Source of the DNA: Balamuthia mandrillaris
Taxonomy: Eukaryota; Discosea; Longamoebia; Balamuthiidae
Reading direction: 5' to 3'
Assembly (NCBI GenBank): GCA_031835245.1
Contig: JAVKOQ010000016.1
Coordinates: 248,001-312,000, forward strand
DNA length: 64,000 bases
The notes below the pieces were generated by a model that saw nothing but the letters and a program-made list of their open reading frames with translations, was not told the DNA's origin and did no database searches. Positions 1-64,000 of this stretch are shown piece by piece. Position 1 is the first letter of the stretch, and every line of letters starts with the position of its first letter. Made by a program: the position numbers and the translations under genes.

Positions 1-423
1 ATGTGGAGCTGCGGCGTAGTGCTCTACATGATGCTCACGGGGAAGATGCCCTTCCACGCGTACTCGGACATGGACGTCTACCAAAACATCACGGCAGGAC
101 ACTACGACTCCTCCATCCTCCCCTCGGAGACCTCCAGGAACCTTGTGGAGAGCTTGTTGGAGCCGGACCCTCTGGTGAGGTCTACCATCTATGAGGTGAT
201 CAACCACGAGTGGATGATGAGCCCTCCCGGATTACACAGAGCAATGTCCCTCCCCGAGATACACAACGGCCAAAGCGTAGAGCTTCGGGCAACGCAAAAG
301 ACCCACCCTTCCACCCCTTCCTCTGCCTCTTCCAAAAGCAACAAGAGAGAACAAGGATCCCCACGGAAACGTGACCGTCTGATGGCCTCCCGGTTGAATG
401 TCATTATGGAAGAAGAGCAGTAA
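1..423 (+). CDS. C-terminal end of a CAMK-like serine/threonine protein kinase (partial)
   Basis: The window opens inside a kinase domain. The reading frame shows subdomain IX (WSCGVVLYMMLTGKMPF), where the Trp-Ser-x-Gly normally follows the invariant Asp, then helix-rich subdomains X-XI ending at the Arg of LEPDPLVRSTIYEVINHEWM. The W-S-C-G-V-V-L-Y wording and the N/D-H-E-W-M ending are typical of the CAMK/AMPK group. About 65 residues of Ser/Lys/Arg-rich tail follow the domain, and the frame stops at 421-423. The first base of the window happens to be an ATG, but it encodes an internal Met, so the true start and catalytic loop lie upstream. Substrate and exact subfamily cannot be told from this fragment. 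Confidence 0.85.
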   Translation: MWSCGVVLYMMLTGKMPFHAYSDMDVYQNITAGHYDSSILPSETSRNLVESLLEPDPLVRSTIYEVINHEWMMSPPGLHRAMSLPEIHNGQSVELRATQKTHPSTPSSASSKSNKREQGSPRKRDRLMASRLNVIMEEEQ

Positions 424-948
424 GAAAAACTCTAACCTTCTTGCTTGTAAAAATACTTATTTATTGTTGTTATTTATTGAACATGAAACACATTCTGAGA
501 ACATTTTACTACTCCCGTCTTTGTGTTGCTTTAAAAAAAAGAAACGGAACGAACGAAACTAACACCAAAACAAAGTCCATTCCTGTGCCTCTTCTCTTTC
601 TTTGCTTTTTCTTTGAAGTATGGTAAAGCTCAGGGGACTTCTCCCTGGACCAGTTTGGCAACTTGCAAGTGGACGCTTAGTCGATATTCATTACCAGGTG
701 TAATGCAGAAAAGTGGATGTTCCCAGCGAAAAATGGAAGCAGGTGGTTTACAGAGGTTAAAAGAGAGCGTAATGCCTCATGTTAATTAAAATCTCACGTT
801 TAATTTAACAAAATTTTTAACTTCTCTTTGGAACCCACAACCCGACTCGCCATTATATAAGGCACTCTTTTGGCTGACAGTTTCTCTCCTTACCGACAAC
901 AAACAAACATACAGACTATACAAAAGGCAAACTTAACTTACACTTACA
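424..948. other. Intergenic region with the promoter of the next gene
   Basis: No convincing gene is seen. The stretch is AT-rich near 780-830. It ends with a clear TATA element and a short leader before the ATG at 949. Confidence 0.5.
854..860 (+). promoter_or_regulatory. TATA box of the secreted Cys-rich gene
   Basis: TATATAA lies 89-95 nt upstream of the ATG at 949, in a local context free of plausible coding sequence. The spacing leaves room for a leader of about 60 nt. Confidence 0.6.
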
Positions 949-1278
949 ATGAGGACTTTCTTGCTTGCTGTGACCTTGCTGGTGGCCCTGCTCTTCGCAG
1001 TTGATGCTCGCCAGAACTGTTTCGACATAGTCGCCCAATGCGGCCAAGAGGTTTCCACCTGTGTCGCGAACGCTGGGGCCAACCTGGAGTCCGCCTGCAA
1101 CTGCTACGGCACCTTGGTGAACTGCTTGGAGGGCTGTGGCTTCGACTCGTTCAAGGATGGGTGCGAGCTTGTTTGCAGTGATGTTTCCAACTGCTCTGGC
1201 GGCGGTGACGGAGGCGACGGCGGCGACGGCGGCGATGGTTCCTCTGCTACCAGGCTGGCTGCTAGTTTGTTCTTCTAA
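949..1278 (+). CDS. Small secreted cysteine-rich protein, probably GPI-anchored
   Basis: Intronless 109-residue frame. Residues 1-20 are a typical signal peptide (MRTFLLAVTLLVALLFAVDA). The mature part contains about 12 cysteines in pairs (CFDIVAQC, CNCYGTLVNCLEGC, CELVCSDVSNC), suggesting a compact disulfide-bonded domain. It is followed by a low-complexity Gly-Gly-Asp repeat and a hydrophobic C-terminus (LAASLFF), as expected for GPI attachment. A TATA box lies at 854-860 and AATAAA at 1341-1346, so the transcription unit is well bracketed. The family is not recognised; cell-surface or secreted localisation is inferred from the ends of the protein. Confidence 0.75.
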   Translation: MRTFLLAVTLLVALLFAVDARQNCFDIVAQCGQEVSTCVANAGANLESACNCYGTLVNCLEGCGFDSFKDGCELVCSDVSNCSGGGDGGDGGDGGDGSSATRLAASLFF

Positions 1279-1340
1279 AAGATTGCAACAGACCTCAACA
1301 AACCGCAACAATTGCTGTTCTGTTTATTTTGAAGCTGGTG

Positions 1341-1346
1341 AATAAA
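1341..1346 (+). terminator. AATAAA polyadenylation signal
   Basis: AATAAA 63 nt downstream of the stop of the secreted Cys-rich gene. Confidence 0.5.
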
Positions 1347-1469
1347 GCTGCTTTCTCCATTCATGCAAAAGCTTCGTCGATTTGCTTAATCTGCCTGTCT
1401 TCACCGATACAATATGGTACTAAGGGCATAGAAGGTCTTAGCCAGCGAGTTCATGGTTGCCATTCGCCT

Positions 1470-2135
1470 TTAGGGCGCAGGGGAGGGTAGATGTGGTGGC
1501 GAGGAAGAACGGCCACCCGACCACTGCAAACCACCATCCCACTGGCAGCCACGTTGCATCCAGGTCACCCGTCCTCTCGGGGACACTGAAAGTGGCATTG
1601 TGGTGGCTGAGGAAGCTTCACCATGGCCCTGCGATCTCCCACTCGGCATCTCTTCCTTCCAAGCTTTCGAGATAGCCGATGCAAAGTAAACGATGGCCGC
1701 GGTGAGCATCAGCAAACCGGAAACCTCCAAGACCGAGTATACTCAATACACGTTCACAACCTGGGAAGAAGAACCGCAACAACATCGAAGGGAGTAGAAA
1801 GGGCCACAACCAAGGCAGCCACAGTAAAGCAGAGCATCAAGAAGGCGAAGACCTCCTCAAAGCTCTCATTTCGTTTGCTCCTGTAACAGCGATTGCGAAG
1901 ACGAACCTGCCTTCGTCCGCAAAGAGCTAAATTCCTTCTGGAGAGGAAGATAACTCCAGAAGAAAACGTGGCTCAAGTTGCATTCATTCTCGTAGTTGCC
2001 TCCTATGGCAACGCTGTGAAGACGAACCTGCCTCCTATGGCTACGCTGCGAAGGTACCACGGCGTAACCAGAGATGAAAAGCAAGCCAAAGGCAATCCAG
2101 CCCACGCAACATCCAATTATGTTACTCCTTGCCAT
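1470..2135 (-). CDS. Candidate small multi-pass membrane protein (exons unresolved)
   Basis: On the minus strand an ATG at 2135 opens a hydrophobic N-terminus (IIGCCVGWIAFGLLFISGY). Three more hydrophobic segments lie downstream in shifting frames: near 1850-1800 (FEEVFAFLMLCFTVAALVV), near 1795-1750, and near 1725-1680 (SGLLMLTAAIVYFASAI). The pattern of one helix, a loop, then three closely spaced helices resembles four-span proteins of the claudin/MARVEL kind. I could not find splice joins that keep one frame, so this may be a decayed gene. The stretch 1870-2060 contains a short imperfect repeat that complicates reading. Function unknown. Confidence 0.3.
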
Positions 2136-2378
2136 TGTTTATCGCCAGTGGCACCGTTTCTTTCCCAGGCGCAGGCTATTTTCTGTTTCGTCTTCTCTGG
2201 GCGTTTCATTGCGTGTGCTTCCCGGTTGGGCGCCCTGTTGTTTGCTCGCCCCCTCTTCCTCCCTCTTGTTGCTGTGGTCTTCCGTTTGGGGAGCTGTCGA
2301 GCATTCCTGAATGAATGCTGTCGTTCCATCGCCCGTGTCGTCCTGAAAAAAAGGGAGCAAAAAAAAAAAGTAGTGAAG

Positions 2379-2580
2379 ATGAAAGCGCAAGCAGCAGTAC
2401 CGAAGCGGGAGAGGGGGGCGTTGTTGCCCTCAAAGGAGCACGAGAGGTTGGTGCAAGGGCTGCACGGCCTCGGGGCAAAGGATGAGGAGCTTCGCATGGC
2501 GAAACCGTTGGAAAAGGTAGGTAAGAGATCATGCACAAAGTTTTGACCGACGACGTCGTCTCGCTCACCCCGATTTCATT

Positions 2581-2619
<39 letters not shown>

Positions 2620-3353
2620 TTTCTCTCTCGCTCGTTTTAAAGCAACTTCCTCCGATCAGAGAAGAACTGCTGTTGACCACCACCCTGGACAAAGACATAA
2701 CCCATAAGCAGGACCAAGACAGAAAGACAAAGGCTCTCAAAGAGAAAGATGAGGTGGTTCTCTCGCTCCTTCCATCCCTCTGCTACACTACAGCTATTTT
2801 TTTCGTTTGGTGGTGGCTGATGGTTTTGGTTTTAAAAAACATCAAAAGGGCAATGGGTACTTTGCCAAAGGACAAATCCAAAAAGCTGTCGAGCACTACA
2901 CCGCAGCCATACTGCTGGACCCGCAACTGGTCACTGCCCTCGGCAACCGAGCCCAATGCTACATTCGGCTCAAGAAGTATGTGTATTTGTTTTGGATCCT
3001 CCCTACCCCTTCTTCATTCCGTTCTCTCGCTTTTCTCGTCTCTCTTTCTCTTCCTTCGTCATTCTCTCTTCGTTCTTGTTCCCTCTTCTTTCTCACTTTG
3101 GTGCTCTGCAATTTCGTTCTCTCTCTCTCTCTCTCTCTCGCTCTCGCTCTCTCTCTCTTTCTCTCTTCTCTGTCATAAGCTGGCAGCGAGCGATAGAGGA
3201 TTGTACTGCAGCTCTGTCAGTAGAGAAGGCAAATGTAAAAAACTTACTTAGGAGAGCGGTGGCATACAAGAACGTTGGCAAATTACAAGAAGCATTAGAA
3301 GATCTGGAGCAAGTCCTGTTGTTGGTATGATACTGTTGCTTTCTTCTGCACAG

Positions 3354-3395
<42 letters not shown>

Positions 3396-4375
3396 GGCTC
3401 ATAATGTTGAAATATAAAAGGAATCCAACAACAAACAAGCAATACAACAATTAGATGAACTCAAGAAGATGGTACCCTTTTCCTACTGCGTGTTATTACT
3501 GTTCTTGTTGTTTTTGCTTTTTTAACGCTTCTGCGTGTATGCTCGCGTTTCTTGCTTCTTCCTGACCGCCAAACAAATCAATGCACGATTAATAGACTCG
3601 ACCGCCACAAACACCACTATCACCAACAGCAACTTTTGAAGAAGAAGAAAGCGAAAACACTGCTCCTCTGCTTGTTCCCAAATCTACCACTCGAACAACA
3701 ACAACAACTACACCACTTCCAATATCCACCACTCAAACTCCAATAACAACATCGAAAACAACAACAGCACCAACACAAACGACAACTTTGCAAGAAACAC
3801 CGCTGCTAGCATCAACCACAAAGTTGCCAGAAGGACCACCCACTTCTCTCTACGACCTCGAAAAGGTTTGGAACTCGTTGAAAGGAGATCAAGCAGCCTA
3901 CTCCGATGCCACCACGGCCCGTTCCACCACGCTGAACCTGTTTTATGCTTATTTGATGGTACTTTTTAGTGGTCTTTGTTTTTTTGCCTTGAATGTTGCG
4001 TACTGACTGTATTTGTTGTTATGCTGTTGAATCTCTTTGTTGTTGTTTCTCGGGACATAGAGAGTGCCAGTGAATATGTACAGCAGCTTGTTCAAAGGTT
4101 CCGTTACCACAGAACTCTTCAACACGATTCTTTCAGCAGTAGCCACTTGCAGTTCCAAGTGGGTTCATTCAAAACTTTTGCATTCTCTCTTTCTCTCTCT
4201 CTCTCTCTCTCATCTGCTCTCTCATCTGCTCTCTCATCCGGTCTCTCACAACCGCTTTCAACAAAGGGATCCGCCAGCACAAACATTGGAAGTGCTTTCT
4301 GGTATTGCGAGGCACATGGCTCGCTTTGACATTCTTACTCTGTGTCTATCCTCTGCTCAACAAAAAGGTACCACA

Positions 4376-4410
<35 letters not shown>

Positions 4411-4541
4411 ATGCGAAGATCAAGTAACTGTATTTCTTTTGTTGGCTTGCAGAACTGTCTGCTCTGTTGGAGGAGTTAAGCAAACGAGTGCCAGAACAAC
4501 AACAAACCATCCACAACATACGCTCTTCTTACTCGCTTTGA
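2379..4541 (+). CDS. RPAP3: RPAP3-like TPR co-chaperone (R2TP complex subunit)
   Basis: Nine exons join in frame to about 407 residues: 2379-2516, 2643-2753, 2849-2976, 3180-3324, 3421-3471, 3596-3958, 4061-4158, 4267-4367, 4453-4541. Residues about 84-185 form one TPR block (GNGYFAKGQIQKAVEHYTAA; RAIEDCTAALSVEKANVKNL), with the two-carboxylate-clamp look used to bind Hsp70/Hsp90 tails. A Thr/Pro-rich linker follows. The C-terminus (SLYDLEKVWNSLKGD through ELSALLEELSKRV) matches the RPAP3_C domain, which docks on the RUVBL1/2 ring. Human RPAP3 has two TPR blocks and is longer; only one is visible here. Several introns are expanded CT microsatellites. Its 3' end faces PPIL3, with 52 bp between the stop codons. 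Confidence 0.88.
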
Positions 4542-4593
4542 ATCCAATCCATCATCAAATAAATAAAAAAAAGATTAAAAACAACAATACTGT

Positions 4594-5085
4594 CTAAACT
4601 TGACTGTCAGCGATGGGGTTGGCGTGAATGGTGACGGATCTTATCCGCACAGGGGTGATGGGCCGCTCGGCCTCATCCACAGGGACCTTCTCCAGGGCGT
4701 CCAGCGCCTCAAAGCCAGAGATAACGTGGCCAAAGACGGTGTAGACGTTGTTCAGGTGGCTGTGCTTCTGGTAGGTGATGAAGAACTGGGACTGGTTGGT
4801 GTCCGGCCCGCTGTTGGCCATGGAGACGATGCCCCGCTTGTTGTGCTTGAGGGAGGGGACGAACTCGTCCTTGAAGGGCCGTCCCCAGATGCTCTTGCCG
4901 CCTTTGCCCGTGCCGGAGGGATCTCCCGTTTGGACGATGAAGCCCTTGATGTTCCTGTGAAAGATGCAGCCGTCGTAGTAGTTGGAGGCGCAGAGGGCGA
5001 GGAAGTTCTCCGCCGCAACGGGCGCCTCCTCGCAAAAGAGTTCGATCTTGAGGTCCCCCAGGGTGGTGTGCAGTGTCACCGACAT
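4594..5085 (-). CDS. PPIL3: Cyclophilin-type peptidyl-prolyl isomerase, PPIL3 type
   Basis: Intronless, 163 residues, the usual length for PPIL3. It is a single cyclophilin domain with the active-site arginine in FHRNIKGFIVQTGDPSGTGK, the substrate-binding NQSQFFITY, and FGHVISGFEAL. The position of the cyclosporin-binding Trp is Tyr (NNVYTVFG), and the C-terminus ends in SVTIHANPIA; both are characteristic of PPIL3, a spliceosome-associated isomerase. It acts on Xaa-Pro bonds, probably in the nucleus by analogy with the family. The ATG at 5085 lies 65 nt from a CATGTCGTC element and about 110 nt from a tRNA gene reading the same way. Confidence 0.93.
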   Translation of the reverse strand: MSVTLHTTLGDLKIELFCEEAPVAAENFLALCASNYYDGCIFHRNIKGFIVQTGDPSGTGKGGKSIWGRPFKDEFVPSLKHNKRGIVSMANSGPDTNQSQFFITYQKHSHLNNVYTVFGHVISGFEALDALEKVPVDEAERPITPVRIRSVTIHANPIADSQV

Positions 5086-5149
5086 TGTCCTTCTCTCTTC
5101 CTTCCTTCTTCTCTTCCTTTTTCTCGTGACGTCGTGAACATAAAAGTTT

Positions 5150-5158
5150 CATGTCGTC
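5150..5158. promoter_or_regulatory. CATGTCGTC element upstream of PPIL3
   Basis: One of eight identical 9-mers in non-coding DNA of this window. Read on the minus strand (GACGACATG) it is 65 nt upstream of the PPIL3 ATG. Confidence 0.4.
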
Positions 5159-5182
5159 ACAGGAAAAATACTCAAAAGAAAC

Positions 5183-5188
5183 AAAAAA
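5183..5188 (-). terminator. Pol III terminator of tRNA-Met
   Basis: Six consecutive T residues on the minus strand, 5 nt after the tRNA 3' end. Confidence 0.7.
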
Positions 5189-5193
5189 GACAG

Positions 5194-5266
5194 TGCCTTC
5201 TGTGAGGATCGAACTCACGACCTCCAGATTATGAGACTGACGCTCTACCGACTGAGCTAAGAAGGC
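5194..5266 (-). tRNA. tRNA-Met (CAU), elongator
   Basis: A 73-nt cloverleaf reads on the minus strand. It has a 7-bp acceptor stem (GCCTTCT pairing with AGAAGGC) and discriminator A, the D-arm box TTAGCTCAGTCGG, anticodon loop CTCATAA with anticodon CAU, variable loop AGGTC and T-arm GTGAG-TTCGATC-CTCAC. The arms and anticodon region closely resemble eukaryotic elongator tRNA-Met rather than the initiator. No intron. A run of six T follows on the sense strand (A run at 5183-5188), a Pol III terminator. Confidence 0.95.
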
Positions 5267-5564
5267 TCCTTAATATTTAGGGAGGTTTTGTAAGGTGTTG
5301 CCTCGGAGTTTGCGCTTGGTATTTGGGAAGAAAGAAGCGAAAGCGGGCAATAGGAGCATTGTACTTCCTTCCCTCCTGCTGGCAATGACGCTATCCTACT
5401 TCTCCTTTCTCCCAGCTCTTATATTTAACGAGCTCCTTCATTGTTTGTATTCTAACGGACAGACAGACAACACACATCTTTTCTTCCACACATTGTTTCC
5501 CTTCCACTGCACACCTCTACTCTTCTAACAATAGTAACGCCCCTGACGTGATAAGAAAGAAGTC

Positions 5565-6913
5565 ATGGGACCGGCAGAGAAGCAAGTGAAGGAGAAGGAA
5601 GAAGAAGAGGAGGAGGAGGAAAGCAAAACCCTTTCCCCCCTTCTCCAACGCTTTTGCGCTCTCCACCGCCTGCGACCTCTCCTTCAACCAGCTGACCGCC
5701 TTGCCGAGGAGTTTGGCCAGCTCACCGCTCTCACTCACTGCGACCTCTCCTACAACAAGCTGAGCTCCTTGCCGAGGGGGTTTGGTCGGCTCACCGCTCT
5801 CACCTCCTGTAACCTCTCGTACAACCTGTGACCGCCTTGCCGAGGGGGTTTGGTAGGCTCACCGCTCTCACTCACTGCGACCTCTCCTACAACCAGCTGA
5901 CCGCCTTGCTGAGTGAGTTTGGTCGGCTCACCGCTCTCACTCGCTGCGACCTCTCCTACAACAAGCTGACCGCCTTGCCGAGTGAGTTTGGTCGGCTCAC
6001 CGCTCTCACCTTCTGCAACCTCTCCAACAACGAGCTGACCGCCTTGCCGAGTGAGTTTGGTCGGCTCTCCGCTCTCACCCACTGCGACCTGTCCGACAAC
6101 CTGCTGAGCTCCTTGCCGAGTGAGTTTGGTCGGCTCACCACCCTCAACAGCTGCAGGCTGGATGGCAACCCCTTGGCAGCACTGCCTTGCTCCATGCTTT
6201 GGCTTCTTCCGTCCTTGAAAACGTCCTCCCCTCAACCCTTTCAGCGGCAAGAAGCGCTTCTCCAACAAACGGAAGAGAATGAGGAAGAAGAGCAAGAGCA
6301 GGAGGAGGAGAAGCAGGAGAAGGAGGAGAAGAAGGAAAGAGCGAAACCCAAACAAGCACCGGCCACGAGGTACAAGCAGGCAGCCGTGAAAAACTTGTGG
6401 CACTTGAGTGGAGAGGCGGTGCTGAGGAACCAGCTTTTGCCACCTGGCTTGTTGACCGCTGTTCGAGACCCGCCGCCCTTCTCTTGGCTTTCTTCTTCTC
6501 CTCTGAAGGTGGAGAGGACCACACGCCAGCAGCAAGGACCCAAAGAAGAAAGGAAAGAAAAAGAAGGGAGAGGGGAGGAGGTCGTGATAGGGGTGGTGCT
6601 GCCGGAAGAAGTGAAGGAAAGACTGCAAAGATTGCAGAGAAGATGTGATGTTTGTGCGCAGTTGTTTTTGGAGGTGGAGGCGGAGGCAGAGGAGGAGCAG
6701 GAGGAGAAAGAAGCAGCAAAAGAAGAAGGGCAAGCAGAGGAAGTGGTGAGGAGGCATTGGGACGAGGAAAGAGGAGTGTGGTGGGAGTTGTTGTGTTGCA
6801 GCCAGAGCTGCTTCCACTGGCCCCTTCCTGCTGCATGTTCCCTTGCACCAAAGAAGTTTCTTCTTTTGCTTTTCTTTCTATCTCTCAACACAACAACAAC
6901 AAGAACAACATAA
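5565..6913 (+). CDS. Leucine-rich-repeat protein with two apparent 1-nt frameshifts
   Basis: From about 5660 the DNA encodes tandem 23-residue LRRs of the form LTALPSEFGRLTALTHCDLSYNx, nearly identical at DNA level (69-bp period). The ATG at 5565 starts an acidic leader and the frame reaches the repeats, but one base is missing near 5708 (ccgag-gag against ccgagtgag in other units). Another is missing near 5827, which creates a TGA. The frame 5828-6913 is then open through five more repeats, an acidic coiled-coil-like stretch, and a C-terminal Cys pattern (RRCDVC ... WWELLCCSQSC) suggestive of zinc binding. It could be a decaying gene or carry sequence errors in the repeats. AATAAA is at 6953. 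Function unknown; LRRs imply protein binding. Confidence 0.6.
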
Positions 6914-6986
6914 GGCAACAACAACAACATAAGACAACGTTATGCAGAAAAAAATAAAATAAGATAAGATACATGGTTCTTGTTTT

Positions 6987-9476
6987 TTACATGGCTTGCT
7001 CATGGTCGGTCTCATCGGCATTGTTCATCGCCTCCATCTCCATTTCGCTCAACTGTTCTTGCTTTTGTTGGTTGCTGGAAGAATTGGTGGTGGCTTTCCG
7101 GCCTTTCGAAGAGGAGTTTTTGGTGGTTGCTTGAGAAGCCTGAACCACCATCACTCGATGTAGTCCCCTGCCTCCCAGAACATCTTTCACGAGTTCGTAC
7201 CAAAACACCGGAATGTCCTTTCCTACCAAGAAGAGGAAGAACAACAAAGTGCCGAGCACCGATACTCCGAATCCTCGCATGAAGGCCAGGCTGTATAAAC
7301 TGGCCTCTTTGCTCAGCTCGCACTTCTCTCCGGTCGTTTGGTAGAGGCAGGTAAAGTACTCGTCCCATTTCTCTGCGATGGTGTCTTTGTTGGCGTCCTC
7401 CACGATGGAGTAAACGAAGATGCAGAGGTAGACGATGAAAAACACTCCCACAAACGAGGTCAAGCGGAAGTAAGTCGAGGAGAAGCGACGAACGGAATGA
7501 GACTTAACGCCGTGTTGAACAAGCTTGAGAATGGAAATTCCAAAGAGAATGAACCCGGTCAAGAGCATGAGACCGACCGGAATGAACCAGAATGTTATAA
7601 GGAACGCTGAGTTGTCCGAGGACGAAACGAAGCAACTGAAGGTTTGGTTTGGAGGTTTGAGTAACGGACGGAAAACGGATAACGCAAGAATGGAAAGCGT
7701 ACAAAGTTGCCCCAGGAGCGAATGATACTCGACTGGCGACAGCAGGAAGCAGAGCCAAAACGAAAGGAACAACCCATCCGATCACATAGTAAGCGATCTG
7801 AAGAATCTTGCTTCTTTCTCCTTTATGCTCCACCAACAACTTTAAAGTAATGGTATTATGAAAGGAGAAACAAGCAACAGAGATGAAAGAAGAAAGCATA
7901 AGGAATGAAAAAGAAAGATGACAGAAGAAAGAAACAGAACGCGTACCGCCAAGGTCATGTTTAGTGCAGTGAGAGCCCACCACGCTGTCGACGCCAATAG
8001 TCCAAAATGAATCACAAACCCTTGAAACGTACACAGTGGGTTATCAAACTGCAAAGTTTCCGAATCGAATGCAAAGAACAACATCGCATCAAACGCTCCC
8101 GAGCCACTGGTTTCCTGATCAGGATTCACTTCCGGAGTAGGTAACAACACCTCTCCATCTGGACTGCACCAAAAGGTTTCGTGATCGGCAAAAGTTGGCA
8201 GGAGGATGCCCCCCACAGCCAATAAAGCAGATAAAGCTGTCTTCATGATGAGGTTGGAAGGAAACTTGCGGAGTTTTGGGTTGAAGGCAAAGGACAAAAC
8301 GAGTAAGGCAGCTCCAATCTATAGTCATTATGAATAGAAAGAAATAAGTAAGGCAAACGGAATGCATGAAGCCGAAGTGCGAAGACAAGACGAACAAAGA
8401 GAGAGAACGCACTGCAGATATCCAACCAACTGCAAGTTGCATGCGTTTCAACGACTCGTATTCGTCTTCGGTATGAGCGGGCAAAGGACATTCAAAGCCA
8501 CAATAAATGCCCTCTCTCACCAACGGCGGGTAACACTCTCCCGTAATTATACCTCGGTCCAATATCGGATACTCATCGCACGGAACGTCAATGATGGTTC
8601 CGTCGATGTCGTAGGAGACAGAAGTGTTGGGGGCTGGAAACCAGCTGTTGTTCTGGGCGTAAAAGTCGACTTCGAGACAGTCCAATGGAGGAGCTTCGTT
8701 CGGAGGATACTTTAGAGTCGCTCCCAAAGGAAAGCCAAGCTTGGCCGAATGTTCATCACATTCCTCCTCTGGAAAGCCATAAGAACGAGCAAGAAAAGAT
8801 AGGAAGCACACGAACAAAACGAAAGAGAAAAGCTGGTTAGGTAGACGAAACAAATGAAAGTGCAGCACATCAGAAAAGTGGAGGAAGAAAGCTACGAAAG
8901 AAGCGGCACATGTTATCACATTTCTGTTCAGGCAGAGGATAGAACTCTATAAGAAAGAAAATGGTCAAATAAAAAGTTTCAACAGAAAAACGCAGTAAGA
9001 GCAAACCTCCATTTACTTCGATACAACGCCTAAAGTTTGTTCCACAGTTGACCCACATCATGGCCTCCTGGCAACCGAGTGGAGTGCCGCCGAGAGCAAC
9101 CGCTTTGGAATAGTCCCACACGAATTTTTCCAGGTCGGCCAACTTCTGGTCTGGTCTTACATAAACCATTGTGCCCTCTTTTTTTGTTTTCAAAACAAAT
9201 GGTAAAAGGAAAGAACGAAATAGCTGAGCACAGAACAAAAGTGACAAAGAAACGAAAGAAAGAAAGAAGGAAAGAAAACAAACAAGACAGAAAAACATAA
9301 CGCTTTACAGAAACAAAGCAAGAGAGGTCACCTGTAAGCCCCCATGCAGTACAGTCTCTGGGAACACCAGACCATGGCTCGCAGGTTCCTTGTTGAGCGA
9401 CGAGAGATCCGGGCAACAAAATAAGAAGGAGCAGGACAAGGACAATCCCCACAGCGAAGGAAACCGGGGCGGCCAT
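6987..9476 (-). CDS. Frizzled/Smoothened-like seven-transmembrane receptor
   Basis: Multi-exon minus-strand gene. Exon 1 (9476-9332) encodes a signal peptide (VGIVLVLLLLILLPGSLVAQ) and the first Cys of a Frizzled-type Cys-rich domain (GTCEPWSG). The next exon, from 9177, continues it (LGCQEAMMWVNCGTNFRRC). Later exons give a second Cys cluster (YCGFECPLPAHTEDEYESLK), which in this family precedes TM1. Helices then follow around 8290, 8230, 8040-7950, 7830-7760, 7600-7540, 7460-7400 and 7290-7200. A cytoplasmic tail rich in Ser, Gln and Glu ends at 6987. Such receptors are known in Dictyostelium as the fsl family. The KTxxxW Dishevelled-binding motif of animal Frizzleds is not seen after TM7. 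The ligand is unknown. Confidence 0.82.
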
Positions 9477-10165
9477 AACGCTTGAGAGCTTTGTTAAACA
9501 CGTTAACGTGCTTGCGTTCTTTTACAAAGGGCCAAAAGAAAAAGGCGGAAACAACGGCTTTTTCATATAAGCAATAATAATGAAGAAAGCGAACATGATA
9601 ATTACACTATTAAAATTTAAATTCACCAATCAGGAAATTCCTCGTTCCTCCTGCTGACGTAAGCAATAGTTGATCGGATTCACGTCGACCTGGGACTGCA
9701 ATTTTGTTCTCTTTCTTGCTGCATTCCATGTGGTTGGCCTCCTCGCCCAGAGCATCGACGTGGTCCTCCCCTGGGAAGGCTACTCTCGGGGCTGGGCAGT
9801 GGATGAGACGTGGGTGGGTTGGGAACCGGGCGGCAAGAAAGGGGAAATCTCCCATGAGAGTAAACTCTTACGGGAATCTCTTGGAAAGGTCAAGGTTCGC
9901 AAAAACCGCATTCCTCTTCAGCATGCGCCACATTACGCACATAGGTTAGTCGACGAAGCAGTGGTCACGCAAAGCGAGAGGAGTGTTATATGCTGCCGTT
10001 TCTTTGTTGACTTACGCCTCACTTCATCGAAGAACTTGAACAAAACGAATACGGACATGGCCAAAGCGCTAAAAGGTGTGAATGAAGCTTACTCGGTGAG
10101 TCACACCAATGCAAAAAGACTTTTTATTGAAGACCAATTCAAAGCAACAATGCTTCAAAGTCCCG
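9477..10165. other. Intergenic region between two minus-strand genes
   Basis: It holds the 5' flank of the receptor gene and the 3' flank of the next gene. An AATAAA on the minus strand at 10123-10128 is only about 40 nt after the stop at 10166. Open frames here lack ATG starts or recognisable sequence. Confidence 0.5.
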
Positions 10166-10759
10166 TCATTCCAAATCCGAGCTATTGGCAGACTCCCTCC
10201 TCTTCTTCTCTTCTGCTTGCCTCTTCAGAGCAGCTACAGCTTTTCGGGTCATATATCTTTTGTTCCTCTTGTCGAACTTCCACCCGAGCTCCCTTGCGAT
10301 CTCCTCGGTTGTTTGGAAGACCATCTCGTCCAGGTAGTCGAATATGTGCACGGTAATTTCCGTTCCTCTCAGCTCATAGATATAGACAGCCTGGTCAACG
10401 TAGTCGGTTCCGAAATGCGTCTGCACCGCTCCAATACGCTCCAAGTCCTCTTTGAATCTGTCCCATTTATCCCGGTCAAGCTCTCCGAGAACGGTGTGCT
10501 CCTGTCCAAACTCCAGCTCCTCTGCTTCGTTGACTGCTTTTTCTGGCGGGTTTCCCGGTACGCCTCTGGCCTCACGCTCTGTAGTCGTGAACTCCCTGCG
10601 AAAGGAGAAAGAAGAAGAACCGGTAGGGAGGGCTCGGGATGACCAGAAGCTGCGGTTGCTCAAGACCGCTGCAGCCCCCATGCACGAAGGGAACAGGCGA
10701 TGGCTGCTGCGGAGCAACGTTGCGTGGTTTAGCGAAGAAGCTCTAAAGCGTCTAATCAT
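10166..10759 (-). CDS. Putative mitochondrial protein of unknown family
   Basis: Intronless, 197 residues from the ATG at 10759; the frame extends further up but without ATG. The first 70 residues are rich in Arg, Ser, Ala and Leu and nearly free of acidic residues (MIRRFRASSLNHATLLRSSH), a typical mitochondrial presequence. The mature part is acidic and then basic (DKWDRFKEDLERIGAVQTHF; EIARELGWKFDKRNKRYMTR), ending in a Lys/Arg-rich helix. No known domain is recognised. A polyadenylation signal lies at 10123-10128 on the minus strand. Mitochondrial matrix location is inference from the N-terminus only. Confidence 0.65.
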   Translation of the reverse strand: MIRRFRASSLNHATLLRSSHRLFPSCMGAAAVLSNRSFWSSRALPTGSSSFSFRREFTTTEREARGVPGNPPEKAVNEAEELEFGQEHTVLGELDRDKWDRFKEDLERIGAVQTHFGTDYVDQAVYIYELRGTEITVHIFDYLDEMVFQTTEEIARELGWKFDKRNKRYMTRKAVAALKRQAEEKKRRESANSSDLE

Positions 10760-11204
10760 GTCGAGGTGTGCTGGCTGTTGTGATGTGCGGAGAAAAAACA
10801 AACAGAAAAAAGAAGAAAAGTTGGGATGGAAGTATGTGGAACCACCAGCTGTTCTAAGAAAAGAAAGTACATTACGCGTTAATTAAGGCTTTCCAATGAA
10901 AAATCAAACGAATTTCATTTTTGATTGTCATTGGTCAGCGAAGCATTTAAGATCGCATTGATTTGATCTTTGAAAATTTCAAACCACGAACCAAAAATCA
11001 AAAACCTCGAATTTCGCTTGAATATTTTGTACGCTTCTATCGAGAAAAATTGGAAAATAATTTTTCCTTCCATTCGAAGATTTTTCCGTGCGTCGTTTCG
11101 CTGAGCAAGCTGCGGTGGATTTTGTATAAAAGCGTGGTACAGAACTGCGTTGCGTTTACTCACAAACAACAAAACAAAACAAAGGCTCTAACCACTAGAA
11201 AAAC
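10760..11204. other. Divergent promoter region, AT-rich
   Basis: Separates the minus-strand mitochondrial-type gene from the first orphan-family gene. The core 10860-11100 is strongly AT-rich. TATAAA at 11125-11130 lies 75 nt before the ATG at 11205. Confidence 0.5.
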
Positions 11205-12161
11205 ATGTACGATAAACCGAATCTTCGCCCTCTTCGCTCCAAGCACAACTTTGGCTCTACCGTTCGCAACGAACAAGCAAGTTTGTTATCTCCTTCCTCT
11301 CGCTTTCTTCGTTGTTTTTGTAGTACTAATTTCGGTTTGTTGCCCATCATTAAAGTGGTGGAGAACGAACAAAAGAAGAGTTTGAGATATGTTCGCTTTG
11401 TTTATGACCCTGAGACCAGGACACATCGCCAAGAACAAGCTCTGATGGTGGACTCCTTCGGTCTGCTACCCGAACAAAGTTTGTGGTCTTCTTCCTCCTT
11501 TTTTCTGTCTCTCCCTGCTTCTAACTCGTTGGCGATCTAGCTTACAGTCTCAACAAACAAGACCGATGGGGCACGCTCTCACAGCTTAAAAAGAACTCTG
11601 AGTATACTCGTCGGTGTTTGAGTGGTACTTATTTCCACCTTCCGATATACGCCTTTTGGTCTTTGTAATCCCCAAGCGCTAACTTTTGCTGGTTACAGAA
11701 GAAACAAAGCTACCCACGGATGAAACCGCGATCGTTCTCCTTCAAACCAACGAACCACTGTTTCAACTCTGTCACATTCCTTTTGTTCGCCTTTTGCCCG
11801 ACCAGGGTGAAGCAAAGGAAGAGGAGTTCACTTACAAGAAAACAAGAAGCGGGAGAGAAGTAGTCAAGAAGAACAAATCCAGTCGCAAACAAAAGAATGC
11901 TTCAGGTTCGTCCGCCTTCGGGCCACAAAGTAAGAACTAAGGACTAAATTCTTTCGTTATCATTTCCCTTCTGTGTTACAACAAACAGATGCCAGGGTGA
12001 TCCATGAAGGAGAGGTGTTGGTATACTTTTGGTCTGGCGAATCCCAGGGCAAGAAGCAAACAAGAAAGTTTACCTGCACCTGTTGCCAGGGGTATCCAGA
12101 ACATGTGTCCCGTGCCGCTCGGAAGCACTCTCTCATGAACGAACTCCTTCGCGCTGCTTAG
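11205..12161 (+). CDS. Orphan tandem family member Z1 (C-terminal Cys cluster)
   Basis: Five exons: 11205-11280, from 11356, from about 11541, from about 11699, and from about 11989 to the TAG at 12159-12161. The order of blocks is shared with three downstream paralogues. The N-terminus is KPNLRPLRSKHNFGSTVRNE, then a LRYVRFVYDP strand and a YSLNKQDRWGTLSQLKK helix. Next come an IPFVRL strand, an acidic stretch, a basic KTRSGREVVKKNKSSRK patch, and finally VIHEGEVLVYFW followed by CTCC. Z1 is the most divergent copy. No known family is recognised. The metal-site-like cysteines and basic patch would fit nucleic-acid binding, but that is a guess. Confidence 0.7.
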
Positions 12162-12516
12162 GTTACCTGACTTCATCGAGCTGTCCATATGAACCCCATG
12201 CACACGATGGGCTGGTTATTCAGCTTAGAGAACCTAGGCTAAATTCATAACAAACCCTTTACAAGCATTCATTCCTTTTTGCTTCTTCTCCTACTCATCC
12301 ACAAACCATTCTTCCCTCTCTTAACCCTCCGGGAACAGTTGATATCGTTTGGCAACGTCGGTGGTTGGTACCATAGCAAAGAGACTGAGGAAAAAATATT
12401 CCGATTTTATTCTGATTTTTTTTTATGTGAAATAATTGTTTTCTTCCGTTGAAAAATTTGATTATATAAATAATTATTCTTATTGTCGAAACATCAAAAA
12501 AAAGAAGAAAAACGAG
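12162..12516. other. Intergenic region with TATA box of Z2
   Basis: AT-rich from 12400. TATATAAA at about 12473-12480 is only about 37 nt from the Z2 ATG, implying a very short leader. Confidence 0.5.
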
Positions 12517-13812
12517 ATGGAGGAGAAGCCAAACCTGAGGCCCACGCGAACCAAGTACAAACATGGCGCCACCATGAGAGAAGAATTTGCTGGTAACCGT
12601 TTTGTTTTTTTCGTTTCTTGTTTAAAATTTGTTCTCATCTCTCTTTCGTCATAAAACAGTGAAAGGCACGCATGATAAGGAGACGTTGCAGTTTACTCGC
12701 TTTGTCTACGATGAGTCGAGCGGGTGTCATCGTCAGCAAGGTCGCAGCGAGGAATTTGTCGATGCTTTTGGTTTCATTCCTGGAAAAGGTTTTCCCTTTT
12801 TTTTAAGCTTTTGGCTCTTTCTTTTCTTTTTCTTCTTTTGGTTTTTGTGACTCACCGTGCAACTCGTTGAATAGAGTATAGTTTGAACAAACAAGGCCGA
12901 TGGGAGATTCTTGCTCAAATCCAGAAGGAGGCAGAGAACTTCCGTCGTGCTCTGACAGGTCTCTCTTCTCTCTCTCGTTCTCTCATGCTCTCTTGTTCTC
13001 TTGTTCTCTCTTCTCTCTCCTCTCCTCTCCTCTCCTCTCCTCTCCTCTCCTCTCCTCCCCTCTCCTCTCCTCTCCTCTCCTCTCTCTCCTCTCCTCTCCT
13101 CTCCTCTCCCTCTCCTCTCCTCCTCTCCTCTCTCCTCCTCTCCTCTCCTCTCCTCTCCTCTCCTCCTCTCCTCTCCTCTCCTCTCCTCTCCTCTCCTCTC
13201 CTCTCCTCTCCTCCCCTCCCGCTCTCCTTCTCTCTTATTTTTCACTCTTTGCTCTTTTTGTCTAACCTTTCAACAAAACAGAGGAAGGAGAGGAGAGGCC
13301 CTCACCAGATGAAACAGTGGTGGTGTTGCTTGAGAACAACAACAACCACCGACATTCCTTGAGTCATGTGCCATTCATTCGCTTGAAGCCCATCGACAGC
13401 GATGAGGAGGAGGAATACGTGTACAGACAGACAAGAACGGGGCGTGCTGTTGAGAAGAAGAACAAGTCCAGCAGGCGCGCTAGCGCTGAGCAACAAGGTT
13501 TGTGTTGGTTTTATGAGAGAAGATACGAAGAGAAAAGAGAGAGAAAGAGCAAGATGAGGGAAGAAGGAGAAGGAGAAGACGAAGTGGTGAACGAGAGAAA
13601 CTGCGATTGAGCTACTTTTATACTAATATTATCTGTCTCTTGCTCGCTCAGATGTAATTCACGAAGGAGATGTCATTGTATACTTTTGGGAGAGCGGCAA
13701 CAAAAGCAAGAAACAAACCATGGCGTACCGTTGCAAATGCTCCTATTGCACCGGCATGCATCTCGACCGTCACAACAAGAAGAAGGTGTTGATGACCGAA
13801 GCCCTCAAGTAA
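12517..13812 (+). CDS. Orphan tandem family member Z2
   Basis: Same five-exon plan as Z1. Exon 1 is MEEKPNLRPTRTKYKHGATM, then LQFTRFVYDESSGCHR, YSLNKQGRWEILAQIQKEAE, an exon with VVVLLENNNNHRHSL and VPFIRLKP plus an acidic run and RQTRTGRAVEKKNKSSRR, and a last exon IHEGDVIVYFWESGNKSKKQ. The last exon continues with a C-K-C-S-Y-C cysteine cluster, and the stop is at 13810-13812. Intron 3 (12959-13281) is almost entirely a TCCTC pentanucleotide repeat. The frame is open at every join, so this copy looks functional. Role unknown. Confidence 0.75.
13016..13223 (+). repeat. TCCTC pentanucleotide microsatellite in intron 3 of Z2
   Basis: About 200 nt of CTCCT/TCCTC units with few interruptions, wholly pyrimidine on the sense strand, inside the intron 12959-13281. 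Confidence 0.9.
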
Positions 13813-14128
13813 ATGTTTGGCTTAGGGACAACGAAAAGTAGAAGGACCAAAAGAACGGGAGGGGTAATGGAGTCTGCAGAAGAAAAGAAGAACAAGGAGA
13901 AGGAGAAGAAGAACAAGAAGAACAAGAAGAATGAAGAAGAAAAATAAAATTCTGAAGTAGTCGACAAATATTAAAAAGTGGAAAAATATCAGTCGACAAA
14001 TTATGCGATAATTTCGATATCCGATATTTTTCAGCAAATAGTTTACCTGAAAATTTTTTTCCAGCGATAAATTCTTTTAAATAAATTCACAGCAAACAAA
14101 AAACGTTACACACAACAAACAACAGACG
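13813..14128. other. Intergenic region between Z2 and Z3
   Basis: Purine-rich stretch 13860-13945, then AT-rich DNA with two copies of GTCGACAAAT (near 13963 and 13993) about 140-165 nt before the Z3 ATG. Confidence 0.5.
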
Positions 14129-15120
14129 ATGGACGCGAAGCCAAACTTGAGGCCCACGCGCACTAAGTACAAACACGGTGCTACCGTGAGAGAAGAATTT
14201 GCTGGTAACGTTTTGCTCCCAAAAGGGTTTCTTTTAAAAGTTGTTCTCTCGTCTCACGCTTCTTGCTATCCAAGTTGAAGGTTCCTCCGATAAGGAGACG
14301 TTGCAGGTGGTTCACTTTTTATACGATGAGTCGACTGGGAGTCATCATAAGGGTGGAAGAACAGATTTTGACTATCCATTTGGGTTCCTTCCTGGACGAA
14401 GTAATGTTTTTTGCCATCGTTCATATATCAAAGCCTTTTTTAAAGACTAATTTGATATGAACAGACTACAGTTTGGACAACAAGGTCGATGGGAGGCGCT
14501 CGCTCAAATCAAACAGGAAGCAGAGAGCTTCCGTCGTGCTCTTACTGGTTTGTTTCTCTTATCTCCTCCTGGTCTCTTTCACTCTCTCACTCTCTCTCAC
14601 TCTCTCGTTGTCTCTTCTCGTTTTGCTAACCTTTCAACAACTGACAAAACAGAGGAAGGAGAGGAGAGGCCCTCACCAGAGGAAACGGTGGTAGTGTTGC
14701 TGGAGGATAACAACAATCGCCGACATTCCTTGAGACAAGTGCCATTCATTCGTTTGAAACCCAACAACAGCGATGAGGATGAGGAGGAAGAATACATGTA
14801 CAGACAGACAAGAACGGGGCGTGCTGTTGAGAAGAAGAACAAATCTCGCAGACGCGCTAGCACCGAGCAACAACAAGGTTTGGGTTCGTTTCCTTAGAGT
14901 AGGAAGAGAAAAGTGCAGCACCTGAAGAGGAGGCGTTACTTACTCTCTTTATGTCACAGATCTAATCCACAAGGGAGATGTCATCGTTTACTTTTGGGAG
15001 AGCTGCAAGAAAAGCAAAAAGCAAACCCTCATCCACGACTCCATGTGTCCGTGTTGCGCCCTCCAGCCTCCAGACCGTCACCACAAGAAAAAAATCCTGA
15101 TGAACGAAGCTCTCCGGTGA
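14129..15120 (+). pseudogene. Orphan tandem family member Z3, with a 1-nt frameshift in exon 3
   Basis: All five exon blocks of the family are present (MDAKPNLRPTRTKYKHGATV at the start; IHKGDVIVYFWESCKKSKKQ and a C-P-C-C cluster at the end; stop 15118-15120). Exon 3, near 14463-14545, reads GTTTGGACAACAAGG where Z2 and Z4 have one extra A (GAACAAACAAG). The frame that enters as YSLDNK therefore cannot rejoin the RWEALAQIKQEAE frame or exon 4. Splicing at nearby AGs does not repair it. Either the copy is decaying or one base was lost in the sequence. Outside this site it is close to Z2. Confidence 0.6.
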
Positions 15121-15690
15121 TTGATATGCTTTGGGCAAAAAACGAGAGAAAGCTGACTGAAGATGCATGAACCAAAGAGAAAGGAGAAGGAGATTTGGGT
15201 GGAGCTGTGTGCATTTAGAGAGATGTTTCGAATGTAGAATAGATAACAATCTCTCATATCGGAGGATATCAATAACAAAGACACTTTATCATATGGTCAG
15301 ATAATACTGCATTTTGTGCTATGTTATCAATCTTTTCTGACCGTAAGAAAAGAGAAGGACGAAATAATAGGAGAACAAAAGCGGCAACATAAATATATTT
15401 ATATGTATATATATTTTGTCATGTAACAAATGATCCACGAAGCTGTGATAGAATGAAATGAGGCTAAGAAAGGGGGTGGAATGTTGCAGGGAAGCATGCA
15501 TTCATTGAAATTATCTGAATAAGCCAGAAAAATTTTCAAATTTTTTTGATATTCTAGCTATTTTCAGATTATCTCGAATTTTTCTGATTTTTCCTGATTT
15601 CAGTGAAATTTTTCAACTTCCTCAAAAAAAAAAATAAAATTCCATCGATATCTCCATTTGCCAACTAAAAAGAGAGCAACATCCAAGTTC
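15121..15690. other. Intergenic region between Z3 and Z4
   Basis: 570 nt with no supported gene. The last 150 nt before the Z4 ATG are extremely AT-rich and rich in TTTTTC/GAAAAA runs, the likely promoter. Confidence 0.5.
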
Positions 15691-17185
15691 ATGGAGGAGA
15701 AGCCAAGCCTGAGGCCCACGCGAGCCAAGCACCAACATGGCGCCACCATGAGGGATGAATATGCCGGTAACCGTTTTATTATTTGTCTCTGTTCTTCTTC
15801 GTTTGGATACTTACTTTCTTTTGCTGCTATTTTTTTTTTTGATTAAAAAGCAAAGGGCGCCGCTCACGTGAAAGACAGGTTACAGTTTCGCCGCTTCCGC
15901 TATGCGTCCAGAGATGGAACTCATCGCCTCTCCGAAAGGGATGAAGAACCTGATCCTTTCGGTTTTTTGCCTGGCGAATGTACGAAGCTTCATTCTTTTC
16001 GTTAATGTTTTCAAGAGCAAAAGTCTTTGGGAGGCTAAAAGGTCAAAACAGCTTATAGTCTGAACAAACAAGTACGTTGGCACGCACTTGCTCAAATCAA
16101 AAAGGATACAGAGAACTTCCGTCGCGCTCTTACTGGTTTTTCTCTTCCCTCTTCTTGTGTTCTCCTTGTTCTTCTTCTTCTTGTTCTTCTTCTTGTTCTT
16201 CTTCTTCTTCTTGTTCTTCTTCTTCTTCTTGTTCTTCTTCTTGTTCTTCTTGTTCTTCTTCTTGTTCTTCTTGTTCTTCTTCTTGTTCTTCTTGTTCTTC
16301 TTCTTGTTCTTGTTCTTGTTCTTGTTGTTCTTCTTCTTCTTCTTGTTCTTCTTCTTGTTCTTCTTCTTCTTGTTCTTGTTGTTCTTCTTCTTGTTCTTGT
16401 TGTTCTTCTTCTTGTTCTTCTTGTTCTTCTTGTTCTTCTTGTTCTTCTTCTTGTTCTTGTTGTTCTTCTTCTTGTTCTTCTTGTTGTTCTTGTTGTTCTT
16501 GTTCTTCTTCTTCTTCTTCTTGTTCTTCTTTTTCTTCTTCTTCTTCTTCTTCTTCTTCTTCTTCTTCTTCTTCTTCTTCTTCTCCGCTCTTTTCTCTCTC
16601 TTTCATCTCTTCTCTTTAACTTGACCGAAGTCTAACGAACAATCTCCAGCGGAAGGAGAGAAGAGGCCATCACCAGACGAAACGGTGGTGGTGTTGCTTG
16701 AAACCGACAATGACTATCGGTATCCCTTGTGTCAAATCCCGTTCATTCGTTTGAATCCCAACAGCAGCGATAAAGAGGAAGAGGAGGAAGAATATGTGTA
16801 TAAACAAACTCGAAAGGGGCGTGCCGTAGAAAAGAAGGATACGTCGAGCAGACGTGCCGTTCATGGTCACCAAGGTCTCTTTCTTCCTCAGAGAAGGAAA
16901 GGAGATAAGAGGAGAGAGGAGAGATAAAGAAGCGAAAAAGGCAGGGGAGAGAAACAGAGAAATTAACAGAAGGAGAGAAGGGAAGGGAAACAAAGATGAG
17001 AACTAACAAGCGCTCTCACAACAGATATAGTGCACGAAGGCGATGTCATCGTTTACTTTTGGCAAAGCGGCAAGAAAAGCAAAAAACAAACCATCATTCC
17101 CCGTTGCAGGTGTTCGTGGTGCACTGCCAAATACCTCGAACGTCACATGAAGAAAAAGGTGTTGCTTACCGAAGCACTTCAGTAA
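15691..17185 (+). CDS. Orphan tandem family member Z4
   Basis: Five exons as in Z2: MEEKPSLRPTRAKHQHGATM; LQFRRFRYASRDGTHRL; YSLNKQVRWHALAQIKKDTE; VVVLLETDNDYRYPLCQIPF with acidic run and KQTRKGRAVEKKDTSSRR; IVHEGDVIVYFWQSGKKSKK followed by C-R-C-S-W-C; stop at 17183-17185. Intron 3 (16136-16649, 514 nt) is a long TTC/TTGTTC repeat that is open in several frames but is not coding, because the intron borders match those of the paralogues. The family's C-x-C-x2-C cluster and a preceding Lys-rich stretch are conserved here. Function unknown. Confidence 0.72.
16160..16584 (+). repeat. TTC/TTGTTC microsatellite in intron 3 of Z4
   Basis: About 425 nt of TTCTTC with interspersed TTG, strictly lacking purines except G, on the sense strand. 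It would encode poly-Ser/Cys or poly-Phe if read, which is an artefact. Confidence 0.9.
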
Positions 17186-17294
17186 ACTTGAAGAAGTGGA
17201 AAATGAAGTAATGCAAACTAAGAAGACGAACTAAAGAGCAACGAAAGGAATAACGAGAGAACCAGAAAAGAAAGAAAGAGAAGAGCAAACATGT

Positions 17295-20200
17295 TTATGC
17301 GATCAAGGAATTAAGAGAACTTAAGCTCTTGTCAACATCAGCCAACTGCTTCTCCACTTCTACTATAGACTCCCTTGGTAGACGAAAAGAAAATCAGCAC
17401 CCAAGCAAAAAGAAAACGAATTGGAAAAACGTACTTGTCTTTCTGTCGAACGCTTTCAGGAACTTTTTCTGCATAAAACTCGGATGACATTCTTTGTTGG
17501 ATTCGTTGTTTGTCCTCTTCCAACTTTTGCTTCTTTTTGAGGAGTTTCTCGATTTCTTTTGTGGCGAACTCTTTGCTTTCTCCTTCTGTGGCCAATGGAG
17601 CAAACAATTGAGTGCGATGGTCCAATATCCGAACAGCAACTCCCTTTGGTTTTTGAGAAGTAAAAAAGAATTGAGGAAAACAAGAAAGAAAGAAAAGACA
17701 AGCACACTAAAAAGAAACATACATGAGGTTCAGGGCCATCTAAGCGAACATCCAAGCTTCCAGCTTTGGCAAGATGACAAATAAGCTCCTTTTGCTCCTC
17801 GAACAGCTCTTTCAGTTGCAGGTCGTTCGTTCTTAGCACCAACCCGAAAGAAGATCGGCGCAAGGAATGAGCATCACGCAACGATCGAGCAGCATGAACT
17901 ACTCCCATCACTTCTTTCATCGCTGCTTCTAATTCTTCCTTTGGAGAAGAAAAGGAAGAAGAAGGATAGAGACATTCGCCCAAGGCAGCAGGTTTGCTCC
18001 TCTTCAGTTCAGCATCAGAAGGCGAAGAGAGAATAGGCAAATGTTGCCAAAGTTCCTCGCTAACAAAAGGCATAAATGGATGAAGCAACTTGAAATAGGT
18101 GTCCAAACAATGAAGTAACACCGCTTTCATTCGTTCTCTTTCGTTGTTTTCGTTGCTGTACATTTTTGTGGCTTCGAGGAAGACATCGCAAAAGTCATCC
18201 ACGAAGAAAGCAGAAAGAGCACTCGTGGCAGTCGAAAGGTCAAAAGAGGAAAGACCGGAATCGCATTTCTGGATGAGGTCTTCCAATCTTGCTAAGATCC
18301 ATTTGTCCACCAGCCCTCCTTCTGTTTCTAGAGAAATATCTCTCGACAACCGCAAGACCGACTTTATGTTTATGTGTTGATTAGCGAAGACGATAAGAAA
18401 GCACACGAAAGAAGGAAAGCAAAAAAGATAATACATACAGGAAAAGTTGGTGAAGAGGAAGATAGGTCAAAGGATTGATCATGGAGGTACATCAACACGA
18501 ATTTAGTGGCGTTCCACATTTTGTTGCAAAAGTGTCGATTGGCCACCACTCTATTAACATCGAGGTTTATGTTTCTTCCCTATTGTAACCGTTAAGATGA
18601 AAGAATGAAGAGAATAGAGATGAGGAGAGAACGTAGAAGCAGAAGAGAGAACCTGTTGAGTATAATCTATCAAAGTGAAACGCAATGCATCGGTTCCACA
18701 CTGCGGAATACCTTTGGGAAAGTCAGTCTTCAATGCTTTGCGTGCTCTCTTCATTTCCGCCTCATCGATACTGCTATTGCTGCCTCCTTGCAGCATCTTC
18801 TCTTCCAGCTGCGACAGGGAGACGCCTTCGATGACGTCGATGGGATCTATGACGTTGCCAATGCTTTTGGACATTTTGCGGCCGTGAGCATCTCTCACCA
18901 TGGCGTGCAGCATCACTTCTTTGAAGGGTGGAATGTTTCCCTCTGAGAGAAACGTGCACATCATTGCCATTCGAGCCACCCAAAAGAAGAGGATATCTGC
19001 TCCTGTTTCCATTACAGATAATGGATAGAATTTCTGGATAGAAGAGGATAAGAAGAAAAAGAACAAAAAGAAGCAGAACAGAACAAGAGGAAGCTACCTG
19101 AAGATCGAGAGTCTTATCAGGCCATCCTAAAGCGGACAACGGAAAGAGAGAAGAGGAAAACCAAGTATCCAAAACATCTTCATCTTGCTGCAACCGAAAA
19201 GAGCCCGCTCTCAATCCAAACTTTTCCTTCGCCTCTCGTTCTGCATCTTCTGCACTTCTCGCGATGACCCATCTTTCTTCATCTTTCTTTTTGTTATCAT
19301 CGAGAATGAGTTTATACGCTGGAATGCGATGGCCCCACCACAATTGTCGTGAAACACACCAATCCTGCGAATTATCTTTGTTTAAAAAATGTTAGTTTCA
19401 AAATATAACAAAGCACACAAGACAAACTAACAAGAAGACACAAAATTCTACGCACTCAACCAACGAAACCATTCGTCCTTGTGAAACTGTGGAACAATTT
19501 CCATCTCACCCTCCCTCACCAGGCGTGCTGCCTCCTCTGCCATCGACTTGATTCTCACGTACCACTGTGGCTTCAAACGAGGCTCCAAAACGTCTCCTGA
19601 ACGGGAGCAAAGAGCGAGCCTCATTTCGTGTTCCTGTTTTCCTCGATAGAGACCTTTTTGCTCTAATGCCTCTATCACTTTGTTCCGTGCATCTAATCTA
19701 TCCATTCCCTAAAATAACCGTGAATTAATTTTTAGCTCTTGTTTTCTCTCTTCTCCTGTTGTGCACTTTCATCTCTCATGGTTTTTGTCCAAACTAACCT
19801 GGAAATCTCCAGCAGCACCGTTAAGTGTTCCATTGTCGTTTAGAATGTTGATTTGCTCCAAGTTATGACGAAGACCACATTGATAATCGTTTTCATCATG
19901 TGCTGGTGTAACTTTGACAACACCTGTACCGAGCTCCATGTCCACTAGCTGTCCATCTGTTATGATAGGTAGTTGTCGCCCTGTGAGAGGGTTTATCACA
20001 AAACGCCCATGATACATCTGTTCAACAACAGTGTAAGTAAAAAAAAAAGTCAGAGATCCAGGAAAACGATAAGAAAGAAGATAGAACACAGAAGCAAAAC
20101 CTGATAACGTGGATCGTTGGGATGCACTGCAACAGCGGTATCGCCTAGTATTGTTTCTGGCCTTGTGGTTGCAACTTCCAACTCGCCACCTCCCTCCACA

Positions 20201-20923
20201 GGATACGCAACACGATAGATAACTCCAAACTCGTGTTTCTTTTTTCGACCAGGCAGAGAAAGAAACGTTCTCTTGTTAACGGGCTCGTAATCTACCTACA
20301 AACGTCATTGAAGAAGTTATTGAAAGAACATGAAGAAAGGCAGAACGAATGAAGCACCTCAATATCAGAGATAACAGTTTCCAAATGGCAACACCAGTTG
20401 ATGAGCCGCGTGTTGCGATAGAGAAGCCCAGCCTCATGCAGCCGCACAAAGGCCTCAGTAACGGCTCGTTCTCTTTGGGAATCCATCGTGAAAACTTCTC
20501 GCTTCCAATCCAATGAAGCTCCTATCCGTTTCTTAAAGAAGAATGTAAGATTATACGTTTCCAAAGGAAAGAAAGAAAGAAAGCAGGAAAGAGTACCAAT
20601 TGTTGACAAATCCGACCACCACTGGCTTCCTTCCAGCGCCAGACTTCTTCCAGAAAACGTTCCCTGCCCAAATCGTGCCTTGTTTTCTTGTTGTGTTGCA
20701 CAAGTGAGCCAAGGAGAAAAGTGCCAAGAGCGAGTACGAGAGCGGTAAACAAACCCCTTGCTCTCGCATTAGTTTCTTTTCTACGACTGTTTGAGTCGCG
20801 ATACCGGCGTGGTCCAACCCTGGTAGATACAATGTGTTGTCGCCTTTCATTCTTCTCCATCGCACCAAAGCATCCTTTTTGGTAGAAGACTTTTGATGAG
20901 AGAACGGTAGCGAAACGAGAATT

Positions 20924-20962
<39 letters not shown>

Positions 20963-21655
20963 GAGAGAAGCGGAGAGAGCGGAGAGGCGAGAGAGAGGGA
21001 GGAAGAGAAGCGGGGAGAGAGAGAGAGAGAGAGAGAGAGAGGGGAGAGAGAACAGAAAAGAGAAGAAGAAGAAGAAGAAGAAGAAGAAGAAGAAGAAGAA
21101 GAAGAAGAAAAGAACTACTAACAAGAAGAGACGAAAAAGAAGAAGAAGCAGAGCGTAAGAGAACCAAAGAAGCGACAGAGAAACAAACAGAGTTACTTTA
21201 CCTGAATGCTGTTGGTGAGGGTGTGGCCAAGGTGCAAAGAGCCGGTGACGTTGGGCGGCGGGATGACCATCGAAAAGACCGGCCGGCCATCTCCCCGAGG
21301 GTCGTTGTTCGCATGAAACGAGCCACGCGCCTCGTACCACTGATGCCAACCTTTGCTTTCCACCGCCACCTTTGAAGAAAACAACAGCGTGAGGGAAGAC
21401 GAAGAAAAGAAGAAGACGAAGGACCTCTTCTTCTTTCATCAAACAAAAACAAAAGGTGTAGCAGGAGCGAACGGGATCGTAAGCAGCGGCCAACGAGCCG
21501 AGCGGAGGTCTGGAAGCCTGCTCAGAAGCAGTGGTGGTCGCTTTACGCCGATGAAAGAACAGAGGCAGCGGTGAGCGAAGGGAAGAGTAAGAGGAGGAGG
21601 AGGATGGAAGGCAAAGCACCAGCGTGCTCCTTGTTCTTCCTCCTCTTCTCATCAT
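17295..21655 (-). CDS. VARS: Valyl-tRNA synthetase, with mitochondrial-type N-terminus
   Basis: Large multi-exon class I synthetase. From the ATG at 21655 the first exon is Arg/Ser-rich ([20 protein letters not shown]), a likely mitochondrial presequence. Exon 2 has the catalytic HIGH-like signature in [19 protein letters not shown]. Further exons show [15 protein letters not shown], editing-domain sequence, [17 protein letters not shown], and the KMSKS loop in [14 protein letters not shown] near 18855. After these come the anticodon-binding helical domain and a C-terminal coiled coil ([16 protein letters not shown]), with TAA at 17295-17297. It charges tRNA-Val with valine. Only one ValRS is in this window, so mitochondrial-only or dual localisation cannot be decided. 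Intron 1 carries a long sense-strand CT/CTT repeat. Confidence 0.93.
20928..21111 (-). repeat. CT and CTT microsatellite in a ValRS intron
   Basis: GAGA and GAA runs on the plus strand, so polypyrimidine on the sense strand of ValRS; several blocks with interruptions. Confidence 0.85.
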
Positions 21656-21720
21656 TTTTTCGATTTAGCTACCTAGGTGTTGCACTATTAGGTTGAGTGA
21701 TGCGGGTTAACTCGGTTTAG

Positions 21721-21851
21721 TTTGTCGACACCAAGATCATCGAACAGATTTTCAGTTTTTTTGAATTTTGATAGGTGCTTTGTATTAAACTTTGTCGACA
21801 TTAAGATCATGGAAACGATTTCTATTTTTTTGAATTTTAATAGGTGCTTTG
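21721..21851. repeat. Imperfect 70-bp direct repeat in the promoter between ValRS and a Cys-rich gene
   Basis: Two units start with TTTGTCGACA (21721 and 21791) and both run through AAGATCAT, a T-run, GAATTTT and TAGGTGCTTTG, with a period of 70. They lie 66-196 nt from the ValRS ATG (minus) and about 80-210 nt from the ATG at 21933. Confidence 0.8.
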
Positions 21852-21932
21852 AATTGTTAGCTAAAAATCGCTTCGCAAAGTTATTTTCCAAAGAATTGAA
21901 ACATTTTTTTTTCGATCGAAAGAAGACCACGC

Positions 21933-22445
21933 ATGCAAGTGAAAGATTTACTGCTGACAGCAACCAGTCCTGTTCAAACGGCAAAGCACACGGCTCTATG
22001 TCCTATGTGCTACCAGTACGTGCACCCGGGCATGCTGATTGGGCACGTCCCCCGCTGTTACGTCAGGTTCACCCTGGCGCAGGGCGTGATACCGCTGTGC
22101 ACGTGCATGACGTGCAAGGCGCAACGCCAACATCCTGGTGACCTTCTGCCCGGCGCGACAACCACAACAAGCACGGCGCATGGAAAGAGGACGAAAACGG
22201 GCAGGAAACGACCCCGTTTAACGCTCAAGCAGAAACAAAAGGAGGAGGAGGAGGAGGGAGAACGGGATGCAGAAGAAGATGCCGATGCAGAAGGTTTGCT
22301 TCTGCCTAAGCAATCGGAGGGAAAGCACTGCTGCCGCTGCAACGCGCGAACAAAGAGCTGCTCCACTGTCCATTTGGCGTCATCACAATCGGGCACCTCT
22401 GCCTCTCCGAGCCGGAAGGCGTTGCGTGCTGAAAAGCAAAAGTGA
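21933..22445 (+). CDS. Cys-rich putative zinc-binding protein, 170 residues
   Basis: Intronless frame from the ATG at 21933. Residues 23-70 hold paired cysteines and histidines (CPMCYQYVHPGMLIGHVPRC and CTCMTC), spaced like a treble-clef or zinc-ribbon site. A basic nuclear-localisation-like stretch (KRTKTGRKRPR), an acidic run and a second CCRCNARTKSC cluster follow. The family is not recognised. The gene is divergent from ValRS over a shared promoter region with 70-bp repeats, and its stop is only 22 bp from the stop of the convergent gene at 22468. Nucleic-acid binding is possible but unproven. Confidence 0.6.
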   Translation: MQVKDLLLTATSPVQTAKHTALCPMCYQYVHPGMLIGHVPRCYVRFTLAQGVIPLCTCMTCKAQRQHPGDLLPGATTTTSTAHGKRTKTGRKRPRLTLKQKQKEEEEEGERDAEEDADAEGLLLPKQSEGKHCCRCNARTKSCSTVHLASSQSGTSASPSRKALRAEKQK

Positions 22446-22467
22446 AACGACGAAATAACAAGCTCTA

Positions 22468-22800
22468 TTATTCCTCAAATGACAACGACTTCAGAGTCAT
22501 AAGCGTGGTGCTTGACATATCTATTGAACGAACGAAGGCGGCTTCAAACGGAGGGAAAAAAAAAGAGTAGGTAAGCACTATAACAACAAAAGAATAAATG
22601 CACATGAAAAATGTACCCTGTTCTTGGGGTGCCGCTCGCTTTGTCACGACGCGTGTGTCTGCCCACAACGATGATGTCCACCTTGAACTGGAGCGCCATT
22701 TGGCAGACCAGCTTGCGAGGGTCGTGATGCACTGGCACCAATATTGTGTAGTTCTAACGAGAGAGAAAGAGAGAGAGAATGAACACTTGGGAGGAGGACT

Positions 22801-22841
<41 letters not shown>

Positions 22842-23794
22842 GGAACCAATTTGCTGTCATCCAAAGCTTTCTTCAAAGGATAACACATTTGAACGGCATA
22901 CTTCCATCTTTTGTAATGCTCCTTGGTTTGGCTGCTGTTCTGAGTGGAGTACTCATGGAACGGGTTGAAACGAACTTTGTTGTATAGTCGCTGTTATGCA
23001 AAAGAACAAGAAAATAGGAACAAGCAAGGAGGAACAAAGGAAAGAGAGCGTGCCATGGATAATAAAGACATGGTCACGAGGGGTGGCCAAGCCGAGTACA
23101 TGCCGAAACGCCAAACAGCTGCCCTCCGTGTTGTCCACCGGCACCATGTACCGCTTGCCGCTCACTTGGCCCTCCTCATGGGCGCCCTTTACCAAGCAGT
23201 TGATGAGCAGCAGCTCTCTCATCTGAGGGAGGGAGGGCTCTTCCGGGGGAGACCACAGCTTGTGCTCTCTTCTCTTCGCTTTGCTTCTGACCTTCTTCGC
23301 TGCTTTCTGTTTGTCATTTCTATCAACGGTGGAATTATCTTTGGTTTCTTCTTCTGCTTTGTCTTCTACTTCTTCTTGTTGGCTGCTGTTTGCTTCTTCG
23401 CCGTCTTCTTCTTGTTGTTGTTGTTGCTGTTTTTTATGGTCGAGAAAGCGGAGCAGAAAGTCGGCAAAGTTTTCGCTGGAGCGAAGCACGAGGTTATCGT
23501 AGGCTTTGTCGCGTTCGTCCAGCAAGTGAGGTTTTCTTGCGTCTCCTTCTTCACCCCTTCCATCTTCGTAGGTTTCCTGTCGTTGTGTGCGTTGTTCTTC
23601 CGGTGTGCTGGTGATCTTTTGAACGGTAACCATTAACAAAAAAGAAATAGAAAGAAAAAATGTTTTCAGCAAACCATTTCATCGGAAGGAAACGGCGAAG
23701 GCGAAGGGTCAAGGATTGCGGTAGCATCGTCCGAGGCGGAATGGCGAAGGGCAGCAAGGTCCGTAAACGAGGTCAGGATAGGGGTGCCCTTCAT
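22468..23794 (-). CDS. Universal-stress-protein-like (adenine nucleotide alpha-hydrolase fold) protein with charged N-terminal extension
   Basis: Exon 1 begins at the ATG at 23794 (MKGTPILTSFTDLAALRHSA). After an intron the frame continues through ITSTPEEQRTQRQ, a long Glu/Gln/Lys-rich region (about 23570-23260), and then a USP-like core. That core has the first strand RYMVPVDNTEGSCLAFRHVL, then DHVFIIHG, and after two more introns ILVPVHHDPRKLVCQMALQF and VDIIVVGRHTR, the strand-turn that resembles the nucleotide-binding loop of USP proteins. The G-x2-G-x9-G-S ATP motif is not complete, so nucleotide binding is uncertain. One intron (22758-22838 region) is a sense-strand CT repeat. The stop is at 22468-22470. 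Confidence 0.68.
22800..22839 (-). repeat. CT dinucleotide repeat in an intron of the USP-like gene
   Basis: About 40 nt of GA on the plus strand, polypyrimidine on the sense strand of the gene. Confidence 0.85.
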
Positions 23795-23890
23795 TCTGCT
23801 CTCCTGTGGCTTGTATGCAAGAAAGTGAGAACATTAGAGAAAATATACGATTACATCGCGTCGTCATGGATCTCCTAACCTTCCACTCTT

Positions 23891-23946
23891 CATGTCGTCA
23901 TTGGGAATAGTTATCATGTCGTCTCGGTAGTCATATTCATGTCGTC
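23891..23946. promoter_or_regulatory. Three CATGTCGTC elements in a divergent promoter
   Basis: Identical 9-mers at 23891-23899, 23915-23923 and 23938-23946, spaced 24 and 23 nt, between the USP-like gene (ATG 23794, minus) and the EEP gene (ATG 23968, plus). Confidence 0.5.
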
Positions 23947-23967
23947 ACGATTTATGGGAAACACAGC

Positions 23968-25356
23968 ATGCAAACGGAAGATGAAGCCTTCCCTTGCGTT
24001 CGCTTCCTCCTGGTGGCGTTGTGCTCCGTGTCGGTGACCCTGTTGCTGGCGCTGCGGCAGTGGTGGACCCCTTTCGAGCTATGGTTCCACAGACAACGCG
24101 TCCGACGCTACTTTGGCACCGTCCACGAACAACGGCACCGGCGGCATCACCTTGGTGGTCGCAAGGCGATCAAGGCCACAAAATCAAAGTACACTCCGCT
24201 TAGCGTTCCTCCGCCAGGCAAAATATTTCGCTGGGACTTTCGATCCCCTTCTCCTCCCTCTTCTTCTTCTTCTTCTTCTTCCTTCACAGACAAGGAGCCT
24301 CTTCGTGTGGTGTCCTGGAACCTTGAGTTCGGCTACCAGTTGGACGACATCATGGAACAACTGGCGTCGCTTCGCCCGGACGTCGTGTTGTTGCAGGAGG
24401 TGGACCTGTTTGATAACGGGAGGGACTTGAGCCGCAACGTGTGCACCGCCATCGCCGCCAGGCTGCGCATGAACGCCGTGTGGGCTGGACACCATCGTTA
24501 CTTTCTTTCCTCTGCTTCTTCTTCTTCTTCTTTGCGTGAACGGAAAGTGAAAGAGAACGAGGGAAGAGAAGAAGGGGAAAGAGAAGAAGGAAGAGGAGGA
24601 GGGTGTTGGGGGAATGCTATTCTGACGAGGTGGGATGTAGAGGAGGAGAGCGTGAGGTTCTTACGGTTGGAGCATTTACCTGGCTACGATAGAAGCGCCC
24701 TTTGTGCTCGCATTCTTCTTCCACACTCTTCTTCTTCTTCTTGTGCTTCTGCTTCTTCTTCTTCATTGTTATGCTGCTCCGTTCATTTAGAAGTATGTTG
24801 TGGCCTCTCTCGGCGGCTTCAACAGTTCGAACAAGTGCTTTCTTGGCTGCAAGAAGACGCTGCCAACAAACCGCAACAGAGAGAAGGGGAAGCGAAGGAG
24901 GGGGTCATCATAGGAGGAGACTTGAACACTTTGGCACATGGACTGCTTCGGTTGTCTCCCTTCCATTGTGGAGATGAGCATCGATGGCAAAGTGTTGGCT
25001 GGACAGAGGCTCAGTGGTGGCATCACCACATCTTTTCTTCCTCTTCTTCTCCGTCTTCTTCTTTTCTTTCTTCTTCCACACTCAACTTTATTCACCAACT
25101 TGGTCTACGTGATCCGTTTTGCAAAGACGTAAGTAAGGAGAACGATAAGAGAAGGACGAAGAAACGATGGTTATTCTTAAAGAAGCAACACGAAAACGAA
25201 GATGAGGAAGAAGTCAGCATGGAGAACTTTTGGATCTCAGCAAAGATGGATTGGCTACTTCTCTCTCGCTCCTTGAACGTGTTGGACAAGAGAGTGGGTC
25301 GTGGATGTAACGCCTCTGACCACTTTTGGCTATCTGTGGATGCTTCTGTTTCTTAA
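23968..25356 (+). CDS. Membrane-anchored endonuclease/exonuclease/phosphatase-family protein
   Basis: Intronless, 462 residues. An N-terminal hydrophobic helix (RFLLVALCSVSVTLLLALRQ, residues 9-28) suggests a type II membrane anchor. The EEP fold follows: RVVSWNLEFGYQ (strand 1 with the metal-site Asn), PDVVLLQEVD (catalytic Glu), WGNAILTRW, then LCCSVHLEVCCG, IIGGDLNT (Asp/Asn pair) and the C-terminal CNASDHFWLSVD containing the catalytic Asp-His. Metal-dependent phosphodiesterase or phosphatase activity is therefore likely. The substrate (nucleic acid, inositol phosphate, sphingomyelin) is not evident. Long Ser and Arg/Glu runs interrupt the fold as low-complexity loops. The stop is 36 bp from the stop of the convergent gene at 25393. 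Confidence 0.82.
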   Translation: MQTEDEAFPCVRFLLVALCSVSVTLLLALRQWWTPFELWFHRQRVRRYFGTVHEQRHRRHHLGGRKAIKATKSKYTPLSVPPPGKIFRWDFRSPSPPSSSSSSSSFTDKEPLRVVSWNLEFGYQLDDIMEQLASLRPDVVLLQEVDLFDNGRDLSRNVCTAIAARLRMNAVWAGHHRYFLSSASSSSSLRERKVKENEGREEGEREEGRGGGCWGNAILTRWDVEEESVRFLRLEHLPGYDRSALCARILLPHSSSSSCASASSSSLLCCSVHLEVCCGLSRRLQQFEQVLSWLQEDAANKPQQREGEAKEGVIIGGDLNTLAHGLLRLSPFHCGDEHRWQSVGWTEAQWWHHHIFSSSSSPSSSFLSSSTLNFIHQLGLRDPFCKDVSKENDKRRTKKRWLFLKKQHENEDEEEVSMENFWISAKMDWLLLSRSLNVLDKRVGRGCNASDHFWLSVDASVS

Positions 25357-25392
25357 CAGATCCTAAAACCTTTTATTTTTAAACTCTATCTT

Positions 25393-25890
25393 TCAAAAGA
25401 AGCAGAAACCTTGCAGGGCAGACGCTGAAGAAGAAGGAGAAGAGTGTTCGCCCTCCTCCGAGTTTTGGTTATATTCTACGTTTCCACCATCGTCATCGTA
25501 GACGTCTCCTCCATCCTGGGTGCCGTCATCATCGTAGCCATTGCGGCCATCATCGTAGACGTTCCCTCCATCGTCATCGGGGTACCCGCCATCGTTGTAA
25601 CCATCATAGCCATCGTCATCGGGGTACCCGCCATCCTTGTGGCCATCATAGCCGTCGTCGTCGTAGCCGCCATTGTGACCACCATAGCCGTCGTCCTTGG
25701 GGTCGCAGTCGTCGTGGTGAGGTTTATGGTGATGGTGATAGTCGTCCGTTTTGTTTGGGGTAGGTTTGTGGTACTTGCCACCGCCGTAGTAGTTGTCGTC
25801 GTAAGACTCGCGCAAGGTGCTCGCGTTGGTGGCGATGATGGCAGCGAAGAGAACGACAATGAAGGCAAACACAGCGGTCGTCAGGTTCAT
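25393..25890 (-). CDS. Secreted Asp/Gly/Tyr-rich repeat protein
   Basis: Intronless, 165 residues. Residues 1-23 are a signal peptide (MNLTTAVFAFIVVLFAAIIA). The mature part begins with a His cluster (YHHHHKPHHDDC), then tandem degenerate repeats of about 11-12 residues of the type DDDGYDGYNDGGYP, and ends in a Ser-rich hydrophobic C-terminus. The extreme Asp content suggests a calcium- or metal-binding, extracellular or wall-associated protein; this is inferred from composition only. The TATA-like TATAAAAAAC on the minus strand at 25971-25980 is about 85 nt upstream of the ATG. Its polyadenylation signal (25372-25377, minus) lies almost against the stop of the EEP gene. Confidence 0.75.
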   Translation of the reverse strand: MNLTTAVFAFIVVLFAAIIATNASTLRESYDDNYYGGGKYHKPTPNKTDDYHHHHKPHHDDCDPKDDGYGGHNGGYDDDGYDGHKDGGYPDDDGYDGYNDGGYPDDDGGNVYDDGRNGYDDDGTQDGGDVYDDDGGNVEYNQNSEEGEHSSPSSSASALQGFCFF

Positions 25891-26211
25891 TTTGTGTGGT
25901 GTTGTTTTTGTTGGTTGGAGTTTGTGAGGATAATGAAAGGAGAGGGACGTTGAAGTAAAAAGGACTCCTTGTTTTTTATATTACACGGAAAGCAGATGCT
26001 AGTCTCTGTGAATACAAACATTTCAGCAAGAGGAGATATGGAAGACCAAGGAAAACCATACAATATTCATGTCCAGTCTTATGATATCGATTCAACACGC
26101 TGCATTGACTTTTCGATGATATCTTGCTGCTTTTGTCTCACTAAACCACTTTTAAGGCATTACCGTTTAAGGTGGACGAGAGAGAGAGAGAGAGAGACCT
26201 ACCTGTTGGTC
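25891..26211. other. Intergenic region with promoter of the Asp-rich gene and a GA repeat
   Basis: Contains TATAAAAAAC (minus, 25971-25980) and a short GA microsatellite at 26178-26196 in the 3' flank of the LIM-DA1 gene. Nothing else recognised. Confidence 0.5.
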
Positions 26212-28573
26212 TTACAGATCTTCGTGAGCTCCTCCGAAGGTGGCTTTCACCAGGACAGGTGGAAAGGAATGGTGTCGTTTCACATATGATAGAAACTCCC
26301 TCAGCGTTCGTCCCTGCAAGGATCGATAAGCAGCACGAAAGCCCTCGCCGGTGATGGAAGACGGATTATCCTCCAGAAACTTGATGGAGAACATTACTTC
26401 GGGCTCCATTCGTTTTTGTGATAAGTACAAATAAGCAAACAGCTCACAAAGTCCCTGTCGATGAAGCAAAACAGTCTCAGTACAAGAAAATATTGAACGA
26501 AGAAGAGAAGAAAATGAGCTTGGGCACCTCTTCGACTTGTAAAGGCAAGCTGCATTCATTTTCGAGGGATGTTGCTATCCAGTAATGCACAAGTTCATGA
26601 GCGAGCACGGACTGGATTCTCGTTTTAGACATTCCTTTGCGTAACACGATCTTCACCGGCACTTGTACTCTCTTGTATATAATGTCAATATTGGGCAGGT
26701 AAGATAAGATGCAAGAAACGAAGGACAGGAAAGAAGCTGGTAACACAGCTTTGAAAGCGTACTTGATGGAATTCGTCAACCACCAACCCTTTCTTGATGG
26801 TTATACCAGAAGGATCGTGAATGCCGCCAGGATCCACTCGTCGCATTAACTCGGTCATATCTCGTTTGTTCACCAAAGCGATGGGCGGTAATTGTTCCAA
26901 ATTATGATTTTTACTCCGGGTTGAAGGTTCTTGTTGTGGGCATGCGATGTCGATTCCATAGTTTAGGCCCAGTTTTTGAAAGAAGCAGATGATATCGAGT
27001 GCCATTTCTTGAACTCGTTGTTGTTCCATCGTTGAAAAAGAAGAAGAAGAAGAAGAAGAAGAAGAAGAAGAAGAAGAAGAAGCAGGAGAAGGCGTTGAAG
27101 CTGCAGGAACAGAAGGAGGATCAAGAGTTGTTGCAAGTCTGGTAGACGGAGGAAGCTTCTCATAAAGAAGAGAGGTTGACCCTCCGTTCCACAAAAAGCA
27201 CTCTCCACATACTTTCTCCTCAAAGTTGCGATACTTTCTCGGTACAGAAAGCTCGCTGAAGAACCGTTCCACCTCTCTCATCGCCTTCCGCCACCGCAGA
27301 GAAGAAGCAGCCACCACAGAAAAAGAAGAAGATGGAGCTGTCAATAGAGTCAATTGAGGAGAAAGGACACACGGTCAATACGGAACAACCGCTGCATTCA
27401 AAGTAATCCGGGTGAGAGAGGTGAGCACCGCAAATGGCTTGGCCAGAAGGAGACAAGCTGTAGGGTGTCTCTTCCGCGAATGCCTGGCGACAATAGGAGC
27501 AGTGAGAGACAAAGGCGAGAGCGTAGTCGAGGCTGCAGTAGGGTCGCTCTTGGTCGATATCTAGGAAGATGGAGCGGGAGAGAGATCCTTCAAGATCCCT
27601 ACAGGCTGCTTCCTTAAGAGGACGTTTGCAGGTGGTGCAACGGAAGCAGGATGGATGCCACACTCTGCCAAGACCAACTACGTACTCCTTGCTTCCATCT
27701 TCATGATAATTTAGACAAAAGAAGCGACAAACAGTGAGGAGAGCAGAGATAAATAGAAAAGAGAAGGAGGAAAGAGACAAACAAGAAGAGAAAAACGAAA
27801 GGAGGGTACCCAAGCAAACATCCTCAGAACAAATAGGACATCGTCTCAAGGTAGGGAGAGGAAGCGGAGCGTCCGGGATGTTCTCTAAAATATCTGTTGG
27901 CGATTTCCCTAAACTGGCCTTCAGTATCTGCTCGCATTAGAGGAAGTCATGGAAGGGAGCAACAGAGAAGCATAGACGAACGAAGAGAGAAGTGAGATAG
28001 AGCGAAGAGCAAAGAGACAAGCAGCGAAGAGAGAAGAGAGAAGACATGCAGCGAAGACAAGCTAGACGCGGGAAGCAACAGAGAGAAGGAGGAGAAAAGA
28101 GGAAAAACCTGTTTGGCTTCCTCAGCCGAAACCGGAGAGAACAGGTCCACCCCCGCGATGTCCCTCCGCGAGCTTCCATAGCGGCGATACTCGCGCAGGG
28201 CATAGGCCCCAAAACACGTGAGCAGCAGCAGGTTGGTGAAGAACGGTATTTTGCGGCTCCTCCACTCATGCCACTTTGCTCTTGCGGTTTGTCGTTGTGG
28301 CGACCCTTTGGCTGCGGAAGCGGACCCAAAAAAGCGGCGACATGGAAGCGGAAGAAGAAGAGAAGGCTTCGGCAAAAGGGATGAGGAGGCCGAGGAAGAG
28401 AGCCGTCGTGTGACGAAGTGGAGCGGAGGCAAAGAGTTTCGGAGGTGTGGAAGAGTTAGACTCGTATGCGCTACGGAAGAGAAGTAGGAGTACTGGCAAC
28501 TCCTTAGCCCAGGTCTAGCTCCTAGGCCCCCACGAGCAGTCGCAATAACCATCGGAGGAAACGCCGAAAGCAT
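26212..28573 (-). CDS. LIM-DA1-type metallopeptidase with N-terminal organelle-targeting and membrane segment
   Basis: From the ATG at 28573, exon 1 is a basic Ser/Arg/Leu-rich leader of about 100 residues. A membrane helix (FFTNLLLLTCFGAYALREYR) and VDLFSPVSAEEAKQ follow. The CAG|GT donor near 28110 joins in frame to ILKASLGKSPTDILENIPDA. Then come LIM-type Cys/His sites: RRCPICSEDVC with VWHPSCFRCTTC and PYCSLDY, and HCSYCRQAF with AICGAHLSHPDYFECSGC. After a Ser-rich linker the peptidase domain carries the zinc motif HELVH (VLAHELVHYW) and LPLQVEEV/GLCELFAYLYL, as in the plant DA1/DAR family of ubiquitin-activated peptidases. The stop is at 26212-26214. The N-terminal leader is not usual for DA1 proteins. 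A separate upstream gene is possible but the join reads well. Confidence 0.75.
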
Positions 28574-28778
28574 TTCACTCTCTCTCTCTCTTTTATTTAT
28601 TTATTTTTCTTTATTTTTTTGTAAAGTTGAAAGAAATGACAGCGAAATTTTGATTACAAGTCGCAGGAAATTTGGATTGTCGACAAATTAAAACATCATG
28701 TCGTCCTTAAGTTGCATATTGTCGACAATATATAATTCATGTCGTCCTTACAAAATTCTGGCGGTTAGAGAGACTCGT
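28574..28778. promoter_or_regulatory. 5' flank of the LIM-DA1 gene with paired TGTCGACA and CATGTCGTC elements
   Basis: Between the T1 stop and the DA1 ATG lie, in order from 28679, TGTCGACAAAT, CATGTCGTC (28697-28705), TTGTCGACAA (28719-28728) and CATGTCGTC (28738-28746). The two motif types alternate with about 20-nt spacing. A short CT run at 28576-28591 sits next to the DA1 ATG. Confidence 0.45.
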
Positions 28779-31700
28779 TCAGTAGTCTTGCCAGTCACCC
28801 TCGGAGAGGAGAGGGAGGTCCTCCGTGCCTTCCTCTCCCGAGAAGTTGACGGCACCCAAGGAGGCCGAGAAATCCCTCAGCTTTCTCCTCCGCCAGACCA
28901 CGGCGCCGGAGAGCACGGCCACCACCGCACAGAGCGCCACCCCCACGCTCACCGACACCGCCACCACCAGCTTCACGTTCATTCCATCATCTTTGTCGCT
29001 TCTGGTGTCCACCAAGACTTGCACGTCCGGGTCGTAAAACATTTGCTTGCCCATGGGCATTCGGATCACCAACCATTGCTGTTCCTCTCCATCTTTGCTG
29101 ACCGTTTCCACTTTGGCGCTTGCGGCCTGTTCCTCTCCATCCACCAAACACACTTGCAACAGGTTGAGGGTGACTTGGGTGCTGTCGGTCCTCCACACGC
29201 TGTTTGTCACCACCGTGTCACCTCTTCCTTCTCGTAGATGCGTTTGGTCGGCTGGGATCAGCGCGCTATCTGAACTGTTCATTCTTACTATCAACTCCAA
29301 CCATCTCGCCGTTTTCCCTTCCTCGTCTCTGATCCGTTTCTCCGAACGCGCAAGACGAGAAGGAGAGGAAGAAAGCCAGTCAGCCCAACCAGAGAGCAGC
29401 ACGCTCCATTTGGTGAACCCAGCACCCACCTTGAATGTCCTGTTCCCCACATGAAACTCCTTCTCCTCCTCCACCACCGTGAATCTCCATTCCACTCCCT
29501 TTCTCCCTTCCTCCTTCTTTTCATCTTCCTCCACCTCCCACAGGAAGGCAATGGTCCTCTCATCCAAGAAAGAGGAGTGGTAGCCAGAAGAAGGGAAGCT
29601 CATCTTCCTCACCTCCTCCCCTTTCCCGTCCAACTCTCGAATGGAGTGAAACACAAAGTCCAAGCGGAGGTGCTCTTGAGGGGCAGTGCCTTGCTTGGGG
29701 ACCAGTTGGAGGTTTGGGGTGTTGTCTGGGAACTGGCTGGCTGTCTCTCCTGCACCTGGATCGATGCTGGGCTTCACCTCCTCTTCACCCAAGACAGCAG
29801 ACCAAGAGATCAGAGGGAAGTGGTTGGGTGTGCTGCTTCGGCATCCGATCTCCACCTTGGTTGCTGCCAAGGGTTGCTTGGAGGAGAGGGCGAAGCGGAA
29901 GGATGTCCAAGTGCTGGTGGACAGGTCCCCCACTTGGCAGAGCACGTGCTTCTCTGCGCTTTCCTCCAGCAGCGCAGTGCATGGCAATGGGCTGGTGAAG
30001 GAGGAGTCTGCCAGAGAGGAAGCACCATCCCCATCAAGGATGGTGAAGTTGAAGAAGCACTCCACTTGGCGAGCCCACGATGGTCCTCCGCTCTTCATCT
30101 CCACGGCAAACTCCTTGCTGTTGTTCTTGCTCTCTTGTTTGTGCTTGAAGAACCAACTTGGTCAACAGAACGCCAGCAGCGGAACCAGAAAAGAAAAGCG
30201 AAAAAAGCCAGAAGGAAAGCAAACCAATCGAGGAGGTGTGGAAGGCTGGAGCCATTCCACATTCATCAACAGCTTGTTGCTCAACGTTGTGGTGGTCAGC
30301 TCTCCCTTCACCTTTGGCAGCTCCTTCCCCAACTCGTCCTTCAGCTCCACCGAGAACTCCACTGCTGCCAAGGAGGAACCCGAGTTCAACCGCACTGCAA
30401 TCTCCTTCTCCACTTCCCCTCCTCCTCCAACATCCAACTGGCAGCTCAACTCCACCTCCTTTTCCTCCTCCTGCTCCACAGCCGCCTTGCAAAAGGCTTG
30501 AGTGAAGGCATTTTGCACGAGGGTGATGTCCAGCGGAAAATGCCAGGTCATGGAGGTGGCAAGACTGGTTGAAGGCCCTCTGTTGCAAAGCTTGAACTGG
30601 ATCTCCGTCTCCCCTCCTGCCACAATCCTTGTTGCTGCTTCATCTGTTCTTGGATGGTGTTGGTTTGTTTCCATGTTTCATGAGTACGAAGCCTTGCAGT
30701 TATTGAAAAACAAAATGAAAGAGAAGGAGGGAACCAAGGAGAGCAAAGGCAAGTTGAATGTTGGGAGAAGGTTGAGAGGATTGTGGTGTGGGAGGAGTGA
30801 AGATGGTCTCATCTGCCGCACCACAGGTTGGGATGGCGATGACCACATTGTCTCTCATTGCAGGAGGCAATGGCAGGGTCTGAAAAGAAAAGCTTTCTGC
30901 ACCGGTGACGAGGAGGGAAACAACATTAGAAAAGCATACGAAGAAAAAGAGGAAGGAAGAATGAAGAAAGAAGGACAACGAAAGAGAAGAGAAGAGAAGG
31001 GAAGGGAAGAACGAACCAAAGGAGGCAGGAGGCAAACTGGAGTGTTGAAACCCACAACGAAGCTTGCCATCCCCTCCATCCCCACATGTCGAAGGAAGAG
31101 CTTCCCGATCCAACACAGACAATGGGGAGAAGGACACCACACAATAGCCTTCTCTCACCATTGCTGCTCCCCTGTTGGACACGTTGAATGAGGCCTGGAG
31201 GGGTGTGCCTTGCCCTGGTACGAATGAAGCAGGAAGGTCCTTGGTGAAGCTCGCTTCCAGTGTGGGTGGAATGGCGACGATGAGCTGTCCATTGGTTGCC
31301 GTCTCTTTCTGCAACTCATCCTTGACGCGAATGGAGAACCCCACCACGGACAGCGTGGAACCTGCTGCCAACTCCACCTCGATTTGTCTCTCCTCTTCTC
31401 CAGGTTTGACGTTCAAGGTGCAGGTGAGGGCGAGATGATCGGCAAGGACGGAGGAGGAGCAAAAGGACTGGGTGAAAGGAGTGTCGAGGATCTTGATGTC
31501 CAGAGGAAAGGTCCAATCCAGGGAAGTGGAAAGGCTTGTGGAAATGCCCTTGTTGCCAAGCTTAAAGCGGATGGCTATGGAACCACCTGGCCTGATTGAA
31601 GCACCCGAGTCTTGTTTGGTTTTTGTTTCAAATGATAAGAAAAAAACAAAAAAAGAAACAAAACCGAGAACAAAAAACTAAAGTGAATAAGGAGGCGTAC

Positions 31701-32838
31701 TGAGCAAAGCAAGAGAGAGTTGGATGTCGGGAGAAGGGCGCATGGATTGTGGGGTTGGGGGAGTGTATTGCTTCAACTCATTTCCTGCATTGTTGTTGCA
31801 GGAGGGCACCGCCACCGTCACAGTTTCTCGCATCTCTGCTCCCAACACAAGAGTCTTGAATGCAAAGCTTTCTGTTGAGAACGAGCAACGCAAGCATCAG
31901 TTCGAACTCAAGAGCTAGAACAAATCGACAAGGAAAGGAAAAGCAGGCAAAGAAGAGGACAAAGAACGGAAAGAGAAGAAAGAAAGAAGAAAGAAAGAAA
32001 GAAACGACAAGAAAGAAAGAACAAGGAAGAAAAAAACGAACGAAACCAACGGACCAGAGGTGGCAGGTGGCAATGGACTATTTCGAAAGTTGCAACGAAT
32101 GGTGCCCTCCGGCCCATCTCCACAGTTGCCCGGCAATTGCAAACGATCCAAGGAAGAGCGTGGGGTGAAGGCCAACAAGCAAAAGCCGCCATTCACCAAA
32201 GAAGGGCCACTGCTGGAGACCTGGAAAGAGAAGGGAAAGACGTCATCGCGCCCAGGCACGTAAGAAGAAGGAAAGTTGGAAGTGAATGTGGCTGTCAGGC
32301 TGAAGCTTGGCCGGATCTGGATGTCCACCGAGTAGTAATCCTTGTGTGTCCCATCAAAGGTGAAGTACCTTAGAGGCTCGTCCGGTTGAACGGCCGTAAG
32401 AGGAACGTTATATTGTCTTTGGAAGGAGACAATTCCTCCACCAGTGCCACGCACGATGCAGTGGTTTAGCTGCGGGGCGGGATCGCAGGTGGCCTTTAGA
32501 CCAAGCGGAACGTTTGAAGGCTTGAGCCCTTCAACAGTTCATAAAGATATGTTAAAAACCAGTTCTGCACCAAAAAAAAAAAGCACGAAAGCGAAAGTAC
32601 TATCAGTAGCCCAAGCGGTGTATGGTCCAGACTTGCCCAACGTTATTTCACAAGGCGGCTCATTGGCTTCCTTCACGAGGACGGAGAGCGTGAGAACAAA
32701 GGGCTGGCCAGGAGCTGGAGTCGGGGGATCTGTCGACCACGACTTGCCGGCACAAGTAATAGCAAACGAGCCGGAAACAAAGGTGCAGCTGAACATCACG
32801 TACAAGATGTACATGTTCACGAACGCTTTGGTGGGCAT
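28779..32838 (-). CDS. Large type I membrane protein T1 of an unrecognised surface family
   Basis: ATG at 32838: signal peptide (MYILYVMFSCTFVSGSFA is in it), then SWSTDPPTPAPGQPF. Ordered modules follow. B: RPSFSLTATFTSNFPSSYVPG to NCGDG. C: ESFAFKTLVLGAEMRETVTV to SPDIQLSLAL. D: IRPGGSIAIRFKLGNKG, STSL. Then second copies B', C' and D', so T1 is the only paralogue with the block duplicated. Region E (SGGPSWARQVECFFNF to FDPDV-type sequence MFYDPDVQVLVDTR) is followed by one TM helix (LVVAVSVSVGVALCAVVAVL) and a tail with FSASLGAVNFSGEE, stop 28779-28781. B and D look like beta-sandwich adhesion modules. No known family is assigned. T1 lies 150 bp downstream of P1 on the same strand. Confidence 0.78.
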
Positions 32839-32989
32839 CTCGTGGAGAAAAGAACAGCTCCGGCTCGACTGCAGCCTCTTCCGGCAGGGATACAAGCGCT
32901 CCACAGTTTGTCGTTCAAGTTTGTTCTTTGTTGCTTGTTTCTTATTACCTCCATATTAATTATTACACGAGGCATTACACATTTGTTGC

Positions 32990-35436
32990 CTACGATGCTA
33001 CCCTCCAAAAGAACGGGAGCAACGGAGAGCATCCAGAGGCAGAGCCGTCTTCGTCTGTGGACGAGGAGGAGAGAGCTGAATCGTTGCTGTCCTCCGCTAC
33101 ACAAGCATCCACACCCACAGAGCCAGCTGAGCTCATCTGACCTTCCGGACAAGAGAGGCACTGCAGCTCCTCCGAGGACCAATACTGGTTGGCCTCGCAT
33201 TGGGTGCACACCACGTCCTCGAAAGGGTGCCATAGGAGCACATCGGAGCCACAATCGAAGCCGCACATGTTTCTGCCCACGAGCCTTGCGTTAGGATGTT
33301 CGCACTCATCGCTGCATTCTCCATTTGCGTTCAGCACATAGTTTTCCTTGCACCCTGATGATTGAAATGTGAAAAGAACAGATGCATTAGCGCCCTCAAA
33401 AGAAGGAAGAAGCCAGCAAGAGCGACATGAAAGAGGGGTTCCTACGCAACACAGCAAGACGGTCAGAATCCAGAGAAAAATAAACACTTCCATCGACTGC
33501 AATGGACAGAGACTGGTCTAGCACCGGACTCCCATTGGTAAAGTTCCAAAGCAGTTGAAAGGTCGCCAAGTCTACTGCAAGTTTTTCATTTGCAACTGAG
33601 AGATACAGCACCCCGTCCTGAGAGACTGCCCCCGCTGCTTCATTCTCCTGCGTTACCTGCCCTTCAAGAGTTTGAAGGAGATTCACTTGTGTGCCAGTTT
33701 CTGGGGACAGTCCGACTACTACCAACGTGTTGGTCTGCATCTCTCTCCAAAAAGTAATAATGGACCTATATTGTTATTCTCAGTTAGTCTGGGGGAGAGA
33801 GGAGAGAGGAGAGAGAACACAAGAAACATGTCTGAAAGCTTACCCATCTATGGGACTCGTTGTTGGCACTTGCCTGCTGTTGGAGAATATACCATCTGCA
33901 AGGTCATCGATGGGCGTTCCCCATTCCAGCTCTCCATTCTCTGTGTTCAATGCTAACACACCACCTTCATTAATTGCCTGTTATTTTGTTGTGGTTAAAA
34001 CCTGGATCAGCCTAGATACAAAGAACAATGAAGAAAAGAGAAGAGAAGAGAAGAGAAGAGAAGAGAAGAGAAGAGAAGAGAAGAGAAGAGAAGAGAAGAG
34101 AAGAGAAGAGAAGAGAAGAGAAGAGAAGAGAAAAAGAGAAAGAGAGAGAAGAGAAGAGAAGAGAAGAGAAGAGAAGAGAAGAGAAGAGAAGAGAAGAGAA
34201 GAGAAGAGAAGAGAAGAGAAGAGAAGAGAAGAGAAGAGAACAGAAGAGAAGAGAACAGAAGAGAAGAGAAGAGAACAGAAGAGAACAGAAGAGAACAGAA
34301 GAGAACAGAAGAGAACAGAAGAGAAAGATAAGAGTGACAATAATGGTGAGGAGAGGCATACCACAAACAACAATCTGCCATCTTCGGACAGAGAGGGCGA
34401 CCCTCCGGTGATATATCTTGGGAAAGGAGCTATATCTGCCAAAGAGTGGCTCCAAACCACCTCATTCTGTGGAAGGCGAATGGCCAAGCACAACGAGGCT
34501 GCCCAAGGAGATTCAGTGACGAAATAGAAGACCCCGTTACCATTGGTGGCTGGCGTGACAAACTCTACGTAGTCACCTCCACCATATAACTCTGCCGTGG
34601 CATTATTGCGAACTTGTTCTTGAAGAGCAAAGTCATAAACCACCATATCGCTATTTGCGTCCAAAACATACACCAGACCATCCACTGCAATGAACAGTAA
34701 GAAGAAGAAAATGAACAAGAACAAAAAGAAAGTTGCAAGAGCAGAAGAACGTAGGAAGTAAAGTCAACAATAAAGATGAATGGAGTCAGCAAAACAGACG
34801 CAAAAACTGGAGAAACTAAACGTACCAACAGAAACAGAGGGTCCGTAAAGAGAAAACACATAATGGGGCCAGCTGGTGGTGCTATTTACTGTTCCGGTAC
34901 TCCAGTCGACAACAGTTACACCGTCTCTATCCAACAAAAACATCTTTCCATCATCAGTAACGGCTGGATGGCCGGTGAAGACTTCCTTATCTACGACGAT
35001 GGAAGACAAGTTGCCGGTGAGGCTGTTCCAGTGGCGCACCACGTTCTTCCCAGCAAAGTAGCTGTTGCCCCGTTGGTCATGCGCGACACCTCCTGTGTTC
35101 CACTCCTCTTCCAACGTTACAAACTTTTTCAATGGTTAGACTTCATAAAACAAAACACAAACACAACCCGCATTCCATAGTTCAACAAGCAATAGAGAAC
35201 AACAGAAACAAGTAAACGAGAATGGCAGAGAAGAAACCAATAGCAAAAAGCAACATTACCTCGGTGTTGTCAAGCGAATGAAAGCCTGCTGCAGTGGGAT
35301 GGACGTTGGAGTTAAGGAGGTCAGCATGGGCTTTGCTCCACCCGGCAGCTAGCTCTTGCGCGCTCACCACCACCAACGGCACACAGCTGGCAAGCAGCAG
35401 GAGCACGGGGACAGCACCGATCATACACCGTTTCAT
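32990..35436 (-). CDS. Beta-propeller surface protein P1 (PQQ-like repeats, Cys-rich domain, GPI-type end)
   Basis: Exon 1 (35436-35260) gives a signal peptide (CMIGAVPVLLLLASCVPLVV) and QELAAGWSKAHADLLNSNVH, the conserved start of the family. Later exons contain PQQ/BamB-like propeller blades: GHPAVTDDGKMFLLDRDGV, VDGLVYVLDANSDMVVYDF, GNGVFYFVTESPWAA, FQLLWNFTNGS, SIAVDGSVYF. The last exon encodes an about 80-residue Cys-rich domain (CKENYVLNANGECSDECEHP; CTQCEANQYWSSEELQCLSC), like ephrin-receptor GCC repeats. A Ser-rich stretch and a hydrophobic C-terminus (PLLPFFWRVAS, stop 32990) suggest a GPI anchor. One intron holds a 300-nt sense CTCTT repeat. Propeller binding of an extracellular ligand is inference. 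Confidence 0.8.
34028..34325 (-). repeat. CTCTT/CTTTT pentanucleotide minisatellite in an intron of P1
   Basis: About 300 nt of GAGAA/AGAAG units on the plus strand; variants GAACA cluster at the right end. Polypyrimidine on the sense strand of P1. Confidence 0.9.
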
Positions 35437-35810
35437 TTGTGTAGTTGTGTGTGTAAAGGTTGAATAACCAAAGTGAGTTGAAACTGAAACGAAATGAAAA
35501 AAAAAAAGCTTCTCTGTGTAACGCTGCGGCATAAAAAAGGAGAATGGCCGTGTGGTATAGCACCGGAAAGGAAGCGGTACGAAAAAGGACAGGACGCTCG
35601 GCGATAATGCATTTTTTGAACGCAATTAGCATCCAGGCAGCAAACACGGTTCATGGTCTGAGACGTCACCGTTTGTAATTCGGTTTGGGGGCGACGGAGT
35701 ATGAGAACAACGCACGGCAGAGCTGAGAGAAGAAGGCTGGAAAAAAATCCCCGAGTATATCTAATCCTGCACACCGGGGCAGCTCTCTCAAAGAAAAAAA
35801 ATTGAGCACT
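35437..35810. other. 5' flank of P1
   Basis: No gene seen. It contains a short A/T-rich run and a CRE-like GACGTCAC at about 35662. No CACGTG element was found here, unlike the P2 and P3 flanks. Confidence 0.4.
35794..35801 (-). terminator. Pol III terminator of tRNA-iMet
   Basis: Eight consecutive T residues on the minus strand, 9 nt after the tRNA 3' end. Confidence 0.75.
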
Positions 35811-35882
35811 TAGCAGAGAGAGGTTTCGATCCTCCGACCTGTGGGTTATGGGCCCACCACGCTTCCACTGCGCCACTCTGCT
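35811..35882 (-). tRNA. tRNA-iMet (CAU), initiator
   Basis: A 72-nt cloverleaf on the minus strand with acceptor AGCAGAG pairing with CTCTGCT, D-arm TGGCGCAGTGGAAGCG, anticodon stem with the three G-C pairs (GGG/CCC) flanking loop CCCATAA, and the A-containing T-loop ATCGAAA instead of TTCGA. These are the hallmarks of eukaryotic initiator tRNA. A run of eight T on the sense strand (35794-35801) terminates it. Confidence 0.96.
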
Positions 35883-36088
35883 TTTCGTTTGCTTGCGGGA
35901 GAGCTTCTCTTGCCGTTCAAGTTACGCCCTGCGGAATATTCATTCTTGGCATACTTTGCATTCCTGCAATATTTCACGACGATGACGTCATGCAAATATA
36001 AATTAGGGAAGAACGATCAGAATTCGATCAGAAAATTCCCTTTAATAAATGGATGATGGCAGCATCCGGTGACATCAAAGTTGCCAAT

Positions 36089-36096
36089 ATAAAAAG
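36089..36096 (+). promoter_or_regulatory. TATA box of the basic W/Y-rich protein gene
   Basis: TATAAAAA, 51-58 nt before the ATG at 36147. Confidence 0.55.
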
Positions 36097-36146
36097 GCCA
36101 AAGCAAAAAAAAAAACATTACAGCACGGGGGTGTGTGGCGAGGGAC

Positions 36147-37184
36147 ATGCAACATGCTTGCGTTGGCGCTGTGAACTCAAGGCTACGGGAAGGTGATCTC
36201 GTTCGCTATTTCATCGGGGAGGTATGTCCGTTGTGTTTGCACGTCGGCACCACCAGTGGTTCGTTTCTTTTTCTTTTTTGTTTGGGTTTCCTTTCTTTTT
36301 TTTTTTGTGTTTGGGTTTTCTTTCTTTGTCACCATTGTCCCTGAAGCTGTTGTTTCGTTGTTAAAAATAGACGCTTGGATTCCTGCTATCGTTTGGAAGG
36401 TATCCTCGACTCACATTTGGATTCGCTATCAATACATTTCATATCGCGGCTGGTGCGTTTCTTTTTTTTTCTTCTTTCTCTTTCTTTTTTTTTTCTTCAT
36501 CTTTTTCTCTTTCTTGTTCTTGTTCTTTTCTGTTCTTTTTCTTTTTCTTTTTTTTTTTCATTTTCCTTTAAGAAGCTAACAAGCCAACACACAACCAGGT
36601 ACTATCGACGAACCAAACGGCATCGTTACTGGGTGAAATGCTTCCCAAGAAACACTCGCCTCATCCGTCCAGAGTACAACTTTGCAGACCACTTGCTCTT
36701 CTCCAGCAAACTCTCTCACGAGACCCGAGCAAAGATCATTCTTCACTCTGGGAGCTGTCCTCTAAGAAAATGGAGGAAACAGTTCTTTAGAAGACTCCAT
36801 AGGAACTTCATCAGCCAAACGGAAGAAAGATGGAGAAAACCACTCCATGTGTTTGGATCGAAGGAGAATGATGAAGAGGATGAAGATAGTTTTTGGGAGC
36901 TGGAGGGAGAAGGCTTTTATTATCTCAAAGAGGCGGATGGACAACCTCCTCGTTGGGAGTGTTACTTTGGAGAAGGAGCGGGAGATGACGACCAAAACGA
37001 ACACGAAGAAGAAGGAGAGGAGGACACCGATGAAGAAGACAGAATAGAAGCAAATGAAGAACACAAAGAACAGAAAGAAAATAATGAGATGAGCAGCGTT
37101 ATAAGAGGAAAGAAGAGCCTCCCTTCGAAACGATGGGAACGAAAAGGGAAAGCCAACCGACGAGGAAGAAAAATGGTTGGGTGA
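36147..37184 (+). CDS. Basic Trp/Tyr-rich protein with acidic tail, Tudor/chromo-like start
   Basis: Three exons. Exon 1 from the ATG at 36147 reads SRLREGDLVRYFIGE up to a GTATGT donor. The middle exon, around 36371-36453, reads WIPAIVWKVSSTHIWIRYQY and joins the last exon as SYRGWYYRRTKRHRYWVKCF. The last exon encodes NTRLIRPEYNFADHLLF, a basic region, an acidic Glu/Asp run and a Lys/Arg-rich end, stop at 37182-37184. The G-D-x-V-R-Y start plus W-x-P-A-x-V strands resemble Tudor/Agenet or chromo-barrel domains that bind chromatin. The join of exons 1 and 2 is not resolved in frame by the simplest splice sites. Nuclear role is inference. Confidence 0.55.
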
Positions 37185-37499
37185 GATGAGCGGCTTGTTT
37201 TTCATCTCCAAATAACGCAAACGCTAAAATAGAAGACAAAAGTTTGTTGGAATGCCTATGAAAGTTGCTAACAACGAGAAAGCATGGCGAAGAAGTGGAC
37301 AAGGCTTGCATTAAACATCGCATTCATCGTAAATGTACTTTTAAATATTGACCCGTAGGTGTGCAATCATTCCCATTAACATAAAGGCGAAAGGCGAGAG
37401 GCCAGAGGCTGGAGATGGGACACAAGCTACTAATTCAGAGAGGAGAGAGAGAGAGAGGGGTGTGGAGAGAGAGAAAGAAAGAGAGAAAGAGAGGGAGGG

Positions 37500-37536
<37 letters not shown>

Positions 37537-37586
37537 AGCTACTAATTCAGAGAGGAGTGAGAGAGAGAGAGAGAGAGAGAGGGGTG

Positions 37587-37623
<37 letters not shown>

Positions 37624-38208
37624 GGATAGAGAGAGAGAGAGAGAGAGAAGGGATCGCTGCCAAAGGAGTTTATTGTCTATTCACGGTCGAATGTCCGCTC
37701 TTCCATTCCTCAAAGTATCCATATCCAAATCGTTGTAAGATCGCGATTCCCTCTCTCTCTTACTCCCTTATACTCTCTCTTTGTTTCGAGGTTGTGCTGG
37801 GGTTGATGACAACCTCACATTCTGGAGGATGCGGTTGACCGGGAGATATTTTCCTGGCTGCCACTCGCACCCAGTTTTCACTTATCCTGAGGAGGTTACC
37901 CGAGATGCAGGTTGAAATATGAATATAAAGCCCGATGTCTTGTTCTTACACAAGGATGTGTCCCAGGTAGCACCTCGCTACCGGCTGTAGAACTCCATTA
38001 GCTTCATTACCACATTCATATCTTGCTTGTTTATTATTGCCAAGAGAAGCCCTACACAAACGCAATATACTTTTAGGCAGCCCCTTACGCCTCGGTCATA
38101 AAAGGCTCACCCTTTGCTCCTTGCCAACTATGGTTTTTGCTTCTCTCTCTCTCTCTCACCACAAACACACGTTTCCACAACATCATTCCTTGCACACGAG
38201 ACCACACA
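37185..38208. other. 1-kb intergenic region with GA repeats
   Basis: No supported gene. It holds GA microsatellites from 37441 to 37650, a 112-bp tandem duplication (see the separate repeat), and a TATAAAG at 37924-37930 too far from the next ATG to be assigned safely. Confidence 0.5.
37422..37650. repeat. GA microsatellite with a 112-bp duplication
   Basis: The sequence ACAAGCTACTAATTCAGAGA occurs at 37422 and again at 37534, each followed by long GA runs, so a unique block plus its GA tail was duplicated. Confidence 0.8.
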
Positions 38209-38508
38209 ATGAGCTTCTACGGTTGCTGCTGTAATCCCTATATCGGCTTCGTCTGCGGCTATCATGTGCAGCAGTACCAAATGCAACAGTACTTGACCTA
38301 CGTTGCGGCCTGCCAGCAAGTGCAGATGGCCTACATGGCCTCCCAATGCGAGGTCAGGACCTGCTGGAACGACGTGTGCGGCACCGCACGCCAGATGCGA
38401 CCCAACGAGAGGGCCAAGTTCCAGAGAAAGATGGCCAACAAGCTGCTCAGCAACGCCGCCCCAGCGGTGTACGACTTTGCCTCCAATCTTGTCAGCAGCT
38501 TCCTCTGA
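38209..38508 (+). CDS. Small Cys/Gln/Tyr-rich protein, 99 residues
   Basis: Intronless frame from the ATG at 38209 with no signal peptide. The N-terminal part is MSFYGCCCNPYIGFVCGYHV followed by a Gln/Tyr run and CEVRTCWNDVCGTARQM; the C-terminal part is helical and basic to amphipathic (ERAKFQRKMANKLLSNAAPA). AATAAA is at 38551-38556. Codons are strongly C-ending (AAC, TAC, CTG), unlike several neighbours, which would fit a highly expressed gene. Family not recognised. Confidence 0.7.
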   Translation: MSFYGCCCNPYIGFVCGYHVQQYQMQQYLTYVAACQQVQMAYMASQCEVRTCWNDVCGTARQMRPNERAKFQRKMANKLLSNAAPAVYDFASNLVSSFL

Positions 38509-38559
38509 GTGGAAGGCGAGGCGGTTCCTCTGTTTTCCTTCCCGGATAACAATAAAAAC

Positions 38560-38891
38560 TCAGATGCTACATTGTACTCTTGTTGGCTGCCTCTTCCTCT
38601 TCCTCATCCGCTTCCTCTTGCCCTTCTCCTTCCTCTTCCTCTTCCGCCTCCGTCGGCTAGCAGAGAAATAATACATGGAGAGCTGACCACCAAAGGCGAA
38701 CTTCTTGGGTCGATGGTAGCAGCATTGTGGCACCAATGTGGAAGGACCACAGCAAGGAATGAGGCAAAGGAGTCTTTGTTGGTGTGTTGCTCTCTTCTTC
38801 CTCCCGCTCTTCTTCTGCTCTTGTGCTTCGCGTGCTCATTGTCGCCTCCCATTGCAAGGCCATTTTCCCCCTTTGCCGCATATATCATCAT
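38560..38891 (-). CDS. Doubtful minus-strand small gene with Lys/Arg-rich C-terminus
   Basis: On the minus strand a frame ends at 38560-38562 with KKFAFGGQLSMYYFSASR and then a run of about 20 Lys/Arg residues. An ATG at 38891 lies upstream in another frame, so an intron would be needed. A CATGTCGTC element overlaps 38889-38897, as seen in other minus-strand gene flanks. The basic run could equally be a shadow of a CTTCC repeat. I list it only as a candidate. Confidence 0.2.
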
Positions 38892-39258
38892 GTCGTCCTA
38901 AGGCGTCCGTTAAGTGGCCTTTGTGCTCGGGATAAGTGAAAACATTCCACCCCCCTTTCACGTTCTTCCTTTCCCTCGTTTTACCCTGCCCCTTGCTTTT
39001 TTTTTCCTTCTTCTTCTTCTTCTTCCTGTTTGGTTGCGAGCAGAAAGCAACGGTCGATCAACAAAACAAAAACAAAAAAGTAACGTTCCCTTCTCTTCTC
39101 TTCGTCGTTCTCTTCGTCGTTCTCCTTCTCCTTCTCCTTCTCCTTCTCCTTCTCCTTCTCCTTCTCCTTCTCCTTCTCCTTCTCTTCTTCTTTTGTTATT
39201 TCATTGCGCTCATCAAACTCTCATCTCTTCGGTGTATCAAAAAAAAAAAAAAAGAAAG
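38892..39258. other. 5' flank and leader of the VIT-VWA gene
   Basis: Contains the CATGTCGTC element at 38889-38897, a CTTCTC hexanucleotide repeat at 39118-39185 and an A run just before the ATG. The open frames through the pyrimidine repeat are not thought to be coding. Confidence 0.45.
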
Positions 39259-39863
39259 ATGTGCAGGTGCGGAGGAGGTTTGTACTACTATTACCATCCT
39301 CGGTACAACCCGGGCAAGCAACCTGCCCTCCAAAGAGAGCAGCAACAGAACCGCAAGGAGTGCCCTCTCCGCGGCGTCCGTGTGGAGCTTCAAATCTCCA
39401 ACTTCACCGCTCAAGTATTGGAGCTCCCCCTTTTCTTCTTTCTCATCGGATTTAATCCCTCTCATCAAGATGAACCGATCGTTAACTCTTGTTTTTAAAC
39501 AGGTGCAGCTGCAACAACGTTTCGTCAACAACGAAGAGAACCCCATCGAAGCCGTCTATGAGTTCCTGACGGACGATCGCTCCGCCGTCTGCAGCTTTGC
39601 CGCGCAGGTCGACGGCCGCATGCTGCAGGGCCAGCTCATGGAGAAGACGAGGGCCAAGGACGAGTACGATGACGCCATCGCCAGCGGAGGCGGGGCGTAT
39701 CTCCTCAAGGAGGACAAGACCAACAAGAACATGTTCCGCGCCAACGTGGGCAACCTCCCTCCGGGCAAGGAGTGCACGCTGTTTGTTACTTATGTTACGG
39801 TATGTTTTTGTTCCATCTGTCTTTCTTGTCGTTTCTTTCTTTCTTTCTTTCTTTCTTGTCGTT

Positions 39864-39895
<32 letters not shown>

Positions 39896-39961
39896 GTCGT
39901 TTCTTTCTTTCTTTCTTTCTTTCTTGTCGTTTCTTTCTTTCTTTCTTTCTTTCTTGTCGTT

Positions 39962-39997
<36 letters not shown>

Positions 39998-42975
39998 GTC
40001 GTTTCCTTCTTTCTTTCCTTCTTTCTTGTCGTTTCTTTCTTTCTTTCTTTCTTTCTTGTCGTTTCCTTCCTTCCTTTCTTCTTCCTCTCATCTCACTTTT
40101 ATCTTTAGGAACTGGACTTGACGGAAGATGGGCAGCTAAAGTTCAAGCTGCCAACCAAGCAAGCTACTCAAAAAGCTGACCCCAAGCCTTCCTCCACCGC
40201 CAACAGCAACCAACCGTCATGGCTGCAACATAGCATCTTTAGACGACGAACAATGGACCATGGTGGACACAGCACCGCCACAACCTTTACGCTTGGTGAC
40301 TTTGAGCTTTCTGCTACCATTGGTAACTCGCTCTTTTGCTTCTCTTCTCTTTCGATTCTTCTTTTCTCTCTTTTGTTGTTGTCTTATCTCTCATTCTTTC
40401 TCTCGTATACAGAAATGACGGAAGAGATAGAATCCATTGCATGTCCTAACTATCCAAAGCTTGAAACTCGCTTTGACAAACAAAACGAACGACAAACGAA
40501 GGCCACTCTCTCTTTGGCGGCCGACGCCTCACGACCAGACAAGGACTTTGAAGTGTTAATTGCTTTGAAGAAGCCGCTCGGATTGAGCGCCAAAGTGGCA
40601 GTCGACGAGAAAGGACACAGAGCAGCGGTTGTTGCGTTTGACCCTGTCGTTTCATTTGAGGAGGATGAAGAGGTCTACAACGAGCTCATCTTTTTGGTAG
40701 ATCGTTCTGGCAGGTTCGTTTTTCTCTTTTCCTCAAACTTTTGTTTCGTCCAACGATCCAACTAACGCAACAACAGCATGAGAGGGAACAGCATTCGTCC
40801 AAGCCGCATCCGTGCGGTAGCTGACACTATCCAAATCTTCCTCCGCAGCATGAGCGAGGGTTCGCTCTTCAACATCATCTGCTTTGGAGACCACTTCCAG
40901 ATGCTCTTTCCTTCCTCCCAAGAGTACAGCCAGGAGACAATGAGGCGCGCCAGCGAGTGGGCGGATAGCTGGGGAGCTGACATGGGCGGCACCAATATTT
41001 TGTCCCCTCTGTTGCACGTCTTGGAGCAGCCTACTAAAGAGGGCTATCCTAGGCAACTCTTCTTGTTGACGGATGGAGAGGTAACCAACACCAACGACTG
41101 TATTAATGCTGGTATGTATTTTTTTATTCTTATGTTTGAGAATACTAACCCTTTTTCTTTTCAGTAAGGGAGCACGCAGACACAACGAGAGTGTTTACGT
41201 TTGGCATTGGGGAGGATGCTTCGAGAGATCTTGTTCAAGGCATGGCGGATGCTGGCAATGGCTTCGCAGAATTCATGGACTTGAAAACCACTGCAGAAAT
41301 GGACGACAAGGTACTTATTTTTTTCTTGCTTTCTGTGTTTTTCTTTTCTGTTCGATTTTTTGTTTCTGTTCTTTTTTATCTATTTTTTCTCATATATACT
41401 GTTTGTTAAAAGGTACTGCGACAATTGGATCGTGCGATGAAACCAGCTTTAACAAACTTAAGAGTGGATTGGGGATCAATCGCCTCCTCCTACGCTCCCT
41501 TCACTTTTCCTCCTCTCTTTGTAGGCGGCCGTCTTCTTGCCTACGCTTTCCTTCAAGAGGACCAACAACAACAATCCGAAGCAACAATCACACTACATGC
41601 TGAAACCGCTTTGGGACCCTTTTCCACTTCAGTTCAACTCGATCTCTCCGAAGTGGAACAAGGAAACCGAATTCACCGTTTAGCGGCACGTGCCCTCATT
41701 CGTGATCTTCAAGACGGCAAAAGCTTCATGCACGACACAAAACAAAACGGCAGCAAAGCTACCCAAGAAGTGATCAATGAAAGATGTAAAGAGGTTTCTT
41801 TGCGTTATGGCGTCATCAGCAGATTCACCGCTTTTGTGGTCACGGAAGAACGAGAAGAGGCAACAGAAGGAACAATGGAACTTCGTCCCATTCGTGGCAC
41901 CATAGCTGGAGAAAACAGATACGATCAAGATATCTATCAGCCTAAAACTTATGGTGGAATGCAACTTTTCCGCAAAACATCAGTAGGAAGAGGAGCAAGA
42001 CGTAAAAACGGAGGGAGAAAAGACGGAGCAAACCATCCAGTTCCACAATCATTAGCGTTAAGTGTTAGTCGTTCTTCTTCAATTACCCCGAATGAGGATT
42101 CGTCTGATTCTGATGACGAATATGAAGAGGAGTGTGACGAACAGTTGGATTTGCTCGATGAATCGTTAGCGGAAGCAAAAGGAAAATGCAAAGAGAAAGA
42201 GGAAAGAGCTCGTTCCACAGTAACGAAAGATAAGAAGAAGAGCAAAAAGCTGAGCAATATCAACCAACAGGAACAGCGCCATCTGTTCGGCATGGCTCCT
42301 CCGCCTCCTCCTGCTGCTGCTGCTGCTGGCCCTCCTTCTCGAAGAATGAGTGGTGCTCCTCTCGGTCCTGGTGGTGCTCTTCCTCCTCCTCGGCCTTCAT
42401 CTTCTGCGTCTGTTGCGGCGCCAACTTCTTCATGTAAGTTGTCGCTTTCCTCTTTTTTTTTTTTTTGACTTGTTTGCTTGTTGGTTTATTGTTGACTTGC
42501 TTTTATTTTCTTGAACAGCGTTCCGTTCTTCTGCTTCTGCTTCTGCTGAAGTGAGCAGCAACGATCCACTTCGTCAGTTCATCATTATGCAAAACGCAGC
42601 TGGCCTCTGGGCTCTCTCTGACGTTGCTGCTGCATTGAAAAAGTCTGAGAACGTGCTGCGCGATGCTTTGCCTCCGCTTCCTACTGCTGTTTCTCTTTCT
42701 GCTGAGGTACATTTAGTTTTCTTAATCCTTTTATATGTTATTTTTACTCATGTTTGCTTTTATTGCTTCTTGCTTTCTCTTGTTGTGTTATTGTTATTCT
42801 TCTCAAGGAGTATGAACAACTTTGGGCAACAGCAGTGGCAATAGCCTACCTCGCGAAAACCTACAAAGCGCAGCAGATCAAATGGTCGATGCCGGTGAAG
42901 AAAGCTCGTCGCGCCATCAAAAAAGCTGGCCTGGATTGTGCGCTCCTGGAGGAGGCCGCCGCCAAGCTATGCTGA
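39259..42975 (+). CDS. VIT and VWA domain protein (VWA5-like)
   Basis: Multi-exon gene from the ATG at 39259. A Cys/Tyr-rich start (MCRCGGGLYYYYHPRYNPGK) leads into a VIT domain across exons 1-2 (QLQQRFVNNEENPIEAVYEF; MLQGQLMEKTRAKDEYDDAI; FRANVGNLPPGKECTLF). The VWA domain begins in YNELIFLVDRSGSM, where the MIDAS Asp-x-Ser-x-Ser is split by an intron, and continues with GGTNILSPLLHVL and QLFLLTDGEVTN. A low-complexity Pro/Ser linker and a conserved C-terminal module (LRQFIIMQNAAGLWALSDVA; WATAVAIAYLAKTY) follow, stop at 42973-42975. The MIDAS is intact, so metal-dependent protein binding is likely. The architecture matches cytosolic VWA5A-type proteins. Confidence 0.88.
39826..40080 (+). 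repeat. TTTC repeat with eight TTGTCGTTTC insertions in a VIT-VWA intron
   Basis: TTTC runs are interrupted by TTGTCGTTTC or TTGTCGTTTCC eight times at spacings of about 30-42 nt. All pyrimidine-rich on the sense strand. Confidence 0.9.
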
Positions 42976-43048
42976 AGACAGAAAAAAAGCTGTAGCTATG
43001 CTCTTTCTTCTCTTCTTCCATTCGTTTTAATAGATGTAATATATACGC

Positions 43049-43054
43049 CACGTG
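43049..43054 (+). promoter_or_regulatory. CACGTG palindrome upstream of P2
   Basis: CACGTG next to TATATA/TTTATA-like sequences, 167-172 nt before the P2 ATG. The same hexamer occurs twice before P3. Confidence 0.4.
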
Positions 43055-43128
43055 TCTTTTATAGGTCAGGTGGTCTCGTCTTTGTGTGAACCGATCACTT
43101 TCATTAGTTTTCCGGTCACCCTCTTCTT

Positions 43129-43171
<43 letters not shown>

Positions 43172-43220
43172 CGTTTCTTTTCTTCTTCTTCAAAAGCAAC
43201 CCTCTTTCTTCGGACAGGAG

Positions 43221-44248
43221 ATGAATGCTCCTCTTCTTGTAGCTCTTCTGGCCAGCGTGGTGTTTGCGGTTCTGGGAGGAGTGGAGGGACAGGAGCTGGC
43301 TGCCGGGTGGAGCAAGGCCCATGCCGACCTGCGCAACTCCAACGTGCATCCCACCGCTGCCGGCTTGCGCTCTCTGCAACACACCGAAGTAAACCGTTTT
43401 GTCTCTCTCTGACTGCAGTACTTTTGAATAACGAAACGCTTTGTTGAACAGCTTGTGCTGCTTGAAGGCATCACCGCAGTGGGACCAGCGGCTCATGAAA
43501 ACGAACAGGGGAACAGCTTCTATGCTGGGGGAGCCACACTGTTCCACCACGACCTTCGGAGCGGAGGTGCGGCAAACGACTTCAAGTTAAAAAAGTACTA
43601 CCAGCAAGGGCACCCGGCTGTTACGGACGACGGTAAAGTGGTGCTCCTTAACATGGAGTCTTTGGAAATGGTGGACTTGGCAACAGGAGAGGTGAAACTG
43701 ACTGAATGGTCCTCAAGCGGGTGGACTCTTTTTGGCTCCTCTGTTACTGTTGGTAACGTTCTGCTTGTTGTTCCTTTGTCATTCTTCCTGGTATTTATTT
43801 CTTGTTTGCTTATTCACGCCTTCTGTACCTGCTTCTTCTTTGTTCTTCTTCTTCTCCTCTCTGTTCTTTCGTTCGTCACAACTTCCAGTGGATGGATTGA
43901 TCTACGTGCTGAACTCCGACGCGGAGCTGGTTGTCTTCGACTTTGAGCTGGAAGAACAGGCTCGCAACAACGCCACAGCGGAGATTTGGGGTGGAGGCAA
44001 CTTTGTGGAGTTCGTGACCCCAGCCACCGACGGCAAGGGCGTCTTCTACTTTGTCACGGAGACTTCAGAGGCGGACGCCAAAGCCTTGGCCATTCGCTTT
44101 CCCGAGAATGAGGTCGTGTGGAGCAAGTCGTTGGGCGAAGGCAATCACTTCCCTTCAGTTGCGGACTATGTTGCTGGCGGCTCGCCTTCCCTGTCGGAGG
44201 ATGGCAGACGTTTGTTTGTGGTATACCTTTCTTTTGTTAACTCTCTTA

Positions 44249-44280
<32 letters not shown>

Positions 44281-45293
44281 ACTCGTTTGCTGCTTGTACC
44301 TTGGCAACCACAACCTCCGCATTATAACAACAACCACAGGCGTTCGAAAGAGGGGGCGTGATGGCATTGAACACAGAGAATGGAGAGGTGGAATGGGCCA
44401 CCTCCATCACGGACCTGCAAGAAGGAGACTATTACACTGACAAGCAAGTTCCCACCATCAGTCCTGTTGATGGGTTTGTCTTTTTCTCCCATTCTTTCTC
44501 ACTCCGCTTTCTCAAAACCGTTTTATTTCTTTCATGGCTTTGTCCAGTTCTATCGTCACTTACTGGCAGGAGCAGCAGTCCAAGTCGTTGGTGGTGGTGG
44601 CTCTCTCCGCAAATACCGGAGAAGAAGTGAACTTTCTTCAATTTTTGGATGGGCAGGTTGAGCCCAACAGCTCCGAAGGCCCAGGCGTGTCCTCCGTTGA
44701 CGGCGTCTTCTATGCTTGCGTTTATGGCAACATCGTAGCTGTGGACTTGGAAAAGTTCGAGGTGCTGTGGAACTACACGATATGGAGAGACCATTCGATA
44801 GGCTGGTCCCCCTCTATTTCCGTGGATGGAGGAATCTACTCCCCGTTGGCCAGCTTCGTGTTACGTATGATGCCTTCCTCTTTGGTTCTATTTGATGGTA
44901 TGAGTTTGTGTTTGACAATGAACTTCAGGTTGCAAAGAAAACTACACTTTGAACGCGAATGGAGAATGCAGCGATGAATGCGCCCATCCCAAGGCAAGAT
45001 TCATCGGGAGGAACATGTGTGGCTTCGACTGCGGCACTTCCACCGCCCTTTTGCACCCTCTCCTGGCCAACGAGACCGTGTGCACAGCGTGTGAGGCCAA
45101 CCAGTATTGGTCGACCGAGGAGCTGCTGTGTCTCCCCTGTGCGGAGGGAAGGAACAGCCCTGCAGGTTCTATCGGTGAAGATGCCTGCGTGGAAGAAACC
45201 AGTTCCTCGACTACCGGGACGGAGGATGGCGCCAACAGCTCTGGCAGCTCCGCTTTGCTTCCTTCTCTCTTCCACTTGCTGGCAAGGGGCTAG
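43221..45293 (+). CDS. Beta-propeller surface protein P2
   Basis: Six exons join in frame to 538 residues: 43221-43388, 43452-43752, 43889-44220, 44340-44473, 44548-44864, 44929-45293. Signal peptide LLVALLASVVFAVLGGVEG is followed by QELAAGWSKAHADLRNSNVH. Propeller blades include GHPAVTDDGKVVLLNMES, VDGLIYVLNSDAELVVFDF, GKGVFYFVTETSEADA, VMALNTENGEVEWATS and DLEKFEVLWNYTIW. The C-terminal Cys-rich domain has 12 cysteines (CKENYTLNANGECSDECAHP; CTACEANQYWSTEELLCLPC). The Ser/Thr-rich end and hydrophobic tail (SALLPSLFHLLARG) suggest a GPI anchor. Closely similar to P3 and more distantly to P1. Confidence 0.85.
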
Positions 45294-45340
45294 GGCTCCA
45301 AAGGGAGAGATGTTATTCTTCGCTCATTCTATATATTAAT

Positions 45341-45387
45341 CACGTGGCCGCTATCACGTGTCCCCGAAAATAGTGATCGCCTATATA
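45341..45387 (+). promoter_or_regulatory. Promoter of P3: two CACGTG sites and TATATA
   Basis: CACGTG at 45341-45346 and 45355-45360, then TATATA at 45382-45387, 110 nt before the P3 ATG at 45497. Confidence 0.5.
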
Positions 45388-45496
45388 GGTTTTTAATGAA
45401 CAGACAGGGCTACGCTCACAAGGCCACCAAAGACTTGCTGTCTGCCTGTTTCGTTCACCAGCATTCACGGACACCAGGCTCACTGCACTCTCCGTC

Positions 45497-47499
45497 ATGA
45501 AAGCAAGCTTGTTTATAGCGATTGTCAGCGTGGTGTTTGCGGTTTTGGCAGGGGTGGAGGGACAAGAGCTGGCTGCCGGGTGGAGCAAGGCCCATGCCGA
45601 CCTGCGCAACTCCAACGTGCATCCCACCGCCGTCGGCTTGCGCTCTCTGCAACACACCGAAGTGCGTATTTGATTCGTTTTGTCTTGAGAACAACCACCG
45701 CTAACGACTACCGCATAACACAAGAGGGTGGAGCTTCTGGGCGATAACCAAAGGGACAACGGAGGAGCGGGCCATGACCAACAAGGCAACACCTTCTATG
45801 CTGGCAACCGCGCGCTCTTACACCTGGACCTTCTGACCGGAGAGGTCGCAGCCAACCTCACTTTGCCGACCCACAGCCACAAAGGACACCCCGCAGTTAC
45901 GGACGACGGCAAAGTGTTGCTCCTCACCTCGCGCTCTTTGGATATGGTGGACTTATCCACGGGAGAGACGAAACAGGCGGACTGGTCTGTCATCGATTGG
46001 GAACTCTCAGGCTCCTCTGTCACCGTTGGTTCGTGTTCCTCCATGTGTTCTTGTTGTTCTTCGTTCTTTTCTTCTTTCGAAGACACTCAACTGGTTCGTT
46101 CTGTGCTCCCTTTGGCCGACCTCCTTTGGCCTTCCAGTGGATGGGCTGATCTACGTGTTGAACTCCGACGCAGAGCTGGTTGTCTTCGACTTTGAGCTGG
46201 AAGAACAGGCTCGCAACAACGCCACAGCGGAGATTTGGGGTGGAGGCAACTTTGTGGGGTTCGTGACTCCAGCCACCGATGGCAAGGGCGTCTTCTACTT
46301 TGTCACGGAGACTCCAGAGGCGGATGCCAAAGCCTTGGCCATTCGCTTTCCCGAGAATGAGGTCGTGTGGAGCAGAAAGACGGGCGATGGCAGTCCTTTT
46401 TCAGTTGCGGACTATGTTGCTGGCGGCTCGCCTTCCCTGTCGGAGGATGGCAGACTTTTGTTTGCGGTATGCCTGCTTCTGCCTTCTGTCTGTTGTTGCC
46501 GTTCTCTCTTGTCCGTCCTCTTACCTTGGTAATGACATTGCACAGGTGTTCGAAAGAGGGGGCGTGATGGCACTGAACACAGAGAATGGAGAGGTGGAAT
46601 GGGCCACCTCCATCACGGACCTGCAAGAAGGAGACTATTACAATGGCAAGCAAGTTCCCACCATCAGTCCTGTTGATGGGTTTGTCTTTTTTCTATTCTC
46701 TCCTCTCTTTTCCTTGTGTTCTTGTTACAAACGAGTTACCATTATTGCTTTCTCCAGTTCTGTCATCACTCACTGGAGAGAGCGGAACAACGAGTCTTTG
46801 GTGGTGGTGGCTCTCTCCGCAGAGACAGGAGAACAGGTAAACTTTCTGCAAACCTTAGATGGACAGATAACAAGTTCCCTCTGGGCTCCGGGCGCGTCCT
46901 CTGTGGACGGAGTTTACTATGCCTCGGTCTATGGTAACTTCGTGGCAGTGGACTTGAAAGAGTTTGAAGTGCTTTGGAACTTCACGGTGTGGAGAGATCA
47001 GGTGGAACACCAGTCGCCTTCTATTGCTGTGGATGGAAGCGTCTATTTCCCGTTGCCGGACGGCTTGTTTGTGCTACGTACGAACGCGTTTTCTTTCTTT
47101 TGAGTTTCTTCTTCGTGCGAATGTTGATGTTGAATAACCTATCTTCGCGTTATAGGTTGCAAAGAAAACTACGCGTTGAACGCGAATGGAGAATGCAGCC
47201 AAGAGTGCGCCCATCCCAAGGCAAGGTTCGTGGGCAGAAACATGTGCGGTTACGATTGTGGCTCCTCCACCGCCCTTTTGCACCCTCTCTTGGCCGAACA
47301 GACGGTGTGCCATGAATGTGAGGCCAACAAGTATTGGTCGGCCGAGGAGCTGCAGTGTCTCTCCTGTGCGGATGGATGGGGAAGCCCTGCTGGCTCCGTT
47401 GGCGAGGATGCCTGCATGCAGAATGATGCTTCCTCCTCAACGGAGGATGGCGCTGACTCTGGCAACTCCAAGTTGCTTTCTTTCCATGTTTTGTTCTGA
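45497..47499 (+). CDS. Beta-propeller surface protein P3
   Basis: Six exons in frame to 531 residues: 45497-45661, 45725-46028, 46138-46466, 46546-46679, 46758-47077, 47156-47499. The exon phases and the 134-nt length of exon 4 are identical to P2. Signal peptide LFIAIVSVVFAVLAGVEG, then the shared QELAAGWSKAHADLRNSNVH. Propeller and Cys-rich domains as in P2 (CKENYALNANGECSQECAHP; CHECEANKYWSAEELQCLSC), and a short hydrophobic C-terminus (KLLSFHVLF). Exon 3 is almost identical to that of P2 at DNA level, while exons 1-2 differ more, which points to recent duplication or gene conversion. Confidence 0.85.
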
Positions 47500-47989
47500 A
47501 CACGATGTCTTCGCTGGTCTGCATGGTGAGAATAAATGCTTCCATCCTTTTTTTTTTCTTGCTGAAGAGCACCTTGTGAGGAGGAGATGAGGGTGCTCCA
47601 AACTGGAACGCTGCTGCCCCACTTACCTGCATTCCACAACATCCGTTGGAAGCGAGGAAGGGACGAGGAGGAGCCAAGCACTTTGGATTTGTCTCACGAG
47701 GAAGGAGAACGGCAATGCCGTTCAATGCTGCGCCGACAGACCAGGCCAGATTACATTTTGATTTATGATTTGTGCTTTGATTGATTTGATTGAATCATGG
47801 CGTTTTCAAAGCACCAATCAACAGGTTCCAATGTCGACAGAAGTAAATTGGGAAATGACGTCAATATGTGGAAAAATTGTGCTGAAGTTGTGTCTATCAC
47901 GTCGACAAAATGAATAGATATTAATTATGTCTGCAGGAGTTTCCTTTCTTCGGGCTGGCACAAACAAGACAAACCAAGACCCCACCAAG
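47500..47989. other. Intergenic region between P3 and T2
   Basis: No supported gene. Includes TGTCGAC-type sites (near 47831 and 47899) and an AT-rich block before the T2 start; an in-frame upstream ATG at 47927 could extend T2 by 21 residues. Confidence 0.45.
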
Positions 47990-50900
47990 ATGCAAAGGAG
48001 GAACAGGTGCTTCTGTTCCATGTCTTCCAACCCCGAACATCCCCCGTCTTCTCACGCTGTGTTGCTGCTGTTCCTCCTCCGCTCCTGCCTGCTCGCCTGC
48101 TGCGTTACCGGCGCCTCCGCTTTGGCGTGCGGCCAACACTCTTGGTCCACGGTGCCAACAAACCCGGCCCCGGGCGAGCCCTTCGTTCTCAACCTGGCGA
48201 TCCAAGTGTGGAAGGGTTCCTTTCACGACTTGTTTTGCGTTCTGACGCTTCTACCGCATCCTGATTTTGATGCCTGGGCCACCGATGGTTCGGTTTTCTT
48301 TCTCTGTTTTTGAATCTTCTTTACTTGTTTCTTCGCTTCACTCACAGGCTGCTTTGCGTTCCCATTCTCTGCACAGAACTCTCTGTACCAACACCTCCAC
48401 CCAATTTTCGCGTTAGGTGCAAAGATAACCGCTGCATAGCCGCCGGAGAGGGCGTTTTCTATGCTCAGAAGCACTTCAACCCGCCTCTCTCAGCCGTGCA
48501 GCCATCGCCTCTCACGTACACTCTTGCCGCCTTTGGTACCCCTCAGTACAACGCTTTGGACATCAAAATAGGTCCGAGGTTCAACCTCAAGGCCAACTTC
48601 ACCGCCAAGCTTCCACCAGCTTTTGTGCCTGGCCAACAAACTGTATTTCACCCTTCCTTCAACCTTTCGAGCAGCGGCCCTTCTTTGGTTAAAGCTGGCT
48701 ATTGCTTGGTCTCCGTTGCACCGCTCTCTCTGTTGGATCGCGAAGCCTTGCCGCCTACTTGCGGAGATGGCCCGAACGGGACCATTCGCTGCAACTTTCA
48801 AAACAATAATTTGCCGCCTGCTACCATTGGTGTGTGCCAGACTCTTTCTTCTCCTTCTTATGCTTCTTTCTATCTCTCTCTCTTCTTCACCTTCTGCTGC
48901 TGCTCTCTTTGTTTACAACGTTTGATGTTTTTGTCTTTTTCAGAAAGCTTTGCTTTTAGGACGGTTCCTTTGGGTCCCTCTGCTCGAGACAAGATAAAAG
49001 TGGAGGTACCATCATGCAACAACGCAGCAGGCAATGAGTTGGACCATTACTCTGCGCCCGACCCTCTGACCTCAGCGCCATCTCCAGACATTCGCCTTGC
49101 CTTTTCTTTGACCAGTAGGATTTCACTTTGTTTATAGTTTTTGAGTCTAACACGAACGACCTAACCAACAACAAACCTCAAAAGATAAATCTGGTTCCGT
49201 CATCGTGCCTGGCGAGCTGGCTGCGATCGGTTTCAACCTGTCCAACTCGGGCCAGTCCACCAGCCTCGCCACAACGATGACCTGGCATTTCCCTCCAAAC
49301 CTCACCATAATCCACAATTCCTTCACTCGATCCTATTGTTGCCTCAATGACTCTCTCAATTCACTCTCCTGCACGTTGGACGTAAAGCCAAACCAAGTGG
49401 TGAAAAGCCAAGTTTTGGTGCTTGCGGACGCCTCTTTGGCTGTTCAAGTGATGGATTTCTGGGTGGATTGCAAGGATGAGCTGGAGAAGGAGCTGCCCAA
49501 AACAACAGGCCAGTTGCAAGTGACTCCTTTCAGCAACGACGTGTTGCTTAAAACTCAATGGCTCTCTCCTTCCAACATGTCCACTCAAAGGGTAAGCCCG
49601 ATTTTCTTTCGGTTATTACTCTCGTTCCTTCTTTCCCTGATTCATGAATACCGTTTTGAAGGAACACAACAACGACTACGCTTTCTCGGTGGAGGCCAAG
49701 AGTGGAGGACCTTCTTGGGCTCGCCAAGTGGGCTGCTTCTTCAACTTCACTATCCTGCACGATGACTCCTCCCTAGCCGAAACCACGTTCTCCACTTCTT
49801 TGCCAAAACAAGCATGCCTCATCCTAACAGACACCATCGCATCCAAGCACGTGCTCTGCCAAGTGGGGGACCTGTCCACCAGCACTTGGACATCCTTCCG
49901 CTTCGCCCTCTCCTCCAAGCAACCCTTGGCAGCAACCAAGGTGGAGATCGGATGCCGAAGCAGCACACCCAACCACTTCCCTCTGATCTCTTGGTCTGCT
50001 GTCTTGGGTGATGGTGGAGCAAAACCCAGCATCGATCCAGGTGCGGGAGAGACAGCCAGCCAGTTCCCAGACAACACCCCAAACCTCCAACTGGTCCCCA
50101 AGCAAGGCGCTGCCCCTCAAGAACATCTCCGCTTGGACTTTGTGTTTCACTCCATTCGGGAGTTGGACGAGAAAGGGGAGGAGGTGAGGAAGATGAGCTT
50201 CCCTTCTTCTGGCTACCACTCCTCTTTCTTGGATGAGAGGACCATTGCCTTCCTGTGGGAGGTGGAGGAAGATGAAAAGAAGGAGGAAGGGAGAAAGGGA
50301 GTGGAATGGAGATTCACGGTGGTGGAGGAGGAGAAGGAGTTTCATGTGGGGAACAGGACATTCAAGGTGGGTGCTGGGTTCACCAAATGGAGCGTGATGC
50401 TCTCTGGATGGCCTCCATCCAACCTCACTTCCTCTTCTTCTCCTCCTTCTTCTTCATTCTCTTCTTCTGCAGAACATTGGAGAAGGAGAGGGGAAGAAAA
50501 GAAAGAGGAGAAGATGGGGAAATGGTTGGAGATGAAGGTGAGCATGAAGAGTTTGGATGGTGGGTTGACACTCCAACACCTCAACCACTCCCTCTTGCAA
50601 GGCGGAGGCGGGACCCGAACGAGAGGAGTGTGGAAGAGCAACCACACCCAAGTCACGGTGGGCCTGTTGCAGGTGTGCTTGGTGGATGGCCGAGAAAGAG
50701 CAGCATTTGCCAGCGTGGAGGAGGAAGGAGGAGGAGAAGGAGAACAATGGATGGTGATCCGAATGCCCCTGGGCCAAGAGATGTTTTACGACCCGGACGT
50801 GCAAGTCTTGGTGGATGCCACGGGAGGAGGAGAGAGGGAGAGCGGGGTGAATGTGAAGCTGGTGGTGGCGGTGTCGGTGAGCGTGGGGGTGGCGCTCTGT

Positions 50901-51056
50901 GCGGTGGTCTCCGTGCTCTCCGGCGCCGTGGTCTGGCGGCGAAGAAAGGTGAGCGAGATCTCGGCCTCCATGGGCGCCGTCAACTTCTCGGGTGAGGACT
51001 TTTCGATGGAAGGAGCAGAGTATGCTCCTCTTTTGGAGGCCCACGACGAGTATTGA
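47990..51056 (+). CDS. Type I membrane protein T2
   Basis: Five exons in frame to 907 residues: 47990-48287, 48377-48829, 48944-49114 (171 nt), 49185-49591 (407 nt), 49662-51056. Signal peptide in HAVLLLFLLRSCLLACCVTG, then HSWSTVPTNPAPGEPF. Modules B (RFNLKANFTAKLPPAFVPG to CGDG), C (ESFAFRTVPLGPSARDK to SPDIRLAFSL), D (VPGELAAIGFNLSNSGQSTS) and E (SGGPSWARQVGCFFNF; MFYDPDVQVLVDA) occur once each. One TM helix follows (LVVAVSVSVGVALCAVVSVL), a WRRRK stop-transfer and a 45-residue tail with ISASMGAVNFSGED. ATGs at 47927 or 48020 are alternative starts. No known family recognised; surface receptor or adhesin is inferred. Confidence 0.83.
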
Positions 51057-51173
51057 ACCAACACAACGCATTGAATGTCGCTTTTTCTGTTCTCTCTCTT
51101 TCTCCTTGTTGTTGTTTGGTGTATAGTAAGGAAAGAAATGTCTGATATCTTCTTGTCACTATCTCTCCAGTTG

Positions 51174-51177
<4 letters not shown>

Positions 51178-51207
<30 letters not shown>
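51178..51207. repeat. GA dinucleotide repeat between T2 and T3
   Basis: About 30 nt of GA on the plus strand, in intergenic DNA. Confidence 0.8.
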
Positions 51208-51208
<1 letters not shown>

Positions 51209-51310
51209 CTCGCTCTCGCCGATAAAGCACATAAATGATTGTGAAGTTCACACTTTGCTTCCGGCCAACCATATTAGAACAAAACAAACGATAACGAACA
51301 GTACGTGCCA

Positions 51311-54300
51311 ATGCGCAAGCGACCAACGCGTTGGTTTGTTGTGGCAACGGTGCTCCTCCTCCTCCTCTGGTCGTGCGGCAGCTTTTCAGGTGCAGATGGT
51401 TGGCTGTGTGCTCCCCACGCTTGGTCCACGCTGCCGGAGAAGCCGGCCCCTGGGAACCCCTTCGTGCTGAGCCTGGCCGTAAACATTACAGAGGCGGACC
51501 CGCCCTGCGTGCTTGAGCTTCAACCGCACCCTCAATACGACGCGTGGGCAACCTCTGGTGCGTGTTAAACCCTTTCTCTCCTCGTCGTTTCTCTTTCGCT
51601 TTCTCCCATCTCGCCTATCGCTCATCTATTGCATCTATCACTCTCCACCACCAAGGCCTCGCCGTCTCAGACCTTCCTGCTGGCACAAGTGCCGACTGCA
51701 GGTCCCAAAGGAACCGTTGCATTATGGAGGGCACCGCGTCCGCTCCTGTCATCGCTCAAATAACCTACGAACCTCCTCCAACTGCAGCCCAACCCACCGA
51801 ACCTCTCCATTACTCCCTTGGCATGGGTGACAAGGAGCATGAGAGCACCAGCACCTACTCTTTGGACATCACCCTCAAGCCAAGGTTCAGCCTCACCGCA
51901 AACTTTACCTCCGATCTGCCTCGGTCCTATGTTCCAGGCCAAGCCACGCCTCTCTCCTTCTCTTTCGACGTTCTCAACACGGGACCTTCTGCGGTTCGTG
52001 ATGGCTTTTGTCTGGTGTATTTTGCTCCGTCGGTTATCGTGGATCGTGACGCTCTCCCTTCGACCTGTGGAGATGATGAGCCAAGCGGCCTCCTTCGTTG
52101 TTCGTTCCTTAGCTTGCCGCCCACCACTCATGGTATTCTTTCGTTCACCCGTTGTCGTTTCTTTCTTTCTTTCTTTCTTCTTTCTTTCAACTCTCTTATG
52201 GTGAGTTAACTTCTCGACGTGCCATCGCTCCGGCCTGCAGAAAGCTTTTCGTTTCGGACACTCCCAGCGGACCCGGCGCTGAGAGAAGTGGTCGTGGCTG
52301 CGGTTCCCACATGCAACAACACGGCAGGCGATGAGCTCGTTCGTTACACTCCTCCCATTCCAGAGACCTCCCAACCGTCTCCAGAAGTTCAACTTGACTT
52401 CGCGTTGAAACGTAAGTATTGTCGTTTATTTTGTTGTCTGTTCTTTGTACTTTGTGATAGTTTCTTCATGATACTCTTGTTCTTCTTGTTCTTATTCCTC
52501 TTCTTCTACTTGTTGTTCTTGTTCTTCGTTCTTGTTCTTCTTGTTCTTCTTCTTCCTTCTTCTTCTTCTTCTTCTTCTTCTTCTTCTTCTTCTTCTTCTT
52601 CTCCTCCTCCTTCATGAGTTCACAAACTATCATATAGGGAATCCAATACCTGTTGTAGCAGGTAATGCAACTACCATTAGGTTTGCGCTGTCCAACTCAG
52701 GCCTTTCAACGAGCCTGTCTTCCTCCATGACTTGGCTGTTTCCTCTCAACCTCACCGTCACGCCAAACTCCTTCACTCAAAACTATTGTCAGCCACCTCT
52801 GCGGGAGGAGAATGTGGAGCTGAGTTGCTTGGTGGACGTTGCGCCAGGCGAAGTTTTAGAAAACGACATCCAGGTCCGTTTGGACGCGAACTCTTCGGTG
52901 TCGGCTACGAGCTTCTCTGTGGAAGTCAAGGACGAGCTTAAACAGGGGCTGCCAATAGTAACGGGAACGTTGAATGCAATGACATTCAGCAAAAACGTGT
53001 TGATGAAAGTGCAATTGCTGAATACTTCCACCGTCCAAACCAAGGTTTGGTTTTTAATGTTCTTGTTCTTTGTTCCTTGCTCTCCTCTTTGTTCCTGTCG
53101 GAGTTCTCTTTCTTTTGCTTTTGCTGTTTCGTTTGTTTTGTTTATCTGCTCGGTTTATGTTTTGGTGTTAATCGTTGCAACACAAAAGAACTTTGAAGTG
53201 GCGATGAAGAGTGGAGGACCTTCGTGGGCTCGCCAGGTCAGTTGCTTCTTCAACTTCACCAGCCAGAACGACGATTCCTCTCTTGCGGACGTCAGCTTCA
53301 CCACCTCTTTGCCAAAACAAGCGTGCGTAGTGTTGGAGGCCGCTTTAGCCACCAAACATGTTCTCTGCCAAGTGGGCGACCTGTCCACCTCTTCTTGGAC
53401 CTCCTTCAACTACTCCCTCACCTCTCCAGACCCTTTGCTATCCACCAAAATGGAGATAGGATGTCAAAGCAGCACGCCCAACGACTTTCCTCTGGTCTCC
53501 TGGTCTGCTGTCTTGGATGACGATGGAGCCAAGACCGCCATCGACCCTGATACCGGCAGTACCGCTAGCCAGTTCCCAGACAACACCCCAAATCTTCAAC
53601 TCGTTCCCAAGCAGGGCTCTCAACCGCAAGAACACCTCCGCCTTAACTTTGCCTTTCATTCCGTCAAGGAGCTGGATGAAAATAGCAACGTGGTAAGAAG
53701 CATGACCTTTCCTCCTTCGGGATATGCCTCTACTTTCTTGGACGAGAGAACCATTCAGTTTGTGGTGGCGCTGGATGACGAAGAAGGAGATGGAAGGAAG
53801 AGGGTGGAATGGACATTCACAGTGGTGGAAGAAGAGAGGGAGTTTCATGTAGGCAACACAACGTTCAAGGTGGGTGCTGGGTTCAACAAATGGAGCGTGA
53901 GCCTGTTAGGCTGGCTACCATCCCCCAATCCTTCGTCTCCGTCATATTCTTCTGTTTCATCATCCCCCTCTACTTCTTCTTCATTGTCATCATCAGCTTC
54001 CTCTTCTTCCTCTTCTTCCTCTTCTTCCTCTTCCTGTTCCTCTTCCTCTTCCTCTTCCTCTTCCTCTTCCTCTTCCTCTTCCTCTTCCTCTTCCTCTTCC
54101 TCTTCCTCTTCCTCTTCCTCTTCCTCTTCCTCTTCCTCTTCCTCTTCCTCTTCCTCTTTTTCTTCTTCTTCCTCCTCCTCCGCCTCTACTGGATCTGGTT
54201 CCTCCACAACAGGAGAGGTAAGATGGCTGGAGTTAAAAGTCAGTATGAACAGTTCCGATGGCGCTTTGAACCCACATCATCCAGCTGCCGTGAACTTGGC

Positions 54301-54766
54301 AGAAGAAACCGCAACCAAAGGGATGTGGCGGACCAACCACACCCAAGTCATCCTCAACTTGCTGCAAGTGTGTATGGTGGATGGCAAAGAACAACCAGCA
54401 TTTGCCAGAGTGGAAGAAGAAGAGGCGAGCAATGAAGATGAAGCGCAACAACAATGGCTGCTCATCCGACTGCCCGTTGGAAGGCACATGTTTTACGATC
54501 TCGACGTGCAGGTCTTGGTGGACACAAGAAGTGAAGAAGACGAGGGAACGAACGTGAAGCTGGTGGTGGCCGTGTCGGTCAGCATCGGTGTGGCTGTGTG
54601 CATGGTCGTTGCGGTCGTCTCTGGCGGAATTGCGTGGCGGATCCGAAAGGCACGGATGTTCTCCGCTTCGTTGGGTGCCGTCAACTTTTCTGTAGAGGAG
54701 CTCTACGCCCCTCTCCTTGATGATGATGCCGGTGGTGGCTCGCAAGATGCATCCTATTTTCTGTAA
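51311..54766 (+). CDS. Type I membrane protein T3 with a long poly-Ser tract
   Basis: Five exons in frame to 959 residues: 51311-51557, 51656-52132, 52241-52411 (171 nt), 52638-53044 (407 nt), 53189-54766. Exons 3 and 4 have exactly the lengths seen in T2. Signal peptide WFVVATVLLLLLWSCGSFSG; HAWSTLPEKPAPGNPF; modules B, C, D and E as in T2. Inside E a tract of about 65 Ser, encoded by TCCTCT repeats (53984-54180), replaces a short Ser-rich loop. The TM helix (LVVAVSVSIGVAVCMVVAVV) is followed by RIRK and a tail with FSASLGAVNFSVEE, ending at 54764-54766. Extracellular side carries many N-x-S/T sites. Confidence 0.83.
53984..54180 (+). repeat. Coding TCCTCT hexanucleotide repeat in T3
   Basis: In-frame repeat of TCCTCT with minor variants encoding almost pure Ser; the paralogues T1 and T2 have only short Ser-rich loops here. 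Confidence 0.9.
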
Positions 54767-54794
54767 AGAACAAAAAAAAAACATTACCTCTCCT

Positions 54795-55045
54795 GCCATC
54801 GGTGTCGAACCGGCGGCCGGATTTTCTTCTCAAAAAAAAACGCTTTCCCTTCGGTATCGAACCGACGGCCAGTGAAACACGCATTACAAGAAAAAAAGAA
54901 CATGTCCGCCTTCGGTGTCGAACTGGTGGTAATACAGCAACAAAAAAAAGAATGGCTTCCTTGGGTGTCGAACTGGTGGCAATACTGGCTTGCCAAAAAA
55001 AAGGAATGGCATCCTTGGGTGTCGAACTGGTGTGCCACCAATTGC
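54795..55045 (-). repeat. Five tandem units with tRNA T-loop/B-box-like motif
   Basis: GGTGTCGAACC-type boxes at 54801, 54853, 54914, 54964 and 55018, spaced 50-61 nt. On the minus strand each reads (G/A)GTTCGANAC, matching the T-loop consensus GTTCRANNC. Most are followed, 12-20 nt later, by a run of 7-9 T on the minus strand. In the first two units 3-4 bp of a T-stem can form. No complete cloverleaf is present. Confidence 0.65.
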
Positions 55046-55066
55046 CAAGAAAGAAGCGCTCAGAAG

Positions 55067-55378
55067 ATGAAGAGGCTGTACCTGTTCCGCAAGCACAGCA
55101 AACAGCTGCAGGACTACTTCAAGCAGGAGATCAAGCGCCTCCAGTACAAAACCATGGTGACGGACGAAGGTCTGCCCCTGCAGGTGCGCCGCTTGGCCAA
55201 CTACAAGCTCCAAAATCTAAAGTCCCACAAGTACACCCCTCCCTCCGAGATTCGACGCCGCTGTGTCATCACCAACAACGCCCGCTCCGTCTCCAAGTTC
55301 TTCAAGATGCACAGGTATCAGCTCCGCTTGGATGCGCTATACGGCAAACTGCCTGGCGTTCACAAAGGCATCTGGTAG
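55067..55378 (+). CDS. MRPS14: Mitochondrial small ribosomal subunit protein uS14m
   Basis: Intronless, 103 residues from the ATG at 55067. The sequence follows the bacterial-type S14 fold: basic N-terminal helix (KRLYLFRKHSKQLQDYFKQE), LPLQVRRLANYKLQNL, then RRRCVITNNARSVSKFFKMH and the highly conserved end LYGKLPGVHKGIW. The zinc CxxC pairs are absent, as in the long mitochondrial/E. coli form. It belongs to the head of the mitochondrial small subunit. An open frame extends upstream to 54872 through the T-loop-like repeats, but that part is repeat-derived, so the ATG at 55067 is preferred. The stop is 80 bp from the convergent RhoGEF stop. Confidence 0.88.
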   Translation: MKRLYLFRKHSKQLQDYFKQEIKRLQYKTMVTDEGLPLQVRRLANYKLQNLKSHKYTPPSEIRRRCVITNNARSVSKFFKMHRYQLRLDALYGKLPGVHKGIW

Positions 55379-55458
55379 ACCCACCGATCGAACTTGCCCA
55401 CTTGTTGTTGTTTTGTTCATTCAAAAAATCAAAACATTTTTCAAAACCAAAAACCACT

Positions 55459-56262
55459 TCACAACAAATCTTTGTTGAGGGCAGACGAAGAGGAAGTTGA
55501 AGAAGAAGGAGTTGCGGTGGTGGTGGCGGTGGTCAAAGGGACAGCCAACGTTCCGCTGTCGCTGTTGAGCGCCGTTTGAAGCCAAGCCGATCGCCCTTTC
55601 TTCAAGTTCTCTCTTCGGTATCTCTTCCACATCTTCTCGGCAGCGTTCGTCGATACCGACGAGGAAGAAGCAGACACGGAACGAAGCGGAGAAAGTTGTT
55701 CTTCTTCTTCTTCTTCTTCTGCATTCGCTTCCCTTTTACCTGGTTGTTGCTGTTCTTCTCCGGCAATCCTCCGCCCCTTTTCTCTCTCGGTCTCCTCCAT
55801 CCCCTCTGCCGCAGCTTCTTCCTCTCTCTCTTTCAAGGAGTTGCTTCGCCTCTGTCTCCTTCTTATGCCTCTGCCCTCCAACGAAACGCTTCTTCGGCGT
55901 TGCAACCGCCCGCTGTCGTCGCTTCTGCCTGGTCGTCCCTCTTCCGTTTCCTTCTCTCCTTCCTCTTCCGCTCCACCTCCTTCTCCTCCTTCTGCTGTTG
56001 CTTCGTCCTGCTTCACTCTCTTCACTTTTGTTGAAGAAGCATAAGAGGAGGCTTGTCCCTCCTTCTGTTGTTGGTAGCGATGCATAAGGAGGCGCCGACG
56101 GTAGGCGGCATGGCGCTTGCGCTCCTTCCGGCTGAGCTCCTTGAGGAGGCTGACCCACCTGCGCTTGGCCTGCTCGTTGGCGGCCGTCACCTTGATCCTC
56201 ACCTCCTTCACCACCAGCCGAAACTCATGCTTGCCTTCCGAGAAGTGAGCGAGAGCGAGAGA

Positions 56263-56298
<36 letters not shown>

Positions 56299-58644
56299 CG
56301 AAGAAGAACAAGAATTCGAACCAGGTAAGCTCTCGACACGGAGGTTGATGAGGGGAATGGTGTGCCTCCATTCCAGCTTCTTGGCGTTGTGCTTTCTTCT
56401 CTTTACCACCAGCAATACGTCCCTTTGTGTGTTGTTTAAAACCGTAAGGAAGAAGAAGAAGAAGAAGAACAAGAAGAACAAGAAGAACAAGAAGAAGAAG
56501 AAGAAGAAGAAGAAGAAGAGAAGAAGAAGAAGAAGAAGAAGAAGAAGAAGAAGAAGAAGAAGAAGAAGAGGGAGAAGAAGAAGAAGAAGAAGAAGAAGAA
56601 GAAGAAGAAGAAGAACAAGAGAAAGAACAAGAAGAAGAACAAGAAGAAGAACAGAACAACAAGAAAGGAAGGAAGACGTACGAAAATAAAAAAAACAAAC
56701 GAGACCGCATCAAGCCAACAAACTTTTCAATCTTCAGCTCGTGCGCTTTGGACCCGCCCACGTACCATCTCCATGGCAGCACCAGTTGCTGCGTTTGCGC
56801 ACAAACGTGTCACAGCCTACCGAAAGGGTACGAAAGCAAGAGAAGAGGAGAGAAGGAAAGAGAACGAAACGTACGCCAAGTTTTTCACAGTCGATCCTTT
56901 GTTGGATCCTCAACACCTGCTCGGTGTCACCGATGGTAGGGCACACCGACGCCAGCTCCTTCAAGGCGGAAGCATAGGCGGAGAGAACCTGCTCCAGAGC
57001 GTAACGTTCGGAGGAACTGGATGAGGGAGAGGACGGAGAGGAAGCCGCAGATGAGGATGAAGAGGGCGGTTCCGGGGTGTCGTTCTTCACTTTGGTGAGA
57101 AGGAAGAGGGCGCAGGGAGGGCGTTGAATGGGCACGCGGAGGAGGTCTTCCAGGAAGAGGCCGTGGCTCATCTCGGGAAGGCTTACCTTCTGTTGAAGCC
57201 ATGTGACGGCCAAGACGGAAGCTGGTCAGAGGGAGGAAGAGGGAAAGGGGATAAGACAGAACCAAAAGGAAGAGGAGAACAAACGCTTAGCAGGAAGGGA
57301 ACGAGTCGAGGTCGGTTGTTGAGACAGTGCTCCAGGTGAATGGCTGCGCTTGGATGGTTGGACACGTACTTCTTGTACTCCTTCAGGTACTCACCCTTGA
57401 AACAACAAAACAAGGGGTAAGAAGAAAGAGAAACCAACTACATAAGCAAACTAATAGGAACGAAGAATGTACTTACCACGTCGAAAAGGTCAGCAAGCGC
57501 CCTCTCGGAAGCGTGTTGCTTGGGCCAATCGACTGTCAACCTTTGCTGCAGAGCGGTGAGCAAACTCCTCTCGTGGCTCATGAGCGCTTCTACGTTGCCA
57601 AAGATGAGCGCTATATCTTCATTGGTGAGTATCTCCTCTTTAGTTCCGACGAGTTCGGCAAGAGGGGTTCTTATTTGCTGTGCATGAGGTATTCACGTTA
57701 ACGTGAGCGTAAGAGAGAGAAAGCGAGAGAGGAGAGCTAACCTCGCATAACAGTCGCATAGCTTTGGCCTGATACTTCTCCACACGAAACAGCTCGCAAA
57801 GAGCTCTCCAGCGTTTATCCGATCGCAAGACGTTTGGCAAGGGCACGTTCAGCCTGCTGTACCAGCTTGAGGAGAGCTTTCTTGGGGCGGCTCTCCTCCT
57901 TCTTTCCTGTGAAGCCGCGGAAGCCGAAGCTGAAGAAAGGAAGGAAGGAAGCACGGCGGCAACCGAAGACGACAGAGAAGATACGATGGAGGATAACTGG
58001 TTGTTGTTTGAGGATTCTACTTTGTATGGGAAGGAACCAGCTCTTGCTCTTGCTTCTGGAATACTAGCCTCATCTCCTCTTTTTGTTGGCGGGCTGTAAT
58101 GCATTGCACGATGCGCATCTGGACCTTTTGGCAATTGTTGTGTAGGTGGTTGCTCCTCCTCTCCTTCTTCTTTTTGTTCCTCGAACTCGGCTGCTTCCTC
58201 ATCTTCTTCCTCATCATCTTCCGCGTTGATGATCTCTGCTTCAGTGTCTTCTTCTATGATAGACTCTTCTTCTTCCTCTTCTTCTACTTCTTCCTCTGCT
58301 ACTCTTTCTATTTCCCTGGCAGCCTCTTTTGCTTCGTTTCCTTTCACCTCGGCAACCAGCACATTGGGAGAGCCGTTGCAGTCAGCGGCAGGCTCCTGTT
58401 GTACACCGCTGCCTCCTTTCACACTCTGTAGCGCTTCTTCCAAGCTAGCGGTAGAAGAGGAAGCAGATGAAGCAACTTGGTCAGGCCGATCGCTCCTTTT
58501 ACGGTGCCTCCTCCCCACGAGTCGAGCCACGAGTTCATTGTGCTTCACCTCAAGCTCAGCCACCGACTTTGAGATGTTAATGAGCTGCGAGGCAACCACC
58601 AGCCACGCGAGCAGCTGCACCACACCGAACAACGTCCAAAACAT
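55459..58644 (-). CDS. RhoGEF (DH-PH) protein with N-terminal membrane helix
   Basis: ATG at 58644. Residues 1-25 are a hydrophobic helix (FWTLFGVVQLLAWLVVASQL). A low-complexity Glu/Ser region of about 250 residues follows. The DH domain spans several exons: RTPLAELVGTKEEILTNEDI, ALIFGNVEALMSHERSLLTA, YLKEYKKYVSNHPSAA, and LLRVPIQRPPCALFLLTKV, the last covering the conserved P-x-Q-R helix. PH-like strands follow (SKAHELKIEKFVGL; VLLVVKRRKHNAKKLEWRHT; FRLVVKEVRIKV; NEQAKRRWVSLLKEL). A long Arg/Glu-rich tail ends at 55459. It should activate a Rho/Rac GTPase. The membrane helix at the N-terminus is unusual for the family. Introns at 56268-56296 and 56450-56660 carry sense CT and CTT repeats. 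Confidence 0.82.
56450..56660 (-). repeat. CTT microsatellite in a RhoGEF intron
   Basis: About 210 nt of GAA on the plus strand with AAC interruptions at both ends; polypyrimidine on the sense strand. Confidence 0.9.
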
Positions 58645-58736
58645 GCGACAGCGTGGAGTCTATGCTTGCAATAAAAGGTCTTTTCTTGGGGTCTTTTTTT
58701 GTTATTTTCCGTTCAAGGATGAAGCGACACAATTAT

Positions 58737-58745
58737 CATGTCGTC
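58737..58745. promoter_or_regulatory. CATGTCGTC element between RhoGEF and HUS1
   Basis: Lies 93 nt upstream of the RhoGEF ATG (as GACGACATG on its sense strand) and 154 nt upstream of the HUS1 ATG. Confidence 0.4.
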
Positions 58746-58898
58746 ACGGATTTAAAAAAGCTTTCGGAAACTATTCTAATAAAAATTTGGAATTCCAAGA
58801 AAAATTATTAAAAAAAAGTAGCAAAAAAAAGAGAAAGAAAAAAATTTTGCGATTGGAAATCTTCAACCAGCGAATCACATCAAAAAAAATAAAATAAA

Positions 58899-60197
58899 AT
58901 GAGGTTTATGGCCAAGTTAACCAACGTGAACCTTTTCATAAGTAAAGATCTCTCTCTTTTTTTTAATTTTGGTTTTTCCAGTTCCTTTTGCTTGTAATCC
59001 TTGCTACACAATAATCGCTGATGCTGTTTTTTTTCATTTCAACGATAACAAAAAAGAATTGGTTCAAACGATCGACAAGATTGGAAAGTCGTGTGTGGTC
59101 CATCTAACGCCGAAGAAAGTGGAGTTCATCCTTACTTCAGACATCACGGACGGCGTGCAAGTTTGGTCCGGCATCAATTCTGTACGTCATTTGCACATCC
59201 TTTGATTGATTTGTTTTCGTTTCTTGTCGTTTCTTTCTTTCTTTCTTTCTCTCTCTCTCTCTCTCTTGTCGTTTCTTTCTTTCTCTCTCTCTCTCTCTCT
59301 GTTGTTTCTTTCCAACTCACTCGCAGCAACCATAAAACCAAAAGTCTTCGTTATTCGATGAGTACAGAATAGAGAGCAAGAACCAGAACGAGATAGCCTT
59401 TGAGCTGAGCCTTGACAACCTGCTCAGGGGCTTAAAGTCGGGGCAGCTGGCCAGCGATATCACCCTCAAGCTCGCCAAGTTTGATGGCCAACCCACCCTC
59501 TGCATCGCAGTAAAGATACAGAGCCAACAGCAAATGATGTCGGTCGTGCAAGACATTCCAGTTAAACTCCTCACAGCCGCTCAACTCCAACAATTCATCG
59601 AACCCTATCTACCAGACCCTGAAGTACCCGTTTTTTCCTCCTTTCTTGCTTCTCTTCCTTCTTTACTTATTCCTTTTTTTCACAACAACAACAAAAACAA
59701 ACAGGTTTATATCATGTTACCTCCACTCAAGTTGATGCGAAGCGTAATCGATCGCATGAAAAACATTCACGACTATCTCATCATCACAGCCAACATGGCC
59801 GGCGATCTCACCCTCAAAGTGGAAACGGAGTTAGTCTCCATCGCCACGTTTTACCGCCAACTCGAACATCCTCAAATCGGTTTGTTTCTTCGCTTTGCTT
59901 TGCTTTGCTTTCTGCTTTGCGCTTCTTTTCTTCGTTTATGTTTTTGTATCGATTGGTGTTGATGTGTTTGTCTGTTGTTTGTGGTTTAAAACAGAGGGAC
60001 GGAGTCCGCCACGACACGACCCCAGCAAGTCGGCAGAGGTCAAAGTGGACATCAAGAAGTTTGCTCGGTTCTTGTACAGCTATCAGGTGGGACCGACCAA
60101 CGTCATCCTCTGTCTCGTGGTGGACAAGGCCGTGGTGTTGCACGTCTTGCTGGAGGACCTGTATCTCACCTACTACATCCCTGTTGTTCTTTCTTGA
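58899..60197 (+). CDS. HUS1: HUS1, subunit of the 9-1-1 DNA-damage checkpoint clamp
   Basis: Five or so exons. Exon 1 (58899-58939) reads MRFMAKLTNVNLFI, equivalent to the MKFRAKI start of HUS1. Further exons read VQTIDKIGKSCVVHLTPKKV and EFILTSD, then NEIAFELSLDNLLRGLKSGQ, VVQDIPVKLL, LPPLKLMRSVIDRMKNIHDY, LTLKVETELVSIATFYRQLE and a last exon ending in LEDLYLTYYIPVVLS. The pattern of D-I-P-V-K, the M-K-N-I helix and the Y-x-I-P end matches HUS1 along its full length. It forms the sliding clamp with RAD9 and RAD1 at damaged DNA in the nucleus. Intron 2 carries TTGTCGTTTC plus CT repeats like the VIT-VWA intron. Confidence 0.92.
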
Positions 60198-60630
60198 GAG
60201 AGAAAAATGCTTTTTTGTAGACATTACCAATATTATCAGACATTATATTACCATAATACATATAATATACAGTCAATATCAGTCAATGTCGACATTGTAG
60301 ATCACTATATATTATGTCGACTAATTTTTGATTGTTCGTTGGGTGATTTTTTGATTAACAAGATCTGGTGGTAGTCACTTGAAGGAATCAGAATTGTGTC
60401 CAGTTGTTTCGTATTCATGTCGGTTATTCTGCTGGACAACACTCCCCCTCCAATTCTCTGGCAATGTTCTGCATGCACGAAGAGAGAAAAAGAAAAGGGA
60501 AACGCCGTTTCGTGAGGGAAAAGTGGTAAGAAAAGATTGAAAGAAAGACTCCCCACCGTTCATGATCTCTTCTTTCTTTCTTCCTTCTTTCTTTCTGTCT
60601 GTTGCAAGAACAAACTTTGAGAGAAGCAAA
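60198..60630. other. Intergenic region between HUS1 and the first CRT-like copy
   Basis: AT-rich with TGTCGAC-type sites near 60287 and 60316. A possible exon with ATG at 60466 and a GTAAGA donor near 60529 could belong to the CRT-like gene, but it gives a TGA at the join. Confidence 0.4.
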
Positions 60631-62109
60631 ATGGCTGAGCAGAAACGCTACAGATATCGAGTACACGCCACCCGCCTGGGGCAGCCCGAACGCCGATGAC
60701 GATGCCGCCGGCGGCAGCGAGACCTCCCCTCTGCTCCTCTCCTCTCCTTCCTCTCTTCCGTTCCCCTCCTCACAGGAAGAAGAACGGCGAACGAACAGAG
60801 GGTGGTGGCGAAGAGTCCTTTCCGCGGCCAACAAGCACAAATACATCCTCCTCTGGGTGGTGGCCTCCATCGTCACCGGCGTGGCGCAAGGGGTGTACTT
60901 GAAGCAAGTGGGCACGGCCATGCCCGACTTTCCCTACTTCATCTTCTGGCTCACCACCATCTTCTTCGTGATAGCGTTCTATGCCTTCTTGTTTGTGGTT
61001 TGGCTGATGGGAGGCATTCCGCGGAGCATGTGGTTGGTTGTGTTGTTTTTTATTTAAGTATTCTCCTTTCAACGGTTAACCAACGTTTCTTCCTTTCTTT
61101 CTCTGCTGGTTTCGTTTCAACAGGAGCATACCGCAGTACAAGTTTATGATCATCGGCACGTTGACCACTTTGAAAGGCATATTCATGCTCTTCTCCAACT
61201 CACACGTGCCTGGCGTCATGCAAGCCTTGCTCGGACCCGTTAGTATCTCTCGTTCTCTCGTTCTCTTTTTCTCACTTCTCTCTGCACGTTCATTCTCTCA
61301 TTTTTCATGTCTTTTCTGCTGTCTTCTCCGTCTTTCAGACCGTTGTGACGATACCGATGGCGATGGGGTGCTCTTTCTTGTTGCTCAAGTCCAGATATGC
61401 ATGGAAGCAAGTGGGAGCGGTGGTGCTCATCATGGCGAGCCTCTTCATTGCTCTCTGCCCTTCTTTCTTTGGAACGGGACACAAAGACACAGGAAACGTG
61501 GGGTGGAACTTTTGTTTCCTGTTTGGTTCTCTGCCGTTGACCATCGCCACGGTGTACCAAGAGAAAGTCTTTGAGGATGTGGTATGCTTTTCCTTTTCTT
61601 CCTTCTTTTTCCCTTGCGTTCCTAACACGCGAGCACGAAACACAGCCGATCCACATGGCTTACATGCTGGCATGGGGATCATTATACTCCCATGATGAAC
61701 TTGAGTGCGAAGGCAAGAGACGGAATCCATCTCTCCATACAACTATGGAGCATTGGCCGTTCTCCTCGTTGGAGTGATTCTCTATCGAGTGTTTGACCGT
61801 TCGGCTTTGCAGAAAGAAGTGGCAGAGAAGGAGTCGATTATCGTGATGGAAGAAGAAGATGAAGAGAAGAATGAGAAGAAGAAAGTGACGATCAGCAAAG
61901 AAAGAGCGTATGTGTCCTTGACGGCGGTGCCAGGGTATGGATTGGCCCATGGAAAGGTGTATGTGAAGCAGCCAAAGCGGAGAGCGATGCAACCACGACA
62001 AGGGGCAAGCAAAGCGTGGACGATTGTTATGAATGATGGCGGTAATGCGTCTTCGTCAGGAGGTGATGGTGCCTCTTCTTCGGTGGACCCAACGAATTAT
62101 TGGACCATT

Positions 62110-62112
<3 letters not shown>
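60631..62112 (+). pseudogene. CRT-like transporter copy 1, broken at both ends of the coding region
   Basis: Chloroquine-resistance-transporter-like (drug/metabolite transporter superfamily). It reads NKHKYILLWVVASIVTGVAQ, YFIFWLTTIFFVIAFYAFLF, FMIIGTLTTLKGIFMLFSNS, VPGVMQALLGP, TVVTIPMAMGCSFLLLKSRY and VVLIMASLFIALCPSF over several exons. Two lesions are visible. The ATG at 60631 is 1 nt out of frame with the body compared with copy 2. After PIHMAYMLAW the segment encoding the next helices is missing and replaced by a 30-nt inverted fragment (61687-61716). The frame is lost there, although the C-terminal block (SISPYNYGALAVLLVGV onward) is still present to 62112. Family members move small solutes or thiols across vacuolar or lysosomal membranes. 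Confidence 0.7.
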
Positions 62113-62142
<30 letters not shown>

Positions 62143-62473
62143 TGTTTGTTTTAGTATTTAACAAAAAGGCAACACAGTCCTTGTGTTGCAGGGCCGACTT
62201 GTGGTATATGCCGCATGTTTTCTTGGCTTGTTTGTTTCCCACCGCTTGCTTTCCTCCCTCTCAAAATAACCTTCCCACTCGCACAAGGTAAAAGGCCGAG
62301 TAGAGTGTTTTTCTATGTTCACGCTAAGCGGGAAAAAGAGTTCACGTTTTCTCAAGCGTGGAATTAAGAGACTGCCAAGTTTGCTTTCACTTCATGAAAC
62401 TGCTTTCTCCCCTTTCCTTCTCCTTCTCCTTCTTCCGGCACACACGGCCTACTCCCAGAGGGATAATTATTAA
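62113..62473. other. Intergenic region between the CRT-like copies
   Basis: Starts with a GA repeat (62112-62139) right after the copy 1 stop; nothing else recognised. Confidence 0.5.
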
Positions 62474-64000
62474 ATGACGGAACGGAAACGCAACCGGTAC
62501 CAGCTCAGGCCACCTGCCTGGGGCAGCCTTATCGACGATAGCGATGCCTCCGGCACCGACGAGGCCTACTCCCCCCTGCTCCTCTCTTCTCCTTCCTCTC
62601 TCCCCTTCTCCTCTTCCCCTATACAAGCGACCACAGCGGGAGAAGAAGAACGGCCCCCAAAAACAGGTCGGTGGCGAAGAGTCCTGTCAGCAGCGAACAA
62701 GCACAAATACATCCTCCTCTGGGTGGCGGCTTCCATCCTCACCAGCATGGCGCAGGAGGTGTGCTTGAAGCAAGTGGGCACAGCCATGCCCGACTTTCCC
62801 TACTTCATCTTCTGGCTCAGTTCATGATCATTGGGGCATTGTCCACCTTGTCCGGCATATGCCTGGTCTTCTCCAACCCGCACGTGCCTGGCGTCATGCA
62901 AGCCTTGCTCGGACCCGTTTGATTTTTCTCACTTGCCTCTTTGCTTTTTTCTTCTCTCTTCTCTTGCTGAGATCTTTATCCATTGCTTCTCCATGGCGCA
63001 GAGAGTGGTGACGGTACCGATGGCGATGGGGTGCTCTTTCTTGTTGCTCAAGTCCAGATATGCATGGAAGCAAGTGGGAGCGATGGTGCTCATCATGGCG
63101 GGTCTCTTCATTGCTCTCTGTCCCTCATTCTTTGGAACTGGGAACAGAGACACCGGAAACGTGGGGTGGAACTTTTGTTTCCTGTTTGGTTCTCTGCCGT
63201 TGACCATCGCCACGGTGTACCAAGAGAAAGTCTTTGTGGATGCGGTATGCTTTTCTTTGTTTCTTCCTTCTATATTTGTCTGCACTGCTTCTACGATGAC
63301 CTAAAACACGGATGCGGAACAAACATACAGCCCATACACATGGCCTTCATGTTGGCATGGATATGCTTCTACCAACTCGTGGCCGTCTTCATGACGTTTG
63401 CGGTGGACTGCATTCCCGGGTTCGGCAGCAGCACCTTCAACAACTTTGTTGAGTTTGTATATCTCGCTTTGTAGTTCTTCTCTTTAAAAACCGCCTCGGC
63501 TAACACATGAACAGACATCAAACGGCGGCCTTGAAATGTCTCTTCCACGGAGCGGTGGAACATTCGCACTGTCCCGGTTAGGATTCTTTATTCTGCACGT
63601 TTCCGCGTTCATCCTCTCTTTTCTCTCTTTAGTCTCTTTCTTTCTCTTTCTTTGTTGCTTCCTTCTCATACTCCTCTGCAATGTGAATATCAGAGTGTCA
63701 TTGCGACAGGGCATGGCTACCAATGCTACTCTTCATCATCGCTGGCATTCTCACCAACTTTGCCCAGCTGGGAGTGGTCAAATACGGCAACGCCACCTTT
63801 CTCTTCATCGTTTCCACTTTGACCCTGCCGCTCACCGAGTTTGCCTTCGCACTCAAGTTCATCATGGGAGAGGAGGAGACGGAATCCATCTCTCCATACA
63901 ACTATGGAGCATTGGCCGTTCTCCTCGTTGGAGTAACTCTCTATCAAGCATTTGACCGCTCACCTTTGCAGAAAGAAGCGAAGGGGAAGGAAGCGAGTGT
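62474..64000 (+). pseudogene. CRT-like transporter copy 2, with an internal deletion; runs off the window
   Basis: ATG at 62474 in frame (MTERKRNRYQLRPPAWGSL), followed by the same leader and first helix as copy 1 (NKHKYILLWVAASILTSMAQ). At 62817 FIFWL is fused directly to the sequence after the next intron (FMIIGALSTLSGICLVFSNP), so the second helix, the intron and the exon start are missing. The reading frame shifts into a TGA at 62825. Beyond this the exons are intact: MAMGCSFLLLKSRYAWKQVG, FGSLPLTIATVYQEKVF, CFYQLVAVFMTFAVDCIPGF, and from about 63690 LTNFAQLGVVKYGNATFLFI and EFAFALKFIMGEEETESISP, continuing past 64000. An alternative initiation downstream cannot be excluded. Confidence 0.68.

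What the first reader, a model, noticed from the sequence alone, without database searches (positions are those of the whole stretch)
28779..54766. Two unrecognised cell-surface families co-located as an inverted duplication (P1-T1 against P2-P3-T2-T3)
Three beta-propeller/Cys-rich/GPI-type proteins (P) and three large single-pass proteins (T) lie within 26 kb, always with P upstream of T on the same strand and in opposite orientation in the two arms. Exon phases agree within each family, and T exons 3 and 4 are exactly 171 and 407 nt in both T2 and T3. Persistent pairing of a GPI-type propeller with a type I receptor-like protein that has a conserved cytoplasmic motif (A-S-x-G-A-V-N-F-S) suggests a ligand-receptor, adhesion or self-recognition system. 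That function is inference; the linkage is seen directly.
Basis: partly seen in the sequence, partly recalled or inferred. Interest (0 to 1): 0.82.

Follow-up and report, generated by a model that had tools for sequence, protein, structure and literature searches.

The report
Amoeba receptors sharing kinase-receptor outer parts
A gene cluster in the brain-infecting amoeba Balamuthia holds two surface or secreted protein families whose pairing turns out to be local rather than a rule; one family looks like a receptor without a kinase that shares part of its outer region with kinase receptors of the same amoeba.

Summary
The six genes, their order and matching exons are real; the genome is Balamuthia mandrillaris. 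"Persistent pairing" fails: P-T adjacency was found at one locus and on collinear contig C212 (about 90% identical; probably a second haplotype). Twelve dispersed T-type loci and six dispersed P loci share no contig, and P1 is broken on C212. P is a BamB/PQQ-type beta-propeller with a Cys-rich end; none of nine tails read has a convincing GPI signal. T is a modular type I protein. Part of its Ig-like ectodomain is shared with receptor kinases of tyrosine-kinase type (kinase exons read at C477; C-lobe at C4). Its membrane-proximal part and GAVNFS tail are shared with receptors carrying another ectodomain. GAVNF[S/T] occurs 18 times in 64.8 Mb, always at T-type loci; 13 of 13 tails read hold a YxxPhi or acidic-dileucine-like motif. 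Low-confidence models resemble lysosomal GLMP there, and Ig-like/integrin-leg sandwiches distally. T1 and T2, on opposite strands, share a 563-column tract at 97%, with a similar tract on C212: gene conversion; a single clade of locus T genes is rejected. Most likely: an endocytic or phagosomal receptor family beside a propeller family. Function is inference.

The parts
32990..35436 (-). P1: six exons, 538 aa, secretion signal, PQQ-type beta-propeller, Cys-rich C-terminal part
   Evidence: first 311 residues equal QOT17_002779, which carries a precomputed PF13360; broken on contig C212
28779..32838 (-). T1: seven exons, 1140 aa, type I membrane protein with one extra internal Ig-like module pair
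   Evidence: identical to NCBI QOT17_002777
43221..45293 (+). P2: six exons, 538 aa, PQQ-type propeller (PF13360, 41.7 bits against a cut-off of 27.6)
45497..47499 (+). P3: six exons, 531 aa, PQQ-type propeller
47990..51056 (+). T2: five exons, 907 aa, type I membrane protein (NCBI QOT17_002785 keeps intron 2 as coding)
51311..54766 (+). T3: five exons, 959 aa, type I membrane protein with a long poly-serine linker
49845..50407 (+). T2 side of the gene-conversion tract shared with T1 (97.3% over 563 columns, with a 226-nt identical run)
29389..29951 (-). T1 side of the same tract, on the opposite strand
50853..50939 (+). Second shared tract, over the transmembrane segment of T2 (97.7% over 87 columns to T1 28890-28976)
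50136..50813 (+). T2 residues 602-827: membrane-proximal module whose model matches the GLMP luminal domain
   Evidence: low-confidence model
28840..28856 (-). GAVNFS cytoplasmic motif of T1
50973..50989 (+). GAVNFS cytoplasmic motif of T2
54674..54690 (+). GAVNFS cytoplasmic motif of T3

Best explanation
T is a Balamuthia family of type I, kinase-less receptors built by domain shuffling. Ig-like (integrin-leg-like) repeats, part of which Balamuthia also puts on receptor kinases of tyrosine-kinase type, are mounted on a membrane-proximal GLMP-like beta-sandwich module, a transmembrane helix and a 37-44-residue tail. The tail carries the invariant GAVNFS motif and YxxPhi/acidic-dileucine-like sorting signals near its end. 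The likely working: the distal repeats bind something outside the cell (prey, substrate or another amoeba); the tail drives uptake and delivery to endosomes, phagosomes or lysosomes; T may act as a clearance, adhesion or co-receptor counterpart of the kinase receptors. P is a separate family, probably secreted, of PQQ-type propellers, possibly lectin-like. Here P and T are neighbours in one cluster, in which T1 and T2 exchange sequence across the inverted arrangement by gene conversion. Shown: gene structures, families, genome distribution, tail motif specificity, shared ectodomain with kinase genes, conversion tracts. Inferred: binding, trafficking and function.
Against: The structure models are poor (mean pLDDT 48.8 and 47.8), so the GLMP and integrin-leg resemblances are leads; Foldseek's own list for the second model has IgE-Fc on top (E 5.9e-4, probability 0.21) and no GLMP among the 50 rows shown. 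By sequence profile nothing credible in Pfam, NCBIfam or the PDB matches T. In the distal part the integrin match ties with complement domains and cohesins. Short sorting motifs arise by chance (up to 0.50 for the T3 tail), and the tails are related to one another. One window inside the conversion tract (T2 residues 561-600) is less alike between T1 and T2 than between alleles (0.91 against 0.97). No expression or localisation data were available. The kinase exons at C477 and C4 are assigned by reading frame and position, not by transcripts; PF07714 alone does not separate tyrosine from serine/threonine kinases, and the tyrosine call rests on the HRDLAARN loop at C477 (recalled signature).
Confidence: 0.48

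Rival explanations
1. One reading: P and T are a co-adapted pair, a propeller ligand or co-receptor and its type I receptor, kept together for joint regulation or self-recognition.
For: Three P and three T genes lie within 26 kb with P upstream on the same strand in both arms. About 0.025 P-T pairs within 5 kb would be expected by chance from 9 P and 18 T loci. The P genes at the locus form one clade.
Against: 12 dispersed T-type loci and 6 dispersed P loci share no contig. P1 is broken on C212 while T1' has no internal stop. T genes of the locus are not one clade. A PQQ gene 3-5 kb from T-like genes on C477, C414 and C475 is, at C477, different from P in the frames read and has another frame in between.
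Confidence: 0.13
2. T is an endolysosomal membrane glycoprotein, like GLMP: an accessory subunit or protective luminal coat for a transporter, not a surface receptor.
For: GLMP-like match of the conserved membrane-proximal module, type I topology, sorting-like tails, 6, 14 and 13 N-glycosylation sequons in T1, T2 and T3. [quoted passage not shown]
Against: T has several further ectodomain modules upstream of the GLMP-like one, and part of these occurs on receptor kinases. A multigene family with diverging distal domains suits recognition better than a transporter subunit. PF15065 does not match T by sequence.
Confidence: 0.22
3. P and T are the two halves of a split integrin-alpha-like receptor: P supplies the propeller head, T the Ig-like legs and membrane anchor.
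For: Foldseek puts integrin chains first for T; P is a beta-propeller; the genes are adjacent. Integrin alpha homologues have been reported in 23 amoebozoan taxa (review PMC9197732, passage read).
Against: The P propeller is PQQ/BamB-type, not FG-GAP. No GFFKR-like tail (motif recalled). Dispersed copies are unlinked. The leg match ties with other Ig-like sandwiches. FG-GAP repeats exist elsewhere in the genome.
Confidence: 0.04
4. Two unrelated expanding families happen to sit in one region prone to duplication; the P-T order carries no meaning and the two functions are independent. This concerns the linkage only and is compatible with the best explanation, so the odds overlap.
For: Dispersal of both families, non-matching trees of P and T, T1-T2 conversion tracts.
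Against: The order P upstream of T holds in both arms, and chance adjacency of members of two small families is unlikely a priori (0.025 expected), although one founding event is enough.
Confidence: 0.4

Closest known systems
GLMP / NCU-G1 (glycosylated lysosomal membrane protein)
   Different: No sequence-profile match; T has extra distal modules and a GAVNFS motif; no transporter partner known.
Amoebozoan receptor tyrosine kinases (7 of 22 Acanthamoeba tyrosine kinases have predicted transmembrane domains, PMC4053784, passages read)
   Same: A T-type ectodomain stretch (T2 residues about 319-570) is found on the Balamuthia kinase genes C477 and C4 and on related loci.
   Different: T lacks the kinase; it has a GLMP-like module and a short GAVNFS tail instead.
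Integrin alpha chains (legs)
   Same: Tandem Ig-like beta-sandwiches, single transmembrane segment, short tail; top Foldseek hits.
   Different: No FG-GAP propeller and no GFFKR; the match is not exclusive and the model is poor.
BamB / PQQ-type propellers (PF13360)
   Same: P2 is above the Pfam cut-off; 7 of 7 P relatives in the protein database carry a precomputed PF13360; BamB is the best PDB sequence match of the P alignment, over one short stretch.
   Different: P has a secretion signal and a Cys-rich C-terminal part and is eukaryotic; PQQ binding was not tested.

Membership tests
Integrin alpha | FG-GAP beta-propeller head | tested here: not met
   Pfam scans of T3 and of six T proteins list no FG-GAP at E up to 1, while FG-GAP is found elsewhere in this genome.
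Integrin alpha | Thigh/calf leg fold | tested here: inconclusive
Integrin alpha | GFFKR-type juxtamembrane motif (recalled) | tested here: not met
   Tails of the T genes read W-R-[RI]-R-K, then S-A-S-x-G-A-V-N-F-S.
GLMP / NCU-G1 | Sequence profile PF15065 | tested here: not met
   No match in hmmscan of six T proteins (E up to 1) or of three C-terminal modules (E up to 10; HMMER's filters drop most weak matches). The genome search is uninformative: nothing rang in the controls.
GLMP / NCU-G1 | Luminal-domain fold | tested here: inconclusive
GLMP / NCU-G1 | Type I membrane protein with short tail | tested here: met
   N-terminal hydrophobic signal and one C-terminal transmembrane segment in T1, T2 and T3 by hydropathy.
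GLMP / NCU-G1 | MFSD1 partnership and lysosomal location | not testable with these tools
   Needs localisation and pull-down.
Receptor tyrosine kinase | Cytoplasmic kinase domain | tested here: not met
   T tails are 37-44 residues from the basic cluster on and no kinase Pfam match. A kinase is present at the T-related loci C477 and C4.
PQQ_2 / BamB-type propeller (P) | PF13360 above cut-off | tested here: met
   P2 41.7 bits, P2' 36.8, C19 copy 33.7 against 27.6; the other P copies were not scanned here.
PQQ_2 / BamB-type propeller (P) | Binding of PQQ or another ligand | not testable with these tools
   No assay. Tachylectin (PF14517) matches below its cut-off only.
GPI-anchored protein (P) | Hydrophobic C-terminal attachment signal | tested here: not met
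   Nine tails read (P1-P3, P2', P3', C19, two on C6, C24:191k); best 12-residue hydropathy 1.58 or less in 9 of 9, and no 19-residue window of 1.6 or more outside the N-terminus in P1-P3. Two C24 copies were not read. A scale-based test, not a dedicated predictor.
Sib / integrin-beta-like adhesins | vWA domain | tested here: not met
   No vWA in T. A VIT-vWA gene lies between the arms but is a separate gene.

The most novel reading that the evidence does not exclude
Balamuthia runs a two-tier recognition system: receptor tyrosine kinases and kinase-less GAVNFS receptors carry the same kind of ectodomain, so the kinase-less forms act as scavenging, decoy or phagocytic partners of the kinases. 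Their distal domains diversify while the membrane-proximal part is kept uniform by gene conversion between inverted copies, and the P propellers are secreted ligands or opsonins for the system.
Probability: 0.12. Interest if true: 0.85.

Novelty: new variant of a known kind. Interest (0 to 1): 0.55.

Why it matters
Amoebae must tell prey, substrate and self apart, yet few of their receptors are known. T gives a sequence-defined receptor family (GAVNFS tail) in a usually fatal brain pathogen and ties part of its ectodomain to receptor kinases of tyrosine-kinase type; phosphotyrosine signalling was until recently thought generally absent from Amoebozoa (PMC4053784, passage read). It shows domain shuffling and gene conversion at work in such a family and gives a testable entry to how a solitary amoeba combines kinase and phagocytic receptors. 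It also warns that gene neighbourhood in one window can suggest a ligand-receptor pair that the rest of the genome does not support.

Tried and rejected
Integrin alpha as a family label: searched by Pfam, by fold and by genome family search. PF08441 found nothing, but nothing rang in the controls either, so that call is uninformative.

GPI anchoring of P: rejected on the nine tails read. One duplication unit for the locus T genes: rejected by tree and AU test. The AU p-value is extreme, rests on one model, and the tree holds 5 of the 12 dispersed T loci (those with this part of the protein).

Independent P-T linkage at C477/C414/C475 through PQQ_2 genes: looked promising (3 of the 6 contigs with PQQ_2 matches also hold a T-like gene within about 3-5 kb; one search did not ring at the P family itself). 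C477 and C414 are 95% identical in the T-like stretch, so probably not independent. At C477 the PQQ gene has an N-terminal hydrophobic segment unlike P, no P-like Cys-rich end was seen in the frames listed, and a minus-strand reading frame lies between it and the kinase gene. C475 and C414 were not read. Left open, weak.

A right-handed beta-helix for the N-part of the C391-type receptors was my guess by eye; Pfam found nothing. That part was not found at kinase loci (7 matches on C391, C332, C58, C325 and C17).

Relatives outside Balamuthia: three protein searches returned only Balamuthia (6, 7 and 6 proteins). Their reach is limited (about 8000 candidates scored each; one search returned no protein of the divergent Balamuthia paralogues that were in its own query alignment), so absence elsewhere is not shown. 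Literature: searches 'Balamuthia mandrillaris + genome' (25 of 272 listed), 'Balamuthia/surface protein/galactose-binding/adhesion' (15 of 162), 'Balamuthia + integrin' (15 of 30) and 'Balamuthia + tyrosine kinase + receptor' (12 of 36) listed no paper whose title or abstract start describes these genes. Of these I read only passages of PMC10471605 and PMC8569187: neither main text holds the words 'integrin' or 'surface', and PMC10471605 has no 'adhesi'.
Full report
OBSERVATION. I rebuilt the six genes from the raw sequence, choosing splice sites by hand with the paralogues as guide. All 29 introns are GT-AG and all six models read open from ATG to stop. P1-P3 have six exons with phases 0,1,0,2,1 in all three, and exon 4 is 134 nt in all three. 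T1 has seven exons because one module pair is duplicated inside it. T1 equals the deposited protein QOT17_002777 letter for letter; the deposited T2 (QOT17_002785) keeps intron 2 as coding sequence. The source is Balamuthia mandrillaris. The window is C15:248001-312000 of a 64.8-Mb, 775-contig assembly.

ONE LOCUS, TWO CONTIGS. Contig C212:8001-37000 is collinear with window 25029-56155, mostly at 89-93% DNA identity (96% over 25029-30171, 80-86% in a few patches), including the VIT-vWA gene between the arms and sequence on both sides. I read it as the second haplotype. On C212, P1 is broken: window 34458-35789, which holds exons 1 and 2 and the first two thirds of exon 3, has no counterpart, and part of the last exon is also missing. 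T1' has no internal stop in 1137 codons, although the ATG used in the window is not conserved there and the frame differs at the very end. P2', P3', T2' and T3' show no internal stop before the region of the expected end; the start of T3' was not resolved.

PAIRING. The P search scored all 38 of its 38 candidates and hit five contigs only: C15, C212, C6, C19, C24. The T searches scored 50 of 140 and 44 of 110 candidates and hit C15, C212, C113, C48, C529, C32, C240, C332, C58, C391, C152, C335, C17 and six weaker contigs (C695, C414, C475, C31, C4, C477), never C6, C19 or C24. Twelve dispersed GAVNFS-type T loci and six dispersed P loci share no contig. One of the twelve, C15:403k, lies on the window's own contig, about 108 kb from P3. 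A further search with a kinase-type relative (140 of 156 candidates scored) hit C6 at 2984-3514 only, about 380 kb from the P genes there. Unscored T candidates remain a gap. From 9 P and 18 T loci, 0.025 pairs within 5 kb would be expected by chance, so one founding adjacency is noteworthy, but I found no repeat. A possible exception, PQQ_2 genes on C477, C414 and C475 near T-like genes, is weak: at C477 the PQQ gene differs from P in the frames read and another reading frame lies between. C414 and C475 could not be read.

TREES. On residues 49-440, outside the conversion tract, with 11 rows, T1 groups with C32 (75% identity) and T2 with C48/C113/C529 (66-75%), against 48-49% among T1, T2 and T3. 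Holding the six locus T rows together as one clade costs 257 log-likelihood units (AU p 3e-97). The locus P rows (P1, P2, P3, P2', P3') form one clade against the six dispersed ones (support 100/100). So the cluster was not made by one recent inverted duplication. An old P-T duplication whose T copies later dispersed is compatible.

GENE CONVERSION. The T1 and T2 tracts lie about 20 kb apart on opposite strands. The last exons are 75.7% identical overall (1472 columns), but a 563-column tract (T2 49845-50407, T1 29951-29389) is 97.3% identical with a 226-nt identical run, and an 87-column tract over the transmembrane segment is 97.7% identical; two 35-column pieces are 100% and 94%. In 40-codon windows from T2 residue 521 to 680, T1-T2 identity on C15 is 0.99, 0.91, 0.98, 1.00, against 0.96, 0.97, 0.97, 0.94 for the alleles T1-T1'. 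On C212 the T1'-T2' tract starts earlier: 0.99, 0.99, 0.93, 0.99, 0.99 from residue 481 to 680, while T1 and T1' are only 0.75 alike at 481-520. So T1 is closer to T2 than to its own allele in 3 of 4 windows, and T1' closer to T2' in 4 of 5; the window 561-600 goes the other way on both contigs. The simplest reading is conversion within the chromosome, at least once on each contig. Elsewhere T1-T2 windows lie between 0.42 and 0.81, except residues 841-880 (0.93 and 0.97). Allele pairs show dN/dS of 0.27-0.39 over whole genes, that is, constraint. In T2 and T3 the first 150 columns have the highest dN of the windows (0.081 and 0.073); in T1 two later windows are higher than the first (0.100 and 0.091 against 0.080). 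I did not test for positive selection formally.

WHAT T IS. T has an N-terminal signal, one transmembrane segment and a short tail. Pfam, NCBIfam and PDB sequence searches give nothing credible. A DNA pattern for GAVNF[S/T] matches 18 places in the genome and its backwards control none. All 18 lie inside T-type hits: four on C15, three on C212, one each on C17, C32, C48, C58, C113, C152, C240, C332, C335, C391 and C529. Some of these are copies of one another (the stretches held of C335 and C15:403k are identical). At C332, C391, C152, C15:403k and C335 the membrane-proximal module, transmembrane segment and tail are like those of T, while the part upstream looks different. Of 13 tails read, 13 have YxxPhi or [DE]xxxL[LIMV]; shuffling ten of them gives 2.43 of 10, with 0.15-0.50 per tail. 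The tails are related, so this is one conserved feature, not thirteen independent ones.

T AND KINASES. Two of the weaker T hits that I could read turned out to be receptor kinase genes. At C477 a T-type stretch (37% to T2 residues 446-570, 27% to 319-442) runs into a transmembrane segment and a juxtamembrane stretch, followed on the same strand by kinase exons (PF07714 E 1.8e-24 and 2.8e-12) with an HRDLAARN catalytic loop, typical of tyrosine kinases (recalled). C4 is alike, with a kinase C-lobe (E 7.1e-13); its catalytic loop was not read. A search with the C477 piece gave 80 matches. Six loci without stops span both the ectodomain and the juxtamembrane part (C477, C414, C475, C695, C31, C4) and three more do so with one stop (C74, C355, C458). 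Eleven T places match the ectodomain part only at 37-40%. Fifty-eight match mainly the transmembrane-juxtamembrane part, and two (C6, C42) are partial with stops. Acanthamoeba has 22 tyrosine kinases, seven with predicted transmembrane domains (PMC4053784, passages read). So T reads as a chimera: ectodomain modules of kinase receptors on a GAVNFS base.

WHAT P IS. P2 passes the PQQ_2 cut-off (41.7 against 27.6 bits), and 7 of 7 P relatives in the protein database carry a precomputed PF13360. BamB is the best PDB sequence match of the P alignment (E about 1e-3, over profile positions 211-286). The Cys-rich end has only weak hits to NCD3G and TNFR-like models (E 0.07). A Tachylectin match is below cut-off, so a lectin role is only a lead. 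None of the nine tails read has a GPI-like hydrophobic end, so secretion is more likely than GPI anchoring.

VERDICT. The linkage is real and, as far as I could search, local. The attractive part of the finding is T itself: a GAVNFS-tailed receptor family that shares part of its ectodomain with kinase receptors and its base with another receptor group. A role in uptake and endolysosomal delivery is my best inference, not a result. Searches did not find these families outside Balamuthia, but their reach was short.

Noticed in passing
window 38936-42468 (+): A gene with VIT (PF08487, E 1.2e-27) and vWA (PF13768, E 2.8e-16) domains lies between the two arms.
   Followed up: partly
window 35811-35882 (-): A tRNA-Met gene (anticodon CAT) sits about 375 bp upstream of the P1 start.
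   Followed up: yes
window 53925-54195 (+): T3 has a long serine-rich linker coded by a TCC/TCT-type repeat; it is shorter on C212.
   Followed up: partly
window 34040-34340 (-): A P1 intron is filled by a TTCTC-type simple repeat; similar pyrimidine-rich arrays occur elsewhere in the window.
   Followed up: no
C15:394804-404193, C335:36813-46202 and C152:35804-49620: Juxtamembrane matches of kinase type lie within 4-13 kb of GAVNFS-type receptors with another ectodomain, in the same order on C15 and C335: possibly a second place where kinase and kinase-less receptors sit side by side.
   Followed up: no
genome-wide, G000: 58 of 80 matches to the C477 piece cover mainly its transmembrane-juxtamembrane part: Balamuthia may have a large receptor kinase family; kinase domains were not checked there.
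   Followed up: partly
genome-wide, G000: FG-GAP repeats give 43 matches (e.g. C255, C83/C347, C102/C115/C142): candidates for integrin-alpha-like propellers in Balamuthia, not examined.
   Followed up: no
window 47990-51056 (+) and 32990-35436 (-): Deposited annotation looks wrong here: QOT17_002785 keeps T2 intron 2 and QOT17_002779 covers only the first 311 residues of P1.
   Followed up: yes
window 27223-27936 (-): A LIM-domain frame (PF00412, E 1.2e-9) flanks the cluster on the T1 side.
   Followed up: no
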